From contig CACXAG010000001.1 in assembly GCA_902765585.1 (NCBI GenBank), positions 1 through 58,669 on the forward strand: 58,669 bases of DNA, read 5' to 3'. The translations under genes and the position numbers were made by a program. Positions 1-58,669 of the stretch are shown piece after piece; position 1 is the stretch's first letter; every line of letters starts with the position of its first letter. Below the pieces are notes generated by a model. The model did no database searches. It saw nothing but the letters and a program-made list of their open reading frames with translations, and had not been told where the DNA came from. This stretch comes from an uncultured Prevotellaceae bacterium. GTDB lineage: Bacteria > Bacteroidota > Bacteroidia > Bacteroidales > Bacteroidaceae.

Positions 1-118
1 CATACTTATTTTGCAGGAGATGGGGAAGCCGGACTCCGACATCGAGCAGTTGCTATGTGTCTCTTCTGGTGCTTTACGCACGGCCAAATCACGCATCAAT
101 GCCAAGAAGAAGAGCTGA
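1..118 (+). CDS. C-terminal end of LuxR-type HTH protein (partial)
   Basis: An open frame runs in from the left edge (first full codon at base 2) to a TGA at 116-118. The 38 residues seen include MGKPDSDIEQLLCVSSGALRT, then AKSRIN and a lysine-rich tail. The pattern (D-x-E-I/IEQLL, then S-x-x-A-x-R-T-x-K-S-R) resembles the recognition half of the LuxR/GerE-like helix-turn-helix at the C-terminus of many Bacteroidetes TPR or two-component-like regulators. The rest of the protein lies outside the window, so targets and sensor cannot be stated. The assignment rests on one short motif. Confidence 0.5.
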   Translation, partial: ILILQEMGKPDSDIEQLLCVSSGALRTAKSRINAKKKS

Positions 119-269
119 AAGTCCGTCGTTTTGTTACATCTTCATTCCCGAAAATCGCCTCTTTTTGTCCGCTATTCCGCTAAATATCAGCTATTTAGCT
201 ATTTTCCTCATTTTGTAACACCAATATCAGTTTTTCCGCTATTTTCTTTTCTCTTTCATTTATTTTTAC

Positions 270-277
270 TACCTTTG
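270..277 (+). promoter_or_regulatory. Bacteroidetes -7 box (TACCTTTG)
   Basis: TACCTTTG matches the TANNTTTG -7 consensus and lies 31 bp before the ATG of the leucine-rich repeat gene. No TTTG is found at the expected -33 position, so this is only a half match. Confidence 0.4.
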
Positions 278-308
278 CACCCCGTAACAAGAAATCAACA
301 TAGATGGT

Positions 309-1178
309 ATGAAACAGAAAAGTTTATCAATTCTTCTATTGAACATTCTTCTGGGTATGTTTGTCACAACCGCCTCCGCCTATGACATCGAAGTGCCTAA
401 TGCCGACGGCGTGATGATTTATTATGTCTGGCAGAACGACGGCACGGAGTTGGCTGTCAGCTATGGGGGTAAAAACGTCATTATGGGTAAGAACAACTAT
501 GCAGGTGATGTTGTTATCCCAGAGTCCGTTGTTTATGAGGGAAATACCTATCCTGTGACGGGCATTGCCTCTAGTGCTTTTTCTGAGTGTCCTGCCCTGA
601 CCTCCGTGACCGTTCCAAACAGCGTGACGACCATTGAAGAATCGGCTTTCAAACAGTGTGTTCGCCTGACCTCTATAACACTTGGAAGCAGCGTGGAGAG
701 CGTTGAAACGTTTGCTTTTTCTGGCTGCAATAATCTGAAGTCATTAACATTCCATTGCCCAGTGGTGAACGGTGAGTGGTTCCCTCAACAAGTTAAAGAA
801 GTTGTCATCGGCAGTGAAGTGCAGTCTTTTGTCGAACGGTCATTCGGTGGCTATGGAGGCCTTGCAAATGTCTATTTGCTTCAAGAGCAACCATACGAAA
901 TCGCTATTCAGGTTTTTAGCAGGAACACGTACGATTTAGGCACCCTGCATGTTCCTGTAGGTACCAAGGAATTGTATAAGCAGACGGCAGGCTGGAACAG
1001 ATTTGTGAATATTGAAGAAGATGCTCCCACGGGGATTAATGCTGCTCATTGTGTAAAGGGTGCAGAGGAGGCTGCCCGTTATACAATGGACGGCCGGCAC
1101 CTGAGCAAGCCGCAGCCAGGCGTGAACATTGTCCGCATGACCGACGGAACCACCAAGAAGGTTATAGTGAAGAAATAA
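309..1178 (+). CDS. Secreted BspA-like leucine-rich repeat protein
   Basis: This 289-residue protein starts with a signal peptide (MKQKS, a leucine-rich core, cleavage near TASA/YD). Residues about 60-125 carry LRR_5 (BspA-type) repeats, recognisable as I-x-x-x-A-F-x-x-C-x-x-L-x-x-V-x-x-P followed by SVTTIEESAFKQC and SVESVETFAFSGC. The end (YTMDGR, then GTTKKVIVKK) is the short tail common on secreted Prevotella proteins. BspA repeats generally mediate adhesion or surface binding; the ligand here is unknown. It is separated by 8 bp from the next gene and probably shares its transcript. Confidence 0.8.
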   Translation: MKQKSLSILLLNILLGMFVTTASAYDIEVPNADGVMIYYVWQNDGTELAVSYGGKNVIMGKNNYAGDVVIPESVVYEGNTYPVTGIASSAFSECPALTSVTVPNSVTTIEESAFKQCVRLTSITLGSSVESVETFAFSGCNNLKSLTFHCPVVNGEWFPQQVKEVVIGSEVQSFVERSFGGYGGLANVYLLQEQPYEIAIQVFSRNTYDLGTLHVPVGTKELYKQTAGWNRFVNIEEDAPTGINAAHCVKGAEEAARYTMDGRHLSKPQPGVNIVRMTDGTTKKVIVKK

Positions 1179-1186
1179 GAGATAAT

Positions 1187-2400
1187 ATGATGAGGAAGAT
1201 GATTATTTGGAGTGTGCTCTGTCTGCTACCTATGCAGATGAGTGCTCAGGTAAACCCGAAGGAGGGGTACATCATTACCAACGAGGGCGACACCATCCGT
1301 GGAACGATAAACTACCTGAAGGACGAGCGTGCCAGTTCAAGAAGGCGGGTGAGGGTACGTACAAGACGCTATCGCCGTCGGACATCAGCGGCTACCGCCT
1401 GGCCGACGAGGGCATCTATTACGTCAGCCGCGTGGTGAAGTCGGATGACGTGGTGCAACGGCTGTTTGCCGAATTCCTGGTACAAGGTGGCGTGAGCCTG
1501 TATCGCTATTCCTTAAACGGTGAGACATATTTCGGCTTTGCCGATATGGAAGGAAAGGAGGTCGTGATGCGCGAAGACAAGCTGAACGAGGACCTGACGA
1601 ACTACGAGGAGAAGCTGGAGGCGCGCCGAGGTCAGGTGCAGCAAGTGGGCAGCGTGATGTCAAAAGACCCCACGGTGGCCGGGCGGTTGTGGAAGATGGA
1701 TCTGACGAGCAATGCCCTGCTGAAGATGGTGAAGCGCTACAACGAGCGCTACTGCACGAGCGAGGGCGACTGTGTGGTGTTCAAGTCGGACACGAAGAAG
1801 TCGAGGTCGGTGATTCCACATATTTATATAGGTGCGGCTGCTTCCTACGCATGGTTCCGTTCCAGTGCTCAGACGTTCAAAACCCAGCCCGTCACCATTT
1901 CTCCCGAGGCGAAGTATTCGGGCATCGTGCCTACAGTGATGGTGGGCGCCGACATGACGTATCCCCGTCAGAGCCAGCACTTGATGACCCAGGTAGAGTT
2001 AAGTTTTACACCTTATAGCATCAAGGCCGACGAGCAGTTGGTGGCAGATAAGGAATCGAGCATGAAGTGCACCGAACTGGCCCTGCGCCTGGGTGTCGGC
2101 TACGTCTTCTCGCAGGAGAGCAGCGTGAGTCCCTTCCTCGTGGGTGGCTTATCCGTCAGGCACCAGATGTCGATGGAGGAGAACAATCGTGTCAGCATCT
2201 TGCAGAAAGGAAAGGATAGCGACATACCATTCGCATCCGATAAGGACTACCGTTCCGTCACCCATCTGGGCGTCTATGCCGGTGTGGGTGTCAACATCGG
2301 CCATCTGCGCCTTGCTGCAATCTACGACCTGCCCTTTAGCGGTGGTAGTGGCCTACAGATGAAGAGTGCCCTGACCGTTGGCATTGCCTACAGATTTTAA
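1187..2400 (+). pseudogene. Outer-membrane beta-barrel protein, frameshifted
   Basis: The gene starts at ATG 1187 (or 1190) with a signal peptide ending near MSAQ, then GYIITNEGDTIRGTINYL and KDER. Near base 1330 the reading continues in the -1 frame as CQFKKAGEGTYKT, and this second frame runs to 2400. Residues after about 170 are alternating hydrophobic strands typical of an outer-membrane barrel, ending in GIAYRF with a terminal Phe. The whole would be about 400 residues and resembles secreted Bacteroidetes proteins whose N-terminus reads GYII-x-N-x-x-D-TI-x-G-x-I-x-Y. A one-base loss around 1325-1335 explains the break. There is no homopolymer or slippery heptamer there, so a mutation or sequencing error is more likely than programmed frameshifting. 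Confidence 0.65.
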
Positions 2401-2598
2401 GATTGCAGAGCTCTAATCTATTGGGCAGATGGGAACTTTTATTCGATTACTCTTTGTGTGAGATTTTTGCTAAATGTTTACCACGCAATCTTAATTGTAA
2501 TCTGTAAAACGATAATTATTAGTTTGTTAGTGATTTCGTAAAGTTTCTAAATTTTACTATTCGCTTACTATGCTCTTGGGGTAAACAAGGGCCTACGG
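2401..2598. other. Intergenic stretch, no gene seen
   Basis: About 200 bp of AT-rich sequence lie between the converging barrel gene and xth. I see no strong hairpin, promoter or ORF. Confidence 0.4.
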
Positions 2599-3348
2599 CT
2601 ATTTCAGGGTGAGTTCGACAGGGCAGTGGTCGCTGCCGAAAATGTCGGTATGAATCTGGGCGTCTTGGATGGTGGACAGCAGGCGCTGGGAGACGACGAA
2701 GTAGTCGATGCGCCAGCCGGCATTCTTCTGACGCGCCTGAAAGCGGTACGACCACCAGGAGTAAGTGACCTGGTCGGGGTAGAGGGTGCGGAAGGTGTCG
2801 ATGAAGCCACTATTTAATAATAAGGTGAACTTTGCACGTTCCTGGTCGGTGAAGCCTGCGTTCTGACGGTTGCTCTTGGGGTTCTTCAGGTCTATCTCTT
2901 CATGTGCCACGTTGAGGTCTCCGCAGAGGATGACGGGTTTCTGCTGGTCGAGTGCCATGAGGTAAGCACGGAAGTCATCCTCCCACTGCATGCGGTAGTC
3001 AAGGCGCCGCAGCCCGTCCTGTGAGTTGGGGGTGTAGCAGCAGACAAGGTAGAATTGTTCCATTTCGAGGGTGATGACGCGTCCCTCGTGGTCGTGCTCG
3101 TCGATGCCGATGCCGTAGGTGACGCTGAGCGGCTGGTGGCGGGTAAAGATGGCGGTGCCAGAGTAGCCTTTCTTGTCGGCATAGTTCCAGTACGAGGTGT
3201 AGCCGTCGAATTGCAGGTCGAGCTGGCCCTGCTGCATCTTGGTTTCCTGCAGGCAGAAGAAGTCAGCGTCCAACTGCCTGAATGTGTCGCTGAAGCCCTT
3301 GCCCTCGCAAGCCCTCAGCCCGTTGACGTTCCAACTGATTAGTTTCAT
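2599..3348 (-). CDS. xth: Exodeoxyribonuclease III (AP endonuclease)
   Basis: The protein has 249 residues, normal for the ExoA/Xth branch of the EEP (endonuclease/exonuclease/phosphatase) fold. Landmarks in order are [13 protein letters not shown] (metal-binding Asn), LQETKMQ (catalytic Glu), [24 protein letters not shown] (Asp-Asn pair), a WWSYR-x-x-x-R-x-x-N-x-GWRIDYF segment, and the closing GSDHCPVEL (catalytic Asp-His). It cleaves DNA at abasic sites and removes 3' blocking groups in base-excision repair. It diverges from the nucleotidyltransferase gene. Confidence 0.95.
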
Positions 3349-3375
3349 AGTGTTCAGAGTTTATTATTTTTAGTG

Positions 3376-3383
3376 CAAAGGTA
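3376..3383 (-). promoter_or_regulatory. xth -7 box
   Basis: CAAAGGTA on the plus strand is TACCTTTG on the minus strand, 28 bp before the xth ATG. The -33 region reads TTTCG rather than TTTG (3403-3407), a weak match at the right distance. Confidence 0.5.
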
Positions 3384-3412
3384 ATGGAAAAAATGTGAAA
3401 AACGAAAGAATG

Positions 3413-3444
3413 TTTGGTAAATTGCATAAATAATGCTACCTTTG
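3413..3444 (+). promoter_or_regulatory. Promoter of nucleotidyltransferase gene
   Basis: TTTG (3413-3416), a 20 bp spacer and TACCTTTG (3437-3444) match the Bacteroidetes housekeeping promoter. The ATG follows at 3469. The -33 regions of this promoter and the divergent xth promoter nearly touch. Confidence 0.75.
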
Positions 3445-3468
3445 CACAAATATTAAAATAACACGATT

Positions 3469-4380
3469 ATGAAACCAACATTATTTCTTTTAGCAGCGGG
3501 CATGGGCAGCCGCTATGGCGGCCTGAAGCAGCTCGACGGGCTGGGACCCAACGGTGAGACGATTATGGACTATTCTATCTATGATGCCATTCAGGCAGGT
3601 TTCGGCAAGATAGTCTGGGTAATCCGCAAGGATTTTGAGGAGCAGTTCCGCCAGCAGATACTCTCGAAGTACGAGGACAAGATAGCCTGTGAACTGTGCT
3701 TCCAGGGCCTGGACGCACTGCCTGAGGGCTTCACGGTGCCTGAAGGACGCCAGAAGCCGTGGGGTACGAACCACGCCGTGCTGATGGGCAAGGACGTCAT
3801 CAAGGAGCCGTTCTGCGTCATCAACTGCGACGACTTCTATGGTCGCGATGCCTTTATGCAGATAGGCAAGTACCTGAGCAACCTGCCCGAGGGTGCCCGC
3901 AACGAGTATGCTATGGTGGGCTTCCGCGTGTGTAACACGCTGAGCGAGAACGGATCGGTAGCCCGTGGCGTGTGTGCCTACGATGACAAGCGCCACCTGA
4001 CGGACGTCGTGGAGCGTACGGAAATTCTGCGCATGGACGGTGTCATCAAGTACAAGGACGAGCAGGGCGAGTGGCAGCCGTTGGAAGAAAATGTGCCGGT
4101 ATCGATGAACATGTGGGGCTTCACGCCCGACTATTTCGAGTACTCGGAGGCCTACTTCAAGGAGTTCCTGAGCGACCCGAAGAACATGGAGAACCTGAAA
4201 GCTGAGTTCTTCATCCCGCTGATGGTGAACAAGCTCATTACCGAGGGTACGGCAACGTGCGAGGTGCTGGACACCACGAGCGTGTGGTTTGGTGTTACCT
4301 ATGCTGCCGACCGCGACGCCACCGTGGCCCGCATACAGCAGCTTGTAGACGAGGGAGTTTATCCTAATAAGTTGTTCTGA
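3469..4380 (+). CDS. Sugar nucleotidyltransferase family protein
   Basis: The 303-residue protein begins MKPTLFLLAAGMGSRYGGLKQ, the G-x-G-x-R-x-x-x-x-K signature of NTP-transferase (GT-A fold) enzymes. INCDDFYGRDAF (residues about 120-130) gives the metal-binding Asp pair. The family joins an NTP to a sugar or polyol phosphate, but the substrate cannot be read from sequence. Bacteroidetes homologues are usually annotated only as nucleotidyltransferase. A clear promoter precedes it, and the DHH phosphoesterase gene follows within 40 bp and may be cotranscribed. Confidence 0.85.
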   Translation: MKPTLFLLAAGMGSRYGGLKQLDGLGPNGETIMDYSIYDAIQAGFGKIVWVIRKDFEEQFRQQILSKYEDKIACELCFQGLDALPEGFTVPEGRQKPWGTNHAVLMGKDVIKEPFCVINCDDFYGRDAFMQIGKYLSNLPEGARNEYAMVGFRVCNTLSENGSVARGVCAYDDKRHLTDVVERTEILRMDGVIKYKDEQGEWQPLEENVPVSMNMWGFTPDYFEYSEAYFKEFLSDPKNMENLKAEFFIPLMVNKLITEGTATCEVLDTTSVWFGVTYAADRDATVARIQQLVDEGVYPNKLF

Positions 4381-4414
4381 ACAACGAATTTCACGAATTG
4401 TTTTGAAACAACGG

Positions 4415-5452
4415 ATGATGCTGGAGAATATCATGACAGAGGGGGAGTGCAGCGTGCTGCGCTCCCTCATTGAAGAGGCAGAGACCGTGGTGCTGTGCTG
4501 TCACCAGAATGCCGACGGTGACGCCATGGGTGCCATGCTGGGTTGGGCGAGCGTGCTGCAGACGCTGGGCAAGGAACCGCTGATGGTGGTGCCCGACCAG
4601 TATCCCGACTACCTGCAGTGGCTGCCTAATACGGAGAAGATTGTGCGCTACGACAAGCGACGCGACTATGTAGACACGGTGCTGAAGATAGCCGACCTGG
4701 TGTTTTGTCTGGACTTCAACACGCCGTCCAGGACGGACGCAATGGCTGACGCCCTGTGTGCGTCGCCCGCCAAGAAGGTGCTGATGGACCACCATCCGGG
4801 GCCTGACGTGGACACCGTGCTGTGCATATCCCACCCCGAGATGTCGTCGACGTGCGAACTGGTGTTCCGTGTCGTGTGGCAATTAGGTCTGTTCGACCGG
4901 CTGGAGAAGCACTTTGCCGTGCCCATCTACTGTGGCATGATGACCGATACGGGCGGTTTTACGTACAACTCGAACAATCCCGAGCTGTTCTTCATCATCA
5001 GCCAGCTGCTGACGAAGCGCATCAACAAGGACAAGATATACCGCAACGTCTACCATAATTACTCGGAGCACCGACTGCGTATGGTGGGACACGTGCTGTG
5101 CAACAAGCTGGTGGTGGACGGCGAACGCCATGCCGCCTATTATACGCTGACGCACCAGGACCTGAAGCAGTTCCACTTTGTGAAGGGCGATGCCGAGGGA
5201 CTGGTGAACATGCCGCTACAGATCAAGGGCCTGAAGCTGAGCATTTCCTTGCGCGAGGACTCAGAGCGTGACAACGTCGTATGGGTCAGCCTGCGCTCGG
5301 TGGACAATTTCCCATGCAACCAGGTGGCGGAGCAGTTCTTCAACGGCGGCGGCCACCTGAATGCCTCGGGTGGACGCATCAACGGCACTATAGACGATGC
5401 CGTCGATGCCGTCAAAAGAGCGCTTGCTGCCTTTGAAGATATGTTAAAGTAA
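4415..5452 (+). CDS. nrnA: DHH/DHHA1 phosphoesterase, NrnA-like oligoribonuclease
   Basis: From ATG 4415 the protein has 345 residues. N-terminal DHH motifs are visible: CCHQNADGDAMGAML (motif I), LDFNTPSRTD (motif II) and VLMDHHPG (the DHH box). MTDTGGFTYNSNNPE is motif IV. The C-terminal DHHA1 domain closes with EQFFNGGGHLNASGG, the substrate-binding GGGH loop. NrnA enzymes degrade nanoRNA and can dephosphorylate pAp; pAp activity is family knowledge and is not shown here. An in-frame TTG at 4403 is possible, but ATG 4415 or 4418 needs no rare start. Confidence 0.88.
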   Translation: MMLENIMTEGECSVLRSLIEEAETVVLCCHQNADGDAMGAMLGWASVLQTLGKEPLMVVPDQYPDYLQWLPNTEKIVRYDKRRDYVDTVLKIADLVFCLDFNTPSRTDAMADALCASPAKKVLMDHHPGPDVDTVLCISHPEMSSTCELVFRVVWQLGLFDRLEKHFAVPIYCGMMTDTGGFTYNSNNPELFFIISQLLTKRINKDKIYRNVYHNYSEHRLRMVGHVLCNKLVVDGERHAAYYTLTHQDLKQFHFVKGDAEGLVNMPLQIKGLKLSISLREDSERDNVVWVSLRSVDNFPCNQVAEQFFNGGGHLNASGGRINGTIDDAVDAVKRALAAFEDMLK

Positions 5453-5495
5453 GTTGTTAGATGATATTCGTCGCACATAGTTCGGCATTTTTTTG

Positions 5496-5503
5496 TACCT
5501 TTG
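5496..5503 (+). promoter_or_regulatory. -7 box (TACCTTTG)
   Basis: TACCTTTG lies 40 bp before the GTG start of the DUF4827-like lipoprotein gene. No good TTTG is found 20 bp upstream. Confidence 0.45.
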
Positions 5504-5543
5504 CAGACGAAAATAAAGTAAAAAGGTAAAAAGTAAAAAGAAA

Positions 5544-6227
5544 GTGAAGAAGTTAAAGACAATCGTTCTACTGTGTGTGGTGCTGCTGGGGGGCATGGCG
5601 CTTGTCGGCTGCCAGGACTACGAAACGTATGGCGATAAGAAGGCCAAGGAGCGTGAGGCCATTAGCCGCTTCATCTCACAGAAGAAAATCAAGGTGATAG
5701 ACGAGAACACCTTCAAGGCACAAGGCGAGACCACTGATACGACGGCTAACGAATATGTCTACCTGAACCGCAATGGCGTCTACATGCAGATTAGGCGCAA
5801 AGGCTGTGGCGACAAACTGGAGGAAGGCAAGGCCGTCAACGTGATGTGTAGGTTTCTGGAATACAACATACTGGCCGATTCCATGCTGATACGCAACGAC
5901 ATTCCGTTCTATATCTATAGCAACTATCTGGGAATGGTCGTCGACTGTTCGCAGTATGTGGACCAGATGAATGTCGTCAGGTCTGGAACCACCTTCACGG
6001 CATCGTTTCTGGCTGGTGGCATGATGTATATGTACCATAGCACGACGACGTCAGTACCGACAGGATGGCTGGTGCCCCTGAACTACATCAACCTGGGGCG
6101 CCCCGATAACGATGGTGACGAGACGGCAAAAGTTCGACTGATAGTGCCTCACTCGCAGGGTACGGCTGACGCCTCGTCGAGCGTCTATCCCTGTTTCTAT
6201 GAAGTCAGTTACGAACGGGCGAGGTAG
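5544..6227 (+). CDS. DUF4827-like lipoprotein
   Basis: The 227-residue protein has a lipoprotein signal (MKKLKTIVLLCVVLLGG, then ALVGC with the lipid-acceptor Cys at 23). It resembles the DUF4827 family of Bacteroidetes, which has a remote similarity to FKBP-type folds (GDKLEEGKAVNVMCRFLEYN and VPLNYINLG); no isomerase activity can be claimed. The start is GTG at 5544, preceded by a GTAAAAAG microrepeat. It sits upstream of glmM, separated by an A-rich microrepeat, and may be its first operon partner. Confidence 0.7.
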   Translation: MKKLKTIVLLCVVLLGGMALVGCQDYETYGDKKAKEREAISRFISQKKIKVIDENTFKAQGETTDTTANEYVYLNRNGVYMQIRRKGCGDKLEEGKAVNVMCRFLEYNILADSMLIRNDIPFYIYSNYLGMVVDCSQYVDQMNVVRSGTTFTASFLAGGMMYMYHSTTTSVPTGWLVPLNYINLGRPDNDGDETAKVRLIVPHSQGTADASSSVYPCFYEVSYERAR

Positions 6228-6272
6228 AACATGAAAAATGAAAGATGAAAGATTAAAGATTAAACATTAAAT
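6228..6272 (+). repeat. AT-rich microrepeat between genes (ATGAAAGATG class)
   Basis: The 45 bp gap is built almost only of variants of AAAAATGAAAGATG and GATTAAAGATTAAACATT. The same units recur at 8326-8345, 20071-20103, 45007-45060, 45519-45545 and 54982-55020. See findings. Confidence 0.8.
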
Positions 6273-7691
6273 ATGACACTGATAAAATCTATTTCCGGCA
6301 TCCGTGGCACCATAGGCGGCCGTACGGGTGATACCTTGAATCCACTGGATATTGTCAAGTTTACGACGGCCTATGCCATCTTTATTGCAGGAGGTGAAGG
6401 GGCAGAGGTGAGAGGTAAGAAAATCGTTGTAGGACGTGACGGGCGCATCTCGGGACCGATGGTGCGTGACGTGGTATGCGGTACCCTGGTGGGTATGGGC
6501 TTCGACGTCCTGGACATCGGCTATGCCTCGACACCGACGACAGAGCTGGCAGTACGCCTGAGTGGTGCCGATGGCGGCATCATCATCACTGCCTCGCACA
6601 ACCCACGCCAGTGGAACGCCCTGAAGTTGCTGAACAGCGAAGGAGAGTTTCTGACAGCTGCCGACGGGGCCGAGGTGCTCCGCATAGCCGAAGAGGAGAA
6701 TTTCTGCTATGCTGAGGTGGACCAGCTGGGACACGTCACCATAGACAACAGCTTTGACGACCGCCACATACAGTCGGTACTCGACCTGAAATTAGTGGAT
6801 GCCGAGGCCGTGCGCCAGGCACGCTTCACAGTCTGTGTAGACAGCATCAATAGCGTGGGCGGACTCATCCTGCCCAAGCTGCTGGAACGCTTAGGCGTGG
6901 GCTATAAGTTCCTGAACGGTGACGTGACGGGCGACTTTGCACATAATCCCGAACCCTTGGAGAAGAACCTGACGGACATCATGGAGGAGATGAAGTCGAG
7001 GCACTATGACCTGGGCATTGTCGTTGATCCCGATGTGGACCGACTGGCCTTCATCTGCGAAGACGGTAAGATGTTTGGCGAGGAATACACGCTGGTCAGC
7101 GTTGCCGACTATGTGCTCTCTGAAATGAGCAGCCTGTCACCCAAGAAGGCGCTGACCACCGTCAGCAACCTCTCCAGCACGCGCGCGCTTCGCGACGTGA
7201 CGGAAAAGTATGGTGGCACGTACAGCGCTGCCGCCGTTGGCGAGGTGAATGTCACCACGAAGATGAAGGAGGTAGGGGCCGTTATCGGTGGTGAAGGTAA
7301 TGGTGGCGTCATCTATCCCGAGAGCCACTATGGTCGCGACGCCCTGGTGGGCATTGCCCTCTTCCTGACCGCCCTGGCTAAGAAGGGCTGCAGGGTGAGT
7401 GAGCTGCGCAAAGAGTTCCCCGACTACCAGATAGCCAAGAACCGCATCGACCTGACGCCCGACACGGACGTTGATGCTATCCTGGTGAAGGTCAAGGAGA
7501 TGTATGCCAACGACCCCACAGCACAGGTCAACGACATCGACGGCGTGAAGATAGACTTCCCCGATCGCTGGGTGCATCTGCGCAAGTCGAACACGGAACC
7601 GATTATACGCGTCTATAGCGAGGCAGCAACTATGGAGGCTGCCGACGAGATAGGAAAGAAACTGATGCAGGTGGTTTACGACATGCAATAG
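6273..7691 (+). CDS. glmM: Phosphoglucosamine mutase
   Basis: The 472-residue alpha-D-phosphohexomutase has the active phosphoserine loop TASHNP (Ser108), a metal loop DPDVDRLA (about residue 250), the sugar-binding GEGNGG loop (about 337) and a C-terminal phosphate loop RKSNTEPIIRVY. It converts glucosamine-6-phosphate to glucosamine-1-phosphate for peptidoglycan and LPS precursors. GlmM is preferred over ManB from similarity to Bacteroidales proteins annotated that way; phosphomannomutase remains possible. Residues 40-49 (GGEGAEVRGK) are encoded by a GAGGTGAGAGG-like stretch that resembles an intergenic microrepeat and lengthen a loop just before the conserved VVGRD. Confidence 0.85.
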   Translation: MTLIKSISGIRGTIGGRTGDTLNPLDIVKFTTAYAIFIAGGEGAEVRGKKIVVGRDGRISGPMVRDVVCGTLVGMGFDVLDIGYASTPTTELAVRLSGADGGIIITASHNPRQWNALKLLNSEGEFLTAADGAEVLRIAEEENFCYAEVDQLGHVTIDNSFDDRHIQSVLDLKLVDAEAVRQARFTVCVDSINSVGGLILPKLLERLGVGYKFLNGDVTGDFAHNPEPLEKNLTDIMEEMKSRHYDLGIVVDPDVDRLAFICEDGKMFGEEYTLVSVADYVLSEMSSLSPKKALTTVSNLSSTRALRDVTEKYGGTYSAAAVGEVNVTTKMKEVGAVIGGEGNGGVIYPESHYGRDALVGIALFLTALAKKGCRVSELRKEFPDYQIAKNRIDLTPDTDVDAILVKVKEMYANDPTAQVNDIDGVKIDFPDRWVHLRKSNTEPIIRVYSEAATMEAADEIGKKLMQVVYDMQ

Positions 7692-7700
7692 TCTGACAAC

Positions 7701-8324
7701 ATGCATATTGCGATAGCAGGAAACATAGGGAGTGGGAAGTCGACACTGACCAGGATGCTGGCCAAGTACTATGGCTGGGAGCCACGCTATGAGTCAGTGG
7801 ACGAGAATCCATACCTGGAAGACTACTACCGCGATATACATCGTTGGTCGTTCAATCTTGAGGTGTATTTCCTGAAGGAGCGCTTCCGCGACCTGCTGGC
7901 CATTGCCGGAGCTGACCACGACATCATCCAAGACCGCACCATCTACGAGGGTGTCTACGTCTTCATGGCCAACAACAAAGCCATGGGCAACTTGTCGGAG
8001 CGCGACTACGAGACCTATATGGAGCTGTTTGAACAGATGATGTCGATGGTGCGCGTGCCCGACCTCATGATATATCTGCGGGCGTCGGTGCCCCATTTGG
8101 TTGGAAACATCCAGAAGCGGGGGCGTGAGTACGAGCAGACCATCCAGCTGGAATACCTGCAGAACCTGAACCGACGCTACGATGACTTCATCCAGAATAA
8201 CTACCCTGGACGGGTGATGACCATCGAGAAAGACCAACTGGACTTCCTCAACAATCCCAAGGACTTCGCCAGCATCGTTGACCGCATCGACCGCACACTC
8301 TTCGGACTCTTCCCTGAGAGATGA
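7701..8324 (+). CDS. Deoxynucleoside kinase, copy 1
   Basis: This 207-residue kinase carries the P-loop GNIGSGKS (residues 7-14), IIQDRTIYE (the substrate-binding DR-T/S motif) and the lid region KRGREYEQ, all typical of the dNK/dGK/dAK family. It phosphorylates deoxynucleosides with NTP in the salvage of DNA precursors; whether it prefers purines or pyrimidines is not determinable here. It follows glmM by 9 bp and is followed after 35 bp by a paralogue of nearly equal length. Bacteroidetes often have such an adjacent pair. Confidence 0.9.
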   Translation: MHIAIAGNIGSGKSTLTRMLAKYYGWEPRYESVDENPYLEDYYRDIHRWSFNLEVYFLKERFRDLLAIAGADHDIIQDRTIYEGVYVFMANNKAMGNLSERDYETYMELFEQMMSMVRVPDLMIYLRASVPHLVGNIQKRGREYEQTIQLEYLQNLNRRYDDFIQNNYPGRVMTIEKDQLDFLNNPKDFASIVDRIDRTLFGLFPER

Positions 8325-8325
8325 A

Positions 8326-8345
8326 ATATGAAAAATGAAAGATTA
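8326..8345 (+). repeat. Microrepeat between the kinase genes
   Basis: The gap contains ATGAAATATG, AAAAATGAAAG and ATTAAATT, the same unit class as at 6228-6272. Confidence 0.6.
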
Positions 8346-8359
8346 AATTCGCTCAGACT

Positions 8360-8980
8360 ATGCACATCGCCATCGCAGGAAACATCGGTAGTGGCAAGAC
8401 CACCCTCACCAAGCTCTTGGCCCATCGCTATGGATGGACGCCACGTTTCGAACCCGTGGACAACAATCCCTATCTCGCTGACTTCTATGCAGATATGCCC
8501 CGCTGGTCGTTCAACCTACAGGTATACTTCCTGAACAAGCGCTTCAAGGAGGTCGTGGAGATATCGAAGTCCAAGGAGGTCATCATCCAGGACCGTACCA
8601 TCTTCGAGGATGCCCGTATCTTTGCCCCAAACCTGCATGGGCAGGGCATGATGAGCGACCGCGACTTTGAGAACTATACCGACCTCTTTGACCTGATGAT
8701 GTCGCTGGTGAAGTTGCCCGACCTCATGATCTACATCCGCGCCAGTATCCCTACACTGGTGGCACAGATTCAGAAGCGAGGCCGTGAGTACGAGCAGACC
8801 ATGCGTCTGGACTACTTGCAGGGTCTGGAGAAACGCTACGAAGACTGGATAGCCACCTACAAAGGTCCGCTCATCATCGTTGACGGCGATACATGCAAAT
8901 TCGGTGACAATCCCGAGCATCTCAAGACTGTCACCGATATGATTGACGCTAAACTGTTTGGTTTGTTCCCCATGGAATAG
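8360..8980 (+). CDS. Deoxynucleoside kinase, copy 2
   Basis: The 206-residue paralogue of the upstream kinase shares the start MHIAIAGNIGSGK (P-loop, here with Thr at the last position), IIQDRTIFED and KRGREYEQTM, and the closing LFGLFP. The two copies differ through the middle (FAPNLHGQGMMSDRD against FMANNKAMGNLSERD), which suggests an old duplication and possibly different substrates. In lactobacilli a related pair forms a dAK/dGK heterodimer; that such a complex forms here is inference. The stop codon lies inside the hairpin of the terminator. Confidence 0.9.
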   Translation: MHIAIAGNIGSGKTTLTKLLAHRYGWTPRFEPVDNNPYLADFYADMPRWSFNLQVYFLNKRFKEVVEISKSKEVIIQDRTIFEDARIFAPNLHGQGMMSDRDFENYTDLFDLMMSLVKLPDLMIYIRASIPTLVAQIQKRGREYEQTMRLDYLQGLEKRYEDWIATYKGPLIIVDGDTCKFGDNPEHLKTVTDMIDAKLFGLFPME

Positions 8981-9000
8981 GGAACAAACCATTTTTATAT
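8960..9000 (+). terminator. Rho-independent terminator overlapping the kinase stop codon
   Basis: GGTTTGTTCCC (8960-8970) and GGGAACAAACC (8980-8990) form a perfect 11 bp stem with a 9 nt loop, followed by ATTTTTATAT. The 5' arm encodes the last residues of kinase 2, and the TAG stop (8978-8980) spans the loop and the first base of the 3' arm. It ends the transcript in front of the convergent metG. Confidence 0.85.
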
Positions 9001-9005
9001 TCTTC

Positions 9006-11072
9006 TTACCCTACTTGGCTGCCGGGCTTGACGTCCTTGGTCGTGGTCACCACGCTCAGGCTTTCGTCGGCATCGACGGCAGACAGGATCATGCCCTGAC
9101 TCTCGATGCCCATCATCTTACGTGGAGCGAAGTTAGCCACAAAGAGGATGCGCTTGCCAATGAGCACTGACGGGTCATCGTAGAAGGCTGCAATGCCCGA
9201 ACAGATGGTGCGGTTCTTACCCGTGCCATCGTCGATGGTAAACTGCAGCAACTTCTTCGACTTGGGCACGCGCTGGCAGTCCTTGACCAAACCCACGCGG
9301 ATGTCAAGCTTCTCGAAGGTCTCGAAGTCCACGTTGTCTTTCACAGGGGCAGCCTGATGCTGGGCAGCCTCATTGGCTTTCTTCGTGGCAGCCAGCTTGT
9401 CGAGCTGCTTCTGAATGACGTCGTCCTCGATTTTCTCGAACAGCAGGGCAGGTTCGCCCAACTGGTGGCCGGCCTTCAGCAGGTCGGTAGAGCCCAGTTC
9501 GTTCCAGTCGAAGCTCTCGAGGTTCAGCATGTCGCGCAGTTTCTGGCTCGAGAAGGGCAGGAAGGGTTCGAAGGCGATGGCGAGGTTAGCAGTCAGCTGC
9601 AGGCAGATATTCAGGATGGTCTCACAGCGCTTGGGGTCGGTCTTCCATACCTTCCACGGCTCGCACTCCGTGATGTAGCGGTTGCCGATACGGGCGAGGT
9701 TCATGGCCTCAAACTGCGCATCGCGGAACTTAAACTGGTCGAGCAGCGCCTCCACCTTCTGCTTCACGTCCTTGAACTCATTGAGAGCGACTTTGTCGAC
9801 TTCCGTCAGTTCACCACAGGCAGGCACCACGCCGTTCCAGTATTTCTTCGTGAGCTGTAGGGCGCGGTTGACGAAGTTGCCATAGACGGCCACCAGTTCG
9901 TTATTGTTGCGGTCCTGGAAGTCCTTCCACGTGAAGTTGTTATCCTTGGTCTCAGGAGCGTTGGCCGTCAGCACATAGCGCAGCACATCCTGCTTGCCGG
10001 GCATGTCCTCCAAGTATTCGTGCAGCCAGACAGCCCAGTTGCGCGACGTCGAAATCTTGTCGTTCTCCAGGTTCAGGAACTCGTTCGAGGGTACGTTGTC
10101 GGGCATGATATACTTGCCGTGGGCCTTCATCATGACGGGGAATATGATGCAGTGGAACACGATGTTGTCCTTGCCGATGAAATGTACCAGGCGCGTGTCC
10201 TCGTCCTGCCACCACTGCTGCCACGAACCCCACTTCTCGGGTTCCTTAGCGCACAGCTCGACCGTGTTCGAGACATAGCCGATGGGGGCATCGAACCATA
10301 CGTAGAGCACCTTGCCCTCAGCACCCTCCACAGGCACGGGGATACCCCAGTCCAGGTCGCGGGTCATAGCACGCGGCTGCAGGTCCATCTCCAACCACGA
10401 CTTGCACTGGCCATAGACGTTGGGACGCCACTCCTTGTGACCCTCCAGAATCCACTCCTTCAGCCACTCTTGGTACTCGTTCAGCGGCAGGTACCAGTTT
10501 TTGGTCGACTTCAGCACAGGCGTAGAGCCGCTGATGGTCGACTTGGGATTGATAAGCTCTGTGGGACTCAGGTCGCGTCCGCACTTCTCGCACTGGTCAC
10601 CGTAGGCACCCTCGTTGTGGCAATGGGGACATTCGCCAGTGACATAGCGGTCGGCCAGAAACTGTTTGGCCTCCTCGTCGTACAGCTGCTCGGTGGTCTC
10701 CTCCACCAGCTTGCCCTCGTCGTACAGCTTGCGGAACCACTCGGCAGCAAACTTATGGTGGGTCTCTGACGTGGTACGGCTGTAGATGTCAAACGAGATG
10801 CCAAACTCAGCGAATGAGTCCTTGATCATCTTGTGGTAACGGTCTACGACGTCCTGCGGGGTAATGCCCTCCTTACGGGCACGGACGGTGATGGGCACGC
10901 CATGCTCATCGGAGCCGCCAATGAACAGCACGTCTTCTTTCTTCAGGCGCAGATAGCGCACATAGATGTCGGCAGGCACGTAGACACCTGCCAGGTGACC
11001 GATGTGGACGCCGCCATTAGCGTAAGGCAATGCCGACGTCACGGTCGTTCTCTTAAACTTCTTTTCTGACAT
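9006..11072 (-). CDS. metG: Methionyl-tRNA synthetase with C-terminal tRNA-binding domain
   Basis: The 688-residue class I synthetase has a HIGH motif (residues 23-26), a zinc ribbon CPHCH...CEKC in the connective peptide (about 150-170) and a KMSKS-equivalent loop reading KISTS. A helical anticodon domain follows, then from about residue 580 an EMAP-II/Trbp111-like OB fold ([38 protein letters not shown]). It charges tRNA-Met and initiator tRNA. A strong promoter lies upstream (11102-11133). Its 3' end faces the kinase terminator. Confidence 0.97.
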
Positions 11073-11101
11073 GATTCGTTATTGTTTTTTAAATTTGGCT
11101 G

Positions 11102-11133
11102 CAAAGTTATTAATAAAAACTGAGCCGACCAAA
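11102..11133 (-). promoter_or_regulatory. metG promoter
   Basis: On the minus strand TTTG (11133-11130), a 20 bp spacer and TAACTTTG (11109-11102) match the Bacteroidetes consensus. It sits 30 bp before the metG ATG and back to back with the rsfS promoter. Confidence 0.8.
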
Positions 11134-11178
11134 AATGTTGCCATCGAAGTTACTTCTGTTCGGAAAAATCCAAATAAA

Positions 11179-11210
11179 TTTGGTTTTTCGCTCACTTATT
11201 CGTAACTTTG
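11179..11210 (+). promoter_or_regulatory. rsfS-ftsH-cdsA promoter
   Basis: TTTG (11179-11182), a 20 bp spacer and TAACTTTG (11203-11210). Its position rules out an in-frame ATG at 11208 as the rsfS start and supports ATG 11238. Confidence 0.8.
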
Positions 11211-11237
11211 CGCTTTCAAAACATTATTTTATATTTA

Positions 11238-11597
11238 ATGGAGCAACAAACACAGTTAGTAGAGACAATTATCAAGGGAATACAAGAGAAGAAAGGACAA
11301 CGTATCGTCGTGGCTGACCTCCAGCAAATAGAAGGAGCTATAGCCCGTTATTTCATCATCTGTCAGGGCAACTCACCGTCGCAAGTAGAGGCCGTTACAG
11401 AGTCTATCGGTGACTTTGCCCGTAAGGACTTGGGCGAGAAACCGGCAACGGTGGCCGGTCTGGAGAATGCCCAGTGGGTGGCGATGGACTATGGCGACGT
11501 GCTGGTGCACGTCTTCCTGCCCGATGTGCGGGAGTTCTACGATTTGGAACACCTGTGGGAGGATGCAGAGTTAATCCAAATTCCAGATTTGGATTAA
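11238..11597 (+). CDS. rsfS: Ribosomal silencing factor RsfS
   Basis: The 119-residue protein matches RsfS/Iojap: IIKGIQEKKGQRIVVADL, ARYFIICQGNSPSQVEA, W-x-x-MDYGDVLVHVFLP and REFYDLEHLWEDA. RsfS binds ribosomal protein L14 and blocks joining of the ribosomal subunits when nutrients are low. The start at ATG 11238 was chosen because the promoter lies at 11179-11210. It heads a transcript with ftsH and cdsA, an order conserved in Bacteroidetes. Confidence 0.93.
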   Translation: MEQQTQLVETIIKGIQEKKGQRIVVADLQQIEGAIARYFIICQGNSPSQVEAVTESIGDFARKDLGEKPATVAGLENAQWVAMDYGDVLVHVFLPDVREFYDLEHLWEDAELIQIPDLD

Positions 11598-11641
11598 ACA
11601 ATATACATTAAAGATTAAACATTAAACAATAAACAATAGAT
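11598..11641 (+). repeat. Microrepeat before ftsH (ATTAAACAATAAAC class)
   Basis: The gap reads as repeats of ACATTAAAGATTAAAC and AACAATAAACAATA and ends at the TTG start of ftsH. The same units occur at 41335-41399 and 42564-42629. Confidence 0.7.
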
Positions 11642-13678
11642 TTGGAACAGAAGAATAAACAACAGAATAATAAGCCGCAGATGAATATGCCGAAGTTCAA
11701 CATGAACTGGATCTACGGTTTGGTGATTATAGCACTCATTGCCATGTACTTCACGCAGGGCAGTGATAAGTCGAGTGTCAGGACAGAGACTGGCTATTCG
11801 GACTTTATGGTGATGGTTAATAAAGGCTATGCCGACAGGATAGTCGTCAACAAGTACGAGAATACCCTCCAGATGTACGTCAAGCCTGAGCATATCCGCG
11901 ACGTCTTTCACCAGGGCGTGCAGCAGACGGGCAAGAATCCCAGCGTGACGGTAGCCATCGGCAGCGTCGACCAAGTGGAGGAGTTCATCAACAAGGCCCG
12001 GGAGGAGAAGAAGTTTACGGGCAAGTTCTCGTACGATAACTCCAAGGAGGGCGAGTTCTTCAATTCCCTGCTCATGAACATCCTCTTCTTTGGAGGCCTT
12101 ATCATGGTGTGGATGTTCATCATGCGTCGCATGAGTGGCGGCGGTGGTATGATGGGCGGTGGCGGCATCTTCAATGTCGGCAAGTCGAAGGCACAGATGT
12201 ACGAGAAAGGTGGCGAGTTAGGCATTACCTTCAAGGACGTTGCCGGTCAGGCTGGTGCCAAGCAGGAGATGCAGGAGATTGTCGACTTTCTGAAGAATCC
12301 GCAGAAATATACCGAATTGGGCGGCAAGATACCCAAGGGTGCCCTGCTGGTAGGCCCTCCAGGAACGGGTAAGACGCTGTTGGCCAAGGCCGTGGCTGGC
12401 GAGGCTGGCGTGCCCTTCTTCTCGATGTCAGGTTCCGACTTTGTGGAGATGTTCGTTGGTGTGGGAGCCTCGCGCGTGCGCGATCTTTTTGAAAAAGCTA
12501 AGACCAAGGCACCGTGTATCATCTTCATCGACGAGATTGATGCTGTGGGCCGCGCCCGTTCGAAGAACCCCGCCATGGGTGGCAACGACGAGCGCGAAAA
12601 TACGCTGAACGCCCTGTTGACGGAGATGGACGGCTTTGGCACCAATAGCGGCATCATTACGTTGGCTGCCACCAACCGTGCCGACATGCTTGACTCTGCG
12701 CTGATGCGTGCCGGACGTTTCGACCGTCAGATACATGTCGACCTGCCTGACCTCAACGAGCGCAGGGAGATTTTCGTCGTTCACCTGAAGCCGCTGAAAC
12801 TCGACGAGAACCTTGACATCGACTTCCTGGCACGTCAGACACCCGGATTCTCGGGTGCCGACATCGCCAACGTCTGCAACGAAGCCGCCCTCATCGCTGC
12901 GCGCCATAACAGCGAGAAGGTAGGCAAGCAGGACTTCCTCGATGCCGTGGACCGCATCATCGGTGGATTAGAGAAGAAGACCAAGGTGATGACTGAAGCC
13001 GAGAAGAAGTCTATCGCCATCCACGAAGCCGGACATGCTACTATCTCGTGGTTCACGGAGTTTGCCAATCCACTGGTGAAGGTCAGCATCGTACCCCGTG
13101 GACGGGCGTTGGGTGCTGCTTGGTATCTGCCTGAGGAGCGCGTGCTGCAGACCAAGGAGGCCATGCTCGACGAGATGTGCTCGCTATTGGGCGGACGTGC
13201 TGCCGAGGAACTCTTCATAGGGCATGTCTCAACAGGTGCCATGAACGACCTGGAGCGTACCACCAAGCAGGCTTACGGCATGGTGGCCTATGCTGGTATG
13301 AGCGACAAACTGCCTAACCTGTGCTACTACAACCAGCAGGAATATTCGTTCCAGAAGCCGTACTCCGAGACCACGGCCAAGTTGATGGACGAGGAGGTGC
13401 TGAAGATGGTCAACGAACAGTACGACCGTGCCAAGCGCATTCTCTCGGAGCACAAGGACGGTCATGCCCAACTGGCACAGTTGCTGGTAGAGCGTGAGGT
13501 CATCTTTGCCGAAGACGTGGAAAAGATCTTTGGCAAGCGCCCGTGGACCAGTCGTGCCGAGGAGCTCATTGAGGCCCAGCAGCGTGCCGAGGCCGAGGCC
13601 ATGGCTGAGCGCCGCGCCAAGGAACTGGAAGCCAAGGAGTTGGAGACGAAGGAACAGGAATCGAAGGAGGAAACATAA
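11642..13678 (+). CDS. ftsH: ATP-dependent zinc metalloprotease FtsH
   Basis: The 678-residue membrane protease has two N-terminal membrane segments (INWIYGL...ALIAMYF-like near residue 25, and [18 protein letters not shown] near 150) and a Gly/Met-rich linker. The AAA domain follows, with Walker A GPPGTGKT (from 238), Walker [11 protein letters not shown] and the second region of homology ([20 protein letters not shown]). The zinc site HEAGH is at 461-465. The tail is charged and rich in E/K/A. It degrades misfolded and regulatory membrane proteins. The start is TTG at 11642; the next in-frame ATG (near 11681) would remove part of the N-terminus. Confidence 0.96.
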
Positions 13679-13710
13679 CTGAAAACAACGGATTTGAATA
13701 ATTTAGGCTT

Positions 13711-14559
13711 ATGAAGAATTTTTTTGTTAGGACTGTTACTGGCGTTATCTTTGTGGCTGCCGTTGTGGCGTCGTTCCTGAGGCCGGAGGCGATGGTGCTG
13801 TTGTTTAGTATTGTGACGGGACTGACCGTATGGGAGTTTACTGGATTGGTCAACGAACGGCCCGGTGTCACCGTTAACCGCTTTATCTGTACCGTTGCTG
13901 CCGTCTATTTCTTCTACGCGATGACCTATTTCTGCAGCGATGTCTATGGCGGCGTTGCCAAAAGCGTTGTGTTCATACCCTATTTAGTAACCGTCATCTA
14001 TCTGATGGTCAGCGAATTGTACCTCAAGCATGCGGACCCCATCCAGAACTGGGCCTATACCATGCTCTCGCAGATGTATATCGCCCTGCCGTTCTCGCTG
14101 CTCAATGTGCTGGCATTCACGGCTACACCTCAGGGAGCGGTGAGTTTCAATACGCTGTTGCCCCTATCAGTATTTGTGTTCTTATGGGTCAACGACTCAG
14201 GGGCTTACTGTGTAGGCTCGCTGTTGGGACGCCATAAGTTGTTCCCTCGCATCTCACCAGGCAAATCGTGGGAGGGCAGCATTGGCGGTGCTGTCTTCGT
14301 GCTGGCTGCCGCATGGGCCATCAGCCGTTTTCTCGACAGCACCATGCTCACAACACTGGAATGGCTGGGACTTGGACTTGTCGTCGTTGTGTTCGGCACG
14401 TGGGGCGATCTGATAGAGAGCCTCTTCAAGCGTACCTTGGGCATTAAGGACAGTGGAAACATCCTACCTGGACATGGCGGCATGCTCGACCGTTTCGACT
14501 CGTCACTCATGGCCATACCGGCAGCAGTGGTCTACCTGTATACGTTGTCGCTGTTTTAG
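13711..14559 (+). CDS. cdsA: Phosphatidate cytidylyltransferase
   Basis: The 282-residue polytopic membrane protein carries the CDP-diglyceride synthase signature near its C-terminus: W-GDLIESLFKR-x-x-x-IKDSG-x-x-LPGHGG-x-LDRFDS. SPGKSWEGSIGG upstream is also typical. It makes CDP-diacylglycerol from phosphatidate and CTP, the precursor of all phospholipids. It lies 32 bp after ftsH. The stop codon is at the start of a GCGGGCTTCGC direct repeat with a GGGCTTCGCCC hairpin. Confidence 0.95.
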   Translation: MKNFFVRTVTGVIFVAAVVASFLRPEAMVLLFSIVTGLTVWEFTGLVNERPGVTVNRFICTVAAVYFFYAMTYFCSDVYGGVAKSVVFIPYLVTVIYLMVSELYLKHADPIQNWAYTMLSQMYIALPFSLLNVLAFTATPQGAVSFNTLLPLSVFVFLWVNDSGAYCVGSLLGRHKLFPRISPGKSWEGSIGGAVFVLAAAWAISRFLDSTMLTTLEWLGLGLVVVVFGTWGDLIESLFKRTLGIKDSGNILPGHGGMLDRFDSSLMAIPAAVVYLYTLSLF

Positions 14560-14584
14560 CGGGCTTCGCAAGCGGGCTTCGCCC
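14558..14584 (+). repeat. Direct repeat and small hairpin after cdsA
   Basis: AGCGGGCTTCGC occurs at 14558-14569 and again at 14571-14582. The second copy extends into GGGCTTCGCCC (14574-14584), a short stable hairpin with no T tract. It may cap the 3' end of the core transcript or only attenuate it. Confidence 0.5.
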
Positions 14585-14703
14585 TAAATAAGAAATAAAA
14601 AATAAGAAATAAAAATGGAAACACTGAACATGAAACCAGGGGAAAGGGCAATGGCTCAGATGGTGCGAGGTTTATTATTTATTATTTTTTGTTTTTTATT
14701 TAG
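14584..14703 (+). repeat. Inverted pair of AATAAGAAATAAA microrepeats flanking the GH5 start
   Basis: The arm at 14584-14614 (CTAAATAAGAAATAAAAAAT...) and the reverse complement of 14671-14703 match over about 32 positions with three mismatches and one single-base gap. The first arm ends directly before ATG 14615. The second arm encodes the hydrophobic core LLFIIFCFLF of the GH5 signal peptide. In RNA the two arms could pair across the start codons. Confidence 0.7.
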
Positions 14704-15616
14704 CCCTGTAAGGGCGCAGGATCCCGTAAAGCAATATGGGCACTTGCAGGTGCAGGGTGCGCAGCTCTGCGACCAGCAAGGACAGCCTGTCATCCTGCGA
14801 GGTGTCAGCTTGGGCTGGCACAACCTGTGGCCTCGCTTCTATAATAAAAAGGTAGTACAGACGCTGAAGTACGAATGGAACTGCTCAGTGATTCGTGCTG
14901 CCATGGGCATCATGATAGAGGACAACTATCTGGAGAATCCTGATTATGCCTTAGAGTGCATGACCGCAGTTATCGAGTCGGCTATCAAGCAGAATGTCTA
15001 CGTTATCATCGACTGGCACTCGCACATCATGAAGACCGCTGAGGCTAAGCAGTTCTTCGGTGAGATGGCTCGGAAATATGGCAAGCACCCACATATCATC
15101 TATGAGATATACAACGAACCCGTGGAAGACAGCTGGGCCGCCCTGAAAAAGTATGCCGCTGAAGTCATCGGAGAGATTCGTAAGTATGACCCTGACAATG
15201 TTGTCCTGGTGGGCTGTCCTCACTGGGACCAGGACATTCATCTGGTGGCAGAGAGTCCGCTGGAGGGCTTTGACAATGTGATGTATACCGTCCATTTCTA
15301 TGCTGCTACCCATGGCGACCAGCTGCGTGACCGCATGGAGAATGCCGTCAAGAAGGGCATTCCCGTCTTTATCTCGGAGAGTGGCGCCACCGAGGCCACC
15401 GGAGATGGGAAGATAGACCCGGAGAGCGAGGGAAAATGGATAGAACTGTGCGAACGGTTGGGCATCAGCTGGGTGTGCTGGAGCATCTCTGACAAGAACG
15501 AGTCAAGCTCGATGCTGCTGCCACGTGCCACGGCGACAGGACCCTGGGCCGACGATGTCATCAAGGAGTATGGTCAGCTGGTCAAAGGGCTTCTGAAGAA
15601 ATACAATGAAAAATAA
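14615..15616 (+). CDS. Secreted GH5 glycoside hydrolase (endoglucanase-like)
   Basis: The protein is up to 333 residues; the signal peptide core LLFIIFCFLF ends near VRAQ, so ATG 14633, 14651 or 14660 are also possible starts. The mature part is a GH5 (subfamily 2-like) barrel: LRGVSLGWHNLW, VIRAAMGI, YVIIDWHSH, YEIYNEP (acid/base Glu), VHFYAATHG, PVFISESGA (nucleophile Glu) and WVCWSISDKNESS. Such enzymes cleave beta-1,4-glucan; the substrate is inferred. It sits 55 bp after cdsA with no visible promoter, so a CAZyme gene appears to read through from a phospholipid-synthesis operon. Confidence 0.88.
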   Translation: METLNMKPGERAMAQMVRGLLFIIFCFLFSPVRAQDPVKQYGHLQVQGAQLCDQQGQPVILRGVSLGWHNLWPRFYNKKVVQTLKYEWNCSVIRAAMGIMIEDNYLENPDYALECMTAVIESAIKQNVYVIIDWHSHIMKTAEAKQFFGEMARKYGKHPHIIYEIYNEPVEDSWAALKKYAAEVIGEIRKYDPDNVVLVGCPHWDQDIHLVAESPLEGFDNVMYTVHFYAATHGDQLRDRMENAVKKGIPVFISESGATEATGDGKIDPESEGKWIELCERLGISWVCWSISDKNESSSMLLPRATATGPWADDVIKEYGQLVKGLLKKYNEK

Positions 15617-15630
15617 AGATTAAAGATTGG

Positions 15631-16461
15631 ATGAAGAAGGGGTTGTTGATTGTTTTGCTGTTTGGCCTGTTTGGCAGTTTACCCTTGCATGCTAAACTGA
15701 TTAAGGTGCTGGCTATCGGTAACAGTTTCTCGGAAGATGCAGTCGAACAGTATCTCTTTGAACTGGCCCGTGCCCAGGGCGACTCGCTAATCATCGGCAA
15801 TGCCTATATTCCTGGTTGCAGCATCGACCGGCATGTAGCCAACCTTACGGGCGACAGCGCCCTCTATGAGTATCGCAAGGTGGTTGGAGGCATCAGATAT
15901 GTACGTAGGAGTTGGACGCTGAAAGACATCATCTGCAACGAACAGTGGGACATCATCTCCCTGCAGCAGGCCAGCCCGTTGTCGGGCGTCCCGTCGAGTT
16001 TTGCTAATCTGGGCAGGTTCAAGCGCTTAGTGGAGAGCTATGCCACCAATCTGCATGTGCAATTCGTGTGGCACATGACGTGGGCCTATGCCCTGGACTT
16101 CAACTCCTATCGTTTCAAGGCTTACGACTACAATCAGCATACCATGTATAGCCGTATTGTCAGTACCATGCTCAACGTCCTGCCAGGTGTGGGCATTAGG
16201 CGTGTCGTTCCTACGGGCATCACTATCCAGTTGATGCGCTATCGTATGGGCGATGTGCTCAATAGGGATGGTTTCCACCTGTCGCTGACCGTTGGTCGTT
16301 ATGCGGCAGCCTGTACGTGGTGTGAATTCCTGACGGGAAGGATTGTCGACGGCAACAAGTACAGGCCTGAGACCCTCACCGAGGAGGAGGCTCAGACCTG
16401 TCAGCAGGAGGCCCATGAAGCTGTCTACATGCAGCAGCATGGCCGCTATTTCCTTCTTTAA
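15631..16461 (+). CDS. DUF4886 SGNH-like secreted protein
   Basis: The 276-residue protein has a signal peptide ending near LHAK and a first block KVLAIGNSFSEDA that fits the GNS motif of SGNH-like DUF4886 proteins. WDIISLQQAS, LHVQFVWHMTWAY and NRDGFHLSLTVGRYAAA (Asp-x-x-His catalytic block) follow. It is probably an esterase or acetylesterase acting outside the cytoplasm; the substrate is unknown. It follows the GH5 gene by 14 bp (AAAGATTAAAGATT), which suggests shared transcription and perhaps joint action on polysaccharide. Confidence 0.75.
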   Translation: MKKGLLIVLLFGLFGSLPLHAKLIKVLAIGNSFSEDAVEQYLFELARAQGDSLIIGNAYIPGCSIDRHVANLTGDSALYEYRKVVGGIRYVRRSWTLKDIICNEQWDIISLQQASPLSGVPSSFANLGRFKRLVESYATNLHVQFVWHMTWAYALDFNSYRFKAYDYNQHTMYSRIVSTMLNVLPGVGIRRVVPTGITIQLMRYRMGDVLNRDGFHLSLTVGRYAAACTWCEFLTGRIVDGNKYRPETLTEEEAQTCQQEAHEAVYMQQHGRYFLL

Positions 16462-16465
16462 TGTT

Positions 16466-16488
16466 GACGGTTGGTACTCACCACCGTC
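16466..16488 (+). terminator. Putative terminator hairpin
   Basis: GACGG-T-TGGT, loop ACTC, ACCA-CCGTC gives a 9 bp stem with one bulge just after the DUF4886 stop. It is followed by TTGTTTCATGTTT, a T-rich but interrupted tract. It lies between convergent genes. Confidence 0.5.
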
Positions 16489-16519
16489 TTGTTTCATGTT
16501 TCATGTTTAATGTTTCATC
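16489..16519 (-). repeat. Microrepeat (GTTTCATGTTTAATG), inverted orientation
   Basis: TTTCATGTTTCATG and TTTAATGTTTCATC on the plus strand are the reverse complement of the GATGAAAC/ATTAAAC units seen elsewhere. The stretch is at the 3' end of the DUF5020 gene. Confidence 0.6.
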
Positions 16520-17233
16520 TTAGAAGTTCCACTTAGCGGCGACAGTGGGGTTCCAGAAGAACGTCTTGTCGCTGGTGGGGTCGCTGTTGTAGACGAAATT
16601 GTTGGAGAACTCCCACTCCGTGCCAAGGCTGAAGTGGTCAGTGAAGTTGTACCACAACTGAGGCTCAGAGAGTATCACCAGACATCCGTGGCTGTCTGCT
16701 TTCTCACCGCGCCAGAAATCGATGAATCCTGAGAATGTCAGTTTCTTGTTGAGGAAGTTCAGTCCCCAGACGCCCGTCAGCTGAGCACTGGCATACGAGT
16801 GGGTAGTGTTGTAGCTTTTGAAGAACTGCTTATACAACACCTGGACGGACCATGTCTTCGAGAAGTCGGCATTGTGTCCGTTGTAGGCAGCTCCGATCAG
16901 ACCAGCCTGCTGGAAGCTACCCGACTTGCTCAGACCGCCGTCGTACTCGACATGAGCTGCAAAGGGCGACTCCTTTCCCAGTTTGAACTCACGCGAAATC
17001 TCCGTATAGGCACTCTCGGTGAAGTGGCGGCTCAGGTCCACGTCGACGAAGTAGTACCACGAACCCCATTTGTCAGCCTTGAACTGTTCCAAGGTGATGG
17101 TGGCCTTCTGACGACCAGCCTCTTCGCCCGTGTAGATGTTACGACCGAAGTCGTAGTGCAACTGGATGTTTTGTGCTTGTGCGTTCAGGGCTGTTACAGC
17201 CAGCAACGCAAAAAAGAAAGTTTTTTTCATCAT
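16520..17233 (-). CDS. DUF5020 family outer-membrane protein, Tsx-like
   Basis: The 237-residue protein has a signal peptide (MMKKTFFFALLAVTALNAQAQ) followed by NIQLHYDFGRN, GSWYYFVDVDLSRH and many amphipathic strands. The end, PTVAAKWNF, has the terminal Phe of barrel proteins. It resembles DUF5020, related to the nucleoside-specific channel Tsx. It may let nucleosides or other small solutes through the outer membrane; this is family-level inference. It lies 27 bp after lpxB on the same strand. Confidence 0.75.
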   Translation of the reverse strand: MMKKTFFFALLAVTALNAQAQNIQLHYDFGRNIYTGEEAGRQKATITLEQFKADKWGSWYYFVDVDLSRHFTESAYTEISREFKLGKESPFAAHVEYDGGLSKSGSFQQAGLIGAAYNGHNADFSKTWSVQVLYKQFFKSYNTTHSYASAQLTGVWGLNFLNKKLTFSGFIDFWRGEKADSHGCLVILSEPQLWYNFTDHFSLGTEWEFSNNFVYNSDPTSDKTFFWNPTVAAKWNF

Positions 17234-17260
17234 ATTAAATAACTTTTATTAATTAATAAT

Positions 17261-18385
17261 TCATTTATTCTGAAGCAGTTGTATCATCAGTTTGGCGGCA
17301 TGGTCGGGGGCGTCGCTCTCGCCCAAACGGCGATGAACGTCCTCATAGTCATCGAGCATCTGCTGGCGATGAGTACCACCAGGTAGAATGGCTTCCAACT
17401 CGCGGCGGATGTTCTCCACGCTGAAGGTCTCAGCCACCAGTTCCTTCACCACCTCGCGGTCGGCAATGAGGTTGACCAGCGAGACATATTTCACCTTGAG
17501 TATCAGTTTGCGCAACATCCCGATGAGGCGAGGCAAGGGTGTATAGTAGCATACCACTTGCGGCACACGGAACATACAAGTCTCAAGGGTCGCCGTACCA
17601 CTGGTGACCAAAGCGGCAGTGGCCTGTGCCAACAGGGGGAACGTCTCGTTATAGACGATGCGCACAGCACTGCCTTTCAAAAAAGGTTCGTAGTAGGACG
17701 GCTCTATAGACGGTGCACCTGCCAGTACGAGGTCATACTGCCCAGTGAGATGGCGTGTGGCTTCTATCATAGCCGGCAGGTTGTCCTTGATCTCCTGCTT
17801 GCGAGAACCCGCGAGCAGTGCAATAATTGCCTTTTCCCCAGTCTGTAATTGTCCGTTGTTGTCCGATGCCAAGAATTCCCTGACTTCCTGAGCTGTGGGG
17901 TTGCCGACATAGTGGATAGGGTAGTGGTGCTTGCCCTCAAAGAACTCCACCTCGAAAGGCAGGATGGAAAACAGTTCGTCCACGTCGCGCTTGATATTCT
18001 TGATGCGGTACTCCTTCCATGCCCATATCTTGGGAGAAATATAGTAATACACCTGTGACCTCTTCTCCTCTCTTATATATTTTGCTATTTTGAGATTGAA
18101 GCCAGGATAGTCGACGAGGATGACCACGTCGGGCTGCCACTCCGTGATGTCTTGCTGGCACATCTTCATATTGCGGAGGATAGTGGGCAGGTGGAGCAGG
18201 ACGGGGATGAAGCCCATGTATGCCAGTTCTCGGTAGTGTTTCACCAGTGTTCCGCCTACAGCAGCCATCTTGTCACCACCGAAGAAGCGGAACTCCGCCT
18301 TCGGGTCTTGTTCTTTCAGCGACTGCATCAGGTGTGATGCGTGCAGGTCGCCCGATGCCTCACCGGCAATTAGATAGTACTTCAT
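17261..18385 (-). CDS. lpxB: Lipid-A-disaccharide synthase
   Basis: The 374-residue glycosyltransferase (GT19) begins MKYYLIAGEASGDLHASHLM, with the typical GEASGD. It contains VILVDYPGFNLKIAK, YYISPKIWAWKEYR, YVGNPT, ALLAGSRKQEI and a nucleotide-sugar site ALVTSGTATLETC. It joins UDP-2,3-diacylglucosamine and lipid X to make the lipid A disaccharide at the inner membrane. It lies 12 bp after surE; this pairing is common in Bacteroidetes. Confidence 0.96.
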   Translation of the reverse strand: MKYYLIAGEASGDLHASHLMQSLKEQDPKAEFRFFGGDKMAAVGGTLVKHYRELAYMGFIPVLLHLPTILRNMKMCQQDITEWQPDVVILVDYPGFNLKIAKYIREEKRSQVYYYISPKIWAWKEYRIKNIKRDVDELFSILPFEVEFFEGKHHYPIHYVGNPTAQEVREFLASDNNGQLQTGEKAIIALLAGSRKQEIKDNLPAMIEATRHLTGQYDLVLAGAPSIEPSYYEPFLKGSAVRIVYNETFPLLAQATAALVTSGTATLETCMFRVPQVVCYYTPLPRLIGMLRKLILKVKYVSLVNLIADREVVKELVAETFSVENIRRELEAILPGGTHRQQMLDDYEDVHRRLGESDAPDHAAKLMIQLLQNK

Positions 18386-18397
18386 GGAGATGAAAGA

Positions 18398-19192
18398 TTA
18401 AAGATTCCAACTCTTTAGCATCTCGATAGCCTCGTAGGCAGTGACGTCAATCTGGGTTGGGGTGATGGCTATGTAGCCGTGATCCAGGGCCCAGCGGTCG
18501 GTATCAGTGGCCTCGGGTTCGTCATTATGGTAGCTTCCCACCATCCACCAGTAGTCGTAGCCACGGGGATGATGACAGCGTGTCACCTCGTTGCCCCAGG
18601 TGCCCTTGCTCATCCGGCAGACGCGTATACCACGATAGTTTCCCACCTCTTTTCCTTCGCCACTCGTCTCCAACAATGGGAAGTTGACGTTCAGGCAGAC
18701 CCCCTCAGGCAGTCCTTCGCTGAGCACCTGCTGGGTGATGTGTCGGATGTAGGGCTCCAAGGGGCGGAAATCGGCATCCTTGCTGGGGTCGCAGATAGAG
18801 AATGCCACGGAGGGAATATACTTCATGCAGCCCTCCATGACCACACCCATAGTGCCCGAATAGTGGGTGTTCACCGAGGCATTGTCGCCGTGGTTGATGC
18901 CACCGATGACGATAGATGGACGCCTGTCGCACAACTCTGACAAGGCTATCTTGACACAGTCTACTGGTGTGCCATTGCACGACCATACCTCGACACCCTC
19001 CATCTGGCGGCGGTGTGACAGCGTCAGGGGTGTCGTGGCAGAGAAGGCACAGGCAAAGCCGCTGCGTGCCGACTCAGGGGCACAGGCCAGCACGTCGCCG
19101 TAGTCCTTGACCATCCTAATCAGCTCGTTAAATCCCTTGGCGTGATAGCCGTCATCATTTGAAATTAGTATTAGCGGTCTCTTATTTTCCAT
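18398..19192 (-). CDS. surE: 5'/3'-nucleotidase SurE
   Basis: From ATG at 19192 the protein has 264 residues. It starts MENKRPLILISNDDGYHAKG with the metal-binding Asp-Asp, then SARSGF, CNGTPVDCVKIAL and GGINHGDNASVNTHYSGTMGVVMEG (the conserved NxG and YSGT loops). SurE is a metal-dependent phosphatase of nucleoside monophosphates. An upstream frame to 19216 was rejected because it would overlap the -7 box at 19214-19221. It is the first gene of the surE-lpxB-DUF5020 run and diverges from parA. Confidence 0.93.
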   Translation of the reverse strand: MENKRPLILISNDDGYHAKGFNELIRMVKDYGDVLACAPESARSGFACAFSATTPLTLSHRRQMEGVEVWSCNGTPVDCVKIALSELCDRRPSIVIGGINHGDNASVNTHYSGTMGVVMEGCMKYIPSVAFSICDPSKDADFRPLEPYIRHITQQVLSEGLPEGVCLNVNFPLLETSGEGKEVGNYRGIRVCRMSKGTWGNEVTRCHHPRGYDYWWMVGSYHNDEPEATDTDRWALDHGYIAITPTQIDVTAYEAIEMLKSWNL

Positions 19193-19213
19193 TAAAAAAT
19201 TGCTATTTGGCTG

Positions 19214-19221
19214 CAAAATTA
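19214..19221 (-). promoter_or_regulatory. surE -7 box
   Basis: CAAAATTA on the plus strand is TAATTTTG on the minus strand, 21 bp from the chosen surE start. A good -33 box is not visible. Confidence 0.45.
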
Positions 19222-19263
19222 CTAAAAAAGGTTCAGAAATAACATTATTTGATAGAAAATTCG

Positions 19264-19271
19264 TACCTTTG
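19264..19271 (+). promoter_or_regulatory. parA -7 box
   Basis: TACCTTTG lies 31 bp before the parA ATG. The nearest TTTG (19248-19251) is only 12 bp away, so the -33 element is not consensus. Confidence 0.5.
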
Positions 19272-19302
19272 CAGCTCTATTTAAATAGGTATAAGAACAA
19301 TT

Positions 19303-20070
19303 ATGGGAAAGATTATTGCTTTGGCTAACCAGAAAGGCGGTGTTGGAAAGACCACTACGACCATCAATCTGGCGGCCTCATTGGCTACTTTGGAGAAGAC
19401 CGTTCTTGTCGTGGACGCTGACCCGCAGGCTAACGCCTCCAGCGGTTTGGGCGTGAACATTCAGGAAGTGGACTGCTCCATCTACGAGTGTATCATCAAC
19501 AAGACAGATGTGCATGAGGCCATCTATACAACTGATATTGAAGGGCTGGACATCATCCCCAGCCATATTGACTTGGTAGGTGCTGAGATTGAGATGCTGA
19601 ACCTGCCCAATCGTGAAAAGATTATCGCTCAGGTGCTGAAGCCCATTAGCGACGAGTACGACTACATCCTCATAGACTGCTCACCGTCGTTGGGACTCAT
19701 CACGGTGAACTCGCTGACGGCTGCCGATTCGGTCATCATCCCAGTACAGTGTGAGTATTTTGCCCTTGAGGGTATTTCGAAACTGCTGAACACCATCAAG
19801 ATTATCAAGCAGAAGTTGAATCCGAAGTTGGAGATTGAGGGCTTCCTGCTGACCATGTATGACTCCCGTCTTCGTCTGGCCAACCAGATTTACGACGAAG
19901 TGAAGCGCCATTTCCAGGAACTGGTCTTCAAGACTGTCATCCAGCGTAATGTCAAGCTGTCGGAGAGTCCCTCCCACGGTCTGCCCGTCATCCTCTACGA
20001 TGCCGACTCGACTGGTGCCAAGAACCACCTCGCCCTGGCGAAGGAAATAATTACTAAAAATGAAAAATGA
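19303..20070 (+). CDS. parA: Chromosome-partitioning ATPase ParA/Soj
   Basis: The 255-residue ParA has the deviant Walker A KGGVGKTTTT (from residue 11), DADPQANASSGLG (Walker A'), YILIDCSPSLG (Walker B) and VIIPVQCEYFALEG. It has no N-terminal HTH, which is the chromosomal Soj type. It moves origin regions together with ParB. It begins the parA-parB-DUF5683-transglycosylase-rel gene order that is conserved in Bacteroidetes. Confidence 0.96.
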   Translation: MGKIIALANQKGGVGKTTTTINLAASLATLEKTVLVVDADPQANASSGLGVNIQEVDCSIYECIINKTDVHEAIYTTDIEGLDIIPSHIDLVGAEIEMLNLPNREKIIAQVLKPISDEYDYILIDCSPSLGLITVNSLTAADSVIIPVQCEYFALEGISKLLNTIKIIKQKLNPKLEIEGFLLTMYDSRLRLANQIYDEVKRHFQELVFKTVIQRNVKLSESPSHGLPVILYDADSTGAKNHLALAKEIITKNEK

Positions 20071-20103
20071 AAGATGAAAAATGAAAATCTTTAATTTTCG
20101 ATT
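20071..20103 (+). repeat. Microrepeat between parA and parB
   Basis: AAATGAAAGATG, AAAAATGAAAATC and TTTAATTTTCG occupy the gap up to the parB ATG. Confidence 0.6.
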
Positions 20104-21027
20104 ATGGCAGTAAAAAAGAAATATGCAGGCAGTGTGCTGGGACGCGGGCTCGACGACATCGGGAGCGGACGCGGCTTAGACGCACTGATAGATACCAGCG
20201 AAGTGAACACCCAGGGGTCGTCGAACCTCAATGAAGTGGACATTGCGCAGATAGAACCCAACCCCAACCAGCCACGTCGTGAGTTTGACCCGGAGGCCTT
20301 GCAGGAGTTGGCTAACAGCATTCGTGAACTGGGCATTATTCAGCCCATTACAGTGCGCAAGGTGGAGGGTGGTAAGTACCAGATTATTGCTGGTGAGCGC
20401 CGCTGGCGTGCCTCTCAGCAGGCTGGTCTGACCCGCATTCCCGCCTATATCGTCACCGTCGAAGACCAGGGCGTGATGGAGATGGCGCTGGTGGAGAATA
20501 TCCAGCGCGAGGACTTGAACGCCATCGAAATAGCGCTGGCCTACCAGCATCTGGCTGACGAGACTGGCATGACGCAGGCCAAGATAAGCGAACGTGTCGG
20601 CAAGAGCCGTGCCGCTGTGACCAACTATATGCGTCTGCTGAAGCTCCCTGCTCAAGTGCAGATGGCGCTGAAGAACCATGAGATAGAGATGGGGCATGCC
20701 CGTGCCCTGCTGGCTATCGACAGTCCTACGCAGCAAATCAAGCTGTTCAAGGAAATCCAGCAGCAGCACTACTCTGTGCGTAAGGTAGAGGAACTCATCC
20801 AGGCGCTGAAGAGTGGCGAGGACGTGAAGACGGCCAAGGGCAAGATAGCCTCGAAGGCACAGTTGCCCGAGGAGTTCAATATTCTAAAGGACCGTCTGTC
20901 GAGCTTCTTCCAAGCCAAGGTGCAGATGACCTGCTCGCCCAAGGGTAAGGGCAAGATCAGTATCCTGTTCGATAACGAAGAGGAACTGGAGCGCATTATG
21001 AACGCATTGGACGGAGCGAATGGGTAA
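20104..21027 (+). CDS. parB: Chromosome-partitioning protein ParB
   Basis: The 307-residue protein begins MAVKKKYAGSVLGRGLD. The ParB/Srx CTPase domain contains IEPNPNQPRREFD, LGIIQPITVRK, IIAGERRWRASQQAGL (box II) and ENIQREDLNAIE, followed by the HTH KISERVGKSRAAVTNY. The basic C-terminus is the dimerisation region. It loads on parS sites near the origin and spreads by CTP-dependent sliding. No parS match was located in this window. The next gene overlaps its end by 8 bp. Confidence 0.95.
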   Translation: MAVKKKYAGSVLGRGLDDIGSGRGLDALIDTSEVNTQGSSNLNEVDIAQIEPNPNQPRREFDPEALQELANSIRELGIIQPITVRKVEGGKYQIIAGERRWRASQQAGLTRIPAYIVTVEDQGVMEMALVENIQREDLNAIEIALAYQHLADETGMTQAKISERVGKSRAAVTNYMRLLKLPAQVQMALKNHEIEMGHARALLAIDSPTQQIKLFKEIQQQHYSVRKVEELIQALKSGEDVKTAKGKIASKAQLPEEFNILKDRLSSFFQAKVQMTCSPKGKGKISILFDNEEELERIMNALDGANG

Positions 21028-21778
21028 ACTGCTGACGATAGTCATGCTATTGCTGCTGGCTGTCACCGGCAGGGCGCAGACCGACGATGCCGTCGTGCTC
21101 GATACCGTGGCCATTGGTCATGACGTTGGCACACTGTTGGCACCTATGGACTCGCTGCTGCAGGTTGATGCTGCCGCCTTGACGGGCGATAGTGTTGCCG
21201 TGGTGAACGACAGCGTCTCTCTGCTATCAATGTCAAAACCGAAGAAGATGAAGACGAAGCGCGACTGGAGTACGTGGCGTCCTGACCCGCAGCGGGCCCT
21301 GTGGCTGGCCTTGGTCATCCCCGGTGCCGGACAGATTTACAATCGTAAGTTCTGGAAGCTGCCTATCTTCTACGGAGGATTTATGGGGTGCATCTATGCG
21401 TTGACGTGGAACAACCAGATGTATAAGGACTATTCGCAGGCCTACCTCGACATCATGGACAAGGACCCAGGGACGGCATCCTATAATAAGTTCCTGCATC
21501 TGGGACAACAGATTACGCCCGAGAACGAAGAGCGTTACAAGGAGATTTTCAAGAATCGTAAGAATAAGTATCGCCGCTGGCGCGACTTGAGTTTCTTCGT
21601 CATGCTGGGCGTCTATGCCGTCTCCGTCATCGATGCCTACGTCGATGCAGAACTGTCGGTGTTCGACATCTCCAAGGACCTCAGTCTGGAGGTCGAGCCG
21701 GCTGTCATTCCCAACAACGGCGGTGGCAACTGGCTGGAGGCACAGTCGTTGGGTGTCAGTTGCAAATTGAACTTCTGA
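21020..21778 (+). CDS. DUF5683 membrane protein
   Basis: The 252-residue protein has an N-terminal signal (LLTIVMLLLLAVTGRAQ). The DUF5683 core has WRPDPQRALWLALVIPGAGQIYNRKFWK, then PIFYGGFMGCIYALTWNN and a second membrane helix FFVMLGVYAVSVIDAYV. The function is unknown. Its position directly after parB (8 bp overlap) and before the transglycosylase, conserved in the phylum, suggests a role in the envelope linked to division or growth; that is inference. Confidence 0.8.
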   Translation: MGKLLTIVMLLLLAVTGRAQTDDAVVLDTVAIGHDVGTLLAPMDSLLQVDAAALTGDSVAVVNDSVSLLSMSKPKKMKTKRDWSTWRPDPQRALWLALVIPGAGQIYNRKFWKLPIFYGGFMGCIYALTWNNQMYKDYSQAYLDIMDKDPGTASYNKFLHLGQQITPENEERYKEIFKNRKNKYRRWRDLSFFVMLGVYAVSVIDAYVDAELSVFDISKDLSLEVEPAVIPNNGGGNWLEAQSLGVSCKLNF

Positions 21779-21824
21779 GAATTTAAAAATTGAAAAATTG
21801 AAGAATTGAAATAGAAAAAGGACA
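21779..21824 (+). repeat. Microrepeat (AAAATTGAAGAATTG class)
   Basis: The gap is AATTTAAAAATTGAAAAATTG and AAGAATTGAAATAG units. A near-identical stretch fills 53119-53160, between susC and susD. Confidence 0.7.
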
Positions 21825-23216
21825 ATGAGCAAGATAGGATATATGAGCAAGCTGGTGAGAAAGTTGGTAGGAGTGGTTTTACCTTTTTACCTTTTCACTT
21901 TTTTACCTTTGGCTGCATCAGCCCAGGTGATAGAGGACGATGAGGACATCGACGATGATGAGATTGTGGTCACCGACGAGGAGGGCAACGAGGAGGTCAT
22001 CGAGTTTCCCGAGGCCATGACTTTCGACCTCGACTCGCTGTTGAACCTCTATATGTCAAAGACATATCTGGACGATGCCGACGACTGTAACATGCGCGAC
22101 ATCAACCCTTTCTTCACCAAGGAAGAGTATATCGAGCGCCTGAGCCGCATTCCCACCGTTATGGAGATGGCCTACAACGATGTTGTTCAGAAATTCATTG
22201 ACCGTTACAGCGGACGTCTGCGCCACAGCGTCAGCTACATGCTGGGAGCATCCAACTTCTACATTCCCATCTTCGAGGAAGCCTTGGAGGCTTACCAGTT
22301 GCCGCTGGAATTGAAGTATCTGCCCGTCATTGAGTCGGCTCTCAACCCGCAGGCAGTCAGTCGCGTAGGTGCCACGGGTCTGTGGCAGTTTATGATTGGT
22401 ACAGGTAAGCAGTACGGGCTGCAGGTCAACTCGCTGCTTGACGAGCGCCGCGACCCTGTCAAGTCCTCCTATGCCGCCGCCCGCTATCTGCGTGACCTCT
22501 ACAAGGTTTTCGGTGACTGGAACCTCGTGATTGCTGCCTACAACTGTGGTCCCGAGAACATCAACAAGGCCATCCACCGTTCCCAGCAGGCTGCCCGTAA
22601 GGACTCTATTGACGATCCTGCCGCCATCAAGGACTACTGGCGCATCTATCCCTATCTGCCTAAGGAGACGCGTGGATATGTGCCGGCATTCATTGCCGCC
22701 AACTATATCATGACCTACTATTCGCAGCATAACATCTGTCCTATGAGTACCCGCCTGCCTGCAAAGACGGACACGGTGATGGTCAGCCGTAACGTCCATC
22801 TGGAACAGGTGGCAGCGGTTGTGGGACTGAATATCGACCTGCTGCGCTCCCTCAATCCCATGTACCGCCGCGACGTGGTGCCCGGACTGACGGAACCATG
22901 TCCGTTGCGATTGCCGCAGACTGAGGTTGGGAAGTTCATCGACCTGGAGGACTCGGTCTATAACTACCGTGCCGACGAACTGTTCAACAAGCGGACCGAG
23001 GTGGAGGTCAACGACGACATTCCCACCTATTATCATAAGAGCAAACGCTACACCCGTGGCAAGAAGGCTCGCAGCAGCAGGTACTCCAAGAGCACAAGCC
23101 GCAGACGGTCTTCATCCTCATATAAGGGTAAGAGTTCCACCCGCAAGGGCAAGCAGTCATCTGCTAAACAGCGGTCATCCACGAAACGGAAGTCAACTAA
23201 GAAAAGAAGGAGATAA
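21825..23216 (+). CDS. Secreted lytic murein transglycosylase (MltD/Slt-like)
   Basis: The 463-residue protein has a signal peptide core LPFYLFTFLPLAASAQ, an acidic stretch (EDDEDIDDDEIV), then an SLT domain. LKYLPVIESALNP gives the catalytic Glu170, followed by GATGLWQFM-x-x-T and VIAAYNCGPENINKA. A single LysM-like stretch may lie around residues 310-350. The last 60 residues are Ser/Arg/Lys-rich and may bind peptidoglycan or DNA. It cleaves glycan strands to 1,6-anhydro ends. The signal core is encoded by TTTTACCTTTTTACC and CACTTTTTTACC, the reverse complement of a GGTAAAAAG microrepeat. Confidence 0.87.
   Translation: MSKIGYMSKLVRKLVGVVLPFYLFTFLPLAASAQVIEDDEDIDDDEIVVTDEEGNEEVIEFPEAMTFDLDSLLNLYMSKTYLDDADDCNMRDINPFFTKEEYIERLSRIPTVMEMAYNDVVQKFIDRYSGRLRHSVSYMLGASNFYIPIFEEALEAYQLPLELKYLPVIESALNPQAVSRVGATGLWQFMIGTGKQYGLQVNSLLDERRDPVKSSYAAARYLRDLYKVFGDWNLVIAAYNCGPENINKAIHRSQQAARKDSIDDPAAIKDYWRIYPYLPKETRGYVPAFIAANYIMTYYSQHNICPMSTRLPAKTDTVMVSRNVHLEQVAAVVGLNIDLLRSLNPMYRRDVVPGLTEPCPLRLPQTEVGKFIDLEDSVYNYRADELFNKRTEVEVNDDIPTYYHKSKRYTRGKKARSSRYSKSTSRRRSSSSYKGKSSTRKGKQSSAKQRSSTKRKSTKKRRR
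21875..21912 (-). repeat. GGTAAAAAG microrepeat inside the transglycosylase signal sequence
   Basis: Read on the minus strand, the stretch is AAAGGTAAAAAAGTG followed by AAAAGGTAAAAAGG. The 13-mer TAAAAAGGTAAAA is shared with the intergenic leader at 5518-5531. Confidence 0.6.
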
Positions 23217-23220
23217 TACT

Positions 23221-25494
23221 ATGGACGACGAGATTGACATCAAGCATGAAGAGGCCGACGAAAAACTGGTGAACGGCGCGTTCCAACGTCTGTTGGACAG
23301 TTACTTATCTTCGCGGCACCGTAAGAAAGTAGACATTATTACCAAGGCTTTCAACTTTGCCAAACAGGCCCACAAAGGTGTGCGGCGCCTGTCGGGTGAA
23401 CCCTACATCATGCACCCCATCGCCGTGGCCCAAATAGCCTGCGAGGAGGTCGGACTGGGCTCTACCAGCATCTGTGCCGCCCTGCTGCACGACGTGGTAG
23501 AGGACACCGACTACACCTGCGAGGACCTGGCCAACATCTTCGGTCCGAAGATTGCTCAGATTGTGGATGGACTGACCAAGATTTCCGGTGGTATCTTCGG
23601 TGAGCAGGCCTCGGCACAGGCCGAGAACTTCAAGAAGCTGCTACTGACCATGAGCGAGGACATTCGCGTCATTCTTATCAAGATTTGTGACCGCTTGCAC
23701 AACATGCGCACCCTGGAGTCGCAGCCTGCCAATAAACAATACAAGATAGCCGGTGAGACACTCTATATCTACGCCCCGCTGGCTCATCGCTTGGGACTCT
23801 ACAAGGTGAAGTCGGAACTGGAGAACCTCAGTTTCCGTTACGAACATCCCGACGAGTATAACAGCATCAAGGACAAACTGAAGGAGACCGAGCAATCGCG
23901 TCACGAACTGTTCGACAAGTTCACCGCTCCCATCGAGGAGACGCTGCAGCAGATGGGCCTCAAGTACCATATTAAGGAGCGCGTGAAGACACCATACTCC
24001 ATCTGGACGAAGATGCAGAACAAGCATGTCACCTTCGACGAGATTTACGACATCCTGGCTGTCCGCATCATCTTCACGCCAAACAAGCGCGAGGAGGAAA
24101 TCAACGAGTGCTTCAACATCTATGTCGCCATCTCCAAGATTTACAAGAGCCATCCCGACCGCATGCGCGACTGGCTCAGCCATCCCAAGGCCAACGGCTA
24201 CCAGGCCCTGCACGTCACGCTGATGTCGAAACAGGGACGCTGGATAGAGGTGCAGATACGCTCCGACCGCATGGATGAGATTGCCGAGCAGGGCTTTGCT
24301 GCCCACTGGAAATACAAGGACGGCGAGGACGTGGAGTTTACAGAGGACGAGAACGAACTCAACGACTGGTTGCGCACCATCAAGGAAATCCTTGACGACC
24401 CCCAGCCCGACGCCATGGATTTCCTCGACGCCATCAAGCTCAACCTCTTTGCCTCCGAGATTTTTGTCTTTACGCCGAAGGGCGAGATACGTACCATGCC
24501 TGCTGGCTGTACGGCCCTCGACTTCGCCTTCAGCATCCATACCTTCTTAGGCAGCCATTGCATCGGTGCCAAGGTCAACCACAAACTGGTACCGCTGAGC
24601 CATAAGCTCGAGAGCGGCGACCAGGTGGAGATACTGACCTCTAACTCGCAGCATGTGCAAGCTTCATGGGTCAACTTCGTCAGTACGGCCAAGGCCAAGG
24701 GCAAGATTCAGGCCATCCTGCGCCGCGACAGTCGTGAGTTGCAGAAGAAGGGTGAAGCACTGCTGGCGGAATTCCTGCAGAAGAACCAAATCGAGTCGAA
24801 ACCCGAGGTCATCGGTCAACTGGCCGTCTTCCATGAGGTTGCAAACCTGGAAGACTTCTATCAGGCGCTGGGCAACAAGACTATCCTGTTGGGCGAGAAA
24901 GACCTCGACGAGCTTGCGGGCAAGAATGTCACCACTGGCAAGGGCGGCTGGCGTAAGCTGGTACCCTTCCTGGGTCGTAACAAGCAGAAACCGGTCGAGG
25001 ATGTCCCCCAGCAGCAGCTCTTCGTTGTGCCCGAGAAGTTCAACCGCAAGAAACCAATCTTCATCAGCGAGGATACCATTGGCCAGTATAAGTTCAAGCA
25101 CTGCTGCCACCCCATCCCTGGTGATGACATCCTGGGCTATATCGACAACAAGCACCAGATAGAGATTCACAAGCGAGCCTGTCCCGTGGCCGACAAGCTG
25201 AAGAGCGGTTTCGGCAACCGCATCCTCGATGCCAAGTGGGACATGCACAAGCGCATGTTCTTCGACGCCACTATCCGCATGCAGGGTATCGACCGTATGG
25301 GAATCCTCGTCGACATCTCCCGCGTCATCACGTCGCAGATGAGTGTCAACATCCATAAGCTGACCATTGGCAGCAACGATGGTGTCTTCGACGGCAGCAT
25401 CGAGCTGCGTGTCCACGACCGCGAGGACGTCCGCGCCATCATCGACGAGTTGAAGAAGATTGAGGGCACTCAAGACGTACAACAAATTATGTAA
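23221..25494 (+). CDS. rel: RelA/SpoT family (p)ppGpp synthetase/hydrolase
   Basis: From ATG 23221 the protein has 757 residues. The HD hydrolase domain has HDVVEDTD (His90-Asp91). The synthetase domain has RVKTPYSIWTKMQ, DILAVRIIF, HPKANGYQALH and IEVQIRSDRMDEIAEQG. A TGS domain (IFVFTPKGEIRTMPAG), a CC/ZFD segment (FKHCCHPIPGDDI) and a C-terminal ACT domain follow. Intact motifs suggest a bifunctional enzyme that sets the stringent response. An upstream in-frame extension overlaps the transglycosylase gene and is not supported. It is followed after 6 bp by a pectin methylesterase gene. Confidence 0.95.
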   Translation: MDDEIDIKHEEADEKLVNGAFQRLLDSYLSSRHRKKVDIITKAFNFAKQAHKGVRRLSGEPYIMHPIAVAQIACEEVGLGSTSICAALLHDVVEDTDYTCEDLANIFGPKIAQIVDGLTKISGGIFGEQASAQAENFKKLLLTMSEDIRVILIKICDRLHNMRTLESQPANKQYKIAGETLYIYAPLAHRLGLYKVKSELENLSFRYEHPDEYNSIKDKLKETEQSRHELFDKFTAPIEETLQQMGLKYHIKERVKTPYSIWTKMQNKHVTFDEIYDILAVRIIFTPNKREEEINECFNIYVAISKIYKSHPDRMRDWLSHPKANGYQALHVTLMSKQGRWIEVQIRSDRMDEIAEQGFAAHWKYKDGEDVEFTEDENELNDWLRTIKEILDDPQPDAMDFLDAIKLNLFASEIFVFTPKGEIRTMPAGCTALDFAFSIHTFLGSHCIGAKVNHKLVPLSHKLESGDQVEILTSNSQHVQASWVNFVSTAKAKGKIQAILRRDSRELQKKGEALLAEFLQKNQIESKPEVIGQLAVFHEVANLEDFYQALGNKTILLGEKDLDELAGKNVTTGKGGWRKLVPFLGRNKQKPVEDVPQQQLFVVPEKFNRKKPIFISEDTIGQYKFKHCCHPIPGDDILGYIDNKHQIEIHKRACPVADKLKSGFGNRILDAKWDMHKRMFFDATIRMQGIDRMGILVDISRVITSQMSVNIHKLTIGSNDGVFDGSIELRVHDREDVRAIIDELKKIEGTQDVQQIM

Positions 25495-25500
25495 TGTAAT

Positions 25501-26520
25501 ATGAAAAAACTAATCTGCATCGTGATGGGCCTCGGCATGCTGCTGACGGTCCAGGCTAAGAGTTATGACAACCCTGATACCATCGTCGTGAGCCGTGACG
25601 GTACGGGAGAGTTCCGCAACATCGGTGAGGCCATCGAGGTCTGCCGCGCCTTCATGGAGTACCATAAGGTTATCTATATTAAGAAAGGTACGTATAAGGA
25701 GAAACTCATCATTCCCCAGTGGCTCACCAATATCGAGCTCTGTGGTGAGGACCGCGACGCGACCGTCATCACCTGGGACGACCATGCCAACATCACCGTA
25801 CCCATGGCCATGGCTTCCTGGCCAGGTTCCGTAGCCCTGGAACTTATGCCCACGGATGGTCGCCAGAAGATTGGTACCTTCCGCACCTTCACGCTGAGCA
25901 TTCAGGGGTCGAGCATCACACTGAAGAATCTTACCGTCGAGAACAATGCCGCCCGACTGGGACAGGCTGTAGCGCTGCATACCCAAGGCGACCGCCTGAC
26001 ATTCGTCAACTGCCGTTTCCTCGGCAACCAGGACACCGTCTATACTGGTAATGCCAAGACGCGCCTCTACTTCAAAGACTGCTATATCGAGGGTACCACC
26101 GACTTCATCTTCGGTCCCTCCACGGCATGGTTCGAGCATTGCGACATCTTCTGCAAGATCAACTCCTACATCACTGCTGCCAGCACGCCGCAGGACGTGC
26201 CTTATGGCTACATCTTCAACGAGTGCCGCATCACCTGTGCCGAGGGTGCTGACAAAGTCTACCTTGGCCGTCCCTGGCGTGACTACGGCTATACACTGTT
26301 CATGCACTGCGACCTGCCCCGCCAGATTCGTCCCGAGGGATGGCACCAGTGGCGTCCCGAGGCCGTCAAGACCGCCCGCTATATGGAATTTGAAAACCGT
26401 GGTGAGGGCGCTGCCACCGGTCAGCGTGTGTCTTGGAGCCGTCAACTTACCAAGAAGGAAGCCCAACAGATTACCCTCGACCGCGTCTTCAACATCACCG
26501 ATACCTGGCGCCCTGAGTAA
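25501..26520 (+). CDS. Pectin methylesterase (CE8)
   Basis: The 339-residue secreted protein (signal MKKLICIVMGLGMLLTVQAK) is a right-handed beta-helix CE8 esterase. GTGEFRNIGEAIE starts the domain; catalytic blocks are FLGNQDTVYTG (Gln, Asp), CYIEGTTDFIFGPS (nucleophile Asp) and VYLGRPWRDYG (Arg). It removes methyl groups from homogalacturonan and so prepares pectin for PL1 lyases such as those at 28774-36411. It is only 6 bp after rel, on the same strand, with no promoter visible, so its expression is probably tied to the housekeeping operon. Confidence 0.92.
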   Translation: MKKLICIVMGLGMLLTVQAKSYDNPDTIVVSRDGTGEFRNIGEAIEVCRAFMEYHKVIYIKKGTYKEKLIIPQWLTNIELCGEDRDATVITWDDHANITVPMAMASWPGSVALELMPTDGRQKIGTFRTFTLSIQGSSITLKNLTVENNAARLGQAVALHTQGDRLTFVNCRFLGNQDTVYTGNAKTRLYFKDCYIEGTTDFIFGPSTAWFEHCDIFCKINSYITAASTPQDVPYGYIFNECRITCAEGADKVYLGRPWRDYGYTLFMHCDLPRQIRPEGWHQWRPEAVKTARYMEFENRGEGAATGQRVSWSRQLTKKEAQQITLDRVFNITDTWRPE

Positions 26521-26529
26521 CTAAAAAAG

Positions 26530-26608
26530 GAACATATGTTCATCACGTCATGAACATATGTTCAGTAGGTATAGCAACATATGTTCGTGAGCCCGCGAAC
26601 ATATGTTG
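26530..26608. repeat. Four phased GAACATATGTTC palindromes; probable two-way terminator
   Basis: GAACATATGTTC occurs at 26530 and 26552; one-base variants CAACATATGTTC (26575) and GAACATATGTTG (26597) follow. The spacing is 22, 23 and 22 bp, about two helical turns. Copies 1-2 form a 14 bp stem with a 6 nt loop, and copies 3-4 a 13 bp stem with an 8 nt loop. On the minus strand hairpin 1 runs into CCTTTTTTAG; on the plus strand hairpin 2 runs into TTTATTG. The array fills the gap between the converging pectinesterase and MerR-type genes. Confidence 0.8.
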
Positions 26609-26618
26609 TTTATTGTAA

Positions 26619-26969
26619 CTATTCCAGGAAGTCCATTTGGCGCTTCAGGGTCTGGAGGTCGTCGCGGATATCTATGAGTCGTGTCAGCACCTCGGCCTTG
26701 CGGTCGGCGCCGTCGCGATTACTGTTGATTATCTTTTTGGCAGCAGCCAACTTGAAACCACGCACTTTCACGAGGTTGTGGATGAGGCGAATCTGTTCGA
26801 TGTCCCGTTCCTGATACTGGCGGATCTTCGACGGACCGCTGGTCTTCGGCTTCAGGTAGGGAAACTCCTGCTCCCAGTAGCGCAGCGTACTCTCGTTGAC
26901 GCCAAACATCTTTGCCACCTCGCGGATGGAGTAGTACAATTTGAGGTTTTTGTTTAAGTTCAGTGCCAT
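26619..26969 (-). CDS. MerR-type HTH protein
   Basis: From ATG at 26969 the protein has 116 residues. The N-terminal winged HTH reads YYSIREVAKMFGVNESTLRYWEQEFP, then RQYQERDIEQIRLIHNLVKVRGFKLAAAKK, the usual MerR/SoxR core. The C-terminal helix (LTRLIDIRDDLQTLKRQMDFL) should form the antiparallel dimer coil. There is no effector domain or Cys cluster. This small MerR type is common in Bacteroidetes and its targets are unknown. The longer upstream frame would cross the -7 box and was not used. Confidence 0.85.
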   Translation of the reverse strand: MALNLNKNLKLYYSIREVAKMFGVNESTLRYWEQEFPYLKPKTSGPSKIRQYQERDIEQIRLIHNLVKVRGFKLAAAKKIINSNRDGADRKAEVLTRLIDIRDDLQTLKRQMDFLE

Positions 26970-26988
26970 AGCAAAACTAATTTTGCGA

Positions 26989-26996
26989 CAAAAGTA
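26989..26996 (-). promoter_or_regulatory. MerR-type gene -7 box
   Basis: CAAAAGTA on the plus strand reads TACTTTTG on the minus strand, 20 bp before the chosen ATG. The -33 element is weak. Confidence 0.5.
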
Positions 26997-27044
26997 CAAA
27001 AAAACATGAGAAAAGCGAAAGAAATCACACTTTTTTTATAATTA

Positions 27045-27076
27045 TTTGGTGGTTTAAAAGAAAATCCATAAATTTG
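27045..27076 (+). promoter_or_regulatory. Promoter of secreted protein gene
   Basis: TTTG (27045-27048), 20 bp, TAAATTTG (27069-27076): a full Bacteroidetes promoter 50 bp before the ATG. Confidence 0.75.
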
Positions 27077-27125
27077 CAGCCAGAAACAAATCACTAATAA
27101 TAAAACTAACGCAAAAAGAATCATT

Positions 27126-28133
27126 ATGAAGAAAATCTTTACGCTAATTTCTATGGCCTTTGTTGCCATGAGTGTCAATGCCCAGACCGATGAGTCTTAT
27201 GTTGCCGTGGATGCAGATGGCAACATGGCTGTCGAGTATGCCTCGGTTATCGACGAGAGCAATGTAGCCACCAATGTTGAGAACGGCAGTTCGGTGGTGA
27301 AGTTCGGTACAGCCAATGTGGAGGTTGAGGCCGTGGGTTCTGCCGAGCCTGCTGACAAGGAAGAAGGTGGACAGGACATTACCATTGGTGCGCAGATTGA
27401 CGAAGCTCTGCACCTTTATGAGCTGGTATCCATCAATTCCACCAAGCCCATCAAGTGGGAAAAGAAGAACCAGGGCGACATCAATTTCTCGTATATTGGC
27501 GGAATGGGCGTTCCTGCCGTGTCGATGGTAGCTGAAGAGGTTTACACCGAAGGTGAGGCCACTGGTAAGTATCGCGTTGTATATACGACTTTTGACCCTG
27601 ATAAGGGCGGTGAGCCTCAGAGCGGTCTTTACTACAAGTTTACCACCAAGGCCGATGGCGCACTGAAGGTGGGCATCTGGGCCAACAAGGGTAACCGTAC
27701 CACCTTCTTAGTAGACAGCGAGACCAAGCAGGCCACTCCGTATCTCGTAGAGGGTTACATCAACGGCCAGAATGGTGAGGATGGAAAGAAGAAGTGGCTG
27801 TCGAATGACGAAATCAAGGCCATCCACGATGCTTCAGGCAATGCTGGTAATCCTTGGGTTATCGGTGCGGGTAACCAGCCTTTCTGGGGCAATGTCATCA
27901 TTGACGCCAAGGCCGGCAAGACCTATTGGCTGTTCCAGGGCAATTCTCAGATTGGTTTCCAGCAGTACACCTTCTATCCTGGCAAGAGCAAGGAGGATGT
28001 TACGAGTGTTGAGACCATCAAGACAATTGCCGAGAAGGCTAACGGTGCCCGCTACAACCTCGCTGGCCAGAAGGTCGACAGCGCCTACAAGGGCGTCGTC
28101 ATCCAGAACGGCAGGAAGATGTTGGTGAAGTAA
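27126..28133 (+). CDS. Secreted protein of unknown function
   Basis: I do not recognise a family. The 335-residue protein has a signal peptide (MKKIFTLISMAFVAMSVNAQ), an acidic region (residues 20-90) and a likely beta-rich body with SGLYYKFTTKADGALKVGIW and KTYWLFQGNSQIGFQQYTF, which could be a jelly-roll or carbohydrate-binding fold. It ends GARYNLAGQKVDSAYKG, then VVIQNGRKMLVK, the Prevotella-type secreted-protein tail. It has its own promoter and a downstream hairpin, so it is a single-gene unit. Confidence 0.75.
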   Translation: MKKIFTLISMAFVAMSVNAQTDESYVAVDADGNMAVEYASVIDESNVATNVENGSSVVKFGTANVEVEAVGSAEPADKEEGGQDITIGAQIDEALHLYELVSINSTKPIKWEKKNQGDINFSYIGGMGVPAVSMVAEEVYTEGEATGKYRVVYTTFDPDKGGEPQSGLYYKFTTKADGALKVGIWANKGNRTTFLVDSETKQATPYLVEGYINGQNGEDGKKKWLSNDEIKAIHDASGNAGNPWVIGAGNQPFWGNVIIDAKAGKTYWLFQGNSQIGFQQYTFYPGKSKEDVTSVETIKTIAEKANGARYNLAGQKVDSAYKGVVIQNGRKMLVK

Positions 28134-28154
28134 CCATCCATTCAATACATACCT

Positions 28155-28186
28155 ATAGCGGAGTGCCTTTCGAGGTGCTCCGCTAT
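28155..28186 (+). terminator. Hairpin after the secreted protein gene
   Basis: ATAGCGGAG and CTCCGCTAT pair over 9 bp, with CCT-TTCG-AGG inside after a TG/TG mismatch. There is little T tract (TAGTAATAGG), so termination is likely but not typical. Confidence 0.6.
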
Positions 28187-28220
28187 TAGTAATAGGCTGT
28201 AATTAAGTTATTTAATGTTA

Positions 28221-28265
28221 ACACAAGTTTGTGTTACACAAGTTTGTGTTACACAAGTTTGTGTA
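28221..28265 (+). repeat. Three 15-bp tandem repeats (ACACAAGTTTGTGTT)
   Basis: The unit ACACAAGTTTGTGTT is repeated at 28221, 28236 and 28251 (last base altered). Each unit is a near palindrome (CACAA-GT-TTGTG). The array abuts the decayed ATPase, exactly where its N-terminal part is missing. Confidence 0.85.
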
Positions 28266-28708
28266 ATCCGAATATTCTTCGTATATTTGGACGCTACATT
28301 TCCGAAGCGTTGGCATCAAAGATATGTGAGACCGTTGATAATCATTCTGCTTATGTGCAACAACTATCATGGATGCTGATTAGTCGTATGTCGAAAGGTG
28401 AGGCGGCCAATGAACAACTGCTGGCTGCTGCTGTTGATGACCTGTTGGATGCAAATGAACTGCTTTTTATTCAGCAGACAGAGTCGCTGACCGCCTATCA
28501 AATGAATTTCATTAGGGCTATTATGGCAGGTCATACCAGTGATTTTGGTGAACAGCGCGTCAGAGAGGAATTTCAGTTGGGAAGTAGTTCCAATATTCCA
28601 AGGCTGAAGTCGGCACTTATTTCCCGCGATCTCATAGATACTGACGGCAAGGAGTATATGTTGACAGACCCAGTTTTCTCGATGTGGTTCAAACGTAAAG
28701 GCTATTAG
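28229..28708 (+). pseudogene. C-terminal remnant of an archaeal-type AAA ATPase
   Basis: About 150 residues are recognisable: IFGRYISEALASKICETV, NHSAYVQQLSWML, then QMNFIRAIMAG, QLGSSSNIPRLKSALISRDLI and LTDPVFSMWFKRK. This fits the lid plus winged-helix end of PF01637-type ATPases, common in Bacteroidetes, which are normally about 370 residues with a P-loop. The P-loop half is absent and no ATG precedes the region; the only start is a TTG inside the tandem repeat. I call it a decayed gene; expression of a short protein cannot be excluded. Confidence 0.65.
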
Positions 28709-28773
28709 TGACAAAACGCGGAGCCTCACGTCCATTATATATAAGTACATAAACAAACACTACTAAAACAAAC

Positions 28774-31700
28774 ATGAAAAAACAAATCTTACTATTGTTG
28801 GCGCTGATGCTGACGTGCACGACGGCGATTGCGCTGACGTCGCTGTCGGCGTTGCTGGCAGGAAACACGGTACACCTGAGTGTGACCATCGACCCCGAGG
28901 GAGCAGGCAGCGTGGAACGTCCTGAGCGCGACATCGTTATTGGAGGCAATGCCACGTTTACGGCTGTGTCCAATGCCGGATATGGCTTCGACGGCTGGTA
29001 TGTGGGCGGCCAGTTGGTGTCCAATGCCAATCCCTATCAGTTCAAGAGTGTGCAGACCGACCTGAACATTGTTGCAAAGTTCAACTCCTTAGCAGCCAGC
29101 ACGCTGACGTGCAGTGTCAAGCCCGGCTGTGAGGGCATGGGAACGGTTCGTGTAAGCCCTGAGGGTAGCGTCAGTGGCAACTCCCATCTCATCAATTCCG
29201 GTACACAGGTGACTGTGGCAGCAACGGCGAATAAGGGGCATCAGTTTGTCCGTTGGGAAGATGGTGATGGCACGACGCTGTCCACCAGTGCTACCTATAG
29301 TTTCACGCTGAATGGAGACCGAACGGTTTATGCCGTCTTCGAACGGTTGGAGAACTACAAGGACGACCTCATCAGCTTCCCTGGTGCTGAGGGCTACGGG
29401 CGCTTCACCACTGGCGGCCGCGCCGTGGATGGTCGAGGCTCGAAGGTATACTACGTGACCCGTCTGGACGACTGTGCTGACAATAATCTCGTGGAAGGAA
29501 CATTCCGCTGGGCCGTTAAGTCTGGAGACGACACTCCACGTACCATATTGTTCAAGGTGGCAGGCACCATCTATCTGACCTCGAAACTCTCAGGACTGAA
29601 GCCCAACCTCACCATAGCAGGACAAACAGCCCCTGGCGGTGGTATCTGTCTGGCTGGTTATCAGATGAAGTTGCCTTCTAACAGTATCGTGCGCCATATC
29701 CGTTTCCGTGCCGGCGACCTGCCCAGCAATAGTAATGCGGACAATGGTAACTCCATGTCGATGCTGGATGTAGAGAATGTACAAAACATCATCCTGGACC
29801 ATTGTACATTCGCGTGGTCGATGGAGGAGAACCTCACCATGTATGACTGCAACTATACTACTGTTCAGTGGTGTATCTTCTCTGAGTCGCTCTATAATTC
29901 AGGAAACTTGAAGGGAAAACGTGCCTATGGAGCTCAGTGGGGTGGTGAACATGGTACGATGCACCACTGCTTGTTTGCCCATAATGTCAGTCGTTCACCT
30001 CGTTTCAATGGTGTTCGCTCTAGTGTGAATGACCGTCAGGTGGACAGCGAGTTCATCAATAACGTCATCTTCAACTGGGGCAACCACAACTCCGTCTATG
30101 GGGGTGAGTGCTCGGCAGGGGGAGCTACCGATTATAACCGTACCTATATGATCAACAACTACTACCGTCCTGGTCCTGCCACAAAGGCGGGAACGAGTAA
30201 CGGTCGTCACTTTGTACGTCCTACGGGCGGCAGCATCAACGAGGTTGGTGAGTGGTATCTCAGTGGTAATAAGTTTGAGACGGGCAGTAAGTGGGCTGGC
30301 AGTGCTGCTTTCTGGAAAGATGAAATCTTGGAGAAGGTGAATGCCGACAACTACTGGGGGTTCTTGACAGAGAAAGGTCGCGGCATACATTTCTGGTCGT
30401 TGAATCCTTCCCAGGAGTTGTATGACACGAAGCTGTTGAAGTCGCTCCCTGAGGGTTATCAGCTGACCATGAGTTGCGAGACAGCCGATGAGGCTTATGA
30501 AAAAGTTGTTAAGCAGGCTGGCGCTTCGTTGCCCCGTTATGATGAGGTGGACGCCCGCATTCTCAAAGAGGCTGCTGGTGAGATGGATCCGCAATTCAAG
30601 GGCGATTATGGTCAGCTTGGAATCATCGATACCCCATACGACATCACACTTCAGTCGCACGATGAGTTTGCCGCCTTACGTGAAGAGGACAACAAGGAAA
30701 TTGACGTCACCTGCTATCCTCATCTGCAACCCGTACCAGAGGATTTTGCCAATCAGGTGGTTGATACGGACAGTGACGGTCTGCCCGACGCCTATGAGAT
30801 GGAGGTAGGACTGAACCCCAACGATGCTACTGATGGTATGAAGCTCTCGACCAGTGGCTACTCCAATCTGGAGCTGTTCCTGAATGGCGTGGCTGACGGT
30901 ACCATCGATGCCACGAAATATACCCAGCATCAGTCATCAGAACCAGGAATGATAACGGTAAATGCAACGGTTGGTGCCGGTGAGACCTATACCACGATTC
31001 AAGCAGCTATTGATGCTGCACCGAGTGATGCTACACCTTATTATATATTTGTCAGGGACGGCGAGTATGTTGGGCATGTACAAATCAACAGAGCCAATAC
31101 GCACCTCATTGGGCAGAGCCGAGAGAAGACTATTATCTCGTGGAACAAAGTTTATAATGAGGATGGGGGTAGCGTGGAAACTAATGCCACCGTTAATGTC
31201 ACGGCCAATGACGTGTCGTTTGACAACCTCACTATCCGCAATACCCGTATCAAAGCGGGACAGGCGCTGGCTCTCTATACCAAGTCCGACCGCGTTACAA
31301 TCACCAATTGTAATCTGGAGGGCTATCAGGACACTTATCGCACAGGTAAGGACGGTCAGCGACATCTGATTCGTCACTCGAAGATAGCAGGACGTACCGA
31401 CTTTATTTATGGTGGCGGTGAGGTGTTCTTCGATGCCTGCGAACTGAATATTGTGGAGACGGGTGGTTATATCATTGCTCCGACACACATCACCTCAAAG
31501 TATGGCTATGTATTCAGCAATTGTACTATCGCGCCTAAGTCTTCTGGTATGACCACCTATCTGGGTCGTCCGTGGGGTGGGGCAAATGATCATCCTCAGG
31601 CATCGTTCATCAATACCAAGCTGGCAAGTGGTGTGAGCATCTATCCTGCAGGGTGGGTTGATATGGCCAGTCTGCCCAAACGTTTTGCTGAGTATCATAC

Positions 31701-32241
31701 CACGGATGCTTCAGGTAATGAGGTTGACCTCTCACAACGTAAGACCTCCTTCAAGAATGAGAATCATGTGACGGGAACGAATGTCCCTGTTCTTGGTAAG
31801 GTGGAGACAAATAGCTACAAGCTGGACTATATGTTGCGTGGTGCTGACAGCTGGGATGCCGACTGGCAGGCATTTATCCTTCCTGCTCCTAAAATGACGA
31901 AGAGCGAAGGCAAGTTATATTGGAACGATGAGACGGGGTTTGCCAAGTGCTTCCTGGTCATCAAGGATGGCGTGGCTACTGTCACTACTGACACCAGTTG
32001 CGACTATGCCGATCATATCACTGTGCAGAGTATCAGTGGTTATGGCGTGACGGGTGAGATGGCCAAAGCAACAGATGCTGCAACGGGCATTCAGACCGTT
32101 ATCAAACATGCACCTGTTGTTCAGCGTCAGTACTTCACCCCCGACGGCCGTCAGGTCAACCGCCTGCAACACGGCGTGACCATCATCCGCGAGACCCTGT
32201 CGGATGGTTCAACGCGTACAACAAAGGTAATGAGTAAATAA
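28774..32241 (+). CDS. Secreted pectate lyase (PL1) - pectin methylesterase (CE8) fusion
   Basis: The 1155-residue secreted protein has a signal peptide, then two InlB-B-repeat-like modules (residues about 35-110 and 110-190: GYGFDGWYVGG, GHQFVRWEDGD). A PL1-type lyase follows from about 195 (FPGAEGYGRFTTGGR, LTIAGQTAPGGGI, IILDHCTFAWSMEENLT). A calcium-loop segment DTDSDGLPDAYE lies near 662. The CE8 domain runs from about 725, with GYQDTYRTG (near 850), GRTDFIYGGG (near 873) and YLGRPWGG (near 930). The tail is Prevotella-like. One polypeptide could both de-esterify and cleave homogalacturonan. No consensus promoter is visible; it heads the pectin operon. Confidence 0.9.
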   Translation: MKKQILLLLALMLTCTTAIALTSLSALLAGNTVHLSVTIDPEGAGSVERPERDIVIGGNATFTAVSNAGYGFDGWYVGGQLVSNANPYQFKSVQTDLNIVAKFNSLAASTLTCSVKPGCEGMGTVRVSPEGSVSGNSHLINSGTQVTVAATANKGHQFVRWEDGDGTTLSTSATYSFTLNGDRTVYAVFERLENYKDDLISFPGAEGYGRFTTGGRAVDGRGSKVYYVTRLDDCADNNLVEGTFRWAVKSGDDTPRTILFKVAGTIYLTSKLSGLKPNLTIAGQTAPGGGICLAGYQMKLPSNSIVRHIRFRAGDLPSNSNADNGNSMSMLDVENVQNIILDHCTFAWSMEENLTMYDCNYTTVQWCIFSESLYNSGNLKGKRAYGAQWGGEHGTMHHCLFAHNVSRSPRFNGVRSSVNDRQVDSEFINNVIFNWGNHNSVYGGECSAGGATDYNRTYMINNYYRPGPATKAGTSNGRHFVRPTGGSINEVGEWYLSGNKFETGSKWAGSAAFWKDEILEKVNADNYWGFLTEKGRGIHFWSLNPSQELYDTKLLKSLPEGYQLTMSCETADEAYEKVVKQAGASLPRYDEVDARILKEAAGEMDPQFKGDYGQLGIIDTPYDITLQSHDEFAALREEDNKEIDVTCYPHLQPVPEDFANQVVDTDSDGLPDAYEMEVGLNPNDATDGMKLSTSGYSNLELFLNGVADGTIDATKYTQHQSSEPGMITVNATVGAGETYTTIQAAIDAAPSDATPYYIFVRDGEYVGHVQINRANTHLIGQSREKTIISWNKVYNEDGGSVETNATVNVTANDVSFDNLTIRNTRIKAGQALALYTKSDRVTITNCNLEGYQDTYRTGKDGQRHLIRHSKIAGRTDFIYGGGEVFFDACELNIVETGGYIIAPTHITSKYGYVFSNCTIAPKSSGMTTYLGRPWGGANDHPQASFINTKLASGVSIYPAGWVDMASLPKRFAEYHTTDASGNEVDLSQRKTSFKNENHVTGTNVPVLGKVETNSYKLDYMLRGADSWDADWQAFILPAPKMTKSEGKLYWNDETGFAKCFLVIKDGVATVTTDTSCDYADHITVQSISGYGVTGEMAKATDAATGIQTVIKHAPVVQRQYFTPDGRQVNRLQHGVTIIRETLSDGSTRTTKVMSK

Positions 32242-32244
32242 GAG

Positions 32245-34896
32245 ATGAAAAAGGGACTTTTTATATTGTTGATTCTTCTGTGCTCAACCACGCTGTTGGC
32301 ACAGAAGATAGACTTTGACTTTCCTGGTAAGGAGAATCCCGACAAGCATACGGAGGTAGGATTTACTTCATGGGCAGTAGGACGAGTGCCCAGTGCCACT
32401 AAGACTTTCGACAATGGTGTCACCATCATGCTGACGCCAGGTGGAGCCGCAACGTCGTTAGGCAGCAACTGGAGCAAGCTGGACGTGGAAACCAACAAAC
32501 TGAAGCTCATTGGCGAGGAGGTGCTGGTCACCAATCTGGAGAATGGTAACCTGACACCGATTACGGACAAGTCTACCTCGCTGACGCTGACCATTACTGG
32601 TCTGGCAGCTGGCGAACACACCTTACGAGCCTATCATAACAACTCGGACAAGAACCAGACGCAACCCGGTATCGACGTGAGCGTGGACGGCACGGTGGTT
32701 GCCACGGGGCAGCAGTTCACCTCGTCTGCACAGAGTGTCAAGGCTGCTGGTCAGTCGTTCGTCCGCTTCACGGCCACAGAGGGTCAGCCTGTCGTCATCA
32801 CCTACACCACCAAACCCGTAGACGGCGAGACTTATACCAACACCCGCATGATGCTGAATGGCCTGGAGTTTGACGTTGCAGCCATTGCCGCTACTGACCC
32901 CAAGCCTGCCAACAAGGATTTTCATGCCGGCACCGACGACGGTACGGTCCATTTCTCCTGGAAGGGAGCTGAGGGCATTGCCAGTCATCGGTTGGTGCTG
33001 GGTACTGATCCTGATGTCGTGGCTTCCTCCACCGATTATGAATATGAAGGCACTGCTACGGAGTATACTAAGACAGGCCTGTATTCGTTGCAGACCTACT
33101 ACTGGCGCGTTGACGAAGTGGAGGCCGACGGCACCGTACATCAAGGCAGCGTCTGGAGTTTCAAACCTCGTCAGCTGGCATTCCCTGAAGCCGAGGGCTA
33201 TGGACGTTATGCCAATGGAGGCCGTGGCGGCAGTGTCTATCACGTCACAACCCTCAGTGGGGGCATGGAACCAGGCTCGCTGCTTTATGGTCTGCTGAGC
33301 ATCGACGAACCTCACTACATCGTGTTTGACGTGAGCGGTATCATAGAATTGGACTTCAATTCCCACTTCACCAAGTCCAACATCACCATTGCCGGACAGA
33401 CGGCTCCAGGCAAAGGCATCTGCATCAAGGCCTCGAACATCGGTCTGGGCAGTGACGTCATTTGCCAGCACATGCGCTTCAAACGCGGACTGGGTGTCTA
33501 TGGCGAAAATACGGGCAACGCCCTGGGTGCCGGCAACGACCATACCATATTAGACCACACCACGGCAGCATGGGGTACGGACGAGACCTTCTCCAGTCGT
33601 GGCGCCAAGAACATCACTTTCCAGTATTCCATGATTACCGAGGCGCTGGGCATCACGGGACATAAGAACTACAGTGACGGCAAGAACCACGGTTTTGCTG
33701 CTACCATTGGCGGCAGCGTGGGTTCGTTCAGTCACAACCTGCTCGTCAACTGTCAAGGCCGCAACTGGTCGATGGGTGGTGGACTGGATGGTGCCGGCCA
33801 TGCAGCTGGAGAACTGGACATGTTTAATAATGTGTGCTACAACTGGGGTGGACGCACTACCGATGGTGGCGCATTGCACATGCAGTTTGTCAACAACTAT
33901 TACAAGATGGGCGAGGCCAGCAGTCAGAAGAAGCTCTTCATCGCTCAAAACGAGGACTTTGGCAGTACGCGTCAGCAGTTTGCATACGTCAGCGGAAACA
34001 TCCGTGAGAACAAGAATCATACGCTGACCACCGACAAGTTAGGCGACACTTACGACGCTTCTGGTCCTGACCCGGAGAGCACCTGGTATGATGCACCCTT
34101 CTTCCCCTCCAATGCTACCATTCACTCTGCTAAGGATGCCCTGAAGATTGTGACCAGTTATGCGGGTGCCACCATGCCTCAGCGCGACGAGCAGCATCTG
34201 CGTAATATCAAGGAGACGCTGAGCGGTACATGGACATATAAGGGTTCCAAGTCGGGCATCAAGGGCCAAATAGACAGCGAGGCCGACATCACCGAGCATG
34301 CGGCAGGCAACGGCTGGGAGAACTATCCGGAGGAGCATCGTGCTGCCGATTGGGATACTGACCAGGACGGTATGCCAGACTGGTGGGAACAGATCATCGG
34401 TAGCAATGCCAGTGTCGCTAACCAGAACGACGACCCCAACCATGACGGCTGGACGTTGCTGGACGACTACCTCGACTTCGTGGCACATCCTTACTTCATG
34501 GTAAAACCTGGCGAGACGGGAACCATGGACTTGAAGCCTTTCTTTGCTGGATTCTATGGTCAGAATGGTGCTTACGGCACTGTGGCTCCTGCTTATAGCG
34601 TCAGCTCTGAAGGTAGCCTCTTCGCTGCCAGCGTCATGGGTTCCGTAGTAACTGTCGTTGCTCAGCAGACTGCAGGATATGGGTATGTCACGGTCGCTGT
34701 GAACGATGGAGAAACCTCGTGGAGTCAGCGCATAGGTGTAGCTGTGGCAGACGCAGCGACTGGTATCCAGACACTCGGTTTCACTCAGCATTCCTCTCCT
34801 GATGCTCCGCTGTACGACCTGCAAGGACGTAAGATAAAGCAATCAGCCAAGGGAGGTGTGTATATTCGGAATGGAAAGAAATTCATCGTGAAATAA
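32245..34896 (+). CDS. Secreted multidomain pectate lyase (PL1)
   Basis: The 883-residue protein has a signal peptide (ends LLAQ), an N-terminal beta module of unknown family (about 20-215), an FN3-like module (about 225-305, with YYWRVDEVEADGTVHQG) and a PL1-type beta-helix starting at FPEAEGYGRYANGGRGG near 312. Its motifs are ITIAGQTAPGKGICI, ILDHTTAAWGTDETFSS and NNVCYNWGGRTTDGG. A DTDQDGMPDWWEQ calcium loop lies near 705, and a tail module ends GGVYIRNGKKFIVK. It starts 3 bp after the fusion gene's stop, so the two are clearly cotranscribed. Confidence 0.88.
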   Translation: MKKGLFILLILLCSTTLLAQKIDFDFPGKENPDKHTEVGFTSWAVGRVPSATKTFDNGVTIMLTPGGAATSLGSNWSKLDVETNKLKLIGEEVLVTNLENGNLTPITDKSTSLTLTITGLAAGEHTLRAYHNNSDKNQTQPGIDVSVDGTVVATGQQFTSSAQSVKAAGQSFVRFTATEGQPVVITYTTKPVDGETYTNTRMMLNGLEFDVAAIAATDPKPANKDFHAGTDDGTVHFSWKGAEGIASHRLVLGTDPDVVASSTDYEYEGTATEYTKTGLYSLQTYYWRVDEVEADGTVHQGSVWSFKPRQLAFPEAEGYGRYANGGRGGSVYHVTTLSGGMEPGSLLYGLLSIDEPHYIVFDVSGIIELDFNSHFTKSNITIAGQTAPGKGICIKASNIGLGSDVICQHMRFKRGLGVYGENTGNALGAGNDHTILDHTTAAWGTDETFSSRGAKNITFQYSMITEALGITGHKNYSDGKNHGFAATIGGSVGSFSHNLLVNCQGRNWSMGGGLDGAGHAAGELDMFNNVCYNWGGRTTDGGALHMQFVNNYYKMGEASSQKKLFIAQNEDFGSTRQQFAYVSGNIRENKNHTLTTDKLGDTYDASGPDPESTWYDAPFFPSNATIHSAKDALKIVTSYAGATMPQRDEQHLRNIKETLSGTWTYKGSKSGIKGQIDSEADITEHAAGNGWENYPEEHRAADWDTDQDGMPDWWEQIIGSNASVANQNDDPNHDGWTLLDDYLDFVAHPYFMVKPGETGTMDLKPFFAGFYGQNGAYGTVAPAYSVSSEGSLFAASVMGSVVTVVAQQTAGYGYVTVAVNDGETSWSQRIGVAVADAATGIQTLGFTQHSSPDAPLYDLQGRKIKQSAKGGVYIRNGKKFIVK

Positions 34897-34908
34897 TACG
34901 GAAATGGC

Positions 34909-36411
34909 ATGAAGAAGTTGATGGTTTTTCTCGTTGTTCTTGGAACGACAGCTGTTGAGACACTGGCGCAGACGCTGGCGTTCCCCACGGCTGAGGGCTT
35001 TGGCAAGTATGCTTCGGGCGGTCGTGGCGGCAAGGTCGTGGAAGTGACCAATCTCAACGATTCGGGTGAGGGCTCTTTGCGGTGGGCGCTGACGGAGACG
35101 GGTAGGGAAGATGCCACCATCGTGTTCCGCGTCAGCGGCATCATCGACATCGGTCCTAATCCGCAGCGCAAGAACGAACGCTCCATCCGCGCCAAACTGA
35201 AGAACGTCACCATTGCCGGTCAGACGGCACCCGGACAGGGCATCCTATTGCGGGGTGGCAAACTGAACCTCGGTGGTTCGGAGAATGTCATCATCCGCAA
35301 TATCCGTGCTCGACTCGGTGTCAAGACGCTGGAGCGGCAGGAGGGCGAGAGCGACGAGACCTACAAGAAGCGCTGCTTCATCGACGGCGGCGCCATTGGC
35401 ATCGAGAACGCCCGCAACATCATCATCGACCACTGCTGTTTCGGTTGGAGCGGCGAGGAGAACATGACGATGTACGACAACCACTATACCACCGTGCAGT
35501 GGTGCATCATCCACGAGGGACTGCATGATGCTGGCCATAAGAAGGGTGTTCGTGGCTATGGTGCCCAGTGGGGCGGCTCGCCAGCGACGTTCCACCACAA
35601 CCTGCTGGTCAGCAATGACAGCCGCAGTCCGCGCATCAACGGCGCTTCGAATCCTAACGGCGACAAGAACGTCTTCCTGGAATATATCAATAATGTGAAC
35701 TACAACTGGGGCCGTCGCAACTCCTGCTACGGTGGTGAGAACGAGGCTGGCGAGGGCAGCAGCCACGAGTGTAACTTCATCGGCAACTACTATAAGCCCG
35801 GTCCTGCACATCCCGAGGACAACGTCTTCATCGAGCTGTCTGACGCCCGTAAGGGCAAGACGCTGACAAGTCCCTCGCTGTGGTATTTCGCAGGCAACGT
35901 CATGGAAGGACAAAAGACGAAGGACAACTGGCAGCTCGTCAGCAACAAGACACCCTTCACCATGGGTCAGCAGCAGTCCCCCAAGCGCCTAAGCCCGCAA
36001 TTCGTGGTCAGCGGTTTTGCCGCTGACATCCCCGCCACCGCCTTCCTGACGCCTGCGGAGTCTGCCAAGAAAGCCTATCAGCACGTGCTGCAGCGTGCAG
36101 GAACCGTTCATCGTGATGCCGTGGAGCAGCGCTTGTTGGAAGATGTCAGGAATGGTCAGCCGCGCTTTAGCGGACAGGGTGCCCACCGGCAAGGCATCAT
36201 CGACAGTCCTGCCGATGCCGACGGCTGGCCAGTATATCCGGAGGCAATGCCTGTCGTCGACAGTGACCACGACGGAATGGCTGACGACTGGGAGCGTGCC
36301 CACGGCCTTGACCCGTCGAATCCCGACGACCGCAACAATGTCGTCTCGAAGGATGGCTATACCGCCCTTGATGCGTACCTCTGTTCGCTGATGGGTGAGA
36401 TCATAAAATAG
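34909..36411 (+). CDS. Secreted pectate lyase (PL1)
   Basis: The 500-residue enzyme has a signal peptide (ends TLAQT), then FPTAEGFGKYASGGRGGKVVEVTNLND. The lyase core includes VTIAGQTAPGQGILLRGG, IIDHCCFGWSGEENMTMYDN, YGAQWGGSPATFHHNLLVSNDSRSPR and NNVNYNWGRRNS. A DSDHDGMADDWE calcium loop near residue 448 closes the protein. It is the leanest of the three PL1 enzymes. Spacing is 12 bp from the gene before and 3 bp to the gene after. Confidence 0.9.
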   Translation: MKKLMVFLVVLGTTAVETLAQTLAFPTAEGFGKYASGGRGGKVVEVTNLNDSGEGSLRWALTETGREDATIVFRVSGIIDIGPNPQRKNERSIRAKLKNVTIAGQTAPGQGILLRGGKLNLGGSENVIIRNIRARLGVKTLERQEGESDETYKKRCFIDGGAIGIENARNIIIDHCCFGWSGEENMTMYDNHYTTVQWCIIHEGLHDAGHKKGVRGYGAQWGGSPATFHHNLLVSNDSRSPRINGASNPNGDKNVFLEYINNVNYNWGRRNSCYGGENEAGEGSSHECNFIGNYYKPGPAHPEDNVFIELSDARKGKTLTSPSLWYFAGNVMEGQKTKDNWQLVSNKTPFTMGQQQSPKRLSPQFVVSGFAADIPATAFLTPAESAKKAYQHVLQRAGTVHRDAVEQRLLEDVRNGQPRFSGQGAHRQGIIDSPADADGWPVYPEAMPVVDSDHDGMADDWERAHGLDPSNPDDRNNVVSKDGYTALDAYLCSLMGEIIK

Positions 36412-36414
36412 CGT

Positions 36415-39180
36415 ATGTTGAAACGAAGAACAGTATTCCTCAGCCTGCTGCTATTATGGGCTGCTGGCATTTGGGCACAAGGCGAAGATGCCTTCGTTGA
36501 CATTACCCACCGCTTTACCTACTGCTGGGGAAGTGGTGAGTCGATGACACGTAATGCCGATGGCAGCATTTCATTTAAGAGCGGTACCTGGGGTGGCCTG
36601 GCTGCATGGATAGGTGATGAGGACTGGTCGGAATACTGTGAACTGGTGTTTGAACTGAGCGATCCTTCGCCCTGTGTCGTACAGCCCCTGGTGCTTTATC
36701 CAGAGGGTACTGCGACTGACAGTCACTATATGGCGGTTGGCACCATCCTCGCTTATGTTGAGTTGGATGCTGCTAAGCGGAAGCATGTCACGCAGGTGGC
36801 TTTGCAGACGGACAAGCCTGCTACGTTGCTGGTCAAGCGGGTCTACTTAAAGAAAGAAAAATTGCCGGAGTATGGCGAGCAAAAGGGACAGCTGAAAATC
36901 AACGAGCTGATGCAGTCGAACATTGACTGTCTGATGGACGACCTCAACGATTTCCCTGACTCGTGGGTGGAACTGTATAACAGTGGTACGACGCCCGTCA
37001 GTCTGGGAAAATACAAGCTGGGGCTGACGACGGATGCCGCCTCGGCATGGCAGCTGCCAACCATGAAGATAGAGCCGGGAGCCTTTGTCGTCGTCTACTG
37101 CGACAAGGTGGGCTCGAAGTTGCATACCGACTTCCGCTTGGACTCTGGCAAGGGCGGCTCTGTCTATCTCTTCTTCAATGGCGAGGTGGACGACCAGCGG
37201 GAGAAAATCGAGAAACAGCCTGCGCCCAACATCGCTTTGGGCTATCAGACGGAGACGGACGATACATGGGGCTACCAGCAGCAGCCCACGCCCGGAGTTG
37301 CCAACTGCGGCACGCTCTGTCCCAAGAAGAATGTGCTGAGTCCGCCCGTCTTCAGCGAACAGGGTAGGGTGCTGACCTCTGGCTCCACCATTCAGCTGCA
37401 GTTGTCGCCTGCCGACGGTTCCCCTAAGAGCACCATGGTGCACTATACCCTCGACGGCAGCGAGCCGACGGAGAATAGTCCTGCCTACACCTCACCCATT
37501 GTCATCAACAAGACGACGACAGTCCGTGCGAAGGCATTCTGCCACAGCTTCCTGTCGCCGCGCAGCACCACGCAGTCGTACATCTTCCTGGGGCGCGACA
37601 TGACGCTACCCGTCATCTCGCTGGTGACCGACCAGCGCTATTGGGACGATGCGAACATCGGCATTCTTTCCAACAATGGCAACGGCAAGCGCAACGACTG
37701 GCGCCGTCCCGTTAACGTCGAGTACTTCGAGACTGCTGGCAGCAAGAGCGAGCTCAACCAACTCGGTGAGGTTCGTGTGCATGGTGGTGCCTCGCGTGAT
37801 GCCAAGTTGAAGTCGCTGGCCATCTATGCCAACAAGCGCTTCGGCGAGAAGCGTTTCAGCTACGAGTTCTTCCCCGACCAGCGGCCCGGCGTTACCGACT
37901 TTAAGTCGCTGGTGCTGCGCAATGCCGGAAACGACTTCGACTACCTCTATATGCGTGATGCCATCATCCAGCGTACTATGGCCCAGCATGCCGACCTCGA
38001 CTGGCAAGCCTGGCGACCTGCCATCGTCTTCAAGAATGGCGTCTATAAGGGGATGCTCAACATCCGCGAACGCTCCAACGAGGATAATGTCTATACCCAC
38101 TACAACGGATTGGAGGATATAGACATGATAGAAAACTGGGATGAGCTGAAAGCGGGCGACTGGGAACACTGGAACCGCTTCAAGGCGTTCTACCAGGAGC
38201 AGGGCCATACGCTGGCGGAATATGAGCAGTGGCTTGACTGCACGGAGTTTATGAACCTGATGCTCCTGAACCTCTACTTCAGCAACCGTGACTTCCCTGG
38301 CAATAATATCGTGGCGTGGCGACCCCGTACCGAGGACGGACGGTGGCGCTTCATCGCCAAGGATACCGACTTCGGACTGGGACTCTACGGGCACTCCGCC
38401 AACTATAATACCATGGCCTGGCTCTATGACAACAGCTACGATGCAGAAGCAGCCTGGGCCAATGGCGAAAACGAGACCATGCTGTTCCGTCACATGATGG
38501 AGAACACGGAAATCTGCCGCATGTTCCTCGACCGCTCGTCCGTCTATATGGGCGACTTCCTGAACGAGCGCGGCATCAGGGCCATTTGGGATTCCATGTA
38601 CGAGATTATCAGGCAAGAGTACCCCTATCACAAGAAGGCCGTGAATGGCTGGATCAACTATGAACAGGAGTTGACCAACGCCCGCCGTTGGGTGGCTGAG
38701 CGTACAGCCCAGTTCTACCAGCAGGTGACGCAGGCCTATGGCAGGGGGACGCCTACGCCGTTGACCGTTAATCAAGGGGTGGCAGACGGACCACTCGCTG
38801 GCGTCACCGTCACCATGAACAATATCCGGCTGAGCCAGCCACGCTTCGACGGCAAATTCTATCAAGGCCGTCAGGTGACGCTGAATGCGGAGGGCGGTCA
38901 GCAGCCGGTGAAAGGCTGGAAGGTGGTTCAGGTGAATAGCGACGGCACGAAGACCGAGCAGACCGTCAATGGCGCTTGGTATTCTTTCGCCATGCCTGCC
39001 TGCCAGTCGCTGGCGGTAAATGCCCTGTTCGAGACCTCCGGCATCATGGACGCTACGTTCAAGAGTCAAGAAGACCTCATCCATAAGAAATGGTATACGC
39101 TGGACGGTCGTCCACTGAACGGCCAGCCACAGCATAGCGGCATCTACATCTACAACGGGCAGAAGGTGATGGTCCAGTAG
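36415..39180 (+). CDS. Secreted CotH kinase-like protein with lamin-tail domain
   Basis: The 921-residue protein has a signal peptide (ends IWAQ), a beta module (about 25-150), a lamin-tail domain (about 155-285: LKINELMQSNID, DSWVELYNSGTTPVSLG) and a chitobiase-type Fn3 module (VHYTLDGSEPTENSPAY near 345). A CotH domain follows from about 395 (LPVISLVTDQRYW, VRVHGGASR, NAGNDFDYLYMRD, RWRFIAKDTDFGLG) and a C-terminal tail. In Bacillus spores CotH phosphorylates coat proteins; whether this protein is a kinase is untested. It begins 3 bp after the third lyase and so belongs to the pectin operon. Confidence 0.85.
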   Translation: MLKRRTVFLSLLLLWAAGIWAQGEDAFVDITHRFTYCWGSGESMTRNADGSISFKSGTWGGLAAWIGDEDWSEYCELVFELSDPSPCVVQPLVLYPEGTATDSHYMAVGTILAYVELDAAKRKHVTQVALQTDKPATLLVKRVYLKKEKLPEYGEQKGQLKINELMQSNIDCLMDDLNDFPDSWVELYNSGTTPVSLGKYKLGLTTDAASAWQLPTMKIEPGAFVVVYCDKVGSKLHTDFRLDSGKGGSVYLFFNGEVDDQREKIEKQPAPNIALGYQTETDDTWGYQQQPTPGVANCGTLCPKKNVLSPPVFSEQGRVLTSGSTIQLQLSPADGSPKSTMVHYTLDGSEPTENSPAYTSPIVINKTTTVRAKAFCHSFLSPRSTTQSYIFLGRDMTLPVISLVTDQRYWDDANIGILSNNGNGKRNDWRRPVNVEYFETAGSKSELNQLGEVRVHGGASRDAKLKSLAIYANKRFGEKRFSYEFFPDQRPGVTDFKSLVLRNAGNDFDYLYMRDAIIQRTMAQHADLDWQAWRPAIVFKNGVYKGMLNIRERSNEDNVYTHYNGLEDIDMIENWDELKAGDWEHWNRFKAFYQEQGHTLAEYEQWLDCTEFMNLMLLNLYFSNRDFPGNNIVAWRPRTEDGRWRFIAKDTDFGLGLYGHSANYNTMAWLYDNSYDAEAAWANGENETMLFRHMMENTEICRMFLDRSSVYMGDFLNERGIRAIWDSMYEIIRQEYPYHKKAVNGWINYEQELTNARRWVAERTAQFYQQVTQAYGRGTPTPLTVNQGVADGPLAGVTVTMNNIRLSQPRFDGKFYQGRQVTLNAEGGQQPVKGWKVVQVNSDGTKTEQTVNGAWYSFAMPACQSLAVNALFETSGIMDATFKSQEDLIHKKWYTLDGRPLNGQPQHSGIYIYNGQKVMVQ

Positions 39181-39194
39181 TCTGCGAACACCAC

Positions 39195-40337
39195 TCAGAG
39201 CGCTATCTCGCCACTGCCGTAGCAACGGTGGTGGCGATTGTCATAGACCACGCAGAACTGCCCTGGGGCGACGCCGTGGATGGGGGCGGCAGCGTGTACC
39301 AAGTACTCGCCCTCGGTGTCCGTAGCCTCTATCTGTGCGGGCAGAAACTCTGGCGTGTGGCGAATCTTGATGGTGACGTTATGAGAGGTGAGCGGTGAGC
39401 GGTCAGAGGTCAGAGAGTTGCCTAAGCAGTCCTCCAGCGGGAGTGTCAGGGCATGGAAGTCGCGGATGCGGAAGTGCTGGCAGTAGGCAGTCTCTGGGTC
39501 GTAGCCGTGGGAGACGTAGATGATGTTCTGCGCAATGTCCTTCCTGATGACAAACCACGGGCCGCCGCCCAGTCCCATGCCTTTGCGCTGGCCGATGGTG
39601 TGGAACCAGTGACCCTTGTGCTGGCCGACGATGCGCCCCGTCTCCAGTTCCACCACGTCGCCGGGCAATTCGCCCAGGTAGCGGCGCAGGTAGTCGTTGT
39701 AGTTGATCTTGCCCAAGAAACAGATGCCCTGCGAGTCGCGGCGGTGAGCCGGTGCCAGATGCTCGCGCTCAGCAATGGCGCGCACCTCGTCTTTCATCAT
39801 GTGACCAATGGGAAACAGCGCCTTCTGCAACTGCCAGTCGTATATCTGTGCCAGGAAGTCCGTTTGGTCCTTCACTGGGTCGGGACTCGTGCAAAGCCAG
39901 GATATTTGACCATTTGACAATTGGTCGTTTCCGATTTCCTCAACTTCCTTTTGAGCATAGTGGCCCGTGGCGATGACGTCGTAGTCGTGGCCGCGCTTCT
40001 CGTGGAAGGCACCGAACTTGATGAGGCGGTTGCACATCACGTCGGGATTGGGCGTCAGCCCCGCCCGCACCTTGTCCATCGTGTACGTCGTCACCTGCTC
40101 CCAGTATTCGCGGTGGCAGTCTACCACCTCCAGCCTACAGCCGTACTTGTGGCTGACGGCTGTTGCCATCTCCAAGTCCTCCTCGCTGGAGCAGTCCCAC
40201 TCCTCCTCTTCCTCAGGACCTATCTTAATATAGAAGCAGTCCGGCTGCAGCCCCTGGCGGACCAGTTCGTAGAGCACCACACTGGAGTCCACGCCGCCCG
40301 AGAGCAGCACCGCTATGCGCTTGTCTTTTTCTGTCAT
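39195..40337 (-). CDS. mnmA: tRNA 2-thiouridylase MnmA
   Basis: From ATG at 40337 the protein has 380 residues. It starts MTEKDKRIAVLLSGGVDSSV (PP-loop), then NPDVMCNRLIKFG (first Cys), ATGHYA, DSQGICFLGK (second catalytic Cys), HTIGQRKGMGLGGGPWFV and a C-terminal beta-barrel. It adds sulfur to U34 of tRNA-Gln(UUG), Glu and Lys. Two segments look inserted: NDQLSNGQIS after ATGHYA, and NSLTSDRSPLTSHN in the C-terminal domain. Both are encoded by microrepeats found between genes elsewhere. The longer upstream frame crosses the promoter and was rejected. Confidence 0.93.
   Translation of the reverse strand: MTEKDKRIAVLLSGGVDSSVVLYELVRQGLQPDCFYIKIGPEEEEEWDCSSEEDLEMATAVSHKYGCRLEVVDCHREYWEQVTTYTMDKVRAGLTPNPDVMCNRLIKFGAFHEKRGHDYDVIATGHYAQKEVEEIGNDQLSNGQISWLCTSPDPVKDQTDFLAQIYDWQLQKALFPIGHMMKDEVRAIAEREHLAPAHRRDSQGICFLGKINYNDYLRRYLGELPGDVVELETGRIVGQHKGHWFHTIGQRKGMGLGGGPWFVIRKDIAQNIIYVSHGYDPETAYCQHFRIRDFHALTLPLEDCLGNSLTSDRSPLTSHNVTIKIRHTPEFLPAQIEATDTEGEYLVHAAAPIHGVAPGQFCVVYDNRHHRCYGSGEIAL
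39383..39416 (-). repeat. GAGGTGAGCGGTGAG microrepeat inside mnmA
   Basis: GAGGTGAGCGGTGAG followed by CGGTCAGAGGTCAGAG encodes, on the minus strand, LTSDRSPLTSH in the C-terminal domain. A related stretch encodes residues 40-49 of GlmM (6391-6417). Confidence 0.6.
39903..39922 (-). repeat. AATTGTCAAAT-GGTCAAATA microrepeat inside mnmA
   Basis: The 20 bp match the intergenic copies at 45081-45100 and 57028-57047 at all but one or two positions. They encode QLSNGQI in a loop of MnmA. Confidence 0.8.
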
Positions 40338-40366
40338 GGATGTCTGTTTTTTTACCTGTTCGACTG

Positions 40367-40398
40367 CAAAGATAATCTTTTTTATGCTTTTTCGCAAA
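40367..40398 (-). promoter_or_regulatory. mnmA promoter
   Basis: On the minus strand TTTG (40398-40395), 20 bp, TATCTTTG (40374-40367). It is back to back with the tRNA-Gln promoter, with 15 bp between the two -33 boxes. Confidence 0.8.
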
Positions 40399-40413
40399 AA
40401 AGTTCTTGTTTTT

Positions 40414-40445
40414 TTTGGTGGATTGCTAAAAAAGCACTACCTTTG
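40414..40445 (+). promoter_or_regulatory. tRNA-Gln promoter
   Basis: TTTG (40414-40417), 20 bp, TACCTTTG (40438-40445), 37 bp before the mature tRNA 5' end. Confidence 0.8.
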
Positions 40446-40482
40446 CACCCGCAAAACGAAAAAGAGACGGTTTGCAAGACAT

Positions 40483-40553
40483 TGGGGTATGGTGTAATGG
40501 TAACACTGCAGATTCTGGTCCTGCCTTTCCTGGTTCGAGTCCGGGTACCCCAA
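40483..40553 (+). tRNA. tRNA-Gln (anticodon CTG)
   Basis: The 71 nt fold as a cloverleaf: acceptor TGGGGTA/TACCCCA, D stem GTGT/ACAC, anticodon loop TTCTGGT with CTG at 40515-40517, T stem CCTGG/CCGGG around TTCGAGT, and discriminator A. CCA is not encoded. The first acceptor base T is typical of tRNA-Gln. The anticodon stem GCAGA/CCTGC has an A-C mismatch at the pair next to the loop (31-39). It is a single-tRNA transcript with its own promoter and terminator. Confidence 0.93.
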
Positions 40554-40555
40554 CA

Positions 40556-40601
40556 AAAGAATCCGCTAAGTCGCTGACGTTCAGTGCTTAGCGGATTCTT
40601 T
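40556..40601 (+). terminator. Terminator of tRNA-Gln
   Basis: AAAGAATCCGCTAAG (40556-40570) pairs perfectly with CTTAGCGGATTCTTT (40587-40601), a 15 bp stem, with a small CTGA/TCAG stem in the loop. A CATTCTTTACTTTTC tail follows. Confidence 0.85.
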
Positions 40602-40655
40602 CATTCTTTACTTTTCACTCTTCACCTCGCTCACAGGGCAATCGGTCCCCAAAAG

Positions 40656-40743
40656 ACGAGATTACGGCTCACCTTCGACGAGATTACGGCTCACCTTCGA
40701 CGAGATTACGGCTCGCCCTCAACGAGATTACGGCTCACCCTTA
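40656..40743 (+). repeat. Four 22-bp tandem repeats
   Basis: Units beginning ACGAGATTACGGCTC start at 40656, 40678, 40700 and 40722, exactly 22 bp apart. Units 1 and 2 are identical; units 3 and 4 differ at a few positions in the second half. The array lies between the tRNA terminator and the promoter of the DUF4251 gene and codes for nothing evident. Confidence 0.9.
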
Positions 40744-40765
40744 ATGTAAGAAAAATCTGAATATA

Positions 40766-40797
40766 TTTGTTGTTCTCAATTTTAATGTGTACCTTTG
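40766..40797 (+). promoter_or_regulatory. Promoter of DUF4251-like gene and downstream operon
   Basis: TTTG (40766-40769), 20 bp, TACCTTTG (40790-40797), 27 bp before the ATG. It begins 22 bp after the tandem repeat array. Confidence 0.8.
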
Positions 40798-40824
40798 CAT
40801 CCAATCAATAATTAAAAACAGGAT

Positions 40825-41334
40825 ATGAAAAAGGTAATCATCATGTTGATGGCTGTGCTGCTGGTGGCAGCATGTGCTACTCTTACGCCCGAAGAGAAAG
40901 CTGCACGCGAGGCAGCTGTCAAGGAATATGTCAAGGAGGCTGTGATAAAACAGGAGTACAAGATTAACATCAGTTCGATGAGGCCGATGCGCGGCATGGA
41001 ACGCTCTGTCAGTGGTCCATGGCTGAAGGTGGACAGCACCACGGTGGAATGCTGGCTGCCATACGCTGGTCTTGACGACGTGCCACACCTGAAGACCCGT
41101 TCTGAGGTCCGTCAGGGTTCGAAGATTGAGATCAAGTCTCAGATGAGGGACTATGTGACTGGCATCGACCCTACGGAGGAGCGCGCCGTCATCACGTTCA
41201 ATGCCGACGATCACGGATTTAAATGTAAGTTCACCATCACCATTGAGAATACGGGTAAAGCCCGAATCCACTACGAGCCCGAAGGCCGCGACTATATAGA
41301 CTACGAGGGGAGCATGGTTATCAATAAACAATAA
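40825..41334 (+). CDS. DUF4251-like lipoprotein
   Basis: The 169-residue protein has a lipoprotein signal with a VAAC lipobox (Cys17), a charged helix (EEKAAREAAVKEYVKEAV) and then a beta-rich body (YKINISSMRPMRG, LKVDSTTVECWLPYAG). This is the layout of DUF4251 proteins found across Bacteroidales. The function is unknown. It has a strong promoter and may head the alpha-glucan operon, separated only by a microrepeat from the GH13 gene. Confidence 0.75.
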   Translation: MKKVIIMLMAVLLVAACATLTPEEKAAREAAVKEYVKEAVIKQEYKINISSMRPMRGMERSVSGPWLKVDSTTVECWLPYAGLDDVPHLKTRSEVRQGSKIEIKSQMRDYVTGIDPTEERAVITFNADDHGFKCKFTITIENTGKARIHYEPEGRDYIDYEGSMVINKQ

Positions 41335-41399
41335 ACGTGAACCAGTAAACAATAAACGTGAACCAATAACCAATAAACGTGAAACAATAAACATTGAAA
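41335..41399 (+). repeat. Microrepeat (AATAAACGTGAACC class)
   Basis: The 65 bp gap consists of repeated GTGAACCAATAA and CAATAAACGTGAA units. The same units occur at 42564-42629, in frame in the regulator (48026-48088) and inverted in its signal sequence (46721-46765). Confidence 0.85.
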
Positions 41400-42563
41400 A
41401 TGATGGAACAGAATAAAGCTTTATGGTTTGACGAGATCCGTATCTATCATTTGCTGATTGACAGATTCAACGGAGGGTGGCAAACGCCGCCAAGGAATGA
41501 GAAAGGACGTCTGGACTCCATGAACGTCTTTTGCGGAGGAAACTTACAGGGCGTCATCGAGAAACTGGACTATATCAAGCAGCTGGGCTTCAATGCCGTG
41601 ATGCTGTCGCCAATCTTTGCGTCGGCCAACTATCACGGCTACCACACGCTGAACTTCGACGAGGTGGACCCGCATATCGGCACGTGGGCGGACTACCAGC
41701 AGCTGCTGGACACGACGCACGAGAAGGGGATGAAGATTATCTGCGACTTCGTGCCCAACCATTGCTGGTATGAGGCGCCGATGTTTCAGGAGTCGCTGCT
41801 GAAAAACGGCGGCAAGCACCGCGACTGGTTCTTCTACAAGAGCGCGGACCGCGACGAGTTTGTCACCTTCTTAGGCTTCGGCGACCTGCCGAAGTTCAAT
41901 CTGACGAACCCCGAGGTGGCTGGTTTCATGATTGACAAGGCCGAGCGGCTTGTCCGCATGGGTGTGGATGCCTTCCGCATCGACCATGCGCTGGGTCAGC
42001 CGCACAGTTTCCTGCAGCAGTTCCGCCAGGCTGTGCAGGCCGTTCGCAGCGACATCGTCGTGTTTGGCGAGGTGTGGCCTTTCGGCATTGGTCCGCAGTT
42101 GGCCAGCCAGCTGTACTTCAAAACGCCGGAACGGCTGAACGAGTTTCTGGCTCAGGACACGAAGCCCTTTAGCCAGGAGAGCGTGCAGACCGACTATGTG
42201 GGAACGCTGGACGGCGTGCTGGACTTTGCCTATCGCGACATTCTGCTGGAGGAGGTGCATGCAGGCCGCGGCATCAAGGGCAACGCGACGCTGAAGCGCA
42301 AGGTGGAGGAACACTTCGCCAAGTATCCCGAGGACTTCAAGTTGGTGCTGTTCTTGGACAACCACGATACCAACCGCTTTCTGTTCGACTGTCACGACGA
42401 CGCGACGCTGTTGCAGGAGGCCATTGAGTTTACGAAGGCTCTGCCGCATCCGTTCTCGTTCCTCTATGGTACGGAGCAGTTGATGACCAACAATCCTTCT
42501 ATCTTCAATGCCGAACCGTATGCCGACCTGCGCGTGCGCAAATGCATGGAGTGGAAACAATAA
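41400..42563 (+). CDS. GH13 alpha-amylase family protein
   Basis: From ATG 41400 the protein has 387 residues, short for GH13: a single barrel with no C-terminal beta domain and no signal peptide, so probably cytoplasmic. Conserved regions are CDFVPNH (region I), GVDAFRIDHA (nucleophile Asp195), VVFGEVWP (acid Glu224) and FLDNHDTNRF (Asp323). The start MMEQNK was chosen over TTG 41394. It probably acts on malto-oligosaccharides or glycogen; specificity is not readable. It belongs to the operon with the debranching-type enzyme. Confidence 0.85.
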   Translation: MMEQNKALWFDEIRIYHLLIDRFNGGWQTPPRNEKGRLDSMNVFCGGNLQGVIEKLDYIKQLGFNAVMLSPIFASANYHGYHTLNFDEVDPHIGTWADYQQLLDTTHEKGMKIICDFVPNHCWYEAPMFQESLLKNGGKHRDWFFYKSADRDEFVTFLGFGDLPKFNLTNPEVAGFMIDKAERLVRMGVDAFRIDHALGQPHSFLQQFRQAVQAVRSDIVVFGEVWPFGIGPQLASQLYFKTPERLNEFLAQDTKPFSQESVQTDYVGTLDGVLDFAYRDILLEEVHAGRGIKGNATLKRKVEEHFAKYPEDFKLVLFLDNHDTNRFLFDCHDDATLLQEAIEFTKALPHPFSFLYGTEQLMTNNPSIFNAEPYADLRVRKCMEWKQ

Positions 42564-42629
42564 ACAATAACCAATAAACGTTAAACAATAAACGTGAACC
42601 AATAACCAATAAACGTTGAACATTAAACG
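42564..42629 (+). repeat. Microrepeat (AATAAACGTGAACC class)
   Basis: Repeated CAATAACCAATAAACG and GTGAACCAATAACC units fill the gap up to the STAS gene ATG. Confidence 0.85.
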
Positions 42630-42897
42630 ATGGATATTGAAACTTACAAATTAGGTGAAAAGTTGGACTCTTTCAACTACCAGGAAGTACAAGACGCTAT
42701 TCTGGCCATTCTGGAGAAAGACTCCAGTGTGGAGCTGGACATGACGGCGTGCAACTACGTCTCGAGTTCGGGTTTGCGCGTGTTGCTCTATACCAAGAAG
42801 GTGGCTGCCGCCAAGGGACTGAAGGTCTGTCTGAAGGGCGTGGGTGCCGAGGTGCAGGACATCATGGCCGTCACCGGTTTCGATAAATTCTTCGATT

Positions 42898-42905
<8 letters not shown>
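42630..42905 (+). CDS. STAS-domain anti-sigma factor antagonist-like protein
   Basis: The 91-residue protein is a single STAS domain. LDSFNYQEVQDAILAIL, VELDMTACNYVSSSGLRVLLYTKK and VQDIMAVTGFDKFFDYA match SpoIIAA/RsbV. The phosphorylatable Ser is probably Ser46 in VSSSGL, although the Asp normally before it is Ser here. Such proteins bind a kinase/anti-sigma ATPase depending on phosphorylation. A fitting ATPase is encoded at 45105 in the same operon. Its end overlaps the next gene by 8 bp. Confidence 0.85.
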
Positions 42906-45006
<2,101 letters not shown>

Positions 45007-45104
45007 AAAAGATGAAAAATTAAAAATGAAAGATGAAAGATTAAGATTAAAAATGGGAGAATTGAAATAGTCAAATAGTAAATTGTCAAATAGTCAAATA
45101 AACG
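45007..45104 (+). repeat. Compound microrepeat region
   Basis: Two classes lie side by side: AAAGATGAAAAATTAAAAATG units (45007-45060), then TCAAATAGTAAATTGTC units (45066-45100). The second class recurs at 57028-57047 and inside mnmA. Confidence 0.8.
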
Positions 45105-45518
45105 TTGAGTGAGTTGCATTTTCAGTCCGTTAAGGGGAGGTCCCGCGAGATTCTCAAGGCCATCCTTCAGACGCCCGAGGTATCCTCGTGCGACAGGAAG
45201 ACTGTCTTGCTGCTCCGCCTGGTCTGCGAGGAAATCGTCATGAACATCACGTCCTACGCCTATCCCGACGGCTCTGACGGTTTCTTGGACGTGGACGTCG
45301 AGGCACATGCCGACCGCCTGGTCATCCGTTTCAGCGATGGCGGCGTGCCCTTCAACCCCCTGGAGCAGCCGCCGCCCGACACTAAACTGTCGTGGCAGCT
45401 GCGCCACATCGGTGGACTGGGCATCTTTCTCGTCCTCAAAAAGATGGATGCCGTCCGCTACGCTTACGTAGACCACAAGAACGTGCTAACCGTAGAGAAA
45501 ATGAAAGATGAAAAATGA
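45105..45518 (+). CDS. Anti-sigma regulatory ATPase (RsbW/SpoIIAB-like)
   Basis: The 137-residue GHKL ATPase has an N box (LVCEEIVMNITSYAYP), a G1 box (IRFSDGGVPFNP) and a G2 box (HIGGLGIFLVLKKMD). No other domain is present, the layout of RsbW/SpoIIAB serine kinases. These bind a sigma factor or other partner and are released by STAS antagonists such as the one at 42630. The start is TTG 45105 (MSELHFQ), inside the end of the microrepeat; no ATG fits. No PP2C phosphatase or sigma factor is encoded in the window. Confidence 0.85.
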   Translation: MSELHFQSVKGRSREILKAILQTPEVSSCDRKTVLLLRLVCEEIVMNITSYAYPDGSDGFLDVDVEAHADRLVIRFSDGGVPFNPLEQPPPDTKLSWQLRHIGGLGIFLVLKKMDAVRYAYVDHKNVLTVEKMKDEK

Positions 45519-45564
45519 AAGATGAAAAATTATACATTATCCATTATCAATTATCAATTAGCGT
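45519..45564 (+). repeat. Microrepeat before the SGNH gene
   Basis: AATGAAAGATGAAAAATT, then ACATTATCCATTATC and AATTATCAATTA. Confidence 0.65.
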
Positions 45565-46710
45565 ATGCGCAATGACATGAAGTGGGTGGCTTGTTGGGGA
45601 AACGCCACCAGCATCACCAACCGCCGTGAGGCCGTCTATGCCAAGGACCTCACGCTGCGCTACCCCGTCCGCATGCCGTTCAGCGGCAGCCAACTGCGTT
45701 TCCGTTTTTCTAATCTCACGGGCACCGAACCCGTCACCCTCGCCAAGGTCTTTGTCGGCCACGTCCCCATAACCTTTGCTGGCGAGGTCGGCGTAACCCT
45801 CATGCCCGGCACCGAGACGGAGAGCGACGCCGTCAGCTATCCCGTACACCGGGGCGATACCATCGAGGTCAGCTTCTATCTGGCTGGTTTCACGCAGATG
45901 AACAGCGGCACCCTCGTCACCGGTCCGCTCTCCAAGGGCTACTATGCCTACGGCGACTATGCCGAGGCCGACGAGCTGCCTCTTGACCTCAGCCGCCATA
46001 CCAACTGGTTCTACTTCCTGAACACCATCGACGTGCTGACGTCGGCCGACAACCATGCCGTGGTCTGCTATGGCGACTCCATCACCGCCCAGTCGTGGCC
46101 CGACTACATGGCGCAGCTGGCCTTCGGCTCCCATGTCGCCGTCATCCGCCGCGCCGTCAGCGGCACCCGCATCCTCCGGCAGTACGACTGCATCACCTAT
46201 CAGGCCTACGGTCTGAAGGGCGCCACCCGCTTCCCCGTAGAGATGCGTGTTGCAGGAGCTACCGACGTCATCATCCAGCACGGCATCAACGACATCATCC
46301 ACCCCGTGGGCGAGGATGTCAACCCCTTCCGTCCGTGGAGCGACCTGCCTACCGTCCAGGAGCTGGAGCACGGCGTGGAGGACATCTATGTCAAGCCCGC
46401 CAAGGCCATGGGCCTGAAGGTGTGGAGCGGCACCCTGCTGCCTATCTTCGGCTGGCGTACCTATAATGAGGAGCGCGACCAGATGCGGCAGGCGTTTAAC
46501 CAGTGGCTGCGCACGTCGCCCATCTTCGACGGCTGCATCGACTTCGACGCCGCCGTGCGCAGCATCACCAATCCCAAGGCCTTTGCCGACGGCTTTGACA
46601 GCGGCGACCACCTGCACCCCAGCGAGCGGGCCTACGAGGCCATGGCACAGGCTGCCGCCCACAAGCTGATACGCCACATACCGCGCTATGATCACGAAGA
46701 GCTGTTTTAA
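45565..46710 (+). CDS. SGNH/GDSL hydrolase family protein
   Basis: The 381-residue protein has an N-terminal beta-sandwich (residues 1-150: MPFSGSQLRFRFSNLTG) and an SGNH hydrolase domain with CYGDSITAQSWP (catalytic Ser), RRAVSGTRIL (Gly block), IIQHGINDIIHP (Asn block) and SGDHLHPSERAY (Asp, His). No signal peptide is seen, so it is probably cytoplasmic. It may remove acetyl or other acyl groups from oligosaccharides after import; the substrate is unknown. The regulator's first possible start lies inside its last codons. Confidence 0.85.
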   Translation: MRNDMKWVACWGNATSITNRREAVYAKDLTLRYPVRMPFSGSQLRFRFSNLTGTEPVTLAKVFVGHVPITFAGEVGVTLMPGTETESDAVSYPVHRGDTIEVSFYLAGFTQMNSGTLVTGPLSKGYYAYGDYAEADELPLDLSRHTNWFYFLNTIDVLTSADNHAVVCYGDSITAQSWPDYMAQLAFGSHVAVIRRAVSGTRILRQYDCITYQAYGLKGATRFPVEMRVAGATDVIIQHGINDIIHPVGEDVNPFRPWSDLPTVQELEHGVEDIYVKPAKAMGLKVWSGTLLPIFGWRTYNEERDQMRQAFNQWLRTSPIFDGCIDFDAAVRSITNPKAFADGFDSGDHLHPSERAYEAMAQAAAHKLIRHIPRYDHEELF

Positions 46711-49700
46711 AATTTGGTTCATGTTTAATGGTTCACGGTTATTGTTTATTGTTTCATGTTTAATGCTGGCCGTTGTTGCCGGTTGGTCGCAGACGTCGCT
46801 GCTGGAGCGTTATAACGTCACCAGCCTCGACCTGTCCTCCGGCCTGCCCCACAACAATGTCAACGACATCTTCGTGGACAGTCGCGGCTTTGTCTGGGTG
46901 TCCAGCTATGGCGGTGGTGCCGTGCGCTACGACGGCTATAGCTTTCTCGCTCCGCGCCTGACGCCCCGCAGCGGCAGCATCAGCAACTCTTGCAAGGGCT
47001 TTGCCGAAGACCGTCACCAGCGCCTGTGGATAGCCTACGACGAGGGCGTGCTGGTGTTGGACATGCGTACCATGGACCGTATCACCCCTGCCTACCGCGA
47101 TGGTGATATCAGCCGTTGGCTGATGCGCGAGTCCGTCAAGGTTTACTGCGACAGCAAGGGCGGCTTGTGGCATGTGGCACGCGACAGCATCTTCCGCTAT
47201 ACCTTCGACGCCGACGGCCGTGTCAGCCACATCAGCCGTTGCCGCTATCTCGGCAATACCCCCGACATCCATTTGCGCGACATCGACCAGAACGGCACCG
47301 TATGGGTCAATGTCGACGGCGGCCTCTATCGCCTGTGCGATGTCGGTGGCCGGCTGGAACGCCGCGAGATAGCTCCTGCCATGCAGCAGTTCAGGGGACT
47401 CTACGTCACCGACATGCTGAAGCGCGACAACGACGTGTGGATATCCACCAACCAGGGACTCTACGCCTACAACCTGTATAACAGCACGCTGCGCAGCTAC
47501 CGCCATACATCAGACGCCCACTCGCTGTCGCACGACTATGCCACGTCGTTAGCTGTGACGACAGACGGACGCCTGCTGGTAGGCACACTGCGCGGACTCT
47601 GCGCCTTCCGCGACCAGACAGGCGACTTCCTGTGCTGGAACTCTTCCACGCCTGGTTGTCCCATGCCCAGCGACTTTGTGCACTGCCTGCTGACATACGG
47701 TCATCAGCTGTGGATAGGCACTGAGACCGCCGGCATCATCAAGCTGTCGCCAAAGTCCCTGCTGCTGCGCAATTATGTCGCCAGGCAGGGTGACGCCTCG
47801 TCGCTGTCGCCTGGTCCCGTCAATGCCATGTATGTCGAGCCCGACGGCACGCTGTGGGTCGGCACTGTGGAAGGAGGACTGAACCGCCGTCTGCCTGACG
47901 GCCGTTTCGAGCACTGGACGACGCATAACTCCAGGCTGTCGCATAACTCCGTGTCCGTGCTGGAACCTGACAGCCACGGGAACCTCTGGATTGGCACCTG
48001 GGGCGGGGGAGTGAATGTATTGTATAATAACCGTGAACCAATAAACAATAACCGTGAACCAATAAACAATAACCGTGAACCAATAAAGATTGTCCCCCTG
48101 TCGTTGTCGGCAGACATGGCCGGACTGACTAACTATATCGGTTCGCTGGCCTACGACCGTTGGCACGATGTGCTGTGGATAGGTTCCAACGATGGTGTAT
48201 TCCTCTACGACCTACAGACTGGCCGCCTGGAGGACCCCATTGCCGGCAACCGTGATATCCGTGGCTGCATAGGTGCCCATATCGATCACGACGGACATTT
48301 GTGGATGGGCAGCCTGACGGGCGTCTGCGTCATCGACCTCCGCAGCGGGCGCGGTGCCGACGGCAAGTTCAAGAGCCGGCGCCTGCGTCAGAAGCTCGAC
48401 CAGCCGCAGTCGCCCGTGGTGGACAAGATTACGTGTTTCTACGAGACCAAGGACGGCACGCTGTGGATAGGCAGCAGCGGCTACGGCCTCTACCGCCGTG
48501 TCGTCGACGAACAAGGACAGGAGCACTTTGAGGCCCTGACTACGGACGACGGTCTGGCCAACAATGCCGTCAAGGGCATCGTCGAGGACGGTCAGGGGCG
48601 CCTGTGGATAACCACCAACAACGGCCTGTCGATATTCGACCCTCACGCGCGTACCTTTATTAATTATAGTGAACGTGAGGGACTGGTATGCCAGCGCTTC
48701 TACTGGAACTCTGCCCAAAGGGGGCCTGACGGTGCTATCTACTTAGGAAGCATTGAGGGGCTGACCGAGGTTCGCGGCGAGAACAGGGATGCCATGCATG
48801 ACGTTCACCTGACCTTTACGAAGCTGCTGGTGGACAACCAGGAGGTGACGGCAACCAATGGCTCCGTGCTCGATGCCGACATCTCGCAGGCGTCGTGCAT
48901 CAGGCTGCATGAGTCCAACAAGTCGTTTACCATCAGCTTCTCTACGCTGACCTACGAGGGTAGTGTGCAGGGGCAATATAGCTACCGGCTGAAGGGCTTT
49001 GAAGACGACTGGACGCTGTTGAAGCCTGGCGAGCATTCCGTGCGCTACACCAGTCTGAAGCCAGGCACCTATACTTTTGAAGTGATGTATGCAGAGGATG
49101 ATGGCAACCACAGCCAGACCATCAGCATCGACGTGATGGTGACGCCTTACTTTTGGAAGAGCTGGTGGTTCATCGTGCTGGTCGTGCTGTTGATGGCTGC
49201 CGTCGCGGTGTGGTTCTTCCGCCGCCGCGTGGAGACGCTGCGCCGCCAGGAAGCCGAGAAGCTGTTGCTGCCCATCCGCAAGGTGTTGGACGACTCCGAC
49301 GACCCGGAGCAGTTGCTGTCGCGCATAGAAACCATCCTTGACAGTCATCAGCAGTTGAAGAAGAGTTTCCACCGCACGGTGGAAGCCGACAAGCAGGAGA
49401 CCAAGGACAAGAACAGGACGCTTGTGGAGCGTGCCACGGAGGTGCTGGAACAACACTATATGAACAGCGAGTTTGGTGTTACCGAGTTTGCCGAGGCATT
49501 AGGTATGAGCCGCAGCCTGCTCTCGAAGCGCTTGAATGCCGACACGGGACTGAGTACGGGGCAGTTTATCCGCAACTACCGCTTGTCGGTAGCCAGAAAA
49601 CTGCTGTTGGAAAACATGGCCAACCGTAACATTACGGAAATAGCCTACAAGGTAGGTTTCAACGACCCGAAGTATTTCACCCGCTGTTTCACCCGCCAGT

Positions 49701-49738
49701 ATGGGCTTAGCCCGAGCTCTTATACGGGGGATGGATGA
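46688..49738 (+). CDS. Transmembrane propeller sensor with AraC DNA-binding domain, no kinase
   Basis: The 1016-residue regulator (ATG 46688, or 46721 which removes 11 residues) has a signal segment, about 700 residues of Reg_prop repeats (GLPHNNVNDIFVDSRGFVWV, LWIGTETAGI, LWVGTVEGGL, LWIGTWGGGV), a Y_Y_Y domain (KGFEDDWTLLKPGEHSVRYTSL), one TM helix (WWFIVLVVLLMAAVAVWFF near 824-845), a charged coiled segment, and an AraC HTH (EFAEALGMSRSLLSKRLN near 931; ITEIAYKVGFNDPKYFTRCF). HisKA, HATPase_c and receiver domains of hybrid two-component systems are absent. It probably senses pectin or arabinan oligosaccharides and controls the adjacent susC operon. Residues 447-467 are a perfect triple repeat NNREPIN. 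Confidence 0.88.
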   Translation: MITKSCFKIWFMFNGSRLLFIVSCLMLAVVAGWSQTSLLERYNVTSLDLSSGLPHNNVNDIFVDSRGFVWVSSYGGGAVRYDGYSFLAPRLTPRSGSISNSCKGFAEDRHQRLWIAYDEGVLVLDMRTMDRITPAYRDGDISRWLMRESVKVYCDSKGGLWHVARDSIFRYTFDADGRVSHISRCRYLGNTPDIHLRDIDQNGTVWVNVDGGLYRLCDVGGRLERREIAPAMQQFRGLYVTDMLKRDNDVWISTNQGLYAYNLYNSTLRSYRHTSDAHSLSHDYATSLAVTTDGRLLVGTLRGLCAFRDQTGDFLCWNSSTPGCPMPSDFVHCLLTYGHQLWIGTETAGIIKLSPKSLLLRNYVARQGDASSLSPGPVNAMYVEPDGTLWVGTVEGGLNRRLPDGRFEHWTTHNSRLSHNSVSVLEPDSHGNLWIGTWGGGVNVLYNNREPINNNREPINNNREPIKIVPLSLSADMAGLTNYIGSLAYDRWHDVLWIGSNDGVFLYDLQTGRLEDPIAGNRDIRGCIGAHIDHDGHLWMGSLTGVCVIDLRSGRGADGKFKSRRLRQKLDQPQSPVVDKITCFYETKDGTLWIGSSGYGLYRRVVDEQGQEHFEALTTDDGLANNAVKGIVEDGQGRLWITTNNGLSIFDPHARTFINYSEREGLVCQRFYWNSAQRGPDGAIYLGSIEGLTEVRGENRDAMHDVHLTFTKLLVDNQEVTATNGSVLDADISQASCIRLHESNKSFTISFSTLTYEGSVQGQYSYRLKGFEDDWTLLKPGEHSVRYTSLKPGTYTFEVMYAEDDGNHSQTISIDVMVTPYFWKSWWFIVLVVLLMAAVAVWFFRRRVETLRRQEAEKLLLPIRKVLDDSDDPEQLLSRIETILDSHQQLKKSFHRTVEADKQETKDKNRTLVERATEVLEQHYMNSEFGVTEFAEALGMSRSLLSKRLNADTGLSTGQFIRNYRLSVARKLLLENMANRNITEIAYKVGFNDPKYFTRCFTRQYGLSPSSYTGDG
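46721..46765 (-). repeat. Inverted AATAAACGTGAACC-class microrepeat forming the regulator's signal sequence
   Basis: Read on the minus strand the stretch carries AACAATAAACAATAACC and GTGAACCATTAAACATG. Bases 46729-46750 are the exact reverse complement of 48040-48061 within the same gene (22 of 22). On the plus strand they encode the hydrophobic NGSRLLFIVSC. Confidence 0.85.
48026..48088 (+). repeat. Three in-frame 21-bp repeats in the regulator
   Basis: Units AATAACCGTGAACC-AATAAAC start at 48026, 48047 and 48068; they are identical except for the last base. Each encodes NNREPIN (the last ends in K). They sit between two propeller blades and match the intergenic class at 41335-41399. Confidence 0.92.
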
Positions 49739-49740
49739 GC

Positions 49741-49858
49741 AGGTGGACGAAACGGCAGAAAATGCAATAAAAATGGTGTGAAAACAGCTGATATTTCATT
49801 TTGTCCACCATATTTCTCGTTTTGTCCACCTCTTACGCGCATAAAATCTTTAATTTTG
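49741..49858 (+). promoter_or_regulatory. susC promoter with candidate AraC-type operator
   Basis: TTTTGTCCACC occurs at 49799-49809 and 49820-49830 (21 bp apart, same face of the helix). AGGTGGACGAAACG (49741-49754) is an inverted copy matching CGTTTTGTCCACCT (49818-49831) at 13 of 14 positions. TAATTTTG (49851-49858) is the -7 box; no TTTG lies at the right -33 distance, as expected for an activator-dependent promoter. The susC ATG is at 49897. Confidence 0.65.
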
Positions 49859-49896
49859 CAACAAATTTTTCACTATTAACTAAAACAAATAATAAA

Positions 49897-52800
49897 ATGA
49901 GAAAACAAGCATTATTCTCTGTGATGCTGATGTTGGGTGTGGGAGGAGGCATTGCCTTTAGCCCTGTTCCTGCTATGGCATCAGTGGCCCAGCAGACCAT
50001 CAAGGTCAGCGGCCAGGTTGTTGACCAAGGCGGAGAACCGCTCATTGGTGCTACCGTTAAGGTAAAAGGAGCAACATCGGGAAGCATTACCGACTTCGAC
50101 GGTAATTTCTCTATGGATGTAGCCCCCGATGCAACTCTCGTTATCAGTTATGTAGGTTACAAGGACCGCGAGTTTGCCGTCCGTGGCCGTTCAGTTCTGG
50201 GACAGATTCAGCTGGATTCCGACGACAATGTGCTGGAGCAGGTGGTCGTCGTAGGTTATGGTGTTCAGAAGAAAGCCGACCTGACAGGTTCTGTGTCCAT
50301 CGTGAATGCCGACGAGCTGAAACGTGTGGCTCACTCCAACATTTCATCGATGCTCGAAGGTAAGGTAGCTGGTGTGCAGATTACCTCCGACGGTCAGCCC
50401 GGTGCCGACCCGACAGTACGTATTCGTGGTATCGGTAGCTTCGGTAGCACGGCTCCTCTTTATGTTATTGACGGTGTGCCCATGGGTACGACCATCCGTG
50501 ACTTCTCGCCGAACGACATCGAGACCATTCAGGTGCTGAAGGACGCATCGGCAGGTGCTATCTACGGTTCGCGTGCTGCTAACGGTGTGGTCATCATCAC
50601 CACCAAGGGTGGTAAGAAGGACCAGCCTCTGAAGGTTGATTACAAAGGCTACTTCGGCATGGACAAGGTTTCTAACAACAAGTACGATTTGATGAATGCC
50701 GACCAGTACAGCAACTACCTTGGCATTGCAGCCGCCAACTCTGGCACACCGCTTCCTGGCGGCTACAGCCTGGGCGAGGACGGCAAGTACCATTTCCGCG
50801 ACAATACCGATACCGACTGGTTCAAGGAGTCGTTCAAGACAGGAACACGCATGAACCACAATGTCAATCTGAGCGGTGGCGGTGCCAACAATACTTATAA
50901 TATAGGCCTCGACTTCTACAACCAGAAGGGTACGGTAGAGGGTGCCGGTCCTGACTTTAAGCGTTACACTGTGCGTGTGAACAACACGATGGATGCCAAG
51001 TTCATCAAGTTCCGCACAGGTCTCGTCTATTCACACTCCGACCAGAACGTGATGTCCATCGGCAATGACGACCCGTATATCCAGGGTCTGTATGGCAACC
51101 TGGGTAACGTGCTGCGCGGCGTGCTGGGCATGCAGCCCACCATCAAGGCTTACGACGAGTCGACATGGGTGCTGGACGATGTTGTCGGTTCTGCCAGCGG
51201 CTGGAAATACGATGCCTACGGCTATGGTGTCTATTACGATACCGTGCATGGCGACATCTCGGCCATGAACCCGCTGTTGGTCAACAACCTGCTGACCCGC
51301 AAGACCATCGTCGACCGCTTTGTAGGAACCGCCTCTGCTGACGTCGACCTGCTGGATATGATCGGCGTCAAGAGCGACAACCACAAGCTGACCTATAAAC
51401 TGAACCTCTCCTACAGCACGACGTCGGCCAACGACAGAACGTGGATTCCGGCTTGGATTCAGAGCAACCGCGTGTATCTGGCCAAGGAGAACGAGCGTCT
51501 GAACAAAGACCACCGCAAGTATACCGATGCGCTGATAGAGAACACGCTGACCTACGACGGTACCATCGCCAAGCACCATATTAACCTCGTGGTCGGTCAG
51601 ACCTACGAAGAGGAGCATACCACCGAACTGCACGGATGGGCCGTCAACCTGAACGAGCCTTACTACCTGCAGTTGCAGAATGCCAAGGATACCTATTCTT
51701 CTTCTAACGAGTACAAGCATACGTTGGCTTCCTATCTGGCCCGTCTGAACTACGACTTCGACGGCAAGTACCTCATCTCTGGTATTGTCCGCCGCGACGG
51801 TAGCTCGCGTCTCTCTCCTGACAAGCGCTGGGACACCTTCGCTTCTGTGTCAGCCGGTTGGCGCTTCGACAAGGAAGCATTCTTCCCCATCGACCGCGAC
51901 ATCGTCAACATGTTCAAGCTTCGCGCCAGCTATGGTGAGCTCGGCTACGAGGCTGCTGTGGGCGACTATGCCATCCAGGCCACTATGCTCCGCAACAATA
52001 TGACCTATAGCTTTGACAACCAGCCTGTCACAGGTTCTGCCGTTTCCAACTTCGTCAACCAGAACCTCCAGTGGGAGAAGCGAAAGACGATGAACGTCGG
52101 TCTCGACCTGGCCTTCTTCAACAACCGCATCGAGTTCACCGCCGAGTGGTACAAGAACAAGTCTGAGGACCTGCTCTATAATGTTCCTGTTCCCGCCCAT
52201 GCCGGTGTGGCAAATACCACCGTTACCATGAACGCCGCATCGATTGAGAATAGCGGTTTCGAGTTCTCGGCAACCTACCGCAACCGCGACCATGCGCTGA
52301 AGCACGAGATTAGTGCAAACTTGAGCACGCTGAAGAATAAGGTGACCTCCTTGGGCTTTGGTACGGAGAAGTATATTACTGGTTCCTATATCACTGAGGT
52401 AGGCGAGGAGGTCGGTAAGTTCTACGGCTGGGACTACCAGGGCATCATCCGCACCCAGGCCCAGTTAGACGACCTGAACGCCATCGCCCAGGCCAATGGC
52501 CATGACGAGTATCAGGCTGGTGCCCAGGTGGGTGACTGCTACTACAAGGACGTCAACGGCGACGGACAGGTGAACGGCGACGACCAGACCGTCCTCGGCA
52601 GCGGACTGCCCAGCGTCAACTTCGGTCTGAGTGCACACTTGGAGTGGAAGTTCCTCGACCTGAGCATTTCTACATACGGTGCCCTTGGCTATCACGTGTC
52701 AGACTTCCTCTATAACACGCTGAACTCCAGCTATGGCTATGGCAACCACGACGTGGCTGTGCTGGGTGCCAACAAGTGGTCGGAGGACGGACTGACCTAT

Positions 52801-53118
52801 ATCTCCGGCGTGCCCCGCACCTATCTGTCCAATTCTGCCTCATTAGCATGGAATGACCTCTTCAGCAGCCGTCAGATTCAGAATGCCGCCTACTGGAAGA
52901 TTGCCAACATCGAGCTGGGCTGCAACCTGCCCAACAAGTGGTTCGGCAATTATGTCTCCGGCGTCCGTGTCTATGTGTCGGCACAGAACCTGCTGACCAT
53001 CACTGGCTACAAGGGTTACAACGTAGACTACGCCGGCGGTACCTTCACCCCGGGCTACAACTACTGCTCTTACCCCACTCCGACGAGCTTTATGGCAGGT
53101 CTTAACTTTACTTTTTAA
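49897..53118 (+). CDS. susC: SusC/RagA-type TonB-dependent outer-membrane transporter
   Basis: From ATG 49897 the protein has 1073 residues. After the signal peptide (ends AMAS) comes a carboxypeptidase-regulatory-like module (residues about 30-115: KVSGQVVDQGGEPLIGATVKVKG), a TonB box/plug region (LEQVVVVGYGVQKKADLTGSVS, VRIRGIGSFGSTAPLYVIDGVP, LKDASAGAIYGSRAANGVVIITTK) and a 22-strand barrel ending in GLNFTF. It imports oligosaccharides using TonB energy with the SusD lipoprotein as lid. An upstream in-frame extension overlaps the promoter and was rejected. Confidence 0.96.
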   Translation: MRKQALFSVMLMLGVGGGIAFSPVPAMASVAQQTIKVSGQVVDQGGEPLIGATVKVKGATSGSITDFDGNFSMDVAPDATLVISYVGYKDREFAVRGRSVLGQIQLDSDDNVLEQVVVVGYGVQKKADLTGSVSIVNADELKRVAHSNISSMLEGKVAGVQITSDGQPGADPTVRIRGIGSFGSTAPLYVIDGVPMGTTIRDFSPNDIETIQVLKDASAGAIYGSRAANGVVIITTKGGKKDQPLKVDYKGYFGMDKVSNNKYDLMNADQYSNYLGIAAANSGTPLPGGYSLGEDGKYHFRDNTDTDWFKESFKTGTRMNHNVNLSGGGANNTYNIGLDFYNQKGTVEGAGPDFKRYTVRVNNTMDAKFIKFRTGLVYSHSDQNVMSIGNDDPYIQGLYGNLGNVLRGVLGMQPTIKAYDESTWVLDDVVGSASGWKYDAYGYGVYYDTVHGDISAMNPLLVNNLLTRKTIVDRFVGTASADVDLLDMIGVKSDNHKLTYKLNLSYSTTSANDRTWIPAWIQSNRVYLAKENERLNKDHRKYTDALIENTLTYDGTIAKHHINLVVGQTYEEEHTTELHGWAVNLNEPYYLQLQNAKDTYSSSNEYKHTLASYLARLNYDFDGKYLISGIVRRDGSSRLSPDKRWDTFASVSAGWRFDKEAFFPIDRDIVNMFKLRASYGELGYEAAVGDYAIQATMLRNNMTYSFDNQPVTGSAVSNFVNQNLQWEKRKTMNVGLDLAFFNNRIEFTAEWYKNKSEDLLYNVPVPAHAGVANTTVTMNAASIENSGFEFSATYRNRDHALKHEISANLSTLKNKVTSLGFGTEKYITGSYITEVGEEVGKFYGWDYQGIIRTQAQLDDLNAIAQANGHDEYQAGAQVGDCYYKDVNGDGQVNGDDQTVLGSGLPSVNFGLSAHLEWKFLDLSISTYGALGYHVSDFLYNTLNSSYGYGNHDVAVLGANKWSEDGLTYISGVPRTYLSNSASLAWNDLFSSRQIQNAAYWKIANIELGCNLPNKWFGNYVSGVRVYVSAQNLLTITGYKGYNVDYAGGTFTPGYNYCSYPTPTSFMAGLNFTF

Positions 53119-53178
53119 GAATTGAAGAATTGAAAAGTTGAAGAATTGAAAAAGTAAAATAGTAAAAAGAATCAAAAT
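53119..53178 (+). repeat. Microrepeat (GAAGAATTGAAAA class) between susC and susD
   Basis: GAATTGAAGAATTGAAAAG and TTGAAGAATTGAAAAAG, then GTAAAATAGTAAAAAG. It matches 21779-21824 and the leader at 5514-5543. Confidence 0.75.
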
Positions 53179-54981
53179 ATGAAACTACATAATATTTCCT
53201 TAGCGCTCCTGTTGGGTATCGGCACACTGACGTCGTGCGACAGCAAGTTGGACGTGACGAACCCCAACCAGCAGACAGCAGCCACCTTCGGCTACTCTGC
53301 CGATGAATTGGAGGAATGCATTATCGCCTGCTACAACCATATTCGTATGGAGGGCACCTACGCCCGTGTGGGTTATATGCTTGACGTATGCCGTGGTGAC
53401 GAGGTATGGAACTCGTCGCAGGTATGGTATATGCCCTTCGACGACCTGAATGTGGCCTTCACCGACGAAATCGGCCAGTGGTCGTGGCGTGACTGGTACT
53501 ACACCATCAATGTTTGTAACTTTGTGCTGTCCCAGTTTGTCGAAGGCGGCGAGGAACTGCCCGAAGCCTTCGCCCGTGCCAAGGGACAGGCCCTGTTCCT
53601 TCGCGGTTTGGCCTATTACAACCTGGCAGGCTACTACCAGAACCCCCTCCTAATTACCAACTATGAGACCTACAGCACACTCGACGGCCTCTATGGAAGC
53701 AACTATGAGCCTGGGGACACTGATGGCAATGCCCAGTATGACCGTGTCTGGGACCAGGTGGAGGAGGACTTCGCCGGGGCCATCTCGCTGCTGCCCTCGC
53801 GTGATGCAGGCGGCCAGTGGGCCAAGGGTCGTGCCACCTGCGGTGCTGCCGCCGGCTACTATGCCCGTGCCCTGATGATGCGCCACAAGTATAGCGAGGC
53901 GCTCGACGTGCTGAAGTCTATCATTGCTGGTCAGTATGGTCACTACGAGCTGATGGCCAACTATGGCGACAACTTCCGCGAGGGTTCTGCCTACGAGAAC
54001 AACGCTGAGAGCCTGTTCGAGGTACAGTATCTGGACTATGGCACGCAGGGTGTCGACGACGAGTGGACGCCTGTGAACACCAGCCCCAATGCCACGCAGG
54101 GTAACGCCATCGAGAGTAACTTCGGTCCTGGCGACTGCGGCGGTTGGGCCGACCTGTCGGCATCGCCCTGGCTCTACAACCTGTTCAAGGCTGAGCGCAC
54201 CACCAGCGGTTCGCTGGACCCCCGCCTCTATTGGACCATCGGCACCTACGAGCCCGAATGGGAAGGCTTTGAGTACGGCAACCAGTGCTACAAGGTGACG
54301 CAGACCGACGACTGGGGCAACCCCGACATCCCCCTGGTTACCAACAACAACTACGGTGGACTGCCCGTGGCTAAGAACACCAACCTGCGCACAGGACTCT
54401 ACGAGAAGGTGGTTACGGGTCTGCACAACGGCATCAACCTGCGCATGATGCGCTACTCCGACGTGCTGCTGCGTGCCGCAGAGTGCGAGAACGAGGTGAA
54501 CGGTCCTACGCAGCAGGCTATCGACTGGATCAACCAGGTGCGCAACCGTGCAGGGCTGGCCAGCCTGAATCTGGCTAACTTCAGCTCGAAGGACAAGCTC
54601 TTCGAGCAGATTGCCAACGTGGAGCGCCCGAAGGAGTTCGGCTGTGAGTTCGGCCGTGGCTTCGACCTGCTGCGCTGGGGCTTCTTCTACAATGGCGACC
54701 GCCTGCGCCAGCTGAAGGACCATGCCGCCGTCAACTTCTGGACGAAGGCTAACTACAACAATGGTACGTATAACTACACGCCGAAGGACAAGGTGCAGTA
54801 TAGTAACTGCAGCAAGAGCTCGTATGACACATGGACGAAGGGCCATGAGTTCTTCCCCATCTATCAGGGTACGCTGAACGACAACCCCAACCTGGTGGGT
54901 AACTCGGCTAACAACAGTACTGACAACGCTACCTATTTCGAGGCACATGGCTGGACGGTACATCCTGTGGTGAACCTCTGA
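53179..54981 (+). CDS. susD: SusD/RagB-type glycan-binding lipoprotein
   Basis: The 600-residue lipoprotein (LTSC, lipid Cys20) has the SusD layout: N-terminal TPR-like helices (GQALFLRGLAYYNLAGYYQNP, ATCGAAAGYYARALMM) and a C-terminal RagB/SusD domain (NLRMMRYSDVLLRAAECENEV, INQVRNRAGL, VERPKEFGCEFGRGFDLLRWG). It captures oligosaccharides at the surface and hands them to SusC. Spacing from susC is 60 bp, filled by a microrepeat. Confidence 0.95.
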   Translation: MKLHNISLALLLGIGTLTSCDSKLDVTNPNQQTAATFGYSADELEECIIACYNHIRMEGTYARVGYMLDVCRGDEVWNSSQVWYMPFDDLNVAFTDEIGQWSWRDWYYTINVCNFVLSQFVEGGEELPEAFARAKGQALFLRGLAYYNLAGYYQNPLLITNYETYSTLDGLYGSNYEPGDTDGNAQYDRVWDQVEEDFAGAISLLPSRDAGGQWAKGRATCGAAAGYYARALMMRHKYSEALDVLKSIIAGQYGHYELMANYGDNFREGSAYENNAESLFEVQYLDYGTQGVDDEWTPVNTSPNATQGNAIESNFGPGDCGGWADLSASPWLYNLFKAERTTSGSLDPRLYWTIGTYEPEWEGFEYGNQCYKVTQTDDWGNPDIPLVTNNNYGGLPVAKNTNLRTGLYEKVVTGLHNGINLRMMRYSDVLLRAAECENEVNGPTQQAIDWINQVRNRAGLASLNLANFSSKDKLFEQIANVERPKEFGCEFGRGFDLLRWGFFYNGDRLRQLKDHAAVNFWTKANYNNGTYNYTPKDKVQYSNCSKSSYDTWTKGHEFFPIYQGTLNDNPNLVGNSANNSTDNATYFEAHGWTVHPVVNL

Positions 54982-55032
54982 GAAGATGAAAAATGAAAGA
55001 TGAAAAATGAAAAATTAAATAGAATAAAAGCT
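54982..55032 (+). repeat. Microrepeat before the SusE-like gene
   Basis: AAGATGAAAAATGAAAGATG and AAAAATGAAAAATTAAATAG. It contains an in-frame ATG (55000) that is probably not the start. Confidence 0.7.
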
Positions 55033-57000
55033 ATGAAACTATATCGTAAAATTGCAACTACCGTCTGTGCAGCAGCCCTGGGCATGCTGGCACTGACGAG
55101 CTGTGAGGGCGGTGACCTGTACGGGCTCAATGCTCCGGACTGGCTGTCGGCCAAGGCTGACTCCATCGCTGCTGCCAAGGCAGCCAACCAGGGTGGTGAC
55201 GAAGAGATAGAGGGCCTGCACGAGGACGTCTATACCGTCGGAGCCACGGACTATTCTACGGGCTGGTGGGCCGTGTTCTCGAAGTACTACCAGATTCCCG
55301 AGGGTGCCAAGTGGGTGGCTCAGTTCAACCTGAACATCAACCCCGCCGTTACGAATACCTATAAGAACTTCGTGCTCATCATCACCAACGACGAGGATCG
55401 TGGTGCTGCCGACTACAAGGAGTATGGTGCCATCCGCTACGACTACCAGCCCAGCGGCAACTCCGAGTGGGGCGACTACATCGACCGCAGTCTGGCCACG
55501 AGTACGCTGGAGTTCCAGACGGACACGGACGCTGGCGTCGACAAGCTGGGCGGCAAGGTGACGCTGACCGTCGACCGCAGCGAGGGTGGCCTGCTGGTGA
55601 CCATGAACAACGGTACGGTGGTGAAGACCTATACGCAGAAGTCGCCCCTTGTGAACCTGAATGCCGACCCCTCGAACAAGGAAATCCGCTGTTTCCTGGT
55701 GCCTGAGGGTTCGTACATCAACTTCCTGGGCAGCACCATCGAGCCCATCGGCGGCTTCACGTCGGCTGAGGACAAGGAGCCTGTGGCTCTGGAACTGTCT
55801 GGCGTTCCTACCGAGGTACTGGTGGGCACGACCTTAGAGGAGGCCATGGCCAACGTCACGGGTAAGGTGACCTTCGCCAACCTGCCCGCTCCTAAGGAGG
55901 TGACGGCCGAAGACCTCATCTTCGAGTCGGTTCCGAGCATGGACGAGATAGGACAGAAGATACTCGTCGTCATGTACAACAAGACCTTCAAGGGCTCCCT
56001 TGCCACCAAGCCTGTCATTGCCGTCAAGACCTTCAACGTGGTGAACGAGCTCTCTGCATTCACCGAGACCGTTGTCGTGCCCTCGCCTGCGGTGCTGGGC
56101 GCTGAGGACAACTCGTCTGGCTGGTGGAGCGAGCATACCCAGAACATCAAGGTGGCACCGAAGGAGACTAAGGTGGTCAACTTCACCAACTACACCTCGG
56201 GAGCCAACAACTGGAACAACTTCGTCATCGTGCTCAACAAGGCCAACCTGGCTGAGTATGCCGTGGTGCGTGCCGACAACTACGGCTGGGGCGACGGCTA
56301 CGCTGCCTGCAAACCCGCTATGGAGGATGGCCGCGAGTGGGCTACCTGGCTGGCTGCCATGAACGGTGCCAGGGTGACGGCCTACATCACCAACAACGGT
56401 GACGGCACGGCTGACGTCAAGGCTATCATGTACGGCACGGACGGCAACGTCTATACCCAGGAGTATATCGGCATCAACACCGTCGATCCTGACGACTTCT
56501 ACTTCCGCTTCACCCTCGACGGCTGCCACATGGCATTCGACAAGGAGCTGGGTGCGCCCGACTGCTCGACGGGCTGGTGGCAGGTCTTCACGCAGAACGT
56601 GAAGGTGGATGCTCACCAGGTGTGCACCGTCAACTTCACCAACTACGGAAGCGGCGCCAACAACTGGAACAACTTCGTGCTCATCATGAACAAGGAGAAT
56701 GTGGCTACGGAGTATGCCGTGGTGCGTGCCGACAACTACGGCTGGGGCGACGGCTACGCTGCCTGCAAGCCGGTGATGGAAGAAGGCCGCAACTGGGACG
56801 TGTGGCGTGCTGCCATGATTGGTGCCAAGGTGACGCTGACCATCAACAACAAGGGCGACGGCACCGTTGACGTGACGGCAGCTATGCAGGGCAACGACGG
56901 TAACGTCTATACCCAGCAGTACCTGGGCATCAACACCATCGACCCCGACGACTTCTACTTCCGCTTCACCGTGGACAGCAGCTACTTAGTATTTGAGTAA
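55033..57000 (+). CDS. SusE-like surface lipoprotein with three related binding modules
   Basis: From ATG 55033 the 655-residue lipoprotein (LTSC, Cys24) carries three related modules. Each begins STGWW or SSGWW and contains F-x-x-NY-or-N-x-N and NFV-x-I. Modules 2 (about 355-500) and 3 (about 505-655) are highly alike: NNWNNFV, EYAVVRADNYGWGDGYAACKP, GNVYTQ and DPDDFYFRFT. Module 1 (about 70-240) is diverged, and a linker region (about 250-345) separates it. Clustered Trp/Tyr suggest carbohydrate binding. Its position after susD is that of SusE/SusF-type surface glycan-binding proteins. The module family was not identified. Confidence 0.8.
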   Translation: MKLYRKIATTVCAAALGMLALTSCEGGDLYGLNAPDWLSAKADSIAAAKAANQGGDEEIEGLHEDVYTVGATDYSTGWWAVFSKYYQIPEGAKWVAQFNLNINPAVTNTYKNFVLIITNDEDRGAADYKEYGAIRYDYQPSGNSEWGDYIDRSLATSTLEFQTDTDAGVDKLGGKVTLTVDRSEGGLLVTMNNGTVVKTYTQKSPLVNLNADPSNKEIRCFLVPEGSYINFLGSTIEPIGGFTSAEDKEPVALELSGVPTEVLVGTTLEEAMANVTGKVTFANLPAPKEVTAEDLIFESVPSMDEIGQKILVVMYNKTFKGSLATKPVIAVKTFNVVNELSAFTETVVVPSPAVLGAEDNSSGWWSEHTQNIKVAPKETKVVNFTNYTSGANNWNNFVIVLNKANLAEYAVVRADNYGWGDGYAACKPAMEDGREWATWLAAMNGARVTAYITNNGDGTADVKAIMYGTDGNVYTQEYIGINTVDPDDFYFRFTLDGCHMAFDKELGAPDCSTGWWQVFTQNVKVDAHQVCTVNFTNYGSGANNWNNFVLIMNKENVATEYAVVRADNYGWGDGYAACKPVMEEGRNWDVWRAAMIGAKVTLTINNKGDGTVDVTAAMQGNDGNVYTQQYLGINTIDPDDFYFRFTVDSSYLVFE

Positions 57001-57044
57001 CGTTGAACGTTGAACATTGAACATTGAAATTGTCAAATAGTCAA
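57001..57044 (+). repeat. Compound microrepeat overlapping the GH43 start codon
   Basis: CGTTGAACGTTGAACATTG units are followed by AATTGTCAAATAG-TCAAATG (57028-57047), whose last three bases are the GH43 ATG. Confidence 0.8.
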
Positions 57045-58669
57045 ATGAACGTTAAGTATTTTCTTTGCATCATCTCCGCAGGTCTGCTTCTGGCAGCCTG
57101 TGGGGGCGATGATGCCGACGATGGCGGCGGCAGCGTCTCTACTGCCGTGACGGTGACCACCCCCGTGGTGACGGTCACCTCGTCAAGTTCCGCCCAGGTG
57201 CATGCCGTGACAGCCGGTTCTGGCATCGTCAGCCGTGGCGTGTGCTACGGCACCTCAGCCAATCCTGACATCAACGGCAGCAAGGTGACGTCCTCGTCGG
57301 CTACCATCGACGTGACGCTTTCCAGTCTCACGGCCAGCACCACCTACCACGTCCGTGCCTACGCCCAGACCAGCAAGGAGGTGAAGTACTCGGCTGATGT
57401 GACGTTCACCACCACCAGCGACGGGACGAAGCCCGACGAGGGACAGGAAGAACAGGATGAGCAGCAGACGGAATGGCCCTCGGCCCTGAAGCGCGTCGCC
57501 GTCCACGACCCCAGCGTCGTCTGGGACCCCTCCACCAGCAACTACTACATCTTCGGTTCGCATCGTGCTGCCGCACGCTCCACCAACCTCATGACGTGGG
57601 TGTCGTTCACGGCACCGTGGGCAACGGCCAACAACACCAATGCCGCCAACAATGTAGCCTTCACCACCCCGCAGGTGACGAAGGTGAAGAAGGGCGGCCA
57701 GGAGGTTGACTTTGCGTTCAACGCCCTGGCGTGGTCGAAGCGCGGCAATGCCTCCTATTCGGTCGACGGCAACATGTGGGCACCCGATGTCATCTACAAT
57801 AAGCAGATGCAGAAGTGGTGCATGTACCTCAGCATCAATGGCGACAATTGGTACTCCAGCATCATCATGCTCACGGCCGACAAGATTACGGGTCCCTATC
57901 GCTATCAGGCTCCTGTGGTCATCAGCGGCTTCCATACCGGCAATGCCTACAAGGATACTGACTTAGAGATTGTTTTGGGTGCTCAGAGTTCGCTGCCCAC
58001 CCGCTATGCCGTGGGCAACAAGTGGGGCAACCGCTATCCCAACTGCATCGACCCCTGCGTGTTCTACGACGAGACGGGCCGACTGTGGATGTCGTACGGC
58101 TCATGGAGTGGCGGCATCTGGATGCTCGAACTCGACGAGGCTACGGGCCTGCGCGACTATGACGTCACCTATACCCTGACGGGCAGTGGCGACGGCGTCA
58201 CCGTCGACCCCTACTACGGCAAGAAGATAGCCGGAGGCTACTACGTGTCGGGTGAGGCCAGCTACATCGAGTACATCGGCGGCTACTACTTCCTCTTCAT
58301 GAGCTACGGCGGTCTGGCTGCCGGCGGCAATGCCTCTGACTACAACAATGGCGGCTACCAGATGCGCGTGTTCCGTTCGCAGCAGCCCGACGGGCCCTAT
58401 GTCGATGCCAAGAACTCTTCAGCCGTCTTCAACAGCTATCTGCTCAACTTCGGTGCCAAGGAGAGCGACGGCAACCGCGGCGTCAACATCTTTGGCGCTT
58501 ACGGCGAGTGGGGCAATCAGGCCGTTGGCAACAACAGCGAGCGCTCGCAGGGCCACAACAGCATCATCGCTGCCGAGGACGGGCGTACGTATCTGGTCTA
58601 TCATACCCGTTTCCAGAACCGTGGCGAGGAGCACGAGGTGCGCGTCCACCAGGTGTTCCAGAACGAGGA
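57045..58669 (+). CDS. GH43 arabinanase-like lipoprotein (3' end beyond window)
   Basis: The frame is open from ATG 57045 to the edge (541 codons, no stop). A lipoprotein signal (LLLAAC, Cys19) is followed by an FN3-like module (about 35-130: GIVSRGVCYGTSANPDING) and a GH43 five-bladed propeller. RVAVHDPSVVWD holds the base Asp155, NMWAPDVIYN and CIDPCVFYDETG the pKa-modulating Asp, and YVSGEASYIEYIG the acid Glu404; GHNSIIAAEDGRTYLVYHTR carries the metal His. It resembles endo-arabinanases of GH43. It probably cuts arabinan side chains of pectin at the cell surface; exact specificity is inferred. Confidence 0.85.
   Translation, partial: MNVKYFLCIISAGLLLAACGGDDADDGGGSVSTAVTVTTPVVTVTSSSSAQVHAVTAGSGIVSRGVCYGTSANPDINGSKVTSSSATIDVTLSSLTASTTYHVRAYAQTSKEVKYSADVTFTTTSDGTKPDEGQEEQDEQQTEWPSALKRVAVHDPSVVWDPSTSNYYIFGSHRAAARSTNLMTWVSFTAPWATANNTNAANNVAFTTPQVTKVKKGGQEVDFAFNALAWSKRGNASYSVDGNMWAPDVIYNKQMQKWCMYLSINGDNWYSSIIMLTADKITGPYRYQAPVVISGFHTGNAYKDTDLEIVLGAQSSLPTRYAVGNKWGNRYPNCIDPCVFYDETGRLWMSYGSWSGGIWMLELDEATGLRDYDVTYTLTGSGDGVTVDPYYGKKIAGGYYVSGEASYIEYIGGYYFLFMSYGGLAAGGNASDYNNGGYQMRVFRSQQPDGPYVDAKNSSAVFNSYLLNFGAKESDGNRGVNIFGAYGEWGNQAVGNNSERSQGHNSIIAAEDGRTYLVYHTRFQNRGEEHEVRVHQVFQNE

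What the first reader, a model, noticed from the sequence alone, without database searches (positions are those of the whole stretch)
39903..57047. Intergenic microrepeats that also sit in frame inside proteins
The gaps between many genes are built of a few short AT-rich unit classes. One class, AATTGTCAAAT-A/G-GTCAAAT, is present between genes at 45081-45100 and 57028-57047 and, with one or two changes in 20 bases, inside mnmA (39903-39922), where it adds a frame-preserving stretch to a loop. A second mnmA insert (39383-39416) and a GlmM loop (6391-6417) have a GAGGTGAG-type unit. The simplest reading is a process that copies or expands such units at many loci, with coding copies kept only when in frame. 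I know of no named element with this behaviour; that it is undescribed is inference.
Basis: partly seen in the sequence, partly recalled or inferred. Interest (0 to 1): 0.72.

Follow-up and report, generated by a model that had tools for sequence, protein, structure and literature searches.

The report
Heptamer repeat elements inside Prevotella proteins
Rumen Prevotella genomes carry species-specific families of short seven-base repeats, some built into an about 90-base hairpin that reads in frame through ordinary enzymes and signal peptides, so a dispersed repeat is repeatedly turned into new pieces of protein.

Summary
Gaps in this rumen Prevotella contig are built of degenerate arrays with a period of 7, sometimes 8, bases. 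Such arrays were not found in shuffles or in sampled genomes of other families, and they also sit inside genes. The finding's 19-mer has 19 places in the genome, 0 for the reversed control. The MnmA loop that carries it is empty in 42 of 80 relatives; 38 have longer loops, many with different repeats. Families differ between species: CATCACC has 211 (overlapping) matches in the genome whose mnmA carries it, and 0 to 4 in 11 others.

The AGAGGTG family also exists as a hairpin, mostly 88 or 102 nt, with heptamer arms around a partly conserved spacer: 28 places in 6 of 8 genomes, control 0. Nineteen of 24 distinct copies lie in open frames; in 14 of 17 read, the right arm gives SLTSHLSPLTS-like peptide. 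Relatives have empty sites, and this genome keeps a lone arm in CTP synthase.

Closest known: Rickettsia palindromic elements and Xanthomonas heptamer repeats. The mover is unknown.

The parts
39903..39922 (-). GTCAAATR octamer units in mnmA loop 1 (peptide NDQLSNGQIS), part of an 8-residue insert (24 nt, the length of three octamers; TRF counts 2.4 copies)
   Evidence: gap of 8-9 residues in 26 of 26 correctly read relatives (3 of 29 were read on the wrong strand and dropped); loop empty in 42 of 80 others
39382..39416 (-). CTCACCT/CTGACCT-type heptamer array in mnmA loop 2 (peptide SLTSDRSPLTSH); same family as the arms of the hairpin element
39195..40397 (-). mnmA (tRNA 2-thiouridine synthase), host of both inserts
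   Evidence: NCBIfam NF001138, 326.3 bits, cut-off 284; PDB 2der
45065..45100 (+). octamer array AAATAGTC, intergenic
   Evidence: TRF score 58
45008..45055 (+). heptamer array AAAGATG/AAAAATG, intergenic, beside the octamer array
57027..57047 (+). octamer unit AAATAGTC, intergenic
56999..57032 (+). heptamer array GAACGTT/GAACATT, intergenic
6391..6420 (+). weak GAGGTGA heptamer stretch in a glmM loop
   Evidence: TRF score 30, 72% match; variable loop in relatives
6231..6276 (+). heptamer array ATGAAAG running to the glmM start codon
14586..14615 (+). heptamer array AAATAAG directly before a start codon; inverted partner at 14671-14702
   Evidence: 86-90% complementary over 21 nt
14671..14702 (+). 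heptamer array TTTATTA that encodes the hydrophobic core of a signal-peptide-like N-terminus (GLLFIIFCFLFSPVRAQ)
21780..21811 (+). octamer array AATTGAAA, intergenic
21877..21910 (+). octamer array TTTTACCT encoding the core of a signal-peptide-like N-terminus (VLPFYLFTFLPLAASAQ)
48026..48087 (+). 21-nt repeat (3.0 copies, three heptamers each) encoding NNREPI x3 inside a large protein with AraC-type C-terminal similarity (family matches below cut-off)
11593..11635 (+). heptamer array ATTAAAC, intergenic
16490..16518 (+). heptamer array TGTTTCA between convergent genes
20056..20087 (+). heptamer array AAAAATG at a gene junction
41322..41393 (+). CAATAAA heptamers in a 21-nt higher-order repeat
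42555..42614 (+). AAACAAT heptamer array
45498..45560 (+). two adjoining heptamer arrays (AAAATGA, AATTATC)
53122..53152 (+). octamer array AAGAATTG, intergenic
54983..55012 (+). heptamer array ATGAAAA running into a start codon

Best explanation
The microrepeats belong to families of short repeat elements with a period of seven bases (sometimes eight) that differ from species to species. One family in this genome (AGAGGTR/YACCTCT) exists in a complete form, mostly 88 or 102 nt: two inverted arms of about four heptamers each around a spacer, forming a hairpin. Copies are placed at new sites in gaps and genes, arms grow, shrink and are lost, and selection keeps in genes only stop-free, frame-keeping copies in loops, domain linkers and signal peptides. 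Lone arrays in proteins, such as those in MnmA, are at least partly remnants of one arm. SHOWN: the arrays, their enrichment, families concentrated in certain genomes, the hairpin element, the recurring peptide (right arm in one frame in 14 of 17 copies read), empty sites in relatives, turnover in mnmA, and one orthologous site with full, lone-arm and empty states. INFERRED: that copies spread by non-autonomous copying to new sites, that most lone arrays derive from hairpins, and that 7-nt slippage resizes them. The enzyme that moves them is not identified.
For: Period-7 arrays: own sample 40 intergenic and 27 coding; other families 0 in 208 kb; five other members of the genus 1 in 180 kb; shuffles 0. 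Families tied to certain genomes (matches overlap, so one array gives several): CATCACC 211 in G067, whose mnmA bears it, 0 in 9 of 11 others and 4 and 1 in two; CTCACCT 191 in G000, 0-193 in 12 others, reversed controls 0-12; GATGAAA 251 in G000, 156 in G009, 14 or fewer in 55 of 60. Unit variation is concentrated at one to three of seven positions and shared between loci (no test of independence was made). Full element: 28 places in 6 of 8 genomes, reversed control 0; spacers 22 nt (7 of 24) and 36 nt (5 of 24); 19 of 24 distinct copies inside frames of 150 codons or more. Right arm read as SLTSHLSPLTS-like in 14 of 17 copies, in CTP synthase, phosphoglycerate mutase, Mfd, a sugar transporter and others. 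Six frames were printed for nine copies: the five non-coding ones have stops in all six; of the four coding ones three have only the coding frame open and one (L250) has a second open frame. The CTP-synthase insert peptide is matched by translated search at seven other places in three genomes, one of them with a stop. Empty, full and lone-arm states at one PyrG site. At least 31 changes among 9 insert types on the mnmA tree. L048 and L057, 92.5% identical over 3.9 kb, differ wholly in loop 1.
Against: No target-site duplication and no transposase were shown; junctions at PyrG look like replacement of a few bases, not a clean cut. The element is not read in one frame throughout: the left arm uses more than one frame, and 3 of 17 copies (L119, L240, L251) read the right arm in another frame. 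Only 18 of 183 period-7 arrays (10%) have an inverted partner within 100 nt, against 5 of 549 control flanks, so the hairpin origin is not shown for most arrays. In small samples, 4 of 10 mnmA units had no match elsewhere in their own genome (AACGTTC 0/17, ACAATGC 0/4, AAGTTCA 0/12, CTCTCAC in G071 0/1), while AACGTTC and AAGTTCA matched arrays of G000 (8/93, 11/93). By strict thresholds only 17 of 39 mnmA loop-1 inserts count as heptamer, octamer or palindrome; the window's own falls just below (13 of 18 at shift 8). The pair G003/G026 (95% identical, 40 kb aligned) gave no clear array turnover; one octamer array of G026 lies in a stretch that did not align and has no counterpart called in G003; these genomes are poor in arrays. 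No full element lies in the window itself.
Confidence: 0.6

Rival explanations
1. Local polymerase slippage only. Seven-base slippage (the proposal of Mrazek et al. 2007, known here through PMC4679880 and PMC4692102) expands chance seeds at each place; nothing is copied between sites. Coding copies survive when in frame.
For: Period 7 dominates, as reported for other genomes rich in such repeats; most arrays are single, not paired; higher-order 14- and 21-nt units occur.
Against: One unit has hundreds of overlapping matches at many loci in one genome and few or none in its neighbours; variable unit positions are shared between loci; inverted pairs with 22- or 36-nt spacers and a recurring DYSQPQN-like spacer peptide at unrelated genes; absence from sampled other families.
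Confidence: 0.2
2. Selected sequence, not selfish repeat. The units are convergent regulatory or coding sequence: A-rich leaders before start codons (that Bacteroidota lack strong Shine-Dalgarno sites is recalled), hairpins at gene ends, hydrophobic codons in signal peptides.
For: In co-directional gaps the purine-rich strand is the sense strand 37 to 6 times (p = 1.6e-6); arrays abut start codons; 12 of 18 arrays in the first 35 codons look by eye like signal peptides.
Against: Does not explain units that differ by species, arrays in loops of MnmA, PyrG and an RsmF-type protein, or why related genomes lack them.
Confidence: 0.1
3. A REPIN/RAYT-type or other Y1-transposase system moves the hairpins in trans.
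For: Hairpin form; two Y1_Tnp (PF01797) matches over cut-off in the genome.
Against: The longer one (L131, 266-residue frame) lies between inverted copies of a different sequence, TGCCACGGACCTGTCCC (by eye), with no heptamer arms beside it; the other lies at a contig end. No correlation with array abundance was tested.
Confidence: 0.1
4. Templated repeat synthesis by a telomerase-like reverse transcriptase (DRT10 type) writes the arrays.
For: DRT10 makes tandem-repeat DNA (passages of PMC12632851).
Against: No RVT_1 match in this genome at E 0.001, although the assembly is only 84% complete; many different units per genome.
Confidence: 0.02

Closest known systems
Rickettsia palindromic elements (RPE; Ogata et al. 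2000, not held; known here through passages of PMC2229807 and PMC10969869)
   Same: Small non-autonomous palindromes in gaps and in frame inside unrelated conserved proteins; a conserved peptide; stem-loop form.
   Different: Different phylum; mostly 88 or 102 nt, not 105-146; arms are heptamer arrays; also reads as signal peptides; unit families differ by species; lone arms abundant. No NCBIfam family matched three element peptides.
G-rich heptamer repeats GGGAATC of Xanthomonas and GGGGA(T/C)T of Nostoc (PMC4692102; section 10 and passages read)
   Same: In Xanthomonas: degenerate heptamer arrays, mostly four units, conserved at positions 1-4 and 6; inverted pairs in 70 and 75 cases; dispersed; about equal on both strands; long arrays not shared between close relatives.
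   Different: There 89-93% intergenic and G-rich; here many in genes and in frame, units purine- or AT-rich and different between species.
TAACTGA heptamer direct repeats of Beggiatoaceae, Cyanobacteria and some Bacteroidetes (PMC4679880; abstract, introduction and two results sections read)
   Same: Heptamer arrays often just before start codons; some in ORFs, a few in conserved enzymes near their ends.
   Different: One fixed unit in distant taxa; no hairpin element and no recurring loop site described in the sections read.
BrickBuilt MITE of Porphyromonas gingivalis (PMC4596501, passages read)
   Same: Same order of bacteria; tandem repeat within a miniature inverted-repeat element.
   Different: 23-nt units, always intergenic, 19 copies in the strain described.
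REP/REPIN elements with RAYT transposases (PMC3116915, search listing only; features recalled)
   Same: Short dispersed palindromes; Y1_Tnp genes exist in the genome.
   Different: No heptamer arms; no Y1_Tnp gene found beside the heptamer hairpins.

Membership tests
Rickettsia palindromic elements (RPE) | dispersed palindrome able to form a long stem-loop | tested here: met
   24 distinct copies folded, -14 to -57 kcal/mol, most as one long hairpin
Rickettsia palindromic elements (RPE) | in-frame presence in unrelated conserved proteins with a recurring peptide | tested here: met
   19 of 24 copies in frames of 150 codons or more; right arm in one frame in 14 of 17 read
Rickettsia palindromic elements (RPE) | sequence relation to a known RPE family, length 105-146 bp | tested here: not met
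   mostly 88 or 102 nt; no NCBIfam match for three element peptides at E 1 (that NCBIfam holds RPE models is recalled)
heptanucleotide long simple sequence repeats | tandem 7-nt units far above chance | tested here: met
heptanucleotide long simple sequence repeats | origin by local slippage at each site | tested here: inconclusive
   genome-wide unit families and recurring spacers argue that slippage is not the only process
MITE | terminal inverted repeats | tested here: met
   arms of about four heptamers
MITE | target-site duplication and a partner transposase with the same ends | tested here: inconclusive
   no duplication seen by eye at PyrG against empty sites; no partner found; no systematic search
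REPIN/RAYT | RAYT gene flanked by the same palindromes | tested here: not met
   Y1_Tnp of L131 flanked by another inverted sequence, not by heptamer arms
DRT10-type repeat synthesis | reverse transcriptase in the genome | tested here: not met
   0 RVT_1 matches in own genome, 84% complete

The most novel reading that the evidence does not exclude
Rumen Prevotella run a still active, lineage-specific copying system for heptamer-armed hairpins. Each species amplifies its own unit, the copies in genes carry a coding-competent variant (one heptamer changed so that a frame is free of stops), and the system keeps writing new loops, linkers and whole signal peptides into conserved proteins, a steady source of protein novelty.
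Probability: 0.4. Interest if true: 0.85.

Novelty: new variant of a known kind. Interest (0 to 1): 0.72.

Why it matters
In-frame coding palindromes have been a curiosity of Rickettsia and a few others (Wolbachia and Methanocaldococcus papers are cited in PMC2229807). Here a related behaviour appears in many rumen Prevotella, with heptamer arrays, empty and filled sites, and a lone-arm intermediate. It makes two open questions testable: why seven bases recurs in repeats of unrelated bacteria, and whether dispersed repeats create usable protein segments. It would also explain odd linkers and signal peptides in Prevotella gene annotations.

Tried and rejected
Chance or base composition: rejected. 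Reverse-transcriptase writing: no RVT_1 in the genome. RAYT mobilisation of the heptamer hairpins: no link found. Recent events in a 95%-identical pair (G003/G026): 40 kb aligned, six gaps of 5 nt or more, among them 23 and 50 nt in GC-rich palindromic repeats and 26 nt in a CT run; array-poor genomes, little information (the first attempt failed on a BLAST option). L036/L037 (99.1% identical): the mnmA insert is identical; a 76-nt palindrome differs elsewhere. The reversed-pattern control is invalid because the reversed pattern is the same unit family; the control of G008 (38) exceeds its count (26), so G008 is not counted as rich in that unit. Rfam on the window and five loci: only the tRNA. 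GlmM as an example: weak. Searches listed no paper on this in Prevotella (openly licensed PMC papers only; ranked listings seen, so not proof of absence).
Full report
WHAT THE WINDOW IS. The window is contig C1 of a 3.19-Mb, 286-contig genome (84% complete). The 80 related mnmA loci kept carry mostly Prevotella or Prevotellaceae titles, many of them rumen MAGs; L031, Prevotella sp. Tb.RUG.460, is nearest by tree path.

THE OBSERVATION. The 19-mer with up to one mismatch has 19 places in the genome and 0 for the reversed control. Scanning shifts 4 to 12 for self-match gives 12 stretches at shift 7, 3 at shift 8 and 0 at the others. TRF lists many gaps built of heptamers (ATGAAAG, ATTAAAC, AAATAAG, AACATTG, CAATAAA) and octamers (AAATAGTC, AATTGAAA, AAGAATTG, TTTTACCT).

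ENRICHMENT AND RANGE. At TRF score 45 or more, the own sample (46.8 kb intergenic, 364.9 kb coding by a simple ORF caller) has 40 and 27 period-7 arrays. Eighty mnmA loci of relatives have 29 and 31. Nine stretches of five other members of the genus (180 kb) have 1 and 0. Eleven stretches of other families (208 kb) have 0 and 0. One whole-locus shuffle and ten intergenic shuffles have 0 at period 7. Nine of the own loci (L122-L130) were picked because one search hit them; the 11 unpicked loci alone give 18 and 13. In these samples the trait is thus confined to part of the genus.

FAMILIES DIFFER BETWEEN GENOMES. Counts are of overlapping matches, so one array gives several. GATGAAA x3 with up to 3 mismatches: 251 in G000, 156 in G009, 67 in G014, 25 in G022, 26 in G008 (whose control is 38), 14 or fewer in the other 55 of 60 genomes; several others show variants (GATGTAA, GATGGAA, GTTGAAA) among the listed matches. 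CTCACCT x3 with up to 2 mismatches: 191 in G000 (control 2), 193, 122 and 109 in G063, G062 and G064, 0 to 87 in nine others. CATCACC: 211 in G067, 4 and 1 in two, 0 in nine. CTCAACT: 175 in G065, 76 in G066, 25 in G061, 0 in G000, 1 to 14 in the rest (its reversed control is invalid). Within a family, variation concentrates at certain positions, for example TTT[C/A]AT[C/T/G] and GTTCAA[C/T/A], and two-unit blocks recur at several loci. Independent decay of separately born arrays would not obviously give this; I did not test it formally.

MNMA AS A RECORD OF INSERTIONS. In 80 relatives plus the window, loop 1 is 39-42 nt in 42 of 80 relatives and longer in 38. The long ones hold different things: about six AACGTTC units (L035), AGCCAAA units (L036, L037, L048), ACAATGC (L064), GAGCAAG with an inverted copy (L052), AAATTGTC-type units (18 rows by eye, including the window), or GC-rich palindromes (8 rows by eye). 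Automatic thresholds heptamer, 1 octamer, 5 palindromic and 22 other among 39; in 1409 control windows elsewhere in mnmA the same thresholds give 12, 0 and 24. Loop 2 holds heptamer arrays in 6 of 28 long rows, including the window. On a tree of mnmA without the loops, insert type changes at least 31 times (least possible 8, shuffled mean 36.1, as low in 1 of 200), and absence changes 14 times (shuffled mean 27.2, as low in 0 of 500), so inserts are limited to some clades but their content turns over fast (few branches are strongly supported). L048 and L057 are 92.5% identical over 3.9 kb yet differ wholly in loop 1, and L063 (84-85% to both) is empty. In small samples of nine genomes, the mnmA unit was found elsewhere in the same sample for 6 of 10 genome-unit pairs and not for 4; some units also match arrays of other genomes.

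A DEFINED HAIRPIN ELEMENT. Coding arrays of the AGAGGTG family sometimes come as inverted pairs. The pattern GGTRAGAGAN{12,42}TCTCTYACC has 28 places in 6 of 8 genomes (9 in G000) and 0 for the reversed control. Four of the 28 had a core identical to another and were counted once; the 24 left still include near-identical orthologues or paralogues of the sister genomes G062 and G063. Arms are mostly four heptamers, spacers 22 nt in 7 and 36 nt in 5, 1 modulo 7 in 14 of 24 (p = 7e-7 if all were independent, which they are not), total mostly 88 or 102 nt; most fold into one long hairpin. Nineteen of 24 lie in frames of at least 150 codons open through them. I printed 17 of those 19: in 14 the right arm reads SLTSHLSPLTS or close to it, in 3 (L119, L240, L251) it is in another frame; the left arm reads EVRGERxEVR or GERxEVRGER depending on spacer length. 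Of the seven 22-nt copies, five printed ones read D/E-Y-x-Q-x-x-N/D in the spacer (DYSQPQN-like), L245 matches the same peptide by translated search, and L246 is non-coding. Hosts named by family search or solved homologues: phosphoglycerate mutase, Mfd, RsmF-type methyltransferase, sugar transporter, sodium:solute symporter, CTP synthase and MutY; asparagine-synthase-like, ABC-F-like, ATPase-like and NRPS-like hosts are named by eye. In Mfd and the RsmF-type protein the element lies between Pfam domains. In two copies (L233, L237) the 36-nt form lies at what looks like a gene start and reads as a signal peptide. Of nine copies read in six frames, the five non-coding ones have stops in all six; three of the four coding ones have only the coding frame open and L250 has a second; the coding frame is opened by one altered heptamer (GGTRA to GGCAA or GGTCA). 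A translated search with the CTP-synthase protein hits its insert peptide alone at seven other places in three genomes, one with a stop.

EMPTY AND HALF SITES. CTP synthase was found in 15 of 17 genomes. Of the 15 loops read, two have the full element (G067, G066), G000 has only the right arm with the inner TATT of the element, G069 has a purine-rich arm-like stretch, and 11 have none. Against PDB 9kao, residues 132-163 of the query face five residues. The phosphoglycerate mutase of G000 carries the element and the four relatives read do not. Junctions are not perfectly clean; a few bases are replaced.

OTHER POSITIONS. In co-directional gaps the purine-rich strand is sense 37 to 6 times. Twelve of 18 arrays within the first 35 codons look by eye like signal peptides, in six of the 11 genomes sampled. 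Inverted partners also straddle starts, as at 14586-14615/14671-14702 and in L123. Overall 18 of 183 period-7 arrays have an inverted partner within 100 nt against 5 of 549 control flanks; for period 8, 5 of 31 against 0 of 93.

MECHANISM. Best supported: non-autonomous copying of heptamer elements whose units differ by species, resized by slippage, filtered by reading frame (0.6). The mover is unknown: no reverse transcriptase was found in an 84% complete genome, and the two Y1_Tnp genes show no tie to these hairpins. Slippage alone is the main rival (0.2).

KNOWN WORK. From passages read: Rickettsia palindromic elements are 105-146 bp hairpins fused in frame in 19 genes, with guanylate kinase tested (PMC2229807), and a 2024 review thinks a similar process conceivable in other prokaryotes (PMC10969869). 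Xanthomonas GGGAATC heptamers are mostly four units, with 70 and 75 inverted cases, 89-93% intergenic (PMC4692102, section 10). The present case joins both descriptions. I file it as works-like RPE, not a member.

Noticed in passing
window 40655-40739: A 22-nt tandem repeat (GACGAGATTACGGCTCACCTTC, 3.9 copies, 93%) between the tRNA-Gln gene and the next gene; 22-nt repeats are the second commonest intergenic period in the own sample (13).
   Followed up: no
window 26530-26586: A 22-nt repeat built on the palindrome GAACATATGTTC in an intergenic gap.
   Followed up: no
window 28216-28264: A 15-nt repeat (TGTTACACAAGTTTG, 3.2 copies) at the start of an ORF.
   Followed up: no
L131 1105-1896: A RAYT-like Y1_Tnp gene between inverted copies of TGCCACGGACCTGTCCC; a GGGGACAGTCCCC palindrome is inserted in mnmA loop 2 of L049.
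   Followed up: partly
mnmA loop 1 of L032, L040, L049, L054, L057, L058, L061, L092: GC-rich palindromic repeats (CCTCCCC..GGGGAGG type, by eye) are inserted in frame at the same loop as the heptamer arrays, so at least two kinds of repeat use this site.
   Followed up: partly
L036 against L037: A 76-nt palindromic insertion present in one of two 99.1% identical loci; the two MAGs also differ oddly in CTCACCT matches (0 and 30), perhaps a binning fault.
   Followed up: no
L250, CTP synthase of G067: A second in-frame insert (ENSSLFTLHSSL, heptamer-like) beside the RHRHRYE motif, an 11-residue gap in PDB 9kao.
   Followed up: no
G026/G003 alignment, G026 stretch positions 12360 and 12109: A CT-dinucleotide run and a GC-rich palindromic repeat differ in length between two 95% identical genomes.
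   Followed up: no
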